From positions 191,921,948-191,985,947 of the forward strand of contig CP136064.1 in the NCBI GenBank assembly GCA_032622095.1: 64,000 bases of DNA. The letters are read 5' to 3'. This document shows, one piece after another, positions 1-64,000 of this stretch; the first letter of the stretch is position 1; every line of letters begins with the position of its first letter. The notes under the pieces are model-generated. The model saw only the letters and a list, made by a program, of their open reading frames with translations. It was not told the DNA's origin and ran no database searches. The stretch comes from Siphonodentalium dalli. Lineage: Eukaryota > Mollusca > Scaphopoda > Gadilida > Siphonodentaliidae. The translations under genes were made by a program, and so were the position numbers.

Positions 1-3000
1 ACAAAATATACATAGGGATCAGGGCACAAGTTACAAAACTTACAAACTTGCCCCTCTCCTAATACAATCATGGAACATACATAAAAATACATAGCAGATA
101 TAGCAAACTGTTTATAAAGAAGAGTGCAGAGTGTGTGTGCTGCGGATGTCGGGTTTCCATCTGTATTCCAATCTCGGTTATGAAGAAAACGCTAGAACTC
201 AGTGAGTTGACAGATGAAATAGCGAAATTTACCATACATGGGTTTGTTCAAAACGCTCTGTTTTAGCTATAAAAGATTGAGTAATGCGGAAAAGAGTAGT
301 GTTCTTTTGATTTGATATACCTTTTACCCCATATAAGAAATGATTTGCTTCTAATGGTTGAAAGCCATTAATACTTAAATTTCGGTAAAAGTCAATTCTC
401 TGATCTACAAATAAAGGGCAAACATGAAAATAGTGATTGGCGTCTTCAATGTCTAAGTTACAGGGGCATATAGGCGAATCTGATATGTGATTATCAAACA
501 TATCCGAACGGAGATCACTACACTGATTCCGAATTTTACAGTGTATTGTATTAATTTTCCTTTTTCCTGTATAAAAATAAGAGGGTGGTTTTATTATTGG
601 ATCTATAATCCCTAAATTGGCTTTGAAATCGGAAATAGAGGTTGCATTGATTACATACACAGGTAATTTGTTCCATTCCAGAACAACAGATGGGAGAAAT
701 GACTGTTTAAAATGCTCAGTGTTAGCGAAATAGGAATAAAATTTATTTGGAAATCTAAGATTATAATCCGATCGTTCTCTGGAGCGTGCCGGTAGGAGAT
801 ATGTCAGATACAAAGGGGCGTCTTCATTGATAATTCTGTAAATTGCTTGCAAATGGCGATGTTGCCTACGCCTGTGTAGTGTCCGCCAACTTACCTCAAG
901 CCATAACTTGTTAAGTGATACTGAACGATTTAGGCCGGTTACGATTCTAGCGGCGTCTTTATGTATTCGGTCGAGTTTTTCCAATAAGTAATCGGGTGCT
1001 GAATCCCATACGACGTCAGCATAATCCAAAATAGGAAGGATATACGCATTGTAAATTTTTTCGAGTGTCTTTCTATCGAGATCGTTTTTAAATTTCCTCA
1101 ATTGTGATAGTCTAGAGGCAGCTTTGTTTGCTGTGTATTCTATTTGTTTGTTCCATTTTAAGTTTGATTGAAATTCAAGGCCAAGGTGCTTATGCGATTC
1201 GTTAAATGAAATAGTTTCGTCCTGGAATATTAAATCTGGGGAATTATCTTGAGGCACGAATGAGAAGGATATTGCCTTGGTTTTCTTGGGATTGAACGAA
1301 ACTAACCAGTTGTCTGCCCATAGACTGACCCTTTTGAGGTCCTCGTTTAGTTCTGATTGTAGGATGTTAAGATTGAAGTGAGAAGCTGTGAGACATGTGT
1401 CATCAGCATACATTCTAACAGTTGATGTGAGGTTATCTGGTATGTCATTAATGTATATTAAAAATAGGAAAGGCCCAAGGATTTATCCTTGGGGAACACC
1501 CGCTGTGATGGTTTCAAAATCAGAATAAGTGTTATTGATTCGGACCCTTTGCTTCCTGTTAGTGAGATAGTCCTCCAGCCATTTAGAAAGCGACCCTGTT
1601 ATCCCATACGCGGTAGTTTTGGCAATCAACCCTCTGTGCCAGACTCTCTCGAAGGCTTTAGAGATATCACAAAATACTGAACAAGTGTATAAGCCTTTGT
1701 CGAGTCTCTGGCACAGCTGGTGATAAAGATCAATCATTTGGAATGTAGTGCTGTGTTTCGGAACGAAACCCGACTGATTTTGAAATAGGAGTTTATTCTC
1801 ATCGAAAAAGGACGAGATTCTCTTTAGAACTAACTTTTCAAGAATTTTACCCAGGCATGGTAGAAGGGAAATTGGCCGGTAATTAGCGCTATCTGCGGAA
1901 TCTCCATTTTTAAAGATAGGAATCACATTGGCTTTCTTCCACTGTGATGGGAACTTTCCCGTTTGTAGAGATTTTTTTAAAATTAAGAAAAGAGGGTGGG
2001 CTATAGCGTTAGCCGTGCCGTGGAGCATTTTTGGACTAACTCCGTCATAGCCATAGGCTTTGTTCGTTTTAAGTGATCTGATCGCAGATATGACATCATC
2101 GACTGAAAATTTAAGTTCTGATAATTCTTTATTGCATCGTGAACTGAAATCAGGTAGTTTGTGATCTTTCTGGTCAATCGTGGAATTTGAGAGGAATTTT
2201 GTATTCAGGCACTCGGCTTTTCCCAAATCGTTTGAGACAAAAGATACACCATTGACTTTAATATCTCCATCCGTAGAATAAATAGGTGGTATTTTTGTTA
2301 TCTTCTTTTTGTTCAAAAGAAAGTTGATGAGATGCCAGAATTCACGGGGCGAAGAACTGTCATTTACCCTATCTTCGATATTGTTTTCAAATTTGGCTTT
2401 CGCATACTTTTTCATGTTGTTGACTTTGTTCCTCGATTTTTTGTATTTTGTCCAATTATTTTCAGTGCCAGACTTGATGGCGACCGATCGCAATCTATCT
2501 CGACGTCGAATCTCACGTCGGATGTCGCTATTGAACCAAATTTTGTCTTTCGATCTTATCGTAACTGTAGTTTGTGGTATAGTGATTCGCATTATTTCAA
2601 AGAATTTATCATAGAAAATTTGCACTACCCTATCAATGTCGTTTTCAGGCTGGAGGAGATCGTCCCAATTTATATCATTTATTAAAATTTCCGCCTTTTG
2701 GAAGTCGCCGCGATTATAGTTCCATATTTTCCTTTGGAAGGAAGGGGATGACAGTTGATCAAATGAGATGGTCGCATAAACACCTAAGTGGTCCGAAATT
2801 TCTAAGTCAAGGATGTCGGCATCCCTCACTTGAATGTCAGGGCTTATAATGATGGGGTCCAGAAGCGTCGCGGATGTAGCAGTGATTCTGGTCGGGGATG
2901 TAATCACATTTCTGAGTGAAAAATAGTCCGTGATATTTTTAAGTTTGGACGAGGGATCTAGATAATTTGAATTAAAATCCCCAAGTAGTATTACTTTATG

Positions 3001-3804
3001 GGAAATATCTAACGCTTCAAAAATGGATTCCTCGAAGAGGGTCCAATAGTTTGGGGCACAGAAGTCCTCTGATCGGTATGATAGACATAAGAGAAATTTT
3101 GTAAGTTTACTGCGTATTTCAAACCACATTACAGACGTGTCAAATTCGAGACTTTCGATGCGCTTGTATAATAAGTTATCGTCGAAGTATACACAAATAC
3201 CACCACCATGACAATCCCGATCGGCTCGGACAGGAGGGGTGAATCCTTCAATAAGAATATTTTCAGATGGGTATGAGGGGTCCAGATGAGTTTCGGTAAA
3301 GCATAATATATCATAATCAGATATTATGTGATTTATTTTGTGGATTTTATTCCGAATGCTTCTTATATTTTGTTGGAAAATGGTCAAAGTGTCGGGATGG
3401 TTTTCAGTTATTAATGTCTGGTCTAGTACAGGGCCCGGATTGACATGGACTGAACCTGAAATTATAAGAAGCGCTGTAATTAAAACCAGGATCAACGGTA
3501 GCCTAATACTTGATCCACGGAATGATTTCAATATGAGAAAGCTGCATGTAACATGTTTTATTTTCTGCGACGGGGCTTTCTTCTTTGAATCAAAAATTCC
3601 CGTCACTATACGATGCTGCTCGGCAGAGATACCCATTTATGGGATGTTCATGACCGAAAAGCATCGTACCGTGACGGAACTGAAGTTAATTTGGAAGACA
3701 GATGAAAATTAATCCACAGCTCGGTCAGGGTTAATTCTAAAAGTGTGTTGTGTATGATTCAAGAGATATTTCAAAACTAATGAGTGAAACTGATTTAGAA
3801 ATAA
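1..3804 (-). mobile_element. Non-LTR retrotransposon (LINE, CR1/jockey-like), 3' end beyond window
   Basis: The element reads right to left. About 168 nt of 5' leader (3804-3637) precede one long reading frame (3636-229), and 3' UTR continues to the window edge, so its 3' tail and any target-site duplication on that side cannot be seen. The right boundary is set by comparison with T-box copy B: homology to the last exon of copy A stops at about 3805. The element therefore either inserted into that exon or replaced its 3' part. The nearly open frame indicates a fairly young insertion. The clade (CR1/L2 or jockey-like) rests on the order endonuclease, reverse transcriptase, C-terminal Cys/His segment, and is tentative. 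Confidence 0.88.
229..3636 (-). pseudogene. LINE ORF2: AP-endonuclease and reverse transcriptase, one in-frame stop
   Basis: The frame has 1135 codons before its terminal stop, interrupted by a single TAA at 1483-1485 directly after AGVPQG of the reverse transcriptase, where the family usually has Ser. The frame continues past the stop into the FLFLIYINDI stretch and YADD, so only a point mutation separates this from an open protein. The N-terminus has a hydrophobic segment ending in GSVHVNPGP, a 2A-like motif. The endonuclease follows, with QQNIRSIRNK, TETHLD, GGGI, LLGDFN and SDH. The reverse transcriptase shows YRPISLLP, SGFVPKHST, CDISKAFERVWH (first catalytic Asp) and YADD (catalytic pair). 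A late CPC...H...C segment resembles the Cys/His region of LINE C-termini. Such proteins nick DNA and copy their own RNA at the nick; this copy is probably inactive because of the stop. Confidence 0.9.
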
Positions 3805-4493
3805 GGTGTTACGTTGCGAGGAGATGGTGTCTGTCCCGCGTATTCACTGGCGTATGTTTCAACCGACGAAGGCGAGTGGTTGGTGGAGAAATCGCTCAAA
3901 TCTTGGGAGTAGACGGCACCATCATCACGAGACTCTGTTGTGAAGCTGTTGGTGTGGTCAGTGACGTATTTTGGGCACATCTCGTCTTGATCTTTCAGAA
4001 TGTGCAATTCTGGGGGTGAGATATGTGGTTCGATCCGCTGACGCTTTGCCTCCGGATAAACCCCTGCAAATAGAATTGGTATCATGGTATGTGTGTCTGT
4101 TAGATTTACATGTACGTTTGTGATATACAATGCATGGTTTCAATAACTAAGAAAGCTAAGAAACACACAGTCGCTTTGTTCATAGATATCAAAACATATT
4201 GCTATCTTTATAACAAATAAAGCCTTCGTGGTCGTTGATATGTTGTGCAGAATAGTCCATTTGTACAAGGGGAAAGCGAATTGATGCTAAATTAATGCTG
4301 GAGTCTGGTCAGTTCTTTGATTTTGGAAGCTGCTGGTATGTTGTGTATGTAACATAAATGGTGGCTTCGTAAATGATATTCAAGTTGAGAGCGACTAATG
4401 CATGAGAACTACATGTAATACCTGGTATTATTTTTTTATTATATCTCCGATTTGATGTAGTACTGACATGTAAGTACGTGGGATATTGTTAAA

Positions 4494-4720
4494 GAGGTAC
4501 TGTACACTAAATTCGGCCATTTATGGGACCATTTCTACACAATATATGCAAGAAATAAATGAATTTGAGCCATGATTTATTGGATTAGTGCAGAATACAC
4601 TCGTGTGATCTATGAACGATGCAAACAACATTGTAATTGTAATGAAAATGAGTTTATTACATTCATTTGTCGCATATATTCTGTTGAGTATAAAATGAGG
4701 TGGTGCGTCGCGTCGCCTGT
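4494..4720. repeat. Interspersed repeat in intron 6 of copy A
   Basis: This stretch begins near GTACTGTACACTAAATTCGG and includes GGCCATTTATGGGACC and a run ending TTCTGTTGAGTA. The same sequence is in intron 6 of copy B (14762-14985), and a shorter inverted version lies upstream of copy A (8899-8993). It is absent from intron 6 of C-G. Three occurrences in two contexts and both orientations suggest a small mobile repeat (SINE- or MITE-like). I see no coding capacity and no RNA polymerase III boxes. Confidence 0.6.
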
Positions 4721-7235
4721 CTTTGTCAGCATATGTAATGTATGTAAAATTAACACACACGGTCTAATGATATTGCGAATCCATATAATTAGAAAACATC
4801 TCAACTTACCTGGAAGGAACTGGTTTTCTGTGTCATCAAGTGATGGTCGCTTTCCTCCGAAGCATGTCCTGTGAAGAAAAGAAAAAAATAATGTCATATA
4901 TGTGCCCGATCTGGCGGTTTTGAATGAACTAATATATCCTGAGTCAATTTGTTATATATAAATCTCTCACAAATTAACTTAATTCGTATGCATAATATTA
5001 TGCTACATGGTTTGTCATACAATAATACAATGAACCACTCGCTCGTCGTTATCAAACTTACTCAACCCATTAAATTAGGAACACATAATTTCACATTTGT
5101 TATACTAATTTACGAAACTACATACGAGACTTTCTATTACAGAGTGAATAGAAGTAATTTGGTAAATCATACCCACTATATCTTCTCCCATATTCCGAAT
5201 TTTAGAGTTAATTCAGACTTACCTTCTGTTATCCCTGAAGCCCTTTGCGAACGGATTATTGTCAACCTTCAACTTGGTACACTGGAAATAATAGATAGCA
5301 CAATGAATACAAATCTGGATAAGCAAAGTACATAAAAAATCTAATAGTTTCGGAGATATTCAATCTCGGCTCGCAATTTACTTCAAATAAAGATATTTTT
5401 AATTAAACAAATGTTATTACTCAGAGCTAGTCTTTAATCTGTACTTGTGGAAGACTTTCAATTCAATTTTCAAGTGTCATTGTGTTTTACCACCAAAGAT
5501 AATATCTTCATAAGAAACTAGTGTTATAACAGGTCAGTAGGTGAGCATGTCCATGCGTTAAAAGGAATATGATTAAAGTTGAGTTCTTACCTCTTCACTT
5601 TGATATGCAGTAACCGCTATGAACTTTGTCTCGTCGAAGCTAGATGTCTTGAACTTCCCCCAGTTGAGTGAAATTGAGTCGTTGGATCTGATGATGTGGA
5701 CGCGCAGCTGGTACTTCTGCATCGTGTTCAGGATGATCTGTGGACAGAGAAACACAATAGTTAGGATATGATGGCATGCATATGGGAAATAATACATGGT
5801 TCATAATATGTACGGGCAAAGGTATATGTCTAACAAACTATGGACACACACGTCTGTGTTAATTAGTATGTATACCAACATCAAGATATTAATGCAGCTA
5901 CACTTCACAAATCTTGATATATCTTTGAAGGTGCTACATGTATGTCCACAGTTATTTTATAATGATTATGTAGCACATATTGACTCCAGCATATGTCTAC
6001 AATTGCATTTTACAATATTGTGACGATCAGCTTTTGAAGATAACATATGTAAAAAAATCCGTAAATGACTGGATGTACGATAATATCTAATTGAGTTACA
6101 TCGGTCACACATGTACATGCAGAGCGGCTAGGAAACGATATATAAGTGCTCTATATGCCAATGAAATTATCTTACATGTCCGTTTTTGTCGTTTGGGTTG
6201 TTGGCTATCTTCATCTTGTTGAAGGAGATGGGTTTCTTCATCCAGAATGACCCCGGAGCCGGGGAGTCCGGGTGAACGTACATTCTGGCTGATGTATGTG
6301 GCTCGCCCTTTCCGGTCACAGTCCAGTTGGTGTTCTGATATTTATATCTGCAGTTGTCGGCTGGGATGACGTCAGCTAAGACGACATACTTGGCCTTTTG
6401 TGATAGCTTCTGACAGCTCACTTTCACGAACGGGAACATTCGTCTGAAAAAAATTGACACATATTTTCAGTACAGTCCAAGCCGATGATTTCGTTCCAAA
6501 AAAAAGGCGGAATTATACAGTGTATATATATCGATAAACCGACGGCAATACTTATATATTGATTACTGACCTCCAAGTATTAAAAGCATTGATAAAAGTT
6601 ACACAAAGGTAATGGCAACACGACCATGACATCTGATCTTGATCTAATATATACAGAGATGCATGTTCTACAGACAATCTATAGATTATCTATAAATTTA
6701 TCTAAGAAGTCAGTTGTTCACATGGCTATATATGGTAGACAGTATTTCACACGCACATGGTCTTTGTGTTATTATTAGATGGTATAATGTTGGAATTTCT
6801 ACGAAATCAGACACAAATTCGTTTAATCAAAAACACGCATAGAATAACTGCTACAATAATATGGTGCTGAAAAGTGACATTTTAAAACAAATACGAACCT
6901 TCCCGGTTTGGTCACAATTATCTCTGTACCTATCGTGTTGAATCTATCCCACAGATCCTTGTTGTCCAAAGTGATTGTCACGTGGTCATCTTCTGATGGT
7001 GCTGCTGTTGCTGGCGGTGGAGAGATAACTGAAGGAATCGTCTGAATATGCGGCATCTGTCGGTGACTAACTGTGTTCTTGATATCTTAAATTGAAACAT
7101 AATGTCATAAAGTTTTAACAAATAACAGTGTCTTATTTGGAAGAGCTAGGATAGATTACATGTATGATTTCAAACACGTTTTTGTTTTTCAAATATGACC
7201 GTTATTTCGTTAAAAGACGAATTTTCATATCCGTT

Positions 7236-7595
7236 GTTTGGTCAATAATATCGATCGCATCAAAAACAAAATCCGTATGTTTATGTATCGTGAAACATCT
7301 TTGTATGGCGTGTTACAACTGTTTTCAATATATATTTTGTAGTATTTCCTCAAGTATAATATTACATTAAATTAGTTCGTTCCAGCTAAAAGTCTAACGT
7401 GGTTTTAGTTAACACGTTTGGTCAATAATATCGATCGCATCAAAAACAAAATCCGTATGTTTATGTATCGTGAAACATCTTTGTATGACGTGTTACAACT
7501 ATTTTCAATATATATTTTGTAGTATTTCCTCATGAATAATATTACATTAAATTAGTTCGTTCCAGCTAAAAGTCTAACGTGGTTTTAGTTAACAC
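7236..7595. repeat. 180-bp tandem duplication in intron 1 of copy A
   Basis: Two head-to-tail copies of a 180-bp unit (7236-7415 and 7416-7595), both starting GTTTGGTCAATAATATCGAT. They differ at only a few positions, so the duplication is recent. It lies between exon 2 and exon 1 of copy A and is not seen in the other units. Confidence 0.9.
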
Positions 7596-8898
7596 ATTCA
7601 CCACAGAACATAATTATACTCTTTTGATGAAGACTTACCACAGACGGGTGCATGTGTTGGCATGGCAACAGGATACATCTGCATGTTGGCCATATGGAAG
7701 CTGGACGGAGAGAGGTTCGTTGGCAATGTATATCCTTGTGAACCGTGGTGTGGAACTGTCTGCGTACCGTACCCATACATTGTGTCGTTGAACATATTTA
7801 TGCTGCAATCTGGAAGTAAATCATGGATACGTTAACAAATTTATCGCGAAAATTATTTATTACAAAACTAAGCTTGGTATTTAGTCGAAAAGTTGAAATT
7901 AATGTCAGAGTAGGACTTTCATGTGTAATGTTTTACTACTGCATGCAATTCAAATGTGCACTGCTGAATTTGCTATCACAATTTTGCATGAGAACCAACC
8001 ATTACTTCAGTTCAGGGTTACCAGTGGTGAGTAACAGTTCGTTCGTTACAGTTTTCGTGCATGGTTTTAAAAACTCATATTGTCTGGTTCACAAACTGAA
8101 GTCTATTTAGGAGTTACCTGATATAACGCTATATTAAATCCTGAACGAGATATTACTCATGTTATCAGTTGAGAGAATGAAATGCTCTGCCACGACGAAC
8201 ACTCCTATTTAACGAAACAGACCAGCTTTATGCTTATAATTAGTCAGGGTTGAGTATGCCTCATCTCGACGTGCGAATGTTGTTTCTGTGTTGTCTGATG
8301 TTCTTTGAAGGGACTGATGTTTGGTTGGTCGCAATACATTTTGAGCACTGTCTGTCTAACACGACCCATGTATCCCTTGTTATCACTGCATGTATGTTGT
8401 TACATGTTTCTGATTACTCATCAGCTGAACAGTGATGAACTCAAACCAACTCCAAATGGATCTGACGATATATTTTATTTCAGACTTTTGCCTCCTTTCA
8501 TTGTTCATTTGATATGAATTAGTTTAAACGGAAATGGCTCCTTCAAACTTCCAAATGTTGTCTATGTAATTTGGAAGGAGATACAATATATGTTTATAAA
8601 TACACGAAATATTTATATACGGGCTTCATATGCTCAGAAAAAAACTTGCCAATGTCAGAGAAACGTTTTCGCACAGAAGTGAAACAAACTCTCTTTATTT
8701 CTACTATATCAGCAATATACTAAGAGTGAACGCTCTTTATTGTTCCATGCCGAAGAAACTTCCAAGCTTTCTGAATTCGATCCCTTGAATTATTCCCTAA
8801 GTATTAGACGTAATATTTGTCGTCATAAATTCATTTTCATTACAATTATCATGTTGTTGGCATCATAGAGCACATAGAGTATATTTTCACGAATCCGT

Positions 8899-8993
8899 GG
8901 CTCAAATTCATTCATTTATTGCATATATTCTGTTGAGTATCAGCAGAGAGGGTCCCATAAATGGCCGGATTTAGTGTACAGTACACCGTTAAG
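8899..8993. repeat. Inverted copy of the intron-6 interspersed repeat
   Basis: Read on the minus strand this contains GTACTGTACACTAAATCCGG, GGCCATTTATGGGACC and a TGAATTTGAGCCA end, matching the repeat at 4494-4720 with about 100 internal bases missing. Confidence 0.6.
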
Positions 8994-9513
8994 CGCTAGA
9001 TTATCTTCTAGCGTCAACGTAAGCATAGTAGTTATTAGTCGTTTTTTTCTTCTCATTTGTAGGCGAGGAAACTAGACTATTATTTCGTAACTCTTCTCAG
9101 AACATATAAAATCGACTGAGTTATTAAAACATCACTATTGCGTGACATATATGGTAGTTCGCGTTATGACGAAGTTATGTTTAAATATATTTAAATTAAG
9201 ATTGCTGTGTTTTTAATACTCGGCGATTTGCTAATGGAATTTTACAAACCGTTTTACATACCTTTAATTTTAGAAATATTTATGGATTAGCTGCTTGGAT
9301 AAATATCAATTGCATATGATTCTGTAATAGCTATATGGTATTATTTATACCGTTATGTCATTCAAGGCTTCGTACTCGATTGTCATCGGCAATGAGTATA
9401 TTTTTTCTAAAACTCGATATATACACAAACACTGGTTGCAGCGAGAATTTTCGCGTAATCACAAGCATTACTACCAAACAAACACAACCATGTGTGATAG
9501 AGGCGATATTCTA

Positions 9514-9630
9514 TCAATCAATCAATCAAGTTTATTGTCTATGTAAATCAATAAATGACATTTAGACATCAATTAACATATATACATATAATTTACAGGT
9601 TACACGCGTGCGTTGTAATATGTTTCCCCA
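9514..9630 (-). mobile_element. Short LINE 3'-end fragment with (TTGA)n tail
   Basis: On the minus strand the fragment ends AATAAACTTGATTGATTGAT, a polyadenylation-like hexamer followed by a TTGA tetramer tail, typical of CR1/RTE-type LINE ends. It splits a minisatellite unit that is continuous in C-G (GCGAGATTCTA joined to CGAGTAATCACC), which gives the boundaries to within a few bases. It is a 5'-truncated insertion of about 117 bp with no coding sequence. Confidence 0.65.
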
Positions 9631-10290
9631 CTACGAGTAATCACCGCATTACCACTATATAAACACAATCATGTATGACAGAAGCGAGATTCTACGAGTA
9701 CGGTAATCACCGCATCAATATAAAACAATCATCAATCATGGCAGAGTGATTCACACCAACACTAATTATACTAATTATTGATGATATATAATGATTTTTC
9801 CAAACACAAATCGTAGAAGAATGAGTGTTTGTTGCCATGTTGGGGCAATTACTCGCAAACTGGGTCATGCGTTTCATATCGCAATAAACACACCATAACA
9901 CGAACCGACGTCACTTCTTGTTGGCCTGCATGACTAAATGCGGTATAGATAGAATAACTGGGCGTGTTTTTGTGTGTAAGGCCATGTCCAATCGACCGAC
10001 AATTCACAGGTAGAATATTGGGCTAACTTATAATGCGGGATGGTATAATATCCTAACTGCAGACATATTTTAGAAAATAAAATCAGCTAAATCTGTAGAA
10101 ATTAATACGAAAAAGGCTATAGAAATGTCAGACAATTATAACTAAAATTATCATCCGAACACCAAAATAATCAGCAAATTTTAAGTCTAAAAGGGACATA
10201 ATTCCGTAAACATCGTCCGGACCCAAATTCGAACAAGACCTGTATTTATTTTTTAAATAATTTTATTCAGATCCTTTTTAATTTCATCAT

Positions 10291-10589
10291 GTGATTAATA
10301 ATCTTGTTCGATAGTATATATCATTTTAAATATAATTTCAGATACATATAAACACACATATATATATATATATATGATTGAATGTCTTTTGTATATATAG
10401 CAGAACAGTTTATATAAAGAGTAATTTTGAGATAACCAGTATATTTGAGAAGCGGGAATATTCATAATCACTTATTTCTGAACTGCCGTGGGAAAGGGAA
10501 ACCCTTTTGTTTATTATTAGGTTATATTGTGTTTGTATTGTTTATATAAATATTTACTCGTTTTCAATTTGCTATGAATTGCTTCCAGG
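10291..10589. other. AT-rich spacer
   Basis: AT-rich DNA with a (TA)n run near 10360. It lies outside the repeat-unit homology and no gene is visible. Confidence 0.5.
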
Positions 10590-11290
10590 ACCTTCCATCG
10601 TTCCCTATATTTTTGACTTCTATCGCAAGGAATATGTGTTTCGAAATTTCAATTTGATGATAATATTTCAAAAATTCAATAAGTCCATTTACAGTTGGGT
10701 TGGTAGATCTCATTTTACATGAGTATATAAATTTCCTATACAATATTGTACAGATGACCAGAGTATCGTTGCTATATATGTCTCCATGCATACCGAACAC
10801 AATATATTCTGGTTTTAATTCTAATGTGATGTTACTCTTTCGTTTAGCCTATGCTGGTACTGATGCATAATTGCTTTGGAATTAGGGCAACCCCAAAAGA
10901 GTTGTATAATTGTGTCTTTTTGTTTCCACAAAAAGGGCATAATTCTGTTTCTAAAAGTTTGCATTTGAATAATTTTGAACTTGTTTAAAGTATATCTTTG
11001 TTAATTTTGTATTGTAAACTTATCAGACCCATATCATCTGTAATATGATATGGATTTCCACAGTTTTGTTTCCAATCACATAAGTATATTCCAAGTCTAT
11101 TAGACCTTTTTTCTTGTGCTTCAGCAAATCGTCTTACAAAAATTGGGTAAAATATCTTACAGGGTTTTAAAGCTTTACTAAGAATTTATATTTCTCTCTT
11201 TTTATTGATTCGGGTTTCTCACTATTTCTCAAACATGCTCTCCATTTGGGATGATATAGTATTCAACAGTCATTAATATTGTGTGAAAGG
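10590..11290 (-). mobile_element. Decayed L1-like LINE remnant (C-terminal ORF2 segment)
   Basis: Reading the minus strand with frameshifts gives LCPFCGNK, then DTIIQLFWGCPNSKAI, matching the C-P-x-C...LFW-x-C knuckle at the end of L1/Tx1-type ORF2 proteins. Further on, in another frame, ICTILYRKFIYSCKMR and LIEFLKYYHQIE match the usual L1 C-terminal pattern of an aliphatic-KxxIYxC helix followed by a KYxxxxE stretch. Several stops and frameshifts show this is an old fragment. It is a different lineage from the LINE at the left end. Confidence 0.6.
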
Positions 11291-11448
11291 AACTTGTGAA
11301 TGAATTAATGTGTATTAAATCAACGCCACAATCAAGTGGTGAATACAGAGTAATATAGGTAACATATATACATTATTTACAAAAATGGACCACTAATGTT
11401 CGGCTTGCCATTCTCTTATGGCAGAGGAGTGCTCATATACTATTACTG

Positions 11449-11605
11449 TCATCGTCATCATCATCACTTCTTCGTCATCCGGAACAATTTCGTCATTACC
11501 ACAATCATCATCATCGTCGTCGTCATCGTCATCATCGTCATCATCATCATCATCATCATCGTCATCATCATCGTCATCATCATCATCATCATCATCAACT
11601 CCATC

Positions 11606-11636
<31 letters not shown>

Positions 11637-11860
11637 CCACCATAACTTATGATGATCACATACATTAATCATCATCATCATCATTGTCATCATCATCATC
11701 AACTCCATCACCACCACCACCATCATCACCATAACTTATGATGATCACGTACATTAATCATCATCATTGTCATCATCATCATCACCGTCATCATCATCAC
11801 CATAACTTATGATGATCACGTACATTAATCATCATCATTGTCCTCGTCATAATAGTAGTT
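11449..11860. repeat. CAT/ATC trinucleotide microsatellite, with a larger internal repeat
   Basis: Long runs of ATC with CGT and CAC interruptions, plus three spaced repeats of a segment containing CATAACTTATGATGATCAC and TACATTAATCATCATCAT (near 11640, 11725 and 11800). Open frames of poly-Asp on one strand and poly-Ser/Ile on the other are by-products of the triplet repeat. Confidence 0.95.
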
Positions 11861-13280
11861 CTCACTATCGTCATTTCGATCGTCTTCGTCACCATTAATC
11901 ATCGACAAAATCGCTATATATTGTTGTAATATCTGTCACCACCGTCATTGTCGTAAGCAGTAAAATTGCCCCTGTCGATTTACTAGTTCATATCGATAAA
12001 CTTACAACCCAACTTTACAAAAAATGGCAAATTGCTTTAAATTATTACACCAGTGTAGCCTTTCTAACTCATTGTCGATGCCCGCTAATCCACTGAGCAC
12101 GTCGCCGAAAAGTTTTTTGTGATAGGCCGCCCGTAACTGAAGTTATGACGATTCATGCGATTGAATATTCCATTATGGATTATGCAGTCTGAATCGTTAA
12201 TCTTCCCTCATGTGATGTGACATGAGGGACTACTAGCGACTCGCAGTGTCAAACTCGAAAGGCTGACGCAATTGGCTTTCATCTACTGATTATTTATACA
12301 GAAACGACAGAACCATCGGAGCTAAAAATGTGTAGATATGGGTAATTTGACTCGGGAAATCTTATTAGATATATTTTCTTGTTGACATCAGATGTCTTAA
12401 GATGGCACTAATAATTAATTCAATTTAATAATTAATTATATACCAAAAATGGTTGCAATCTGGTCGGTAAAAATTGAAACACGGGGATAAATTGAACCTT
12501 AGAGTGTCAGGAGATAAATGCTGTTGACCTGAGTCGATTGAAAGGGGAACATATGAGCAATATATATAGTTCGTTTGCATAGGAATATTTGTACAGATGA
12601 GTCACCTGACCAGGGGAATGGCATGGGATATGCTCACCTTCTCGTGTTCAATTCATGAGTAATGGCTGGGAATAAAACATCAATAGCCTTTGATCGCAGA
12701 TGACTTAAATGGGGGGCTAATAGATTATATGACCAATAAAGAGCGTCTATTACCGTACTAGAATATATGTGGGGAAATTGGTGGTAAAACCATTGCATTA
12801 CTAGGAAGAGCATTAGTCATAGGTTACACGTATGTCGCGTCGTGTGTATATAGGTCGTAGATGGAATTAGAATAGAGGTGTTATTTAAAATTCGGCCACC
12901 AACTTTAAAACATGTTAAAACTGTTTTTAAAGTCTGCAAAACTGCAAGGCATTGTTCAGTCCCCTGCTACGCTGGTCTGACCACTGCCACCACGTACACC
13001 AAGTCTTCACTCACGGCTTATCTAATTCCACTTGTAACAGTGCTATTGGAGTTTGCCTTCAAATACCTGTATTATTTATTCTTTCCTAGATAATTGCATG
13101 ATATTTACAGGCAAATTCCGTTAGCATCGTTACTAGTGGAACTACAGAGATTTAACTTCGCACATAGTTAGCTGTGGCACAGGTGCACTTTATGTGTTTG
13201 TTTCCGTTCATATTATGGCACCATGTATCGTTTTCTACGACAAAATGTCTGCAAACCATACCATGCAAACTTGCCAGTGT
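11861..13280. other. Unique spacer between units A and B
   Basis: Non-repetitive, AT-rich sequence. The longest open frame (71 codons, near 12880-13093) has no recognisable motif. I see no gene or RNA here. Confidence 0.4.
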
Positions 13281-13398
13281 ATGAACGTACGCTAACAGTG
13301 GAGTATGAATAACGCATATCACCGCCTATAAATGACCTGAATCCCGCGTACCAACCCTCAGAAGGATTTTGTTGTTTAAAGAAATTCTTGATTGAATA

Positions 13399-13404
13399 TT
13401 TATT
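13399..13404 (-). promoter_or_regulatory. Polyadenylation signal of copy B
   Basis: AATAAA on the minus strand, about 240 nt past the stop codon, in the position where C-G carry their AATAAA. Confidence 0.5.
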
Positions 13405-14761
13405 TAATCATACATATTTAATACATTACGTAAAATACTATGTATCTAAAAAAAATTAACAACTAATATAAGGTCACGAATAGTTCATATATACATAAGA
13501 ACGGAGCAATAATTTAAATACTATGTATGGAGCGACAACTGCATATTATACATATAATGCCAATAGCAACACATTGTAAGTTCGGGGTATAGCACAAGAA
13601 AGCACAATGAGTGGTCATGAACTGAACACTTGGTTTTGTCCTAGAAAGCAATAGCAGGTTTCACTTTCAGATCGGGACTGTAGAATGGAGGGGCAAAGAT
13701 CGGTAGATGATCAAACAGTCCACTGTGATTCTGGCGGAGATATGAATCTTTGTAATCCACAGAGAATGGTTCCAGGCTGCCGTTGGAGTTTTTATTCTGT
13801 CGAAAGTCGATACCGGTTGATGTTGGAAGCAGGTTTATGTCGAATACACGTGTTGGCATCTCGGATGGCGATATGACTTCATTCAGGTTCGTCGACTCGC
13901 TCTTTGTTGACAGATTCAGCGGATCGCAGATGAAGGTCTGGTTGTTGGTTGGCGAACACCCTCGGAAGTTGAAAACAGTTGGCTTAAAGTCAAACGAATT
14001 TGTATTGTCCGCTGCTGTCGGAATTCCTTGAGTTGATGCTAATGAAGATATCGATGGAATGCCGAACCCAGCCACAAGTTGTTCATACAGTTGGTTCTGA
14101 GGTGGTGTGGACACTTCTGGCGCCCTGCTTTGGTTACGATGCGACACGGTTGTTGTTGGGGCGATTGGTAATTCGTTGTTGGGCGACGATCTTTCAGATA
14201 CACTGTTGTAGTTGTAGTTGGTGTATGTCAATGAGTCAGTATACGGTGATACGTTGCGAGGAGATGGTGTCTGTCCCGCGTTTTCACTGGCGTATGTTTC
14301 AACCGACGAAGGCGAGTGGTTGGTGGATAAATCGCTCAAATCTGGGGAGTAGACGGCACCATCATCACGATACTCTGTTGTGAAGCTGTTGGTGTGGTCA
14401 GTGACGTATTTTGGGCACATCTCGTCTTGATCTTTCAGAATGTGCAATTCTGGGGATGAGATCTGTGGTTTGATCCGCTGACGCTTTGCCTCCGGATAAA
14501 CTCCTGCAAATATAATTGGTATCATGGTATGTGTGTCTGTTAGATTTGCATGTACGTTTGTGATGTACAATGCATGGTTTCAATAACTGAGAAAGCTAAT
14601 TTAAGAAACACACAGTCGCTTTGTTCATAGATATCAAAACATATTGCTATCTTTATAACAAATAACGCCTTCGTGGTCGTTGCTATGTTGTGCAGTATTT
14701 TTTAAATTATATCTCCGATTTGATGTAGTACTGACATGTAAGTACGTGGGATATTGTTAAG

Positions 14762-14985
14762 GAGGTACTGTACACTAAATTCGGCCATTTATGGGACCAT
14801 TTCAACAGAATATATGCAAGAAATAAATGAATTTGAGCCATGATTTATTGGATTAGTGCAGAATACACTCGTGTGATCTATGAACGATGCAAACAACATT
14901 GTAATTGTAATGAAAATGAGTTTATGACATTCATTTGTCGCATATATTCTGTTGAGTATAAAATGAGGTGGTGCGTCGCCTGTCT
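14762..14985. repeat. Interspersed repeat in intron 6 of copy B
   Basis: Same repeat as 4494-4720 in copy A, at the equivalent intron position and nearly identical. The insertion therefore predates the split of A and B and postdates, or was lost after, their split from C-G. Confidence 0.6.
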
Positions 14986-16231
14986 TTGTCAGCATATGTA
15001 TGTAAAATTAACACACACGGTCTAACGATATTGCGAATCTATATAATTTGATAACATCTCAACTTACCTGGAAGGAACTGGGTTTCTGTGTCATCAAGTG
15101 ATGGTCGCTTTCCTCCGAAGCATGTCCTGTGAAGAAAAGAAAAAGCAATGTCATATATGTGCCCGATCTGGCGGTCTTGAATGAACTAATATATCCTGAG
15201 TCAATTTGTTATATATAAATCTCTCACAAATTAACTTACTTCGTATGCATAATATTATGCTACATGGTTTGTCATGCAATAATACAATGAACCACTCGCT
15301 CGTCGTTATCAAACTTACTCAACCCATTACAATAGGAACGCATAATTTCACACTGTTTATACTAATTTACGAAACTACATACGAGACTTTTTATTACAGA
15401 GCGAATAGAAATAATTTGGATAATCGTACCCAGTAGGCCTATATCTTCTCCCATGTTCCGAATTTTATAGTTATTTCATACTCACCTTCTGTTATCCATG
15501 AAGCCCTTTGCGAACGGATTATTGTCAACCTTCAACTTGGTACACTGTAAATAATAGATAGCACAATGAACACAAATCTGGTTAAGCAAAGTACATAAAA
15601 AATCCTTCGGAGATATTGAATCTCGGCTCGCAATTTACTTCAAATAAAGATATTTTTTAGATAAACAAATGTTATTACTCAGAGCTAGTCTTTAATATGT
15701 ACTTGTGGAAGACCTTCAAACTCAATTTTCAAGTGTCATTGTGTTTTACCACCAAAGATAACATCTTCATAAGAAACTATTGTTATAACATGTCAGTAGG
15801 TGAGCATGTCCATGTATTAAAAGGAATATGATTAAAGTTGAGTTCTTACCTCTTCACTTTGATATGCAGTAACCGCTATGAACTTTGTCTCGTCGAAGCT
15901 AGATGTCTTGAACTTCCCCCAGTTGAGTGAACTTGTGTCGTTGGCTCTGATAATGTGGACGCGCAGCTGCTACTTCTACATCGTGTTCAGGATGATCTGT
16001 AGACAGAGAAACACAATAGTTATGATATGATGGCATGTTTAGGGGAAATAATACATGGTTCATACTATTACGGACAATGGTATATGTCTAACAACTTATG
16101 GACACACTCGTGTTAATTAGTATGTATACCAACATCAAGATATCAATGCAAGTACACTTGATATATCTTTGAAGGTGGTATGATGTCCATGTCCACATTT
16201 ATTTGCAAGGCGGAATTATAATGTGTATATA

Positions 16232-16538
16232 GATAGAACCGCATGAGTGTCTGGATTTTGACGAAATTATCGCACGATTTTTGTCGCGTTCCGCCAACAA
16301 ATCGAGTGCGATAATTCGTCAAAATCCAGACACTCATGCGGTTCTATTTTTATTACATATCGTATCATAGTAAGTTGACTCACAATCGTACATCTCCGGT
16401 ACAGAAAATGAATTTACTTGAGTTTTAACACTCAATGAAATAGTTCCGTCGACAGATTGCACTAGTGCGATTCTGAGAATTATCACACGGCTGGAAACTC
16501 GTGCGATCATGCGAATTACGTTGATAGATATGTAATAA
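16232..16538 (-). mobile_element. 307-bp non-autonomous element with terminal hairpin and asymmetric inverted repeats
   Basis: Comparison with copy A, where GTGTATATA runs directly into TATCGATA, bounds this insertion. The left part is an inverted repeat with arms of about 47 bp (16233-16279 and 16299-16346; arm begins ATAGAACCGCATGAGTGTC) around a 20-nt loop. Three bases after the hairpin, TTATTACATATC (16350-16361) is repeated in perfect inverted form as GATATGTAATAA at the other end (16527-16538). On the minus strand the element starts TTAT and its terminal hairpin is followed by CTAT. No coding capacity. The design matches the element in copy F and resembles Helentron/Helitron2-type ends. 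Confidence 0.65.
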
Positions 16539-17269
16539 ATATCGATAACCGACGGTAATATTTATATATTGATTACTGATCCCCAAGTATTAAAAGCATC
16601 GATAAAAGTTACAGAAAGTTATTGGCAACACGACCATGATATCTGGTTTGGTCTTGATTTAATATATCTATAGATTATCTATAAATTTATCTAAGAAAGT
16701 CAGTTATTCACATGGTAGACATCATTTCACACTCACACACGTGGTCTTTGGGTTCTTATTAGATGGTAAATGTTGGAATTTCTACGAAATCAGACACAAA
16801 TTCGTTTAATCAAAAACACGCATAGAATAACTGCTACAATAATATGGTGCTGAAAGGTAACATTTTAAAACAAATACGAACCTTCCAGGTTTGGTCACAA
16901 TCATCTCTGTACCTATCGTGTTGAATCTATCCCACAAATCCTTGTTGTCCAATGTGATTGTCACGTGGTCATCTTCTGATGATGTTGCTGACGGTGGAGC
17001 GCTAACTGGAGGAATCGTCTGAATATGCGGCATCTGTCGGTGACTAACTGTGTTCTTGATATCTTAAATTGAAACATAATGTCATAAATAAATAAATAAC
17101 AGTGTTTTATTTGGAAGAGCTATGATAGATGTATGGTTTCAAACAAGTTTTGTTTTCTTCAAATATGTCCGTTATTTCGTTAAAAGACGAATTCTCATAT
17201 CTCCGTTGTTTAGTGAATAATTTTTTTTTCAAATGTCTCCATTGTTTAGGCAATATCAATTAATACCCC

Positions 17270-17885
17270 CGCAACGAAGTTGTCGGTGGTACTGGAATTA
17301 GCTTGTCCATCCGTCCATGGACACAAATTTTAGTTTTATGATCATTTTCCGTCAAACTTGACACAGGCATCAACCACCATGGGAAACTGTGCACCTGCGA
17401 TTATGACGCCTTTCGGACTTTTTTAGGCGGAGTTATCCCGCCTTTTTCGAGTTAGAAATATTTTTGCAACATGTATAATTTTGTCCGAGCTTTTTTATTC
17501 CTACATTTTTAGGTCAATTTTTTTAAACGTGTCACAGATATTTAGTACCATGGGAACCTGTGCACCTGCGATTATGACGTCTGTCCGACATTTTTTGGTG
17601 GAGTTATCCCCCTTTTTCGACTTAGAAATATTTTTGCAACATGCTTAATTTTGTCCGATCTTTTATTCCTACAATTTTAGGTCAATGTTTTTTAATCTTG
17701 GCACTGATATTTAGTACCATGGGAACATGTGCAACTGCGATTATGACGTCTGTCCGACTTTCTTATTTTGTGGTGTTAGTCCCCTTTTTCGCAACATGCA
17801 TAATTTTGTCCGATATTTTATTCCCACATCTTCGGTCAATAGGTTTAAGATTAGGGTTGTGCACCTGCAATGGGAACTGTTATTT
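17270..17885. repeat. Three-copy ~170-bp tandem repeat at the head-to-head junction
   Basis: The landmark ACCATGGGAA recurs at 17376, 17547 and 17716 (spacings 171 and 169), each followed by a TGTGCA-CTGCGATTATGACG segment and a TTTTTCGA...AGAAATATTTTTGCAAC segment. The array opens with CCCCCGCAACGAAGTTGTCGG and CATCCGTCC, wording I recognise from dispersed marine-invertebrate repeats. It lies between the end of unit B and the start of unit C. No gene is visible. Confidence 0.75.
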
Positions 17886-17889
17886 TAAC

Positions 17890-20008
17890 TAAATGTCCGG
17901 GTGGGCTTATATAGGCTTGCATGTTGCCTGGATCGGTGCGATATCAAAGTGCTGCACAACTAAACTATTAAACAGAAATAACTTAATAGTTTTGTAGTTA
18001 TCTGATTTGTATACAACATTTTATTAAGATTATTCACATGCAAATACAGGTCTTGTTCTCGAATTTGGGTCCGTTCCGATAAGTTTATGGAATTATGTCT
18101 CTTTTAGACTTAGAATTTGCTGATTATTTTGGTGTTCGGATGATAACTTTAGTTATAATTGTCTGACATTTATATAGCCCGTTCCGTAGTCTATGGCTGC
18201 GCACTCAAAAAACATGAAGGTCAACAAAATGTGACGTCAAAATATATAATAGTGTGTTTTATTCAGATATGACCCAGTTGGCAGTTGGCCCACCACCGAA
18301 CAAGATATAGTGTAACACACGCATGCTCTGTAACTATTGTCATATGAGAATGACTATACGATATCCTTCATATCTGTGTGTTTGTGAGTATTTCCGCCAC
18401 ATGGCAACAAACACTCATTCACGATGATTTGTGTTTGTAAAAATCACTATCATCAATAATTAGTGCTGGTGTGAATCACGCTGCCATGATTGGTGTTTGT
18501 TTTATATTGATGCGGTGATTACCGTACTCGTAGGATCTCGCTTCTGTCATACATGCTTGTGTTTGTTTAGTACTAATGCGGTGATTACTCGAAGAATCTC
18601 GCCGACATGGCTACAATCAGTGTTTGTATAGCGAGTTTTAGAAAAAATATACTCACTGCCGATGACAATCGAGCACGAAGCCTTGAATGACACACATAAC
18701 GGTATAAATAATACCATATAGCTATTACAGAATCATATGCAATTTACATTCATCCAAGTACCTAATCCATAATTATTTCCGAAATTAAAGGTATGTAAAA
18801 CATCTTGTAAAATTCCATTGCCGTTCCATTCCATTCCAAATCGCCGAGTATTTAAAGACTTCAATCTTATTTTAAAGATATTTAAATATAAATTCGCCAT
18901 AACGCGAACTACCATATATGTCACGCAATAATGATGCTTTAATAACTGAAAAAGAAAAAAAAACGACTAATAACCTCTATGACCAACAGATGTCGAAACA
19001 TTTTTTTAAACATATTCTTAAACGAACTCTTCACGCACAGAAAGACTGATTCGAGTGCTCGAATTCAGAAAGCTTGTTAGTTTCTTCGGCATGCAACAAT
19101 AAAGAGAGTTCCTTGTTAATTTATTGATGATATTGCAGAAATAAAGAGCGTTTTTCACTTCTACTCAAGTATTTTTCTGAGCATATGAAGCCCGAATATA
19201 AATATTTCGTGTTTGATAAACCTATGTTATGTCTCCTTCCAAATTACGTAGACAACATTTGGAAGTTTGAACGAGCTATGTCCGTTTAAACCAAATCACA
19301 CCAAACTCACAAAGAAAGGAGGCAAAAGTCTGGATAAAATATATCGAAGTGAGATAAATGTTGAGTTTTTATGAGTTCATCACTGTTCAGCTGATGAGTA
19401 ATCAGAAACATGTAACAACATACATGCAATGATAACAAGGGATCCGAAGAGCATGTTAGACAAACAATGGTCAAAATGTATTGCTACCAACTAAACATCA
19501 GCCCCGCCAAAGAACATCAGACAACGCAGTAACAACACTCGCACGTTGAGATGAGGCATACTCAACCATGACTAATTATGAGCATAAAGCTGGTCTTTTT
19601 CGTTAAATAGGAGTGTTCGTCGTGGCAGAGCATTTCATTCTCTCAACTGATAACCTGAGTAATATCTCTTCAGGATTTTATACAGCTTTATATCAGGTAA
19701 CTCTTACACAGAATTCACTTTGTGACCAGACAATATGAGTTTTCAAAACCATTCACGAATTTTTTTAATCACAACCCGTTACTCTGAAATGAAGTAATGG
19801 TGGGTTCTCTTGCACGATTGATAAACCAAATTCAACAGTGCATATTTGAATTGCACACAATAAAATAACATGCATGCCATTTTCTGCCAGTCATGCTCTC
19901 GCGTTAACTTAAACTTTTCGACTACATACCAAAATTATTTTGATAATAAATAATTTGCGCGATAATTTTTAATGTACCCATGTTTTACTTCCAGATTGCC
20001 ACATAACT
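17890..20008 (+). promoter_or_regulatory. 5' flank of T-box unit C
   Basis: The unit begins at GGGTGGGCTTATATAGGCTT, a TATA-like landmark found at the start of units E-H. It continues through the block with GTTGGCAGTTGGCCCACC (about 18280), the 60-bp minisatellite (18486-18632) and a stretch shared with all units up to the acceptor-like TTTTACTTCCAG (ends 19994). Compared with D-G, about 130 bp is missing after CCCGTTCCGT near 18185. T-box core half-sites GGTGTGA (18468-18474) and TCACACC (19296-19302) are present. The promoter and a probable 5' exon must lie here, but I cannot place them. Confidence 0.5.
18486..18632. repeat. ~60-bp minisatellite upstream of copy C
   Basis: Two and a half imperfect units, each with GTTTGT, then TGCGGTGATTAC, then CTCG and ATCTCGC. 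Equivalent blocks occur near 26933-27075 (D), 37161-37300 (E), 45452-45595 (F), 55985-56135 (G) and, split by a LINE tail, near 9460-9720 (A, inverted). Confidence 0.65.
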
Positions 20009-23000
20009 ATGATCAGCAACACCATGTATGGGTACGGTGCGCAGGCAGTGCCTTACCACGGCACACAGGGGTATACTTTGCCAACGAACCTTTCTCCGTC
20101 CAGCTTCCAGATGGCCAACCTGCACATGTATCCTGTTGCAATGCCAACACAAGCATCATTCTGTGGTATGTCATAATGAAAAGGATATAATTATATGCTG
20201 TAGTGATAGTGTTGACTAAAATCGTCTTTGAATTTTACCTGCAACGGATGAATTTGATGTCATGCTATATACGAGGAAATGCTACAAATATATATCGACA
20301 ATAGTTGTAACACGCGATACAAATATGGTTCACGATAATTACACATACTAATTGTGCTTTTGATGCGATGTTGTCTATCGGAAGATCTTTCCAGACTATA
20401 ACATCATCATACTCGGATATTACAAAACTATTTGAAATGCTAGATTTAAATTAACCATTGATTGCTTTATGTTCAAAACAGTTTAACGCCACAACTGTTC
20501 TTATCATTCTTTCAACCAAATTAATATATTTCGACACGAAGAGCTCCCTTCGCCGCCGTTAGTCCTTCTGTATTATAGCATTGTGCAATTTGAGGACATA
20601 CATTTAACCTATTCTATCTCTTCCAAATAAAACACTGTTTTTTGCTAAAACTTTATGTCTTTATGTTTCAATTTAAGATATGAAGAACACAGTTAGTCAC
20701 GTAAAGATGCCACATATTCAGACAACGTTTCCTCCAGTTAGCTCTACACCGCCCGCGATCGCAGCACCATCAGAAGATGACCACGTGACAATCACTTTAG
20801 ACAACAAGGATCTATGGGATAGATTCAACACGATAGGCACAGAGATGATTGTGACCAAACCAGGAAGGTTCGTATTTGTTTGTGTTTTGTTTTTGGGCAA
20901 TCCTTGCATGGCAATATTATAATAATATAGAATAATATTAGAATAATTGTTGTCTGAATTCGTAGACGTTCCAACATTTTACCATCTAGTAAAACGCAAA
21001 AGACCATGCGTGTGTGTGAGAAGCTGTTTATCCATGTGCACCATTAACTCTTGTAAATTTATAGATAATCTATGTATATATTAAATCAAGTACAAACTTT
21101 CTGCAACTTTTATTGATGCTTTTAATACTTGGAGGTCAGTAATCAATATGTATGTATTACCGTCGGTGTATCGATATATACACTGTATAATTCCGCCTTA
21201 TTTTAGAACGAACCCGTCGATTTTGCCTGTCCTGAAAATTTGTGTTATTTTTTTTCTTCAGACGAATGTTCCCCTTCGTGAAAGTGAGCTGTCAGAAGCT
21301 ATCACAAAAGGCCAAATATGTCGTCTTAGCTGACGTCACCCCAGCCGACAACTGCAGATATAAATACCAGAACACCAGCTGGACTGTGACCGGAAAGGGC
21401 GAGCCACATACATCAGCCAGAATGTACGTTCACCCGGACTCCCCGGCTCCGGGATCATTCTGGATGAAGAAACCCATCTCCTTCAACAAAATGAAGATTA
21501 CTAACAACCAAAACGACAAAAAAGGCCATGTAAGTTAATTTCATTGGCACATAGGACAATTAACTCTCGATTCATAGCCGCAATGCATGTATACGTGTGG
21601 CCGATGTATCTCAATTAGATGTTATCGTACATCCAGTATGTTTTTTTTATTTACGGCTTTATTATGTATGTTATCTTCAAAAGATGATCGTCACAATATT
21701 CTGAAATGAGCTTGTAGGCATATGTTTGAGTCAGCATGTGTTATATAGTCATTATACATTGAAAATAACTGGTCGTATTCTACATTACAGTACCTTCAAT
21801 GATATATCAAGATTTGCGAAGTGTTTTCAAAGTGGCTAATTAACATATTTTTGTTGTGAATATACTTAAGAAATGAATGTAGTTGGTGTGTTATTGTGGG
21901 ATACGGCGCTGTGGTCGTTTGTGGAACATTGTATCATAAACCGAGAAGCTTAATGTGCCACAATGACCACAACGCCGAATCCCCCAATAACACACACTAC
22001 ATTTTTTTTATATTTATGTAGCTTTTAAATTATTTATTCCCATAAAAAGCTGAATGTAATCTTATTTATTTTCACAAAATCTGCCGATACAATATATTAA
22101 GTCAGTCCAATATAAGATTAGCTACGATAACGTGATCGATCGATATAAATAACTGGCTTCAGATGCAATTCGGCTGACCTTTTAAAAGCACGCCCAATGT
22201 TTCTGCTGACCGCGTTTATTGATTAGTTCAGATTAGGTCAACCGTGTGTAACTTCCTGTTCGTGATACACTCTTCGAATTATTGGGATGTAAACCGGGTG
22301 ACCCAATTGGCAGTTGACCAATAACCAAACATGATTTAGTTTAACACATACGGGCTATTTAAATATATACAATTGAACACAGGCATGTGTGCCCATAATT
22401 TGTCATGCAAACATATTTTGAATCATGTATTATTTCCACTAAACATGCCATCATATTCATATCCTAACTATTGTGTTTCTCTGTCCACAGATCATCCTGA
22501 ACACGATGCAGAAGTACCAGCTGCGCGTCCACATCGTTAGAGCCAACGACACAAGTTCACTCAATTGGGGAAAGTTCAAGACATCAAGCTTCAACGAGAC
22601 AAAGTTCATAGCAGTTACTGCCTATCAAAGTGAAGAGGTAAGAACTTTTATCAGCTCCCTTTAACATAAGTTCATGTTCACCAACTGACGTGTTATATAA
22701 CTAGAACTTCAGAAGATTTTGTCTTGGTGGTTAAAACACAAAGTCACTTGAAAGTTGCATTGAAAGTACAGGCTAAAGACTGTCAGTAATAACATTTTGT
22801 TTTATCTAAATAAACAAAAATCTTTATTTGAAGTAAATAGCAGACCAAGCTTCAATATCTCCGAAAATACTTGATTTTACATGGCGCTTTGCTTAACCAG
22901 ATTTGTGCTCATTATGCTATCTATTATTTTCAGTGTACCAAGTTGAAGGTTGACAATAATCCGTTCGCAAAGGGCTTCAGGGATAACAGAAGGTAAGTCT

Positions 23001-24133
23001 GAAATAATTCTTAAATTCTGAATATGGGAGAATATATAGTGGGTACGATTTTCCAAATTGCTTCTTTTCGCTCTGTAATAAACAATCTCGTATGATTTTG
23101 TAATATAAAATAAAAAAGATGAAGTTATGTTTCCCAATTATGATGGGTTGAGTAAGTTTGAAAACGACCAGTGAATGGTTCATTGGATCCTTGCATGGTA
23201 ACCCTAACATCATAATAGTATGCACGCAGATGGATGCAGGATATATTAGTTCACTCAAGACCGCAATATCGGGCAAATATGACATTGAATCGTTTTCTCT
23301 TTCTTCACAGGACATGCTTCGGAGGAAAGCGACCATCACTTGATGACAAAGAAAACCAGTTCCTTCCAGGTAAGTTGAGATGTTATCAAATTATATAGAT
23401 TCGCAATATCGTTACACCATGTTTGTTAATTTTACAAACATATTACAAGTGATTCAGTTTCAATAATACCACGATTTGCTTAATATTACCACACATACTT
23501 ACTTGTAAATACCACATCAAATTCGAGGAAACAATCAGATATTAGTTCTCATGTATTAGTCGCTCTTAACTTGAATATAATTTATGAAGACAACATTTAT
23601 CACGTAACATACCGACCGTCAATGTATTGACCAGATTCCAGCATTGGTACAGTATCTATCAATTTGCTCTCACTTTGAACTATTTTGCACAACTTAGAAG
23701 CAATTGCGAAGGTTTTAACTGTTAGAAAGATTATTTGATTTATATTTAAAAAAACGACTGTAAATTTCTTAACTTTCTCAGTGATTGAAACCATTTTGTA
23801 CCCCGCATGCAAACATGTAACATAAAAACACATAACATGAAAACATTTCTACTTGCAGGAGTTTATCCGGAAGCAAAGCGTCAGCGAATTGAACCACAGA
23901 TCTCATCACCAGAACTTCGGATTCTGAAAGATCAAGACGAGATGTGCCCAAAATACGTCACTGACCACACCCACAGCTTCACAACAGAGTCTCGTGCCGA
24001 TGGTGCTGTCTGCTCCCCAGATTCGAGCGATTTCTCCACCAACCATTCACCTTCGTCGGTTGAAACATACGCGAGTGAATACGCAGTGTATATGAAAGGT
24101 CGTCACCTAGCAACGAATTACTCATCGCTCTGA
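20009..24133 (+). CDS. T-box transcription factor copy C, C-terminally truncated
   Basis: Exons are 20009-20165, 20678-20867, 21262-21529, 22491-22637, 22934-22992, 23311-23369 and 23859-24133, all with GT-AG junctions and matching phases. The T-box is intact: LWDRFNTIGTEMIVTKPGR, RRMFPFVKVSC, YVHPDSPAPG, MQKYQLRVHIV, TAYQSEE and NNPFAKGFRDN. The last exon has a 73-bp deletion relative to D-G, joined at a shared CAG after SEYA. This shifts the frame to a TGA at 24131-24133, giving 384 residues instead of 576. DNA binding and the basic KRQR segment after the T-box should survive, while most of the Ser/Thr/Pro-rich tail is lost. It could be an early pseudogene or a truncated, possibly dominant-negative, factor. 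The start is the first ATG after the acceptor; the frame is also open back to that acceptor, so an upstream coding exon is possible. Confidence 0.85.
21876..22003. repeat. Long inverted repeat in intron 3 of copy C
   Basis: Arms of about 48 bp begin AATGTAGTTGGTGTGTTATT and end AATAACACACACTACATT, around a loop of about 30 nt. Absent from intron 3 of copy A, which is about 500 bp shorter. A T-run follows the right arm. Confidence 0.8.
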
Positions 24134-24636
24134 CAACAACCGTGTCCCATCGCAACCAAACCATGAAGCCAGAAGTGTCCACACCACCTCAGAATCAACT
24201 GTATGAACAACTTGTGGCTGGATTCGGCATTCCATCGATATCTTCATTAGCATCACCCCAGGGTATTCCGAGAGCAGTAGACAATACGAATTCCTTTGAC
24301 TTTAAGCCAACGGTGTTCAACTTCATGGGGTCTTCGCCAACACAAAACCAACCCTTCATATGCGATCCACTGAATCTATCAACAAAGAGCGAGTCGACCA
24401 ATCTGCAGGCTGCCTCGAGTGATGTCTTATCGCCACCCAAGATGCCAAAACAGGGCGCATTCGACATAAACCTGCTTCCAACACCAACCGCTATCGACTT
24501 TCTACAGAATCAAGACTCCAACTGCAGCCTGGGACCATTCTCTGTTGACTACACAAATTCTTATATCCGCCAGAATCCCAGTGGACTGTTTGATCATCTA
24601 CCGATCATGCCCCTCCATTCTACAGCACTGATCTGA
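24134..24636 (+). pseudogene. Out-of-frame 3' half of the copy C last exon
   Basis: Downstream of the premature stop the remainder of the exon is still open in its original frame (from about 24142), matching D-G to the TGA at 24634-24636. The lack of further damage indicates the 73-bp deletion is recent. Confidence 0.8.
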
Positions 24637-25678
24637 AAGTGAAACCTGCTATTGATTTCTAGGAGAACCTAGTTCATGACCACTCATTGTGCTTTTTTCT
24701 TGTGCTATACCTCAAACTTACAATGTGTTGCTACTGGCATTTAATGTATATTATCTATAGTTGTCGCTCCATACATAGTATTTAAGTTGTTGTTGCGTTT
24801 TTATGTGCATATGAACTAGTCATGACATTAGTTGTTAATTTTGTTGAGACATATAGTATTTTACGTGAATCCAATATGTATTAAATATGTATGAATAAAC
24901 AAATTTCGATCAAGAATTTCATTAATCAACACAATCCTTTTGAGGGTTTCTCCCCCTTGGTACGCGGGATTCATGTCATTTTCAGGCGGTACGCATGATT
25001 CATACCCCACTGTCAATCTTACATGATGCACACCCCTTCTTTAATGGTAGTCCGTATTCAATTAAAAGTCTCGTACGCGACTTTGGTGGCGATAAATTGT
25101 TATTTTGATGGCTAGAATGGTATTACGTCCATTTATTTTTGTATTTTTTCTCTTCTAGTTTTAGCGAAAGTGTTTGTGGGTTTTTATTTAAATTTATTAA
25201 CGTATCATTACTTCCGCTCTATTTACTTCAAGCTTTATATCCGATCTGGACCTTCATTACGAAAAATCTAATTTTGGTACACATGTACATCTTATCAGAT
25301 TAGCATATATTAACACCTATTTCCTTGTCCTGTTTGAAAAAAAAACCAATCAGGATAATCAGGGTAATTTAAGTTTTCTCCTTTTATTTTGCGTCTCTTA
25401 CTTATATATTTTAATCTGTACAGGTATGAGACCTGACCTTTATATGAACTTATGAACCATGTAAATATCTCGAATCTGCACATATACTCTCCTATGATGG
25501 AGGCAAACAAACATAATCACTTAAGGGGTATGGTGAGTCCCGAGGTGTCCCTTTAATGTTTTTTGTAGTTGTAGTTGCTGAGCGAATCGTGTGGTGCGCT
25601 GAAATGAGGAACGGGGCCCGTGTAATAATGTTAAAATGGTTTTAGTTGTGTTAGTTATGTCAGACTGCCTTGCAATCA
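24637..25678 (+). other. 3' UTR and 3' flank of unit C
   Basis: About 258 nt of 3' UTR to the poly(A) signal, then flank shared by all units. It includes a short imperfect repeat around GGTACGCGGGATTCATGTC and GGTACGCATGATTCATACC (24960-25005). No further gene. Confidence 0.7.
24894..24899 (+). promoter_or_regulatory. Polyadenylation signal, copy C
   Basis: AATAAA in the context GTATGAATAAACAAATTTCG, conserved in every plus-strand unit. Confidence 0.7.
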
Positions 25679-26080
25679 GGGAGTGTTTTGGACGGGTCAA
25701 ATCGTGAACCGACCTAACCTTGACCTTTAAAATGGTCAATTCAAGGTCAAATCGCGCCTTTTGACGGGATTTCGACGAAATTTGATACCTAGGGGTACTT
25801 TTGTCCGGGAGTGTTTTGGACGGGTCAAGACGTGACCCCGATCTGACATTGACCTTCAAAATGGTCAATTTAAGGTCAAATCGCGCCTTTAGACGGGATT
25901 TCGACGAAATTTGAAACCTTGGGTACTTTTGTCCGGGGAGTGTTTTGGACGGGTCAAATCGTGACCCCGACCTGACCTTGACCTTTAAACTGGTCAATTC
26001 AAGGTCAAATCGCGCCTTTTGACGGGATTTCGACGAAATTTGATACCTAGGAATACTTTTTTCCGGGGAGTGTTTTGGAC
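25679..26080. repeat. 129-bp minisatellite downstream of copy C
   Basis: Three units of about 129 bp plus a partial fourth, each opening GAGTGTTTTGGACGGGTCAA. Each contains TNAAGGTCA (25741-25749, 25870-25878, 25999-26007), and the first and third also have TGACCTTGA in inverted orientation (for example 25973-25981). TNAAGGTCA is the extended half-site of monomeric nuclear receptors (ERR, FTZ-F1/SF-1). Because 129 is a multiple of three, the minus strand reads open as a 43-residue repeat; I treat that as incidental. This copy is the same variant as in unit G. Confidence 0.9.
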
Positions 26081-28465
26081 TGCTAGTAGTATAAATAAGA
26101 TAATTTATATTGTTTGTCACTCCATTGGCACATTTTTGTGTTTTTGTTTTGGTAGTTGTTGAGTTTGAATTTTCAGTATGCTCAACACACTAACAGATTC
26201 AATGTGAAAACCACAAATTAACCAAACCCCTCTCACGTGAGTCTGATATTACATCATTCTCTCAGGTCACCAGTACTGTTCAACACTGCCGATACGACCC
26301 AAAACGCCCCTATTAAACAGAAATATCTTAATAGTTTTGTAGTTATCTGATTTCTATACAAAATTTTATTAAGATTATGCACATACAGGTCTTGTTCGAA
26401 TTTGGGTCCGTTCCGATAAGTTTATGGAATTATGTCTCTTTTAGACTTAGAATTTGCTGATTATTTTGGATGATAACTTTAGTTATAATTGTCTGACATT
26501 TATATAGCCCGTTCCGTACTAATTTATACAATCTCAGCTGATTTTATTTTATGAAATATGTCTGCAGTTTGGATATTATACCGTGCTTCACTGTAAGTTA
26601 GCCCAATATGCTACCTGTGAATTATCGGTCGATTAGTCTATGGCTGCTCACTCAAAAAACATGAAGGTCAACAAAATGTGACGTCAAAATATATAATAGT
26701 GTGTTTTATTCAGATATGACCCAGTTGGCAGTTGACCAACCACCGAACAAGATATAGTGTAACACACGCATGCTCTGTAACTATTGTCATATGAGAATGA
26801 CTATACGATATCCTTCATATCTGTGTGTTTGTGAGTATTTCCGCCACATGGCAACAAACACTCATTCATCGATGATTTGTGTTTGTAAAAATTACTATCA
26901 TCAATAATTAGTGCTGGTGTGAATCACTCTGCCATGATTGATGTTTGTATAACATTGATGCGGTGATTACCGTACTCGTAGGATCTCGCTTCTGTCATAC
27001 ATGGTTGTGTTTGTTTAGTACTAATGCGGTGATTACTCGAAGAATCTCGCCGACATGGCTACAATCAGTGTTTGTATATATAGCGAGTTTTAGAAAAAAT
27101 ATACTCACTGCCGATGACAATCGAGCACGAAGCCTTGAATGACACACATAACAGTATAAATAATACCATATAGCTATTACAGAATCATATGCAATTGACA
27201 TTCATCCAAGTACCTAATCCATAAATATTTCCGAAATTAAAGGTATGTAAAACATCTTGTAAAATTCCATTGCCGTTCCATTCCATTCCAAATCGCCGAG
27301 TATTTAAAGACTTCAATCTTATTTTAAAGATATTTAAATATAAATTCGCCATAACGCGAACTACCATATATGTCACGCAATAATGATGCTTTAATAACTG
27401 AAAAAGAAGAAAAAAAACGACTAATAACCACTATGACCAACAGATGTCGATACATTTTTTTAAACATATTCTTAAACGAACTCTTCACGCACAGAAAGAC
27501 TGATTCGAGTGCTCGAATTCAGAAAGCTTGTTAGTTTCTTCGGCATGCAACAATAAAGAGAGTTCCTTGTTAATTTATTGATGATATTGCAGAAATAAAG
27601 AGCATTTTTCACTTCTGCTCAAGTATTTTTCTGAGCATATGAAGCCCGAATATAAATATTTCGTGTATTGATAAACCTATGTTATGTCTCCTTCCAAATT
27701 ACGTAGACATCATTTGGAAGTTTGAACGAGCTATGTCCGTTTAAACCAAATCACACCAAACTCACAAAGAAAGGAGGCAAAATTCTGGATAAAATATATC
27801 GAAGTGAGATAAATGTTGAGTTTTTATGAGTTCATCACTGTTCAGATGATGAGTAATCAGAAACATGTAACAACATACATGCAATGATAACAAGGGATCC
27901 ATAGAGCATGTTAGACAAACAATGGTCAACATGTATTGCTACCAACTAAACATCAGCCCCGCCAAAGAACATCAGACAACGCAGTAACAACACTCGCACG
28001 TTGAGATGAGGCATACTCAACCATGACTAATTATGAGCATAAAGCTGGTCTTTTTCGTTAAATAGGAGTGTTCGTCGTGGCAGAGCATTTCATTCTCTCA
28101 ACTGATAACCTGAGTAATATCTCTTCAGGATTTTATACAGCTTTATATCAGGTGACACTTACACATAATTCACTTTGTGACCAGACAATATGAGTTTTCA
28201 AAACCATTCACGAATTTTTTTAATCACAACCCGTTACTCTGAAATGAAGTAATGGTTGGTTCTCTTGCACGATTGATAAACCAAATTCAACAGTGCATAT
28301 TTGAATTGCACACAGTAAAATAACATGCATGCCATTTTCTGCCAGTCATGCTCTCGCGTTAACTTAAACTTTTCGACTACATATACCAAAATTATTTTGA
28401 TAATAAATAATTTGCGCGATAATTTTTAATGTACCCATGTTTTACTTCCAGATTGCCACATAACT
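26081..28465 (+). promoter_or_regulatory. 5' flank of T-box unit D
   Basis: At about 26310 the conserved unit start (TTATATAGG... through ...CTAAAC) is deleted, about 200 bp compared with E-G, so AACGCCCC joins directly to TATTAAACAG. The rest is collinear with the other units. T-box core GGTGTGA lies near 26918 and TCACACC near 27752. The first coding exon is preceded by TTTTACTTCCAG ending 28451. Confidence 0.5.
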
Positions 28466-31400
28466 ATGATCAGCAACACCATGTATGGGTACGGTGCGCA
28501 GGCAGTGCCTTACCACGGCACACAAGGGTATACTTTGCCAACGAACCTTTCTCCGTCCAGCTTCCAGATGGCCAACCTGCCCATGTATCCTGTTGCAATG
28601 CCAACACAAGCATCATTCTGTGGTATGTCACAATGAAAAGGGTATAAGTATATGCTGTAGTGATAGTGTTGACTAAAATCGTCTTTGAATTTTACCTGCA
28701 ACGGATGAATTTGATGTCATACTATATACGAGGAAATGCTACAAAATATATATCGACAATAGTTGTAACACGCGATACAAATATGGTTCACGATAATTAC
28801 ACATACCAATTGTGCTTTTGATGCGATGTTGTCTATCGGAAGATCTTTCCAGAATATAACATCATTATACTTGGATATTACAAAACTATTTGAAATGCTA
28901 GATTTAAATTAACCATTGATTGCTTTATGTTCAAAACAGTTTAACGCCAAAACTGTTCTTATCATTCTTTCAACCAAATTAATATATTTCGATACGAAGA
29001 GCTCCCTTCGCCGCCGTTAGTCCTTCTGTACTATAGCATTGTGCAAGTTGAGTACATACATTTAATCTATTCTATCTCTTCCAAATAAAACACTGTTTTT
29101 TTGCTAAAACTTTATGTTTCAATTTAAGATATGAAGAACACAGTTAGTCACGGACAGATGCCACATATTCAGGCAACGATTCCTCCAGTTAGCTCTCCAC
29201 CGCCAGCGACCGCAGCACCATCAGAAGATGACCACGTGACAATCACTTTAGACAACAAGGATCTATGGGATAGATTCAACACGATAGGTACAGAGATGAT
29301 TGTGACCAAACCAGGAAGGTTCGTATTTGTTTGAGTTTTGTTTTTGGGCAATCCTTGCATGGCAATATTAGAATAATATAGAATAATATTAGAATAATTG
29401 TTGTCTGATTTCGTAGACGTTCCAACATTTTACCATCTAGTAAAACGCAAAAGACCATTATTTATGGGAAATTCCATAATCACTGATGTGCAAGCGCATA
29501 AACATTTAGGTTTAACCTTTGACGATCGTGGCACTTGGAATACACACATTAATTCAATAACCGAGAAAGCCTGGAAAAAATTAAATATGATCAAACGTTT
29601 TAAATATAGGCTGAGCAGAAAGTCTCTCGAAAAAATTTATTTCACTTTCATTCGACCAATTTAAGAATATGCCTCCCCCGTTTGGGATAATTGTCCGGAC
29701 TACTTACGAGATGATATTGAAGACATCCAATATGAAATGGCAAGAATAGTTACCGGTGCAACCCGAAGTGTTAGTAATGCCAAGTTGATAGATGAGGCCG
29801 GGTGGGAATATCTTGACGATAGACGCAAGCAGCATAAATTGATCCAATTCTTCAAAATGAAAACCGGTAGGGCACCACCTTATATTAGTAATATGGTACC
29901 CCCAGAAAGTAACTCACTACATGACCACAACACTAGAAATACAATGAAACGCCCCCCTGATAGTAATAATGATTACTATATGCAATCCTTTCTTCCGTCG
30001 TCTGTCCGTTCGTGGAATGTACTCCCAGACTCTGTTAAAGAAGCAACTTCAATAGGCGATTTCAAACGCAATCTTAAACCTGATATATTAAAGCCTAAAT
30101 ACTACTTTACCAGCTATTCTAGGACAGCTCAAATTTACCACACCAGGCTGAGATTAAGATGTAGCAATCTTAACAGCGATCTAAAAGATAACCACCTCAA
30201 AGACTTGCCTTATTGCATGTGTGGTTGCATTGAAACTGCTAGACATTTTTTTCTGGAATGCGCTCAATATACCTCACACAGAGAAGAACTTCTTAATACC
30301 CTATCTGATGTAACAATAACTAGTGAATTATTACTATGGGGATCTGATGAATTATCCTATGAAACTAATAAGAAAATCTTCATGGCAGCTCAGAAATTTA
30401 TAATAACCAGTAATCGCTTTCAACGATTCTTCTCTTAAGCTGTTCCAAAATTGCAATATTGAACTTGCATGGTACATCATAAACCGAGATGCTATTTGTC
30501 TCTCCAGCGTGGGTCGTCGGGTCGATGGACCACTGCAGATGTTCACATGGTTATTTTTCCAATCACAAATTATGTATAAATACTTTTTATTTCCTTGAAA
30601 TGTGTTATTATATATCTTTTTGGTTTATTTGAAATTAATTATATGCATGTTCAGATATATAATTACACCTCACACTCTGTACTCTGACCTTCTCTCTAAA
30701 ATTCTGACATTATCTTCTGTCCCTTTGTCTCGCCTCCACCTCATATTTCTTCTTTCTATGGATCTGTTTTATGCCTCTATTATTTACCCCTACTTGACTT
30801 GCAGTCAAGTAGGGCTGTGCCATTGTCAAGGGAGAGGGCTTCAAATAAGCCTATGGCTTGTTGCCTAATCCCATTTTTCTTCTAAATTTGTATCTATTGT
30901 AATTATTTATCTGAATGTCCATAGAGGGAAAAATAAATACTGTTTAAACTAAAAGACCATGCGTGTGTGTGAGAAGCTGTTTATCACATAACCATGGGCA
31001 CACTTAACTCTTGTAAATTTATAGATAATCTATGTATATATTAAATCAAGTACACACTTTCTGCAACTTTTATTGATGCTTTTAATACTTGGAGGTCAGT
31101 AATCAATATGTATGTATTACCGTCGGTGTATCGATATATACACTGTATAATTCCGCCTTATTTTAGAACGAACCCGTCGATTTTGCCTGTCCTGAAAATT
31201 TGTGTTATTTTTTTTTTCCAGACGAATGTTCCCCTTCGTGAAAGTGAGCTGTCAGAAGCTATCACAAAAGGCCAAGTATGTCGTCTTAGCTGACGTCACC
31301 CCAGCCGACAACTTCAGATATAAATACCAGAACACCAGCTGGACTGTGACCGGAAAGGGCGAGCCACATACATCAGCCAGAATGTACGTTCACCCGGACT

Positions 31401-34400
31401 CCCCGGCTCCGGGATCATTCTGGATGAAGAAACCCATCTCCTTCAACAAAATGAAGATTACTATCAACCCAAACGACAAAAAAGGCCATGTAAGTTAATT
31501 TCATTGGCACATAGGACAATTAAATCTCGATTCATAGCCGATATGCATGTATACGTGTGGCCGATGTATCTCAATTAGATGTTATCGTACATCCAGTATG
31601 TTTTTTTATTTACGGCTTTATTATGTATGTTATCTTCAAAAGATTATCGTCACAATATTCTGAATGAGCTTGTAGGCATATGTTTGAGTCAGCATGTGTT
31701 ATATAGTCATTATACATTGAAAATAACTGGACGTATTCTACATCACAGTACCTTCAATGATATATCAAGATTTGCGAAGTGTTTTCAAAGTGGCTAATTA
31801 ACATATTTTTGTTGTGAATATACTTAAGAAATGAATGTAGTTGGTGTGTTATTATGGGATACGGCGCTGTGGTCGTTTGTGGAACATTGTATCATAAACC
31901 GAGAAGCTTAATGTGCCACAATGACCACAACGCCGTATCCCCCAATAACACACACTACATTTTTTTTTATATTTATGTAGATTTTAAATTATTTATTCCC
32001 ATAAAAAGCTGAATGTAATCTTATTTATTTTCACAAAATCTGCCGATACAATACATTAAGTCAGTCCAATATAAGATTAGCTACGATAACGTGATCGATC
32101 GATATAAATAACTGGCTTCAGATCCAATTCGGCTGACCTTTTAAAAGCAGGCCCAATTTTTCTGCTGACCGCGTTCATTGATTAGTTCAGAATAGGTCAA
32201 CAGTGTGTAACTTCCTGTTCGTGATACACTCTTCGAATTATTGGGATGTAAACCGGGTGACCCAATTGGCAGTTGACCAATAACCAAACATGATTTAGTT
32301 TAACACATACGGGCTATTTAAATATATACAATTGAACACAGGCATGTGTGCCCATAATTTGTCATGCAAACATATTTTGAATCATGTATTATTTCCCCTA
32401 AACATGCCATCATATTCATATCCTAACTATTGTGTTTCTCTGTCCACAGATCATCCTGAACACGATGCAGAAGTACCAGCTGCGCGTCCACATCGTTAGA
32501 GCCAACGACACAAGTTCACTCAATTGGGGAAAGTTTAAGACATCAAGCTTCAACGAGACAAAGTTCATAGCAGTTACTGCCTATCAAAGTGAAGAGGTAA
32601 GAACTTTTATCAGCTCCCTTTAACATAAGTTCATGTTCACCAACTGACGTGTTATATAACTAGAACTTCAGAAGATTTTGTCTTGGGTGGTTAAAACACA
32701 AAGTCACTTGAAAGTTGCATTGAAAGTATTTCACAAGTACAGGCTAAAGACTGTCAGTAATAACCTTTTTTTTTTTATCTAAATAAACAAAAATCTTTAT
32801 TTGAAGTAAATAGCAGACCAAGCTTCAATATCTCCGAAAATACTTGATTTTACATGGCGCTTTGCTTAACCAGATTTGTGCTCATTATGCTATCTATTAT
32901 TTTCAGTGTACCAAGTTGAAGGTTGACAATAATCCGTTCGCAAAGGGCTTCAGGGATAACAGAAGGTAAGTCTGAAATAATTCTTAAATTCTGAATATGG
33001 GAGAATATATAGTGGGTACGATTTTCCAAATTGCTTCTTTTCGCTCTGTAATAAACAATCTCGTATGATTTTGTAATATAAAATAAAAAAGATGAAGTTA
33101 TGTTTCCCAATTATGATGGGTTGAGTAAGTTTGAAAACGACCAGTGAATGGTTCATTGGATTCTTGCATGGTAACCCTAACATCATAATAGTATGCACGC
33201 AGATGGATGCAGGATATATTAGTTCACTCAAGACCGCAATATCGGGCAAATATGACATTGAATCGTTTTCTCTTTCTTCACAGGACATGCTTCGGAGGAA
33301 AGCGACCATCACTTGATGACAAAGAAAACCAGTTCCTTCCAGGTAATTGAGATGTTATCAAATTATATAGATTCGCAATATCGTTACACCATGTTTGTTA
33401 ATTTTACAAACATATTACAAGTGTTTCAGTTTCAATAATACCACGATTTGCTTAATATTACCACACATACTTACTTGTAAATACCACATCAAATTCGAGG
33501 AAACAATCAGATATTAGTTCTCATGTATTAGTCGCTCTTAACTTGAATATAATTTATGAAGACAACATTTATCACGTAACATACCGACCGTCAATGAATT
33601 GACCAGATTCCAGCATTGGTACAGTATCTATCAATTTGCTCTCACTTTGAACTATTTTGCACAACTTAGAAGCAATTGCGAAGGTTTTAACTGTTAGAAA
33701 GATTATTTGATTTATATTTAAAAAAACGACTGTAAATTTCTTAACTTTCTCAGTGATTGAAACCATTTTGTACCCCACATGCAAACATGTAACATAAAAA
33801 CACATAACATGAAAACATTTCTACTTGCAGGAGTTTATCCGGAAGCAAAGCGTCAGCGAATTGAACCACATATCTCATCACCAGAACTTCGGATTCTGAA
33901 AGATCAAGACGAGATGTGCCCAAAATACGTCACTGACCACACCCACAGCTTCACAACAGAGTCTCGTGCCGATGGTGCTGTCTGCTCCCCAGATTCGAAC
34001 GATTTCTCCACCAACCATTCGTCTTCGTCGGTTGAAACATACGCGAGTGAATACGCAGAAAAGACACCATCTCCTCGCAACGTATCACCGTCTACTGACT
34101 CATTGAAATACACCAACTACAACTACAACAGTGTATCTGAAAGATCGTCACATAGCAACGAATTACTCATCGCTCCAACAACAACCGTGTCGCATCGCAA
34201 CCAAACCATGAAGCCAGAAGTGTCCACACCACCTCAGAACCAACTGTATGAACAACTTGTGGCTGGATTCGGCATTCCATCGATAGCTTCATTGTCATCA
34301 CCCCAGGGTATTCCGAGAGCAGTAGACAATACGAATTCCTTTGACTTTAAGCCAACGGTGTTCAACTTCATGGGGTCTTCGCCAACACAAAGCCAACCCT

Positions 34401-34681
34401 TCATATGCGATCCACTGAATCTATCAACAAAGAGCGAGTCGACCAATCTGCAGGCTGCCTCGAGTGATGTCTTATCGCCACCCACGATGCCAAAACAGGG
34501 CGCATTCGACATAAACCTGCTTCCAACACCCACCGCTATCGACTTTCTACAGAATCAAGACTCCAACTGCAGCCTGGGACCATTCTCTGTTGACTACACA
34601 AATTCTTATATCCGCCAGAATCCCAGTGGACTGTTTGATCATCTACCGATCATGCCCCTCCATTCTACAGCACTGATCTGA
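28466..34681 (+). CDS. T-box transcription factor copy D (Tbx6/VegT-like affinity, tentative)
   Basis: Exons are 28466-28622, 29129-29318, 31222-31489, 32450-32596, 32907-32965, 33284-33342 and 33831-34681: 1731 nt, 576 residues, phases consistent. Residues 1-88 are a low-complexity leader. The T-box spans about 89-272, with LWDRFNTIGTE, GRRMFPFVK, VHPDSPAPGSFWMKK (172-186), MQKYQLRVHIV, FIAVTAYQSEE and NNPFAKGFRDN (262-272), the last corresponding to the minor-groove helix of T-box structures. AKRQR (299-303) is a likely nuclear signal. The C-terminal 270 residues are Ser/Thr/Pro/Asn-rich, as in transactivation tails. The TKPGRRMFP, SPAPG..WMK and W-x-x-F features suggest the Tbx6/Tbx16/VegT group, without phylogenetic proof. 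Copy-specific changes are Cys147 to Phe and Asn197 to Ile, the latter in the normally invariant TNN. A sense-orientation LINE sits in intron 2. It should be a sequence-specific nuclear regulator. Confidence 0.9.
29459..30438 (+). pseudogene. LINE ORF2 C-terminal fragment
   Basis: The frame covers HKHLGLTFDD, EKIYFTFIRPI, ARIVTGATRSVS, QSFLPSSVRSWNVLP and a CMCGC...H...C segment near the end, the order seen after the reverse transcriptase in CR1/jockey-like ORF2 proteins. One in-frame TAA (29662-29664) follows IRPI; otherwise the frame is open to the TAA at 30436-30438. Confidence 0.9.
30788..30814 (+). other. Stem-loop in the LINE 3' UTR
   Basis: An 11-bp perfect stem CCCTACTTGAC / GTCAAGTAGGG with loop TTGCA. 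LINE reverse transcriptases often recognise a 3' stem-loop in their RNA; that role is inferred here. Confidence 0.6.
31834..31962. repeat. Long inverted repeat in intron 3 of copy D
   Basis: Same hairpin as 21876-22003. The right arm here reads CGCCGTATCC, a better match to the left arm than the CGCCGAATCC of the other units. Confidence 0.8.
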
Positions 34682-35725
34682 AAGTGAAACCTGCTATTGA
34701 TTTCTAGGACAACCTAGTTCATGACCACTCATTGTGCTTTTTTCTTGTGCTATACCTCAAACTTACAATGTGTTGCTACTGGCATTTAATGTATATTATC
34801 TATAGTTGTCGCTCCATACATAGTATTTAAGTTGTTGTTGCGTTTTTATGTGCATATGAACTAGTCATGACATTAGTTGTTAATTTTGTTGAGATATATA
34901 GTATTTTACGTGAATCCAATATGTATTAAATATGTATGAATAAACAAATTTCGATCAAGAATTTCTTTAATCATCACAATCCTTTTGAGGGTTTCTCCCC
35001 CTTGGTACGCGGGATTCATGTCATTTTCAGGCGGTACGCATGATTCATACCCCACTGTCAATCTTCCAGGACGCATACCCCTTCTGTAATGGTAGTCCGT
35101 ATTCAATTAAAAGTCTGGTACGAGACTTTGGTGGCGATAAATTGTTATTTTGATGGCTAGAATGGTATTACGTCCATTTATTTTTGTATTTTTTCTCTTC
35201 TCGTTTTAGCGAAAGTGTTTGTGGGTTTTTTTTTTAATTTATTAACGTATCATTACTTCCGCTCTATTTACTTCAAGCTTTTTATCCGATCTGGACCTTC
35301 CTTACGAAAAATCTAATTTTGGTACACATGTACATCTTATCAGATTAGCATATATTAACACCTATTTCCTTGTCCTGTTTGAAAAAAAACCAATCAGGAT
35401 AATCAGGGTAATTTACTAAGTTTTCTCCTTTTATTTTGCGTCTCTTACATATATATTTTAATCTGTACAGGTATGATACCTGACCTTTATATGAACTTAT
35501 GAACCATGTAAATATCTCGAATCTGCACATATACTCTCCTATGATGGAGGCAAACAAATATAATCACTTAAGGGGTATGGGGAGTCCCGAGGTGTCCCTT
35601 TAATGTTTTTTGTAGTTGTAGTTGCTGAGCGAATCGTGTGGTGCGCTGAAATGAGGAACGGGGCCCGTGTAATAATGTTAAAATGGTTTTAGTTGTGTTA
35701 GTTATGTCAGACTGCCTTGCAATCA
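34682..35725 (+). other. 3' UTR and 3' flank of unit D
   Basis: Collinear with the flank of C, but with the D/E/F-type variant TTCCAGGACGCATACCCC near 35063 where C and G have TACA(T/G)GATGCACA. No gene. Confidence 0.65.
34939..34944 (+). promoter_or_regulatory. Polyadenylation signal, copy D
   Basis: AATAAA 258 nt after the stop codon. Confidence 0.7.
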
Positions 35726-36109
35726 GGGAGTGTTTTAGACGGGTCAAATCGTGAACCCGACCTAACCTTGACCTTTAAAATGGTCAATTCAAGGTCAAAT
35801 CGCGCCTTTTGACGGGATTTCGACGAAATTTTATACCTAGGGATACTTTTGTCCGGAAGTGTTTTGGACGGGTCAAGACGTGACCCCGATCTGACATTGA
35901 CCTTCAAAATGGTCAATTTAAGGTCAAATCGCGCCTTTCGACGGGATTTCGACGAAATTTGAAACATTGGAGTACTTTTGGACGGGTCAAATCGTGACCC
36001 CGACCTGACCTTTAAAATGGTCAATTCAAGGTCAAATCGCGCCTTTTGACGGGATATCGACGAAATTTGATACCTAGGGTTACTTTTTTTCCGGGGAGTG
36101 TTTTGGACT
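35726..36109. repeat. 129-bp minisatellite downstream of copy D
   Basis: Three units plus a partial. This is the D/E/F variant (GTCCGGAAGTG and ACATTGGAGTAC). The third unit is shortened by internal deletions relative to E. Confidence 0.9.
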
Positions 36110-38263
36110 GCTAGTAGTATAAATAAGATAATTTATATTGTTTGTCACTCCATTGGCACATTTTTGTGTTTTTGTTTTGGTAGTTATTGAGTTTGAATTG
36201 TCAGTATGCTCAACACACTAACAGATTCAATGTGAAATCCACAAATTAACCAAACCCCTCTCACGTAAGTCTGATATTACATCATTCTCTCAGGTCACCA
36301 GTACTGTTCAACACTCCCGATACTACCCAAAACGCCCCTTATATAGGTGACAAAGACAGGCGTGTCTTTGTATCCCGCGGGTGTCGGTGATGAACTTTAG
36401 CACGTGTTGTTCACGTTATATTATGTTATATTTTGTTACTTTCTATCCATGGGTCCGGGTGGGCTTATATAGTCTTGCATGTTGCCTGGATCCGGTGCGA
36501 TATCAAAGTGCTGCACAACTAAACTATTAAACAGAAATATCTTAATAGTTTTGTAGTTATCTGATTTGTATACAAAATTTTATTAAGATTATTCACATGC
36601 AAATACAGGTCTTGTTCGAATTTGGGTCCGTTCCGATAAGTTTATGGAATTAAGTCTCTTTTAGACTTAGAATTTGCTGATTATTTTGGTGTTCGGATGA
36701 TAACTTTAGTTATAATTGTCTGACATTTATATAGCCCGTTCCGTACTAATTTATACAAACTCAGCTGATTTATTTTATGAAATATGTCTGCAGTTTGGAT
36801 ATTATACCGTGCTTTATTGTAAGTTAGCCCAATATGCTACCTGTGAATTATCGGTCGATTAGTCTATGGCTGCGCACTCAAAAAACATGAAGGTCAACAA
36901 AATGTGACGTCAAAATATATAATAGTGTGTTTTATTCAGATATGACCCAGTTGGCAGTTGGCCCACCACCGAACAAGATATAGTGTAACACACGCATGCT
37001 CTGTAACTATTGTCATATGAGAATGACTATACGATATCCTTCATATCTGTGTGTTTGTGGGTATTTCCGCCACATGGCAACAAACACTCATTCATCGATG
37101 ATTTGTGTTTGTAAAAATCACTATCATCAATAATTAGTGTTGGTGTGAATCACGCTGCCATGATTGATGATTGTTTTATATTGATGCGGTGATTACCGTA
37201 CTCGTAGGATCTCGCTTCTGTCATACATGGTTGTGTTTGTTTAGTACTAATGCGGTGATTACTCGAAGAATCTCGCCGACATGGCTACAATCAGTGTTTG
37301 TATATATAGCGAGTTTTAGAAAAAATATACTCACCGCCAATGACAATCGAGCACGAAGCCTTGAATGACACACATAACGGTATAAATAATACCATATAGC
37401 TATTACAGAATCATATGCAATTGACATTCATCCAAGTACATAATCCATAAATATTTCCGAAATTAAAGGTATGTAAAAGATCTTGTAAAATTCCATTGCC
37501 GTTCCATTCCATTCCAAATCGCCGAGTATTTAAAGACTTCAATCTTATTTTAAAGATATTTAAATATAAATTCGCCATAACGCGAACTACCATATATGTC
37601 ACGCAATAATGATGCTTTAATAACTGAAAAAGAAAAAAACGACTAATAACCACTATGACCAACAGATGTCGATACATTTTTTAAAACATATTCTTAAACG
37701 AACTCTTTGGCACAGAAAGACTGATTCGAGTGCTCGAATTCAGAAAGCTTGTTAGTTTCTTCGGCATGCAACAATAAAGAGAGTTCCTTGTTAATTTATT
37801 GATGATATTGCAGAAATAAAGAGCGTTTTTCACTTCTGCTCAAGTATTTTTCTGAGCATATGAAGCCCGAATATAAATATTTCGTGTATTGATAAACCTA
37901 TGTTATGTCTCCTTCCAAATTACGTAGACAACATTTGGAAGTTTGAACGAGCTATGTCCGTTTAAACCAAATCACACCAATCTCACAAAGAAAGGAGGCA
38001 AAACCATTCACGAATTTTTTTAATCACAACCCGTTACTCTGAAATGAAGTAATGGTTGGTTCTCTTGCACGATTGATAAACCAAATTCAACAGTGCATAT
38101 TTGAATTGCACACAGTAAAATAACATGCATGCCATTTTCTGCCAGTCATGCTCTCGCGTTAACTTAAACTTTTCGACTACATACCAAAATTATTTTGATA
38201 ATAAATAATTTGCGCGATAATTTTTAATGTACCCATGTTTTACTTCCAGATTGCCACATAACT
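36110..38263 (+). promoter_or_regulatory. 5' flank of T-box unit E, with a 425-bp deletion
   Basis: The unit start GGGTGGGCTTATATAGTCTT lies at about 36450. At about 38001 AGGAGGCAAA joins directly to ACCATTCACG, removing about 425 bp present in C, D, F and G (19332-19745 in C), apparently between CAAAA repeats. The acceptor TTTTACTTCCAG ends at 38249. Confidence 0.55.
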
Positions 38264-41200
38264 ATGATCAGCAACACCATGTATGGGTACGGTGCGCAGG
38301 CAGTGCCTTACCACGGCACACAAGGGTATACTTTGCCAACGAACCTTTCTCCGTCCAGCTTCCAGATGGCCAACCTGCATATGTATCCTGTTGCAATGCC
38401 AACACAAGCATCATTCTGTGGTATGTCATAATGAAAAGGATATAATTATATGCTGTAGTGATAGTGTTGACTAAAATCGTCTTTGAATTTTACCTGCAAC
38501 GGATGAATTTGATGTCATGCTATATACGAGGAAATGCTACAAATATATATCGACAATAGTTGTAACACGCGATACAAATATGGTTCACGATAATTACACA
38601 TACTAATTGTGCTTTTGATGCGATGTTGTCTATCGGAAGATCTTTCCAGACTATAACATCATTATACTTGGATATTACAAAACTATTTGAAATGCTAGAT
38701 TTAAATTAACCATTGATTGCTTTATGTTCAAAACAGTTTAACGCCAAAACTGTTCTTATCATTCTTTCAACCAAATTAATATATTTCGACACGAAGAGCT
38801 CCCTTCGCCGCCGTTAGTCCTTCTGTATTATAGCATTGTGCAATTTGAGGACATACATTTTACCTATTCTATCTCTTCCAAATAAAACACTGTTTTTTGC
38901 TAAAACTTTATGTCTTTATGTTTCAATTTAAGATATGAAGAACACAGTTAGTCACGTAAAGATGCCACATATTCAGACAACGTTTCCTCCAGTTAGCTCT
39001 ACACCGCCCGCGATCGCATCACCATCAGAAGATGACCACGTGACAATCACTTTAGACAACAAGGATCTATGGGATAGATTCAACACGATAGGCACAGAGA
39101 TGATTGTGACCAAACCAGGAAGGTTCGTATTTGTTTGTGTTTTGTTTTTGGGCAATCCTTGCATGGCAATATTATAATAATATAGAATAATATTAGAATA
39201 ATTGTTGTCTGAATTCGTAGACGTTCCAACATTTTACCATCTAGTAAAACGCAAAAGACCATGCGTGTGTGTGAGAAGCTGTTTATCACATAACCATGTG
39301 CACCATTAACTCTTGTAAATTTATAGATAATCTATGTATATATTAAATCAAGTACAAACTTTCTGCAACTTTTATTGATGCTTTTAATACTTGGAGGTCA
39401 GTAATCAATATGTATGTATTACCATCGGTGTATCGATATATACACTGTATAATTCCGCCTTATTTTAGAACGAACCCGTCGATTTTGCCTGTCCTGAAAA
39501 TTTGTGTTATTTTTTTTCTTCAGACGAATGTTTCCCTTCGTGAAAGTGAGCTGTCAGAAGCTATCACAAAAGGCCAAATATGTCGTCTTAGCTGACGTCA
39601 CCCCAGCCGACAACTGCAGATATAAATACCAGAACACCAGCTGGACTGTGACCGGAAAGGGCGAGCCACATACATCAGCCAGAATGTACGTTCACCCGGA
39701 CTCCCCGGCTCCGGGATCATTCTGGATGAAGAAACCCATCTCCTTCAACAAAATGAAGATTACTAACAACCCAAACGACAAAAAAGGCCATGTAAGTTAA
39801 TTTCATTGGCACATAGGACAATTAAATCTCGATTCATAGCCGATATGCATGTATACGTGTGACCGATGTATCTCAATTAGATGTTATCGTACATCCTGTA
39901 TTTTTTTTATTTACGGCTTTATTATGTATGTTATCTTCAAAAGATGATCGTCACAATATTCTGAAATGAGTTTGTATGCATATGTTGGAGTCAGCGTGTG
40001 TTATATAGTGATTATACATTGAAAATAACTGGACGTATTCTACATCACAGTACCTTCAATGATATCTCAAGATTTGCGAAGTGTTTCCAAAGTGGCTAAT
40101 TAACATATTTTTGTTGTGAATATACTTAAGAAATGAATGTAGTTGGTGTGTTATTGTGGGATACGGCGCTGTGGTCGTTTGTGGAACATTGTATCATAAA
40201 CCGAGAAGCTTAATGTGCCACAATGACTACAACGCCGAATCCCCCAATAACACACACTTCATTTTTTTATATTTATGTAGCTTTTAAATATTCCCATAAA
40301 AAGCTGAATGTAATCTTATTTATTTTCACAAAATCTGCCGATACGATACATTAAGTCAGTCCAATATAAGATTAGCTACGATAACGTGATCGATCGATAT
40401 AAATAACTGGCTTCAGATGCAATTCGGCTGACCTCTTAAAAGCACGCCCAATGTTTCTGCTGACCGCGTTTATTGATTAGTTCAGATTAGGTCAACCGTG
40501 TGTAACTTCCTGTTCGTGATACACTCTTCGAATTATTGGGATGTAAACCGGGTGACCCAATTGGCAGTTGACCAATAACCAAACATGATTTAGTTTAACA
40601 CATACGGGCTATTAAAATATATACAATTGAACACAGGCATGTGTGCCCATAATTTGTCATGCAAACATATTTTGAATCATGTATTATTTCCCCTAAACAT
40701 GCCATCATATTCATATCCTAACTATTGTGTTTCTCTGTCCACAGATCATCCTGAACACGATGCAGAAGTACCAACTGCGCGTCCACATCGTTAGAGCCAA
40801 CGACACAAGTTCACTCAACTGGGGAAAGTTCAAGACATCTAGCTTCGACGAGACAAAGTTCATAGCAGTTACTGCCTATCAAAGTGAAGAGGTAAGAACT
40901 TTTATCAGCTTCCTTTAACATAAGTTCATGTTCACCAACTGACGTGTTATATAACTAGAACTTCAGAAGTTTTGTCTTGGGTGGTTAAAACACAAAGTCA
41001 ATTGAAAGTTGCATTGAAAGTATTTCACAAGTACAGGCTAAAGACTGTCAGTAATAACATTTATTTTTTGTATCTAAATAAACAAAAATCTTTATTTGAA
41101 GTAAATAGCAGACCAAGCTTCAATATCTCCGAAAATACTTGATTTTTCATGGCGCTTTGCTTAACCAGATTTGTGCTCATTATGCTATCTATTATTTTCA

Positions 41201-42975
41201 GTGTACCAAGTTGAAGGTTGACAATAATCCGTTCGCAAAGGGCTTCAGGGATAACAGAAGGTAAGTCTGAAATAATTCTTAAATTCTGAATATGGGAGAA
41301 TATATAGTGGGTACGATTTTCCAAATTGCTTCTTTTCGCTCTGTAATAAAAAGTCTCGTTTGATTTTGTAATATAAAATAAAAAAGATGAAGTTATGTTT
41401 CCCAATTATGATGGGTTGAGTAAGTTTGAAAACGACCAGTGAATGGTTCATTGGATCCTTGCATGGTAACGCTAACATCTAATAGTATGCACGCAGATGG
41501 ATGCAGGATATATTAGTTCACTCAAGACCGCAATATCGGGCACATATGACATTTAATCGTTTTCTCTTTCTTCACAGGACATGCTTCGGAGGAAAGCGAC
41601 CATCACTTGATGACAAAGAAAACCAGTTCCTTCCAGGTAATTGAGATGTTATCAAATTATATAGATTCGCAATATCGTTACACCATGTTTGTTAATTTTA
41701 CAAACATATTACAAGTGTTTCAGTTTCAATAATACCACGATTTGCTTAATATTACCACACATACTTACTTGTAAATACCACATCAAATTCGAGGAAACAA
41801 TCAGATATTAGTTCTCATGTATTAGTCGCTCTTAACTTGAATATAATTTATGAAGACAACATTTATCACGTAACATACCGACCGTCAATGAATTGACCAG
41901 ATTCCAGCATTGGTACAGTATCTATCAATTTGCTCTCACTTTTAACTATTTTGCACAACTTAGAAGCAATTGCGAAGGTTTTAACTGTTAGAAAGATTAT
42001 TTGATTTATATTTTAAAAAACGACTGTAAATTTCTTAACTTTCTCAGATATTGAAACCATTTTGTACCCCACATGCAAACATGTAACATAAAAACACATA
42101 ACATGAAAACATTTCTACTTGCAGGAGTTTATCCGGAAGCAAAGCGTCAGCGAATTGAACCACATATCTCATCACCAGAACTTCGGATTCTGAAAGATCA
42201 AGACGAGATGTGCCCAAAATACGTCACTGACCACACCCACAGCTTCACAACAGAGTCTCGTGCCGATGGTGCTGTCTGCTCCCCAGATTCGAACGATTTC
42301 TCCACCAACCATTCGCCTTCGTCGGTTGAAACATACGCGAGTGAATACGCAGAAAAGACACCATCTCCTCGCAACGTATCACCGTCTAGTGACTCATTGA
42401 AATACACCAACTACAACTACAACAGTGTATCTGAAAGATCGTCACATAGCAACGAATTACTCATCGCTCCAACAACAACCGTGTCGCATCGCAACCAAAC
42501 CATGAATCCAGAAGTGTCCACACCACCTCAGAACCAACTGTATGAACAACTTGTGGCTGGATTCGGCATTCCATCGATAGCTTCATTGTCATCACCCCAG
42601 GTTATTCGGAGAGCAGTAGACAATAGGAATTCCTTTGACTTTAAGCCAACGGTGTTCAACTTCATGGGGTCTTCGCCAACACAAAGCCAACCCTTCATAT
42701 GCGATCCACTGAATCTATCAACAAAGAGCGAGTCGACCAATCTGCAGGCTGCCTCGAGTGATGTCTTATCGCCACCCACGATGCCAAAACAGGGCGCATT
42801 CGACATAAACCTGCTTCCAACACCCACCGCTATCGACTTTCCACAGAATCAAGACTCCAACTGCAGCCTGGGACCATTCTCTGTTGACTACACAAATTCT
42901 TATATCCGCCAGAATCCCAGTGGACTGTTTGATCATCTACCGATCATGCCCCTCCATTCTACAGCACTGATCTGA
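38264..42975 (+). CDS. T-box transcription factor copy E
   Basis: Exons are 38264-38420, 38933-39122, 39524-39791, 40745-40891, 41202-41260, 41578-41636 and 42125-42975: 576 residues, all GT-AG. The T-box is complete, with consensus TNN (KITNNPNDKKGH) and Cys in DNCRYKY. Exon 4 has FDETKF, as in A and B, where C, D, F and G have FNETKF. The last exon carries three private replacements in a short stretch (SPQVIRRAVDNRNSF where D and F have SPQGIPRAVDNTNSF) and Pro for Leu before QNQDSN. The DNA-binding domain looks sound. This is the only unit with no insertion between exons, but it has lost 425 bp of upstream sequence, which could change its expression. Confidence 0.9.
40136..40263. repeat. 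Long inverted repeat in intron 3 of copy E
   Basis: Same hairpin as in C, with small arm differences (AATGACTACAACG, CACTTCATT). Confidence 0.8.
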
Positions 42976-43995
42976 AAGTGAAACCTGCTATTGATTTCTA
43001 GGACAACCTAGTTCATGACCACTCATTGTGCTTTTTTCTTGTGCTATACCTCAAACTTACAATGTGTTGCTACTGGCATTTAAGTATATTATCTATAGTT
43101 GTCGCTCCATACATAGTATTTAAGTTGTTGTTGCGTTTTTATGTGCATATGAACTAGTCATGACATTAGTTGTTAATTTTGTTGAGATATATAGTATTTT
43201 ACGTGAATCCAATATGTATTAAATATGTATGAATAAACAAATTTCGATCAAGAATTTCTTTAATCATCACAATCCTTTTGAGGGTTTCTCCCCCTTGGTA
43301 CGCGGGATTCATGTCATTTTCAGGCGGTACGCATGATTCATACCCCACTGTCAATCTTCCAGGATGGTAGTCCGTATTCAATTAAAAGTCTGGTACGAGA
43401 CTTTGGTGGCGATAAATTGTTATTTTGATGGCTAGAATGGTATTACGTCCATTTATTTTTGTATTTTTTCTCTTCTCGTTTTAGCGAAAGTGTTTGTGGG
43501 TTTTTTTTTAAATTTATTAACGTATCATTACTTCCGCTCTATTTAATTCAAGCTTTTTATCCGATCTGGACCTTCCTTACGAAAAATATAATTTTGGTAC
43601 ACATGTACATCTTATCAGATTAGCATATATTAACACCTATTTCCTTGTCCTGTTTGAAAAAAAACCAATCAGGATAATCAGGGTAATTTACTAAGTTTTC
43701 TCCTTTTATTTTGCGTCTCTTACTTATATATTTTAATCTGTACAGGTATGATACCTGACCTTTATATGAACTTATGAACCATGTAAATATCTCGAATCTG
43801 CACATATACTCTCCTATGATGGAGGCAAACAAACATTATCATGGGGAGTCCCGATGTGTCCCTTTAATGTTTTTTGTAGTTTGTAGTTGTAGTTGCTGAG
43901 CGAATCGTGTGGTGCGTGAAATGAGGAACGGGGCCCGTGTAATAATGTTAAAATGGTTTTAGTTGTGTTAGTTATGTCAGACTGCCTTGCAATCA
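42976..43995 (+). other. 3' UTR and 3' flank of unit E
   Basis: As in D, but with about 18 bp deleted near 43363 (CTTCCAGGA joined to TGGTAGTCC) and a short deletion near 43842. No gene. Confidence 0.65.
43232..43237 (+). promoter_or_regulatory. Polyadenylation signal, copy E
   Basis: AATAAA in the conserved context after the stop codon. Confidence 0.7.
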
Positions 43996-44400
43996 GGGAG
44001 TGTTTTAGACGGGTCAAATCGTGAACCCGACCTAACCTTGACCTTTAAAATGGTCAATTCAAGGTCAAATCGCGCATTTTGACGGGATTTCGACGAAATT
44101 TGATACCTAGGGATACTTTTGTCCGGAAGTGTTTTGGACGGGTCAAGACGTGACCCCGATCTGACATTGACCTTCAAAATGGTCAATTTAAGGTTAAATC
44201 GCGCCTTTCGACGGGATTTCGACGAAATTTGAAACATTGGAGTACTTTTGTCCGGGGAGTGTTTTGGACGGGTCAAATCGTGACCCCGACCTGACCTTGA
44301 CCTTTAAAATGGTCAATTCAAGGTCAAATCGCGCCTTTTTACGGGATATCGACGAAATTTGATACCTAGGGTTACTTTATTTCCGGGGAGTGTTTTGGAC
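43996..44400. repeat. 129-bp minisatellite downstream of copy E
   Basis: Three full units plus a partial, D/E/F variant. In the second unit AAGGTCA has mutated to AAGGTTA, removing that half-site. Confidence 0.9.
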
Positions 44401-46979
44401 TGCTAGTAGTATAAATAAGATAATTTATATTGTTTGTCACTCCATTGGCACATTTTTGTGTTTTTGTTTTGGTAGTTATTGAGTTTGAATTGTCAGTATG
44501 CTCAACACACTAACAGATTCAATGTGAAATCCACAAATTAACCAAACCCCTCTCACGTGAGTCTGATATTACATCATTCTCTCAGGTCACCAGTACTGTT
44601 CAACACTCCCGATACGACCCAAAACGCCCCTTATATAGGTGACAAAGACAGGCGTGTCTTTGTATCCCGCGGGTGTCGGTGATGAACTTTAGCACGTGTT
44701 GTTCGCGTTATATTATGTTATATTTTGTTACTTTCTATCCATGGGTCCGGGTGGGCTTATATAGTATTGCATGTTGCCTGGATCCGGTGCGATATCAAAG
44801 TGCTGCACAACTAAACTATTAAACAGAAATATCTTAATAGTTTTGTAGTTATCTGATTTGTATACAAAATTTTATTAAGATTATTCACATGCAAATACAG
44901 GTCTTGTTCGAATTTGGGTCCGTTCCGATAAGTTTATGGAATTAAGTCTCTTTTAGACTTAGAATTTGCTGATTATTTTGGTGTTCGGATGATAACTTTA
45001 GTTATAATTGTCTGCCATTTATATAGCCCGTTCCGTACTAATTTATACAAACTCAGCTGATTTATTTTATGAAATATGTCTGCAGTTTGGATATTATACC
45101 GTGCTTTATTGTAAGTTAGCCCAATATGCTACCTGTGAATTATCGGTCGATTAGTCTATGGCTGCGCACTCAAAAAACATGAAGGTCAACAAAATGTGAC
45201 GTCAAAATATATAATAGTGTGTTTTATTCAGATATGACCCAGTTGGCAGTTGGCCCACCACCGAACAAGATATAATGTAACACACGCATGCTCTGTAACT
45301 ATTGTCATATGAGAATGACTATACGATATCCTTCATATCTGTGTGTTTGTGAGTATTTCCGCCACATGGCAACAAACACTCATTCATCGATGATTTGTGT
45401 TTGTAAAAATCACTATCATCAATAATTAGTGTTGGTGTGAATCACGCTGCCATGATTGATGATTGTTTTATATTGATGCGGTGATTACCGTACACGTAGG
45501 GTCTCGCTTCTGTCATACATGGTTGTGTTTGTTTAGTACTAATGCGGTGATTACTCGAATAATCTCGCCGAAATGGCTACAATCAGTGTTTGTATAATAT
45601 AGCGAGTTTTAGAAAAAATATACTCACTGCCGATGACAATCGAGCACGAAGCCTTGAATGACACACATAACGGTATAAATAATACCATATAGCTATTACA
45701 GAATCATATGCAATTTACATTCATCCAAGTACCTAATCCATAATTATTTCCGAAATTAAAGGTATGTAAAACATCTTGTAAAATTCCATTGCCGTTCCAT
45801 TCCATTCCAAATCGCCGAGTATTTAAAGACTTCAATCTTATTTTAAAGATATTTAAATATAAATTCGCCATAACGCGAACTACCATATATGTCACGCAAT
45901 AATGATGCTTTAATAACTGAAAAAGAAAAAAAACGACTAATAACCACTATGACCAACAGATGTCGAAACATTTTTTTAAACATATTCTTAAACGAACTCT
46001 TCACGCACAGAAAGACTGATTCGAGTGCTCGAATTCAGAAAGCTTGTTAGTTTCTTCGGCATGCAACAATAAAGAGAGTTCCTTGTTAATTTATTGATGA
46101 TATTGCAGAAATAAAGAGCGTTTTTCACTTCTACTCAAGTATTTTTCTGAGCATATGAAGCCCGAATATAAATATTTCGTGTATTGATAAACCTATGTTA
46201 TGTCTCCTTCCAAATTACGTAGACAACATTTGGAAGTTTGAACGAGCTATGTCCGTTTAAACCAAATCACACCAAACTCACAAAGAAAGGAGGCAAAAGT
46301 CTGGATAAAATATATCGAAGTGAGATAAATGTTGAGTTTTTATGAGTTCATCACTGTTCAGCTGATGAGTAATCAGAAACATGTAACAACATACATGCAG
46401 TGATAACAAGGGATCCATAGAGCATGTTAGACAAACAATGGTCAAAATGTATTGCTACCAACTAAACATCAGCCCCGCCAAAGAACATCAGACAACGCAG
46501 TAACAACACTCGCATGTTGAGATGAGGCATACTCAACCACGACTAATTATGAGCACAAAGCTGGTCTTTTTCGTTAAATGGGAGTGCTCGTCGTGGCAGA
46601 GCATTTCATTCTCTCAACTGATAACCTGAGTAATATCTCTTCAGGATTTTATACAGCTTTATATCAGGTAACTCTTACACAGAATTCACTCTGTGACCAG
46701 ACAATATGAGTTTTCAAAACCATTCACGAATTTTTTTAATCACAACCCGTTACTCTGAAATGAAGTAATGGTTGGTTCTCTTGCACGATTGATAAACCAA
46801 ATTCAACAGTGCATATTTGAATTGCACACAGTAAAATAACATGCATGCCATTTTCTGCCAGTCATGCTCTCGCGTTAACTTAAACTTTTCGACTACATAC
46901 CAAAATTATTTTGATAATAAATAATTTGCGCGATAATTTTTAATGTACCCATGTTTTACTTCCAGATTGCCACATAACT
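44401..46979 (+). promoter_or_regulatory. 5' flank of T-box unit F
   Basis: Unit start GGGTGGGCTTATATAGTATT at about 44750. Collinear with C and G throughout, including the segment missing from E. The acceptor before exon 1 ends at 46965. T-box core GGTGTGA lies near 45434 and TCACACC near 46267. Confidence 0.5.
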
Positions 46980-49900
46980 ATGATCAGCAACACCATGTAT
47001 GGGTACGGTGCGCAGGCAGTGCCTTACCACGGCACACAAGGGTATACTTTGCCAACGAACCTTTCTCCGTCCAGCTTCCAGATGGCCAACCTGCACATGT
47101 ATCCTGTTGCAATGCCAACACAAGCATCATTCTGTGGTATGTCACAATGAAAAGGGTATAAGTATATGCTGTAGTGTTAGTGTTGACTAAAATCGTCTTT
47201 GAATTTTACCTGCAACGGATGAATTTGATGTCATGCTATATACGAGGAAATGCTGCAAAATATATATCGACAATAGTTGTAACACGCGATACAAATATGG
47301 TTCACGATAATTACACATACCAATTGTGCTTTTGATGCGATGTTGTCTATCGGAAGATCTATCCAGAATATAACATCATCATACTTGGATATTACAAAAC
47401 TATTTGAAATGCTAGATTTAAATTAACCATTGATTGCTTTATGTTCAAAACAGTTTAACGCCAAAACTGTTCTTATCATTCTTTCAACCAAATTAATATA
47501 TTTCGATACGAAGAGCTCCCTTCGCCGCCGTTAGTCCTTCTGTACTATAGCATTGTGCAATTTGAGGACATACATTTATTCTATATCTTCCAAATAAAAC
47601 ACTGTTTTTTGCTAAAACTTTATGTCTTTATGTTTCAATTTAAGATATGAAGAACACAGTTAGTCACGGACAGATGCCACATATTCAGGCAACGATTCCC
47701 CCAGTTAGCTCTCCACCGCCAGCGACCGCAGCACCATCAGAAGATGACCACGTGACAATCACTTTAGACAACAAGGATCTATGGGATAGATTCAACACGA
47801 TAGGTACAGAGATGATTGTGACCAAACCAGGAAGGTTCGTATTTGTTTGTGTTTTGTTTTTGGGCAATCCTTGCATGGCAATATTATAATAATATATATA
47901 GGTTATCACCACCATGTGTGTTTCTGAGATCCGTATTCAAGTCGAGCTGCCTTCTCTGGGCAGTCTATCGACGAGTCCGTAGGACGAGTCGATAGACAGC
48001 CCAGAGAAGGCAACGAGACTTGAATACGGATCTCGGAAACACACGGGGTGATGATAACCAATTTATCTTACAATTCGTCCCATAAAAATTCAATAAAACT
48101 CAATTTAAAACAGGAACTATTTTATTACGCGCAACACACAACGTACACAATATTCTCAGCACGCGACGTTGTGATAAGTCAAATTCTGGAAAAATTCACG
48201 TCACTATTCAAATTCACTTTGGCTGGAATCCGATTCAATGAAGAGGCGACGATATTTTCGTTTCATATGTTCGACATAATTGTCACTTTTAACAGGATAA
48301 TTGTATTATTTTATGGTGCAATCTCCTTGGATAGTGATAGAGTTGGCGAGAGGCATTGCCGGAGATGACTGTCCATTCCGAGTTTTGGTGAATTTTGAAC
48401 TTTCCGACACTTCGACAATCGAGTTCTGACTCGCACTAAAATAACCCATTAAACTTCATTTAGAGGAAATGCACTAAATCACGGACTTTTCGTAAGTATT
48501 GTGTTTTATATCCTTAACATAAGATGAAATTAATTTGATTTTCCATTCTGTATTTTATCGAATAAAAAATGCATTCAGTAGCTTTTGATCAAGACCGTAT
48601 ACTGAATTACGGGGAATTCCCTACTTCGCTAAAATAGAAATTGTCAAAATAGTCCGTATTCGTGCGCGCTGTTAACAATGTGTAAACTTCGTTACTTTTT
48701 CGATTTCCAAAATTTTTTGGGTGTAGTGGTTATTTTGAGCTTTTTGGGCCCTGTCTCCACATTTAGTCAACTTTATTGAACTAATTATTGATTATTTTAC
48801 ATTCGTAGTACACGAGTATATTATTTTACGACTTTTAGTTGGTTATTTAGACGTTTTGTTTTGAAAACAAGCCAGTTGTCGAAACGCACGTGCACCAGCT
48901 GTTGCCATCGAAGATATCCTTGTTGCCATCCAGGATACAAGATCGGAAATCGCCTAGGCGTTTTCGCGTGTATTTGATGAAATATAGCTATATTGTAAGA
49001 TAAAGAATAATATTAGAATAATTGTTGTCTGATTTCGTAGACGTTCCAACATTTTACCATCTAGTAAAACAAAAAAGACCATGCGTGTGTGTGAGAAGCT
49101 GTTTATCACATAACCATGTGCACACTTAACTCTTGTTAATTTATAGATAATCTATGTATATATTAAATCAAGTACACACTTTCTGCAACTTGTATTGATG
49201 CTTTTAATACTTGGAGGTCAGTAATCAATATGTATGTATTACCGTCGGTGTATCGATATATACACTGTATAATTCCGCCTTATTTTAGAACGAACCCGTC
49301 GATTTTGCCTGTCCTGAAAATTTGTGTTATTTTTTTTTCTCCAGACGAATGTTCCCCTTCGTGAAAGTGAGCTGTCAGAAGCTATCACAAAAGGCCAAAT
49401 ATGTCGTCTTAGCTGACGTCACCCCAGCCGACAACTGCAGATATAAATACCAGAACACCGGCTGGACTGTGACCGGAAAGGGCGAGCCACATACATCAGC
49501 CAGAATGTACGTTCACCCGGACTCCCCGGCTCCGGGATCATTCTGGATGAAGAAACCCATCTCCTTCAACAAAATGAAGATTACTAACAACCCAAACGAC
49601 AAAAAAGGCCATGTAAGTTAATTTCATTGGCACATAGGACAATTAAATCTCGATTCATAGCCGATATGCATGTATACGTGTGGCCGATGTATCTCAATTA
49701 GATGTTATCGTACATCCTGTATTTTTTTTATTTACGGCTTTATTATGTATGTTATCTTCAAAAGATGATCGTCACAATATTCTGAAATGAGTTTGTATGC
49801 ATATCTTGGAGTCAGCGTGTGTTATATAGTGATTATACATTGAAAATAACTGGACGTATTCTACATCACAGTACCTTCAATGATATCTCAAGATTTGCGA

Positions 49901-52900
49901 AGTGTTTCCAAAGTGGCTAATTAACATATTTTTGTTGTGAATATACTTAAGAAATGAATGTAGTTGGTGTGTTATTGTGGGATACGGCGCTGTGGTCGTT
50001 TGTGGAACATTGTATCATAAACCGAGAATCTTAATGTGCCACAATGACCACAACGCCGAATCCCCCAATAACACACACTACATTTTTTTTATATTTATGT
50101 AGCTTTTAAATATTCCCATAAAAAGCTGAATGTAATCTTATTTATTTTCACAAAATCTGCCGATACAATACATTAAGTCAGTCCAATATAAGATTACCTA
50201 CGATAACGTGATCGATCGATATAAATAACTGGCTTCAGATCCAATTCGGCTGACCTTTTAAAAGCACGCCCAATGTTTCTGCTGACCGCGTTTATTGATT
50301 AGTTCAGATTAGGTCAACCGTGTGTAACTTCCTGTTCGTGATACACTCTTCGAATTATTGGGATGTAAACCGGGTGACCCAATTGGCAGTTGACCAATAA
50401 CCAAACATGATTTAGTTTAACACATACGGGCTATTAAAATATATACAATTGAACACAGGCATGTGTGCCCATAATTTGTCATGCAAACATATTTTTAATC
50501 ATGTATTATTTCCCCTAAACATGCCATCATATCCTAACTATTGTGTTTCTCTGTCCACAGATCATCCTGAACACGATGCAGAAGTACCAGCTGCGCGTCC
50601 ACATCGTTAGAGCCAACGACACAAGTTCACTCAATTGGGGAAAGTTCAAGACATCAAGCTTCAACGAGACAAAGTTCATAGCAGTTACTGCCTATCAAAG
50701 TGAAGAGGTAAGAACTTTTATCAGCTTCCTTTAACATATGTTCACCAACTGACGTGTTATATAACTAGAACTTCAGAAGATTTTGTCTTGGGTGGTTAAA
50801 ACACAAAGTCACTTGAAAGTTGCATTGAAAGTATTTCACAAGTACAGGCTAAAGACTGTCAGTAATAACCTTCTTCTTTTTTTTTATCTAAATAAACAAA
50901 AATCTTTATTTGAAGTAAATAGCAGACCAAGCTTCAATATCTCCGAAAATACTTGATTTTACATGGCGCTTTGCTTAACCAGATTTGTGCTCATTATGCT
51001 ATCTATTATTTTCAGTGTACCAAGTTGAAGGTTGACAATAATCCGTTCGCAAAGGGCTTCAGGGATAACAGAAGGTAAGTCTGAAATAATTTTTAAATTC
51101 TGAATATGGGAGAATATATAGTGGGTACGATTTTCCAAATTGCTTCTTTTCGCTCTGTAATAAAAAGTCTCGTTTGATTTTGTAATATAAAATAAAAAAG
51201 ATGAAGTTATGTTTCCCAATTATGATGGGTTGAGTAAGTTTGAAAACGACCAGTGAATGGTTCATTGGATCCTTGCATGGTAACCCTAACATCATAATAG
51301 TATGCACGCAGATGGATGCAGGATATATTAGTTCACTCAAGACCGCAATATCGGGCAAATATGACATTGAATCGTTTTCTCTTTCTTCACAGGACATGCT
51401 TCGGAGGAAAGCGACCATCACTTGATGACAAAGAAAACCAGTTCCTTCCAGGTAAGTTGAGATGTTATCAAATTATATAGATTCGCAATATCGTTACACC
51501 ATGTTTGTTAATTTTACAAACATATTACAAGTGTTTCAGTTTCAATAATACCACGATTTGCTTAATATTACCACACATACTTACTTGTAAATACCACATC
51601 AAATTCGAGGAAACAATCAGATATTAGTTCTCATGTATTAGTCGCTCTTAACTTGAATATAATTTATGAAGACAACATTTATCACGTAACAAACCGACAA
51701 TTCATGAACGATTGGTTCTGCAACCAACTACCTATCTCATTTCAGAACACTTATCGCATATATCACAACCCAACAATGGTAACAAGACAAAGTGGCAAAT
51801 TAGGTGGAACAAAATCTAGAACATCCTTCACCGAAAACCTCCCTTACCATATCTTCCCGAAACTTTGGAAAGAACTAGATACATCTTTACAGTTAGTTTT
51901 ACCACGTTCCAAATTTAAACGAGACGTATCTGAAGATATCATAAGCAGCTATCTTGACAGTGTTCTTTGTAAAAACCTACACTGTTTCGACTGTTATCCG
52001 TTCATGGATGAATCAACTATATATATGTAAGAATTGTTAAGTGAATCCAACGCATGTACGCCCATTATGTGTGAAGAATACAACTATATCATCAGTCTTA
52101 TATAATACCAAAATTTATATTATATATCATAATTGAACGATATTTTACTGTATTGCCACTTAGGCTATGGAAAAAACTAAACCACAAAAGTATCGTTGTC
52201 TACACTACTATAGATAAAAAAAACTTGTATCACCATTATATGCTGTCATTTGGGATCAGAGTCGGATTATAATTATCTAAGTTTGGGAGTGTGCAGGAAG
52301 ACGACCAGTAGGTCATGCCATCTCCCAGTAATATATACTATATTTTGTTTGATTTTTGTATTATACATTATCATGTTTGTTATATATTACTAAATAAAAA
52401 TTGAATTGAATTGAACCGTCAATAAATTGACCAGATTCCAGCATTGGTACAGTATCTATCAGTTTGCTCTCACTTTGAACTATTTTGCACAACTTAGAAT
52501 CAATTGCGAAGGTTTTAACTGTTAGAAAGATTATTTGATTTATATTTATAAAAAAACGACTGTAAATTTCTTAACTTTCTCGGTGATTGAAACCATTTTG
52601 TACCCCACATGCAAACATGTAACATAAAAACACATAACATGAAAACATTTCTACTTGCAGGAGTTTATCCGGAAGCAAAGCGTCAGCGAATTGAACCACA
52701 TATCTCATCACCAGAACTTCGGATTCTGAAAGATCAAGACGAGATGTGCCCAAAATACGTCACTGACCACACCCACAGCTTCACAACAGAGTCTCGTGCC
52801 GATGGTGCTGTCTGCTCCCCAGATTCGAACGATTTCTCCACCAACCATTCGCCTTCGTCGGTTGAAACATACGCGAGTGCATACGCAGAAAAGACACCAT

Positions 52901-53502
52901 CTCCTCGCAACGTATCACCGTCTACTGACTCATTGAAATACACCAACTACAACTACAACAGTGTATCTGAAAGATCGTCACATAGCAACGAATTACTCAT
53001 CGCTCCAACAACAACCGTGTCGCATCGCAACCAAACCATGAAGCCAGAAGTGTCCACGCCACCTCAGAACCAACTGTATGAACAACTTGTGGCTGGATTC
53101 GGCATTCCATCGATAGCTTCATTGTCATCACCCCAGGGTATTCCGAGAGCAGTAGACAATACGAATTCCTTTGACTTTAAGCCAACGGTGTTCAACTTCA
53201 TGGGGTCTTCGCCAACACAAAGCCAACCCTTCATATGCGATCCACTGAATCTATCAACAAAGAGCCAGTCGACCAATCTGCAGGCTGCCTCGAGTGATGT
53301 CTTATCGCCACCCAAGATGCCAAAACAGGGCGCATTCGACATAAACCTGCTTCCAACACCCACCGCTATCGACTTTCTACAGAATCAAGACTCCAACTGC
53401 AGCCTGGGACCATTCTACACAAATTCTTATATCCGCCAGAATCCCAGTGGACTGTTTGATCATCTACCGATCATGCCCCTCCATTCTACAGCACTGATCT
53501 GA
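46980..53502 (+). CDS. T-box transcription factor copy F
   Basis: Exons are 46980-47136, 47645-47834, 49345-49612, 50561-50707, 51016-51074, 51393-51451 and 52661-53502: 573 residues. The T-box matches the array consensus apart from Gly for Ser before W in NTGWTVTG. The last exon has a 9-nt in-frame deletion (GPFYTNSY where the others have GPFSVDYTNSY), Ala for Glu in ASAYAEK and Gln for Glu in TKSQST. Two insertions enlarge the introns: a 1.1-kb hairpin element in intron 2 and a LINE tail in intron 6. Both lie well away from the splice sites, so splicing may be unaffected. Exon 2 is the same allele class as copy D (GQMPHIQATIPPVSSPPPAT). Confidence 0.9.
47897..49004 (-). mobile_element. 1.1-kb insertion with 159-bp terminal hairpin and asymmetric inverted repeats
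   Basis: The bounds come from comparison with C, E and G, where AATAATATA continues directly into GAATAATATTAG. The left part is a near-perfect hairpin (47901-48059). Two bases later TTTATCTTACAAT (48062-48074) is matched by its perfect inverse ATTGTAAGATAAA at the far end (48992-49004). On the minus strand the element starts TTATC and ends with the hairpin followed by CCTATA. The interior has no convincing gene; the longest open frame is about 106 codons. No long target duplication is visible. The architecture resembles Helentron/Helitron2 non-autonomous elements, though their hairpins are normally much shorter. Confidence 0.7.
47901..48059. repeat. 159-bp hairpin, arms of 78 bp
   Basis: The arms run from GGTTATCACCACC to GTCC, around a 3-nt GTA loop at 47979-47981, and from GGAC to GATGATAACC. 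The centre is exactly symmetric at 47980. About 10 of 78 positions mismatch. Two of the mismatched spots are tandem GA facing GA (CGAG opposite CGAG), a motif that pairs stably as sheared G-A pairs in folded RNA or single-stranded DNA. Confidence 0.95.
49957..50084. repeat. Long inverted repeat in intron 3 of copy F
   Basis: Same hairpin as in C; one loop base differs (GAGAATCTT). Confidence 0.8.
51699..52415 (+). mobile_element. 5'-truncated LINE tail in intron 6 of copy F
   Basis: The insertion splits GTAACATACCGACCGTCAATG of the other units; any target duplication is short (ACCG). It begins within a C-terminal ORF2 segment open to a TAA at 52028-52030. Recognisable stretches are YHNPTMVTRQSGKLGGTKSR, NLPYHIFPKLWKELD and SYLDSVL...CFDCYP, typical of the last part of one CR1-like family. 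The 3' end is AATAAAAATTGAATTGAATT, a TTGAA repeat tail. It differs from both other LINEs in the window. Confidence 0.85.
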
Positions 53503-54543
53503 AAGTGAAACCTGCTATTGATTTCTAGGACAACCTAGTTCATGACCACTCATTGTGCTTTTTTCTTGTGCTTTACCTCAAACTTACAATGTGTTGCTAC
53601 TGGCATTTAATGTATATTATCTATAGTTGTCGCTCCATACATAGTATTTAAGTTGTTGTTGCGTTTTTATGTGCATATGAACTAGTCATGACATTATTTG
53701 TTAATTTTGTTGAGATATATAGTATTTTACGTGAATCCAATATGTATTAAATATGTATGAATAAACAAATTTCGATCAAGAATTTCTTTAATCAACACAA
53801 TCCTTTTGAGGGTTTCTCCCCCTTGGTACGCGGGATTCATGTCATTTTCAGGCGGTACGCATGATTCATACCCCACTGTCAATCTTCCAGGACGCATACC
53901 CCTTCTGTAATGGTAGTCCGTATTCAATTAAAAGTCTGGTACGAGACTTTGGTGGCGATAAATTGTTATTTTGATGGCTAGAATGGTATTACGTCCATTT
54001 ATTTTTGTATTTTTTCTCTTCTCGTTTTAGCGAAAGTGTTTGTGGGGTTTTTTTTAAATTTATTAACGTATCATTACTTCCGCTCTATTTACTTCAAGCT
54101 TTTTATCCGATCTGGACCTTCCTTACGAAAAATCTAATTTTGGTACACATGTACATCTTATCAGATTAGCATATATTAACACCTATTTCCTTGTCCTGTT
54201 TGAAAAAAAACCAATCAGGGTAATTTACTAATTTTTCTCCTTTTATTTTGCGTCTCTTACTTATATATTTTAATCTGTACAGGTATGATACCTGACCTTT
54301 ATATGAACTTATGAACCATGTAAATATCTCGAATCTGCACATATACTCTCCTATGATGGAGGCAAACAAACATAATCACTTAAGGGGTATGGGGAGTCCC
54401 GAGGTGTCCCTTTAATGTTTTTTGTAGTTTGTAGTTGTAGTTGCTGAGCGAATCGTGTGGTGCGCTGAAATGAGGAACGGGGCACGTGTAATAATGTTAA
54501 AATGGTTTTAGTTGTGTTAGTTATGTCAGACTGCCTTGCAATC
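53503..54543 (+). other. 3' UTR and 3' flank of unit F
   Basis: D-type flank with the full GGACGCATACCCC segment. No gene. Confidence 0.65.
53760..53765 (+). promoter_or_regulatory. Polyadenylation signal, copy F
   Basis: AATAAA in the conserved context after the stop codon. Confidence 0.7.
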
Positions 54544-54942
54544 AGGGAGTGTTTTAGACGGGTCAAATCGTGAACCCGACCTAACCTTGACCTTTAAAAT
54601 GGTCAATTCAAGGTCAAATCGCGCCTTTTGACGGGATTTCGACGAAATTTGATACCTAGGGATACTTTTGTCCGGAAGTGTTTTGGACGGGTCAAGACGT
54701 GACCCCGATCTGACATTCACCTTCAAAATGGTCAATTTAAGGTCAAATCGCGCCTTTCGACGGGATTTCGACGAAATTTGAAACATTGGAGTACTTTTGT
54801 CCGGGGAGTGTTTTGGACGGGTCAAATCGTGACCCCGACCTGACCTTTAAAATGGTCAATTCAAGGTCAAATCGCGCCTTTTGACGGGATATCGACGAAA
54901 TTTGATACCTAGGGTTACTTTTTTCCGGGGAGTGTTTTGGAC
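54544..54942. repeat. 129-bp minisatellite downstream of copy F
   Basis: Three units plus a partial, D/E/F variant. The third unit lacks the second TTGACC of its TGACCTTGACC, as in D. Confidence 0.9.
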
Positions 54943-57515
54943 TGCTAGTAGTATACATAAGATAATTTATATTGTTTGTCACTCCATTGGCACATTTTTG
55001 TTTTGGTAGTTGTTGAGTTTGAATTGTCAGTATGCTCAACACACTAACAGATTCAATGTGAAATCCACAAATTAACCAAACCCCTCTCACGTGAGTCTGA
55101 TATTACATCATTCTCTCAGGTCACCAGTACTGTTCAACACTCCCGATACGACCCAAAACGCCCCTTATATAGGTGACAAAGACAGGCGTGTCTTTGTATC
55201 CCGCGGGTGTCGGTGATGAACTTTAGCACGTGTTGTTCACGTTATATTATGTTATATTTTGTTACTTTCTATCCATGGGTCCGGGTGGGCTTATATAGTC
55301 TTGCATGTTGCCTGGATCCGGTGCGATATCAAAGTGCTGCACAACTAAACTATTAAACAGAAATATCTTAATAGTTTTGTAGTTATCTGATTTGTATACA
55401 AAATTTTATTAAGATTATTCACATGCAAATACAGGTCTTGTTCGAATTTGGGTCCGTTCCGATAAGTTTATGGAATTAAGTCTCTTTTAGACTTAGAATT
55501 TGCTGATTATTTTGGTGTTCGGATGATAACTTTAGTTATAATTGTCTGACATTTATATAGCCCGTTCCGTACTAATTTATACAAACTCAGCTGATTTATT
55601 TTATGAAATATGTCTGCAGTTTGGATATTATACCGTGCTTTATTGTAAGTTAGCCCAATATGCTACCTGTGAATTATCGGTCGATTAGTCTATGGCTGCG
55701 CACTCAAAAAACATGAAGGTCAACAAAATGTGAGGTCAAAATATATAATAGTGTGTTTTATTCAGATATGACCCAGTTGGCAGTTGGCCCACCACCGAAC
55801 AAGATATAGTGTAACACACGCATGCTCTGTAACTATTGTCATATGAGAATGACTATACGATATCCTTCATATCTGTGTGTTTGTGAGTATTTCCGCCACA
55901 TGGCAACAAACACTCATTCATCGATGATTTGTGTTTGTAAAAACCACTATCATCAATAATTAGTGTTGGTGTGAATCACGCTGCCATGATTGATGTTTGT
56001 ATAACATTGATGAGGTGATTACCGTACTCGTAGGATCTCGCTTCTGTCATACATGGTTGTGTTTGTTTAGTACTAATGCGGTGATTACTCGAAGAATCTC
56101 GCCGACATGGCTACAATCAGTGTTTGTATATATAGCGAGTTTTAGAAAAAATATACTCACTGCCGATGACAATCGAGCACGAAGCCTTGAATGACACACA
56201 TAACGGTATAAATAATACCATATAGCTATTGCAGAATCATATGCAATTTACATTCATCAAAGTACCTAATCCATAAATATTTCCGAAATTAAAGGTATGT
56301 AAAACATCTTGTAAAATTCCATTGCCGTTCCATTCCATTCCAAATCGCCGAGTATTTAAAGACTTCAATCTTATTTTAAAGATATTTAAATATAAATTCG
56401 CCATAACGCGAACTACCATATATGTCACGCAATAATGATGCTTTAATAACTGAAAAAGAAAAAAAACGACTAATAACCACTATGACCAACAGATGTCGAT
56501 ACATTTTTTTAAACATATTCTTAAACGAACTCTTCACGCACAGAAAGACTGATTCGAGTGCTCGAATTCAGAAAGCTTGTTAGTTTCTTCGGCATGCAAC
56601 AATAAAGAGAGTTCCTTGTTAATTTATTGATGATATTGCAGAAATAAAGAGCGTTTTTCACTTCTACTCAAGTATTTTTCTGAGCATATGAAGCCCGAAT
56701 ATAAATATTTCGTGTATTGATAAACCTATGTTATGTCTCCTTCCAAATTACGTAGACAACATTTGGAAGTTTGAACGAGCTATGTCCGTTTAAACCAAAT
56801 CACACAAAACTCACAAAGAGAGGAGGCAAAAGTCTGGATAAAATATATCGAATTGAGATAAATGTTGAGTTTTTATGAGTTCATCACTGTTCAGCTGATG
56901 AGTAATCAGAAACATGTAACAACATACATGCAATGATAACAAGGGATCCATAGAGCATGTTAGACAAACAATGGTCAAAATGTATTGCTACCAACTAAAC
57001 ATCAGCCCCGCCAAAGAACATCAGACAACGCAGTAACAACACTCGCACGTTGAGATGAGGCATACTCAACCATGACTAATTATGAGCATAAAGCTGGTAT
57101 TTTTCGTTAAATAGGAGTGTTCGTCGTGGCAGAGCATTTCATTCTCTCAACTGATAACCTGAGTAATATTTCTTCAGGATTTTATACAGCTTTATATCAG
57201 GTAACTCTTACACAGAATTCACTTTGTGAACCAGACAATATGAGTTTTCAAAACCATTTACGATTTTTTTTTAATCACAACCCGTTACCCTGAAATGAAG
57301 TAATGGTTGGTTCTCTTGCACAATTGATAAACCAAATTCAACAGTGCATATTTGAATTGCACACAGTAAAATAACATGCATGCCATTTTCTGCCAGTCAT
57401 GCTCTCGCGTTAACTTAAACTTTTCGACTACATACCAAAATTATTTTGATAATAAATAATTTTGCGCGATAATTTTTAATGTACCCATGTTTTACTTCCA
57501 GATTGCCACATAACT
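54943..57515 (+). promoter_or_regulatory. 5' flank of T-box unit G
   Basis: Unit start GGGTGGGCTTATATAGTCTT at about 55286. Collinear with F. The upstream TCACACC core of C, D and F is changed to TCACACA here (about 56802), while GGTGTGA near 55970 is kept. The acceptor ends at 57501. Confidence 0.5.
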
Positions 57516-60500
57516 ATGATCAGCAACACAATGTATGGGTACGGTGCGCAGGCAGTGCCTTACCACGGCACACAAGGGTATACTTTGCCAACGAACCTTT
57601 CTCCGTCCAGCTTCCAGATGGCCAACCTGCACATGTATCCTGTTGCAATGCCAACACAAGCATCATTCTGTGGTATGTCATAATGAAAAGGATATAATTA
57701 TATGCTGTAGTGATAGTGTTGACTAAAATCGTCTTTGAATTTTACAAGCAACGGATGAATTTGATGTCATGCTATATACGAGGAAATGCTACAAAATATA
57801 TATCGACAATAGTTGTAACACGCGATACAAATATGGTTCACGATAATTACACATACCAATTGTGCTTTTGATGCGATGTTGTCTATCGGAAGATCTTTCC
57901 AGACTATAACATCATTATACTTGGATATTACAAAACTATTTGAAATGCTAGATTTAAATTAACCATTGATTGCTTTATGTTCAAAACAGTTTAACGCCAA
58001 AACTGTTCTTATCATTCTTTCAACCAAATTAATATATTTCGACACGAAGAGCTCCCTTCGCCGCCGTTAGTCCTTCTGTATTATAGCATTGTGCAATTTG
58101 AGGACATACATTTAATCTATTCTATCTCTTCCAAATAAAACACTGTTTTTTGCTAAAACTTTATGTCTTTATGTTTCAATTTAAGATATGAAGAACACAG
58201 TTAGTCACGTAAAGATGCCACATATTCAGTCAACGTTTCCTCCAGTTAGCTCTACACCGCCCGCGATCGCAGCACCATCAGAAGATGACCACGTGACAAT
58301 CACTTTAGACAACAAGGATCTATGGGATAGATTCAACACGATAGGCACAGAGATGATTGTGACCAAACCAGGAAGGTTCGTATTTGTTTGTGTTTTGTTT
58401 TTGGGCAATCCTTGCATGGCAATATTATAATAATATAGAATAATATTAGAATAATTGTTGTCTGAATTCGTAGACGTGCCAACATTTTACCATCTAGTAA
58501 AACGCAAAAGACCATGCGTGTGTGTGAGAAGCTGTTTATCACATAACCATGTGCACCATTAACTCTTGTAAATTTATAGATAATCTATGTATATATTAAA
58601 TCAAGTACAAACTTTCTGCAACTTTTATTGATGCTTTTAATACTTGGAGGTCAGTAATCAATATGTATGTATTACCGTCGGTGTATCGATATATATACAC
58701 TGTATAATTCCGCCTTATTTTAGAACGAACCCGTCGATTTTGCCTGTCCTGAAAATTTGTGTTATTTTTTTTCTTCAGACGAATGTTTCCCTTCGTGAAA
58801 GTGAGCTGTCAGAAGCTATCACAAAAGGCCAAGTATGTCGTCTTAGCTGACGTCATCCCAGCCGACAACTGCAGATATAAATACCAGAACACCAGCTGGA
58901 CTGTGACCGGAAAGGGCGAGCCACATACATCAGCCAGAATGTACGTTCACCCGGACTCACCGGCTCCGGGATCATTCTGGATGAAGAAACCCATCTCCTT
59001 CAACAAAATGAAGATTACTAACAACCCAAACGACAAAAAAGGCCATGTAAGTTAACTTCATTGGCATATAGGACAATTAACTCTCGATTCATAGCCGATA
59101 TGCATGTATACGTGTGGCCGATGTATCTCAATTAGATGTTATCGTACATCCAGCATGTTTTTTTATTTACGGCTTTATTATGTATGTTATTTTCAAAAGA
59201 TGATCGTCACAATATTCTGAAATGAGCTTGTAGGCATATGTTTGAGTCAGCATGTGTTATATAGTCATTATACATTGAACATAACTGGACGTATTCTACA
59301 TCACAGTACCTTCAATGATATATCAAGATTTGCGAAGTGTTTTCAAAGTGGCTAATTAGCATATTTTTGTTGTGAATATACTTAAGAAATGAATGTAGTT
59401 GGTGTGTTATTGTGGGATACGGCGCTGTGGTCGTTTGTGGAACATTGTATCATAAACCGAGAAGCTTAATGTGCCACAATGACCACAACGCCGAATCCCC
59501 CAATAACACACACTACATTTTTTTTTTTTTATGTAGCTTTTAAATTATTTATTCCCATAAAAAGCTGAATGTAATCTTATTTATTTTCACAAAATCTGCC
59601 GATACAATACATTAAGTCAGTCCAATATAAGATTAGCTACGATAACGTGATCGATCGATATAAATAACTGGCTTCAGATGCAATTCGGCTGACCTTTTAA
59701 AAGCACGCCCAATTTTTCTGCTGACCGCGTTTATTGATTAGTTCAGATTAGGTCAACCGTGTGTAACTTCCTGTTCGTGATACACTCTTCGAATTATTGG
59801 GATGTAAACCGGGTGACCCAATTGGCAGTTGACCAATAACCAAAAATGATTTAGTTTAACACATACGGGCTATTTAAATATATACAATTGAACACAGGCA
59901 TGTGTGCCCATAATTTGTCATGCAAACATATTTTGAATCATGTATTATTTCCCCTAAACATGCCATCATATTCATATCCTAACTATTGTGTTGCTCTGTC
60001 CACAGATCATCCTGAACACGATGCAGAGGTACCAGCTGCGCGTCCACATAGTTAGAGCCAACGACACAATTTCACTCAATTGGGGAAAGTTCAAGACATC
60101 AAACTTCAACGAGACAAAGTTCATATCAGTTACTGCCTATCAAAGTGAAGAGGTAAGAACTTTATCAGCTTCCTTTAACATAAGTTCATGTTCACCAACT
60201 GACGTGTTATATAACTAGAACTTCAGAAGATTTTGTCTTGGGTGGTTAAAACACAAAGTCACTTGAAAGTTGCATTGAAAGTATTTCACAAGTACAGGCT
60301 AAAGACTGTCAGTAATAACATATTTTTTTTTATCTAAATAAACAAAAATCTTTATTTGAAGTAAATAGCAGACCAAGCTTCAATATCTCCGAAAATACTT
60401 GATTTTACATGGCGCTTTGCTTAACCAGATTTGTGCTCATTATGCTATCTATTATTTTCAGTGTACCAAGTTGAAGGTTGACAATAATCCGTTCGCAAAG

Positions 60501-62185
60501 GGCTTCAGGGATAACAGAAGGTAAGTCTGAAATAATTCTTAAATTTTGAATATGGGAGAATATATAGTGGGTACGATTTTCCAAATTGCTTCTTTTCGCT
60601 CTGTAATAAAAAGTCTCGTTTGATTTTGTAATATAAAATAAAAAATATGAAGTTATGTTTCCCAATTATGATGGGTTGAGTAAGTTTGAAAACGACCAGT
60701 GAATGGTTCATTGGATCCTTGCATGGTAACTCTAACATCATAATAGTATGCACGCAGTTGGATGCAGGATATATTAGTTCACTCAAGACCGCAATATGGG
60801 GCAAATATGACATTTAATCGTTTTCTCTTTCTTCACAGGACATGCTTCGGAGGAAAGCGACCATCACTTGATGACAAAGAAACCCAGTTCCTTCCAGGTA
60901 AGTTGAGATGTTATCAAATTATGTGTTTCAGTTTCAATAATACCACGATTTGCTTAATATTACCACACATACTTACTTGTAAATACCACATCAAATTCGA
61001 GGAAACAATCAGATATTAGTTCTCATGTATTAGTCGCTCTTAACTTGAATATAATTTATGAAGACAACATTTATCACGTAACATACCGACCGTCAATGAA
61101 TTGACCAGATTCCAGCATTGATACAGTATCTATCAATTTGCTCTCACTTTGATCTATTTTGCACAACTTAGAAGCAATTGCGAAGGTTTTAACTGTTAGA
61201 AAGATTATTTGATTTATATTTATAAAAAAACGACTGTAAATTTCTTAACTTTCTCAGTGATTGAAACCATTTTGTACCCCGCATGCAAACATGTAACATA
61301 AAAACACATAACATGACAAAATTTCTACTTGCAGGAGTTTATCCGGAAGCAAAGCGTCAGCGAATTGAACCACAGATCTCATCACCAGAACTTCGGATTC
61401 TGAAAGATCAAGACGAGATGTGCCCAAAATACGTCACTGACCACACCCACAGCTTCACAACAGAGTCTCGTGCCGATGGTGCTGTCTGCTCCCCAGATTC
61501 GAACGATTTCTCCACCAACCATTCGCCTTCGTCGGTTGAAACATACGCGAGTGAATACGCAGAAAAAACACCATCTCCTCGCAACGTATCACCGTCTACT
61601 GACTCATTGAAATACACCAACTACAACTACAACAGTGTATCTGAAAGATCGTCACATAGCAACGAATTACTCATCGCTCCAACAACAACCGTGTCGCATC
61701 GCAACCAAACCAGGCAGCTAGAAGTGTCCACACCACATCAGAACCAACTGTATGAACAACTTGTGGCTGGATTCGGCATTCCATCGATAGCTTCATTATC
61801 ACCACCCCAGGGTATTCCGAGAGCAGTAGACAATACGAATTATTTTGACTTTAAGCCAACGGTGTTCAACTTCATGGGGTCTTCGCCAACACAAAACCAA
61901 CCCTTCATATGCGATCCACTGAATCTATCAACAAAGAGCGAGTCGACCAACCTGCAGGCTGCCTCGAGTGATGTCTTATCGCCACACAAGATGCCAAAAC
62001 AGGGCGCATTCGACATAAACCTGCTTCCAACACCCACCGCTATCGACTTTCTACAGAATCAAGACTCCAACTGCAGCCTGGGACCATTCTCTGTTGACTA
62101 CACAAATTCTTATATCCGCCAGAATCCCAGTGGACTGTTTGATCATCTACCGATCATGCCCCTCCATTCTACAGCACTGATCTGA
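57516..62185 (+). CDS. T-box transcription factor copy G
   Basis: Exons are 57516-57672, 58186-58375, 58779-59046, 60006-60152, 60462-60520, 60839-60897 and 61335-62185: 576 residues, GT-AG throughout. The T-box is intact but exon 4 is the most diverged of the array: MQRYQ for MQKYQ, NDTISL for NDTSSL, TSNFN for TSSFN, and FISVTAYQ for FIAVTAYQ. All are conservative or at variable positions. Exon 6 has ETQF for ENQF. The last exon has RQLEVSTPHQN and LSPHKMP. Exon 2 is the C/E class and the 3' flank is the C class, whereas intron 5 is the E/F class, so the copy is a mosaic. No insertions. Confidence 0.9.
59392..59519. repeat. Long inverted repeat in intron 3 of copy G
   Basis: Same hairpin as in C. 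The flanking T-run is expanded and replaces a TATATT segment. Confidence 0.8.
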
Positions 62186-63228
62186 AAGTGAAACCTGCTA
62201 TTGATTTCTAGGACAACCTAGATCATGACCACTCATTGTGCTTTTTTCTTGTGCTATACCTCAAACTTACAATGTGTTGCTACTGGCATTTAATGTATAT
62301 TATGTATAGTTGTCGCTCCATACATAGTATTTAAGTTGTTGTTGCGTTTTTATGTGCATATGAACTAGTCATGACATTAGTTGTTAATTTTGTTGAGATA
62401 TATAGTATTTTACGTGAATCCAATATGTATTAAATATGTATGAATAAACAAATTTCGATCAAGAATTTCTTTAATCAACACAATCCTTTTGAGGGTTTCT
62501 CCCACTTGGTACGCGGGATTCATGTCATTTTCAGGCGGTACGCATGATTCATACCGCACTGTCAATCTTACAGGATGCACATCCCTTCTTTAATGGTAGT
62601 CCGTATTCAATTAAAAGTCTGGTACGAGACTTTGGTGGCGATAAATTGTTATTTTGATGGCTAGAATGGTATTACGTCCATTTATTTTTGTATTTTTTCT
62701 CTTCTAGTTTTAGCGAAAGTGTTTGTGGGTTTTTATTTAAATTTATTAACGTATCATTACTTCCGCTCTATTTACTTCAAGCTTTATATCCGATCTGGAC
62801 CTTCATTACGAAAAATCTTATTTTGGTACACATGTACATCTTATCAGATTAGCATATATTAACACCTATTTCCTTGTCCTGTTTGAAAAAAAAACCAATC
62901 AGGATAATCAGGGTAATTTAAGTTTTCTCCTTTTATTTTGCGTCTCTTACTTATATATTTTAATCTGTGCAGGTATGAGACCTGACCTTTATATGAACTT
63001 ATGAACCATGTAAATATCTCGAATCTGCACATATACTCTCCTATGATGGAGGCAAACAAACATAATCACTTAAGGGGTATGGTGAGTCCCGAGGTGTCCC
63101 TTTAATGTTTTTTTGTAGTTGTAGTTGCTGAGCGAACCGTGTGGTGCGCTGAAATGAGGAACGGGGCCCGTGTAATAATGTTAAAATGGTTTTAGTTGTG
63201 TTAGTTATGTCAGACTGCCTTGCAATCA
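62186..63228 (+). other. 3' UTR and 3' flank of unit G
   Basis: C-type flank (TTACAGGATGCACATCCC near 62568). No gene. Confidence 0.65.
62443..62448 (+). promoter_or_regulatory. Polyadenylation signal, copy G
   Basis: AATAAA in the conserved context after the stop codon. Confidence 0.7.
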
Positions 63229-63631
63229 GGGAGTGTTTTGGACGGGTCAAATCGTGAACCGACCTAACCTTGACCTTTAAAATGGTCAATTCAAGGTCAA
63301 ATCGCGCCTTTTGACGGGATTTCGACGAAATTTGATACCTAGGGGTACTTTTGTCCGGGAGTGTTTTGGACGGGTCAAGACGTGACCCCGATCTGACATT
63401 GACCTTCAAAATGGTCAATTTAAGGTCAAATCGCGCCTTTAGACGGGATTTCGACGAAATTTGAAACCTTGGGATACTTTGGTCCGGGGAGAGTTTTGGA
63501 CGGGTCAAATCGTGACCCCGACCTGACCTTGACCTTTAAACTGGTTAATTCAAGGTCAAATCGCGCCTTTTGACGGGATTTCGACGAAATTTGATACCTA
63601 GGGATACTTTTTTCCGGGGAGTGTTTTGGAC
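63229..63631. repeat. 129-bp minisatellite downstream of copy G
   Basis: Three units plus a partial, with the same variant set as unit C (GAACCGACCTAACC, AGGGGTACTTTTGTCCGGGA). Confidence 0.9.
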
Positions 63632-64000
63632 TGCTAGTAGTATAAATAAGAAATTTATATTGTTTGTCACTCCATTGGCACATTTTTGTGTTTTTGTTTT
63701 GGTAGTTGAGTTTGAATTTTCAGTATGCTCAACACACTAACAGATTCAATGTGAAATCCACAAATTAACCAAACCCCTCTCACGTGAGTCTGATATTACA
63801 GCATTCTCTCAGGTCACCAGTACTGTTCAACACTGCCGATACGACCCAAAACGCCCCTTATATAGGTGACAAAGACAGGCGTGTCATTGTATCCCGCGGG
63901 TGTCGGTGATGAACTTTAGCACGTGTTGTTCACGTTATATTATGTTATATTTTGTTAATTTCTATCCATGGGTCCGGGTGGGCTTATATAGGCTTGCATG
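63632..64000 (+). other. Inter-unit DNA and start of the next unit (H)
   Basis: Collinear with the junctions between E, F and G, reaching GGGTGGGCTTATATAGGCTT at about 63977, the landmark that opens each unit. The array therefore continues beyond the window. Confidence 0.8.

Follow-up and report, generated by a model that had tools for sequence, protein, structure and literature searches.

A tandem array of altered Tbx6-like T-box genes in the scaphopod Siphonodentalium dalli

Organization of the T-box locus

The window, a 64,000-nucleotide stretch of Siphonodentalium dalli DNA, holds seven copies (A–G) of a T-box gene with seven coding exons, two on the minus and five on the plus strand (Table 1). 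A COX1 copy with 96% identity to Siphonodentalium lobatum identifies the animal as a scaphopod. Self-comparison, exon mapping and splicing bore out the sequence-only reading, which had described a seven-copy array with two inverted and five direct members; its estimate of four or five intact members also fits, as exon mapping and splicing found four of the seven (D, E, F and G) to be intact. The damaged copies are A, whose last exon is broken off at 3805 and whose frame is open through those exons that were located; B, with stops in exon 4 and exons 1 and 3 not found; and C, which retains a full T-box and carries a 73-base deletion and a frameshift in its last exon. Intron 2 contains an insert of about 1.5 kb in D and a different one of about 1.1 kb in F.

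Residues 91–271 of the G protein matched the Pfam T-box family (PF00907) at 243.4 bits (cut-off 26), a score that excludes T-box identity by chance, and the protein also gave sequence matches to TBX3, TBX5, TBX1, Brachyury and TBX21 chains. An acceptor-like AG immediately 5′ of the G start codon suggests an additional 5′ UTR exon. Of 18 spliced copies, 10 contain PLNLS, a CtBP-like motif; B, C and H are frame-shifted in that reading and hence uninformative.

In the retrotransposon next to copy A, the frame at 1486–3636 scored above the Pfam cut-offs for both RVT_1 and Exo_endo_phos, and the frame at 232–1482 reached 27.5 bits for RVT_1, below the cut-off of 29.6. Window positions 3–3047 recur at 191.650–191.654 Mb, split into one piece of 96% and one of 94% identity. 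An Rfam search of the window at gathering scores returned no matches.

Table 1 Features of the window (positions in the window; ex, coding exon; TRF, Tandem Repeats Finder)
Feature	Position	Strand	State	Exons or remarks
Non-LTR retrotransposon	232–3636	−		two open frames (endonuclease, reverse transcriptase); adjoins broken end of copy A
Copy A	3805–7795	−	damaged	ex1 7639–7795, ex2 6899–7085, ex3 6176–6443, ex4 5591–5737, ex5 5223–5281, ex6 4810–4868, ex7 (partial) 3805–4063
Copy B	13667–17062	−	pseudogene	ex2 16882–17062, ex4 15850–15996, ex5 15486–15544, ex6 15068–15126, ex7 13667–14503
Copy C	20009–24636	+	damaged	ex1 20009–20165, ex2 20678–20867, ex3 21262–21529, ex4 22491–22637, ex5 22934–22992, ex6 23311–23369, ex7 23859–24636
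Minisatellite of repeat unit	25679–26080			129-base; TRF
Copy D	28466–34681	+	intact, 576 aa	ex1 28466–28622, ex2 29129–29318, ex3 31222–31489, ex4 32450–32596, ex5 32907–32965, ex6 33284–33342, ex7 33831–34681
Further minisatellite arrays of repeat unit	35729–36070, 43996–44400, 54545–54942, 63229–63631			TRF
Copy E	38264–42975	+	intact, 576 aa	ex1 38264–38420, ex2 38933–39122, ex3 39524–39791, ex4 40745–40891, ex5 41202–41260, ex6 41578–41636, ex7 42125–42975
Copy F	46980–53502	+	intact, 573 aa	ex1 46980–47136, ex2 47645–47834, ex3 49345–49612, ex4 50561–50707, ex5 51016–51074, ex6 51393–51451, ex7 52661–53502
Copy G	57516–62185	+	intact, 576 aa	reference model; ex1 57516–57672, ex2 58186–58375, ex3 58779–59046, ex4 60006–60152, ex5 60462–60520, ex6 60839–60897, ex7 61335–62185
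Spacer 3′ of G	62186–64000	+		next copy H first matched outside the window, C4:191986268

Extent of the expansion

The array crosses both window edges and occupies C4:191.56–192.02 Mb, with at least 29 copies. It had been read as continuing at the right edge, and does so to 192.016 Mb; it also runs leftward, to 191.557 Mb. The eighth unit thought to start at that edge proved only half right: the next copy, H, does lie just past it, but has no exon 1 and retains only 60 of the 190 bases of exon 2. Intact copies number 14 and damaged ones 7 in a count that covers 21 of the at least 29 array copies, and all 28 exon-3 matches of the 191–192 Mb array are free of stops.

Two further T-box clusters lie on the same chromosome. 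One, at 222.2–222.4 Mb, has four genes, with two conserved-looking Tbx6-like copies at C4:222.33 and 222.39 Mb; the other, at 247.2–247.7 Mb, has 23 genes. All 71 candidates in the exon-3 tally were scored, and the whole genome holds at least 66 T-box loci, about 54 of which are of one expanded type, all on one chromosome.

Origin and altered T-box sites

A first, midpoint-rooted tree, from which nine proteins had been dropped at extraction, separated the expanded genes from every other protein (99/96). In a second tree of 23 chosen named proteins and nine expanded genes, rooted on Tbx2/3, the nine formed one clade (97/91) within lophotrochozoan Tbx6-like proteins; the nested forks that place them there had supports of 83/83, 80/82 and 84/88, none of them starred, and their own branches are long. 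The Dorsocross proteins of Parhyale and Drosophila busckii fell outside the lophotrochozoan group in the tree, and the expanded genes did not group with them. Together, the three clusters probably derive from a Tbx6-like gene. The expanded genes belong to the same T-box family as the TBX6-like and TBX6L proteins of Haliotis, Mizuhopecten and Aplysia, with which they group, and differ from them in number, in confinement to one chromosome and in common changes at near-invariant T-box sites.

These changes were counted over the 95 T-box columns that are at least 95% conserved among the best 120 homologues. TBX5, our yardstick, keeps 90 of the 95, G keeps 79 and D 80; a 247-Mb gene keeps 74 and a 222.25-Mb gene 78, with partly different changes. 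Within the 191-Mb array, the changed sites are largely common to the five copies tested, and the motif PGSFW occurred in 0 of the 120 best homologues. The common changes at near-invariant sites suggest that the expanded T-boxes share an altered preference in binding or in partners.

Among the matches listed for the G protein, which align over 31–59% of the query, chiefly the T-box, the top molluscan ones were 52–60% identical in the matched part, and the best-ranked came from the midge Clunio, a protein with two T-boxes and 49% identity. Searches with the G protein and a 247-Mb protein for relatives of the array type named no scaphopod among the best 120 of thousands of matches each; these were T-box proteins of other animals, some without an organism name. 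We found no report of this T-box array in the titles and abstract openings of the open literature, and the passages available from an oyster paper with T-box genes report none (PMC12021676).

Age and exchange among copies

Eight complete units (C–G and I–K; A, B and H were left out as incomplete) were aligned, and these recent copies are 0.5–2.4% apart over 4,525 ungapped columns. The near-identity of C–G through their introns, claimed from the sequence alone, holds at 1.4–2.3%, apart from the intron-2 inserts of D and F. An assembly artefact was weighed as an alternative, in which unpurged haplotypes or false tandem duplication would have multiplied one or a few genes. I and J share 99.5% identity across 8.7 kb, and outside the array the two members of a Tbx2/3-like pair at C4:79.62 and 79.63 Mb do not differ across 3,279 bases, so local false duplication is possible in places. 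For the array, however, copy-specific SNPs and indels make this explanation very unlikely: C–G each have their own indels, with one frameshift, inspection by eye reveals no pair of colinear blocks in the pairwise distances, dS reaches 0.8 inside the array, and the 303,053 joined bases contain no N.

Other members are older. Copy A differs from G by a dS of 0.22 over exons 3–4, and B is older as judged by its lower identity only, having no exon 3. Across the array, dS ranges from 0.003 for near-identical members to 0.8 for old ones. Recent amplification or homogenization, as first proposed, therefore describes C–G but not the array as a whole, and this span of ages points to a long-running birth-and-death array. 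The eight recent copies are also mosaic: PHI over 75 informative sites was 0.253, compared with a mean of 0.373 in 1,000 shuffled data sets, none of which gave so low a value. The features expected of tandem birth and death, namely copies of differing age in tandem, pseudogenes and exchange, were thus all found here. PHI, dN/dS (Nei–Gojobori with Jukes–Cantor correction) and the column count were computed with in-house scripts.

Close similarity and mosaicism of the eight recent copies, and the equal exon-3 score of six copies in the left block, are also what a dosage array would give, that is, many copies making one near-identical protein in bulk and homogenized by gene conversion. Pure dosage has no need, however, of subfamilies at dS 0.15–0.80 with diverged N and C termini in the same array, nor of a 247-Mb cluster whose exon 3 is only 42–49% identical to that of G, and we consider this account possible but unlikely.

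Selection on the T-box

Between subfamilies Lg5, Lg7 and Lg9 and the recent copies, which are separated by that dS of 0.15–0.80, dN/dS is 0.06–0.10 in the T-box and 0.22–0.36 over the whole protein. The T-box is under strong purifying selection between subfamilies. Because many copies encode a full T-box protein under such selection, these are most likely DNA-binding regulators of transcription. In the seven recent intact copies, the selection signal is weak: the T-box has 9 synonymous changes and 12 replacements (p = 0.017), the flanks have 15 and 34 (p = 0.14), not different from neutral, and whole-coding dN/dS is 0.38–0.86.

Neutral amplification, in which tandem copies multiply by unequal exchange and most are dispensable and decaying, would agree with these flank and whole-coding values of the recent copies, with the damaged third of the copies read and with the retroelement and minisatellite debris surrounding the units. 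The low T-box dN/dS between old subfamilies and the lack of stops in exon 3 speak against it, and we judge it improbable. We see only a slim chance of a conflict-driven or sex-linked amplicon favoured in the germline. Same-chromosome clusters, both orientations and mosaic similar copies recall ampliconic families, yet this sequence analysis gave no sign of a sex chromosome, and the T-box shows conservation between subfamilies, not positive selection.

Proposed history and role of the array

We consider it likely that the locus is a birth-and-death array of long standing, made up of altered, working Tbx6-like factors and shaped by unequal exchange and gene conversion. We suggest that a duplicate of a conserved Tbx6-like gene gave rise to the divergent type, which would have come to fill the clusters at 191.6–192.0 and 247.2–247.7 Mb of the same chromosome and gone on to expand through unequal crossing over, its copies undergoing exchange or gene conversion. 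Unequal crossing over and exchange are proposed because of the tandem order, the mosaic copies and the wide range of ages.

Tandem duplication of Tbx6-like genes has a smaller precedent in the insect Dorsocross genes, a small tandem cluster of few copies; in the tree, the scaphopod genes fall with Tbx6-like proteins of molluscs and not with the Dorsocross proteins tested. As developmental regulators, T-box factors are known for low copy numbers, and the scaphopod loci would test how far their multiplication can go. In the excerpts available of the respective sources, 17 T-box genes are given for human (PMC8608327), 7 were identified in the bivalve Dreissena rostriformis (PMC9649484) and 21 are given for Caenorhabditis elegans (PMC3154951), a family large for an invertebrate, as in the scaphopod, yet about one-third of its size.

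As for use, we tentatively place the array in early embryonic or germline regulation, because other lineage-specific transcription-factor arrays act there. According to the passages available, a mussel has 13 SPILE TALE homeobox duplicates tied to blastomere specification (PMC8524836), likewise a case of developmental transcription factors duplicated within one molluscan lineage. Among the ETCHbox genes of mammals, LEUTX forms a large tandem array in rabbit, and gene conversion is reported for the related TPRX genes (PMC8208926); here too a divergent transcription factor with fast turnover has been arrayed in tandem. Both are homeobox families with known expression, embryonic in the case of ETCHbox, and SPILE has fewer genes. 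It is conceivable, if doubtful, that more than 50 T-box factors with an altered shared DNA-binding domain and divergent tails form a chromosome-scale code across early blastomeres or stages, with copies deployed by blastomere or stage as are the SPILE duplicates of bivalves; if true, a body-plan regulator would have been multiplied to a size for which its family has no known precedent. The array would show whether scaphopods, a little-studied class of molluscs, rewired development by gene amplification, and the differences among C–G should permit copy-specific RNA-seq, a direct test of use.

Copies in the window

Self-comparison of the window revealed long repeats, two inverted and five direct, and exon mapping with copy G, the reference model, agreed, which bears out the seven-copy T-box array proposed in the sequence-only reading. 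Splicing of the seven coding exons of G gives a 576-residue protein with a complete T-box (PF00907, 243 bits, residues 91–271), which places it in the T-box family. Its sequence matches chains of solved TBX3, TBX5, TBX1, Brachyury and TBX21 structures, and a Pfam search found no domain beyond the T-box. Splice sites and reading frames are sound in four of the seven copies (D, E, F and G), in line with the four or five intact members noted in that reading. C retains the T-box; its last exon is thrown out of frame by a deletion of 73 bases. A has exons 1–6, its last exon being broken off at 3805, where a non-LTR retrotransposon adjoins. In B, exons 1 and 3 are missing and exon 4 contains stops. 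The head-to-head arrangement of B and C means that the array reverses orientation somewhere from about 17 to 20 kb.

Extent and intactness of the array

The window corresponds to C4:191921948–191985947. The genome (2.23 Gb, nine contigs) was searched with the exon-3 peptide of G. All 71 candidates were scored, yielding 66 matches, none with an internal stop; with copy B added and the C2 pair counted once, T-box loci number at least 66. The expanded type comprises 54 loci (29 at 191 Mb, two at 222.24–222.25 Mb and 23 at 247 Mb), assigned by exon-3 similarity and location, with nine placed in a second tree. Exon mapping follows the 191-Mb array leftwards to 191.557 Mb; on the right it ends with copy K at 192.016 Mb, where the unit is cut short of its later part. 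The array thus continues past the right edge of the window, as had been claimed. Both genes read from the 247-Mb cluster have a C-terminal type of their own.

Features and their locations (C1, C2, C4 and C9, contigs; L034, a stretch from the left block of the 191-Mb array)
Feature	Location	Strand	Remarks
Copies A, B	window	minus	exon mapping with G
Copies C, D, E, F, G	window	plus	exon mapping with G
Exon-3 matches	C4:191.56–192.01 Mb		28
Exon-3 matches	C4:222.24–222.39 Mb		4
Exon-3 matches	C4:247.18–247.73 Mb		23, one partial; 42–49% identical to G
Exon-3 matches	other sites on C4 and C1		8
Exon-3 match	C9		1
Exon-3 matches	C2		2 adjacent, taken as a single gene
Exon 5 and 6 remnants	L034:572–1033		downstream of a complete gene
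Long open frames	C4:191709–191748 kb		among array genes
Tbx2/3-like exon pair	C4:79621138 and 79630868		9730 bases apart
Tbx2/3-like exon 3	C4:149.05, 270.28, 270.36 Mb		by eye
COX1	C1:108127492–108128832		full length

Among the 21 of 29 copies of the 191-Mb array that were read, 14 are intact: D–G, I, J and K (H–K lie beyond the window), the further copies Lg1, Lg2, Lg4, Lg5, Lg7 and Lg9, and the L034 copy. Seven are damaged (A, B, C, H, Lg3, Lg6 and Lg8): exons 4–7 of Lg3 were not found by exon mapping, Lg6 lacks exons 1–2 and has a split last exon, and Lg8 has a frameshift close to its end. Unequal exchange inside the left block probably left the exon remnants in L034. The long open frames look by eye like a Polinton/Maverick-type element and retrotransposons.

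Age and exchange

Synonymous divergence (dS) is 0.003–0.037 among seven recent intact copies and 0.15 to 0.80 for Lg7, Lg9 and Lg5, both against these and against each other, so the array is not the product of a single burst; the proposed recent amplification holds for the recent copies but not for the whole array. Eight recent copies, differing by 0.5–2.4% over 4525 ungapped columns, are mosaics. K is J-like in its first part and C-like, partly G-like, at its end; D and F have most informative sites in common through exons 1–2, elsewhere D is closer to I and J, and intron 2 carries different inserts in D and in F. The PHI statistic was 0.253 against a shuffled mean of 0.373, with a value as low in none of 1000 shuffles. 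Unequal crossing over with conversion would explain both the mosaics and the low PHI.

That assembly created the array is highly improbable: single copies carry SNPs and indels of their own, plus one frameshift, no colinear pairing of two haplotypes is visible by eye and 303,053 bases contain no N, even though I and J are 99.5% identical across 8.7 kb and the two members of a Tbx2/3-like pair elsewhere on C4 (79.6 Mb) share 3279 identical surrounding bases. Either that pair arose by tandem duplication very recently or the assembly has duplicated it falsely.

Subfamily and selection

In the second tree (23 named proteins and nine expanded genes from three clusters), the expanded genes tested form one clade (97/91) inside a molluscan/lophotrochozoan Tbx6-like group, at forks of 80–84% that are not starred. 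Tbx2/3, TBX5, vertebrate TBX6/16 and arthropod Dorsocross were all placed apart from them. The 222.25-Mb gene is basal to the 191-Mb array (98/92). The 222.33- and 222.39-Mb genes, compared through all or part of exon 3, cluster with ordinary molluscan Tbx6-like proteins; a conserved Tbx6-like gene is therefore still present, and the divergent type is additional.

At 95 near-invariant T-box columns, defined from the best 120 homologues, G retains 79, the 222.25-Mb gene 78, two 247-Mb genes 74 and TBX5 90. The expanded proteins have common changes at such sites, for example NTMQKYQLR against NSMHKYQPR in molluscan sequences and TAYQSEE against TAYQNE; the motif PGSFW is absent from the best 120 homologues.

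Between subfamilies, dN/dS is 0.06–0.10 in the T-box and 0.22–0.36 over the whole protein. Changes among the seven recent intact copies number 9 synonymous and 12 replacement in the T-box, with replacements below expectation (p = 0.017), and 15 and 34 in the flanks, which show no departure from neutrality (p = 0.14). Judged from these sequence comparisons, long-term function of the T-box is well supported, and that of each single recent copy weakly so.

Possible use

Tandem transcription-factor arrays are of a known kind; we know of no T-box array this large, and titles and abstract starts in the open literature yielded no account of this one. T-box genes are given as 17 in human (PMC8608327) and 21 in C. 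elegans (PMC3154951), and those found in Dreissena rostriformis as Brachyury and six others (PMC9649484). The closest parallels to a transcription factor that is multiplied and divergent and has kept its DNA-binding domain are the ETCHbox genes of mammals, which are expressed in the embryo (PMC8208926), and the duplicated SPILE genes of bivalves, described as marking early blastomeres (PMC8524836). In oyster, expression of lophotrochozoan-specific homeobox genes is reported to be highest at either early or late developmental stages (PMC5322547). These likenesses and this timing make the early embryo or germline the likeliest place of use, although we put this forward tentatively.

Other sequences in the genome

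Counting the 79.6-Mb pair with the three that look so by eye, there are five Tbx2/3-like exon-3 sequences, and another T-box subfamily may therefore be enlarged as well. The COX1 inside chromosome contig C1 is open under the invertebrate mitochondrial code, and an adjoining frame resembles ND2 by eye. It is 96% identical to that of Siphonodentalium lobatum, the other matches listed reaching at most 79%, which points to a scaphopod (order Gadilida) as the source; S. dalli appears, spelt 'Siphonodetalium', in a figure legend of a paper on a chiton (PMC12005716). This COX1 is either a recent NUMT or a misplaced mitochondrial sequence.
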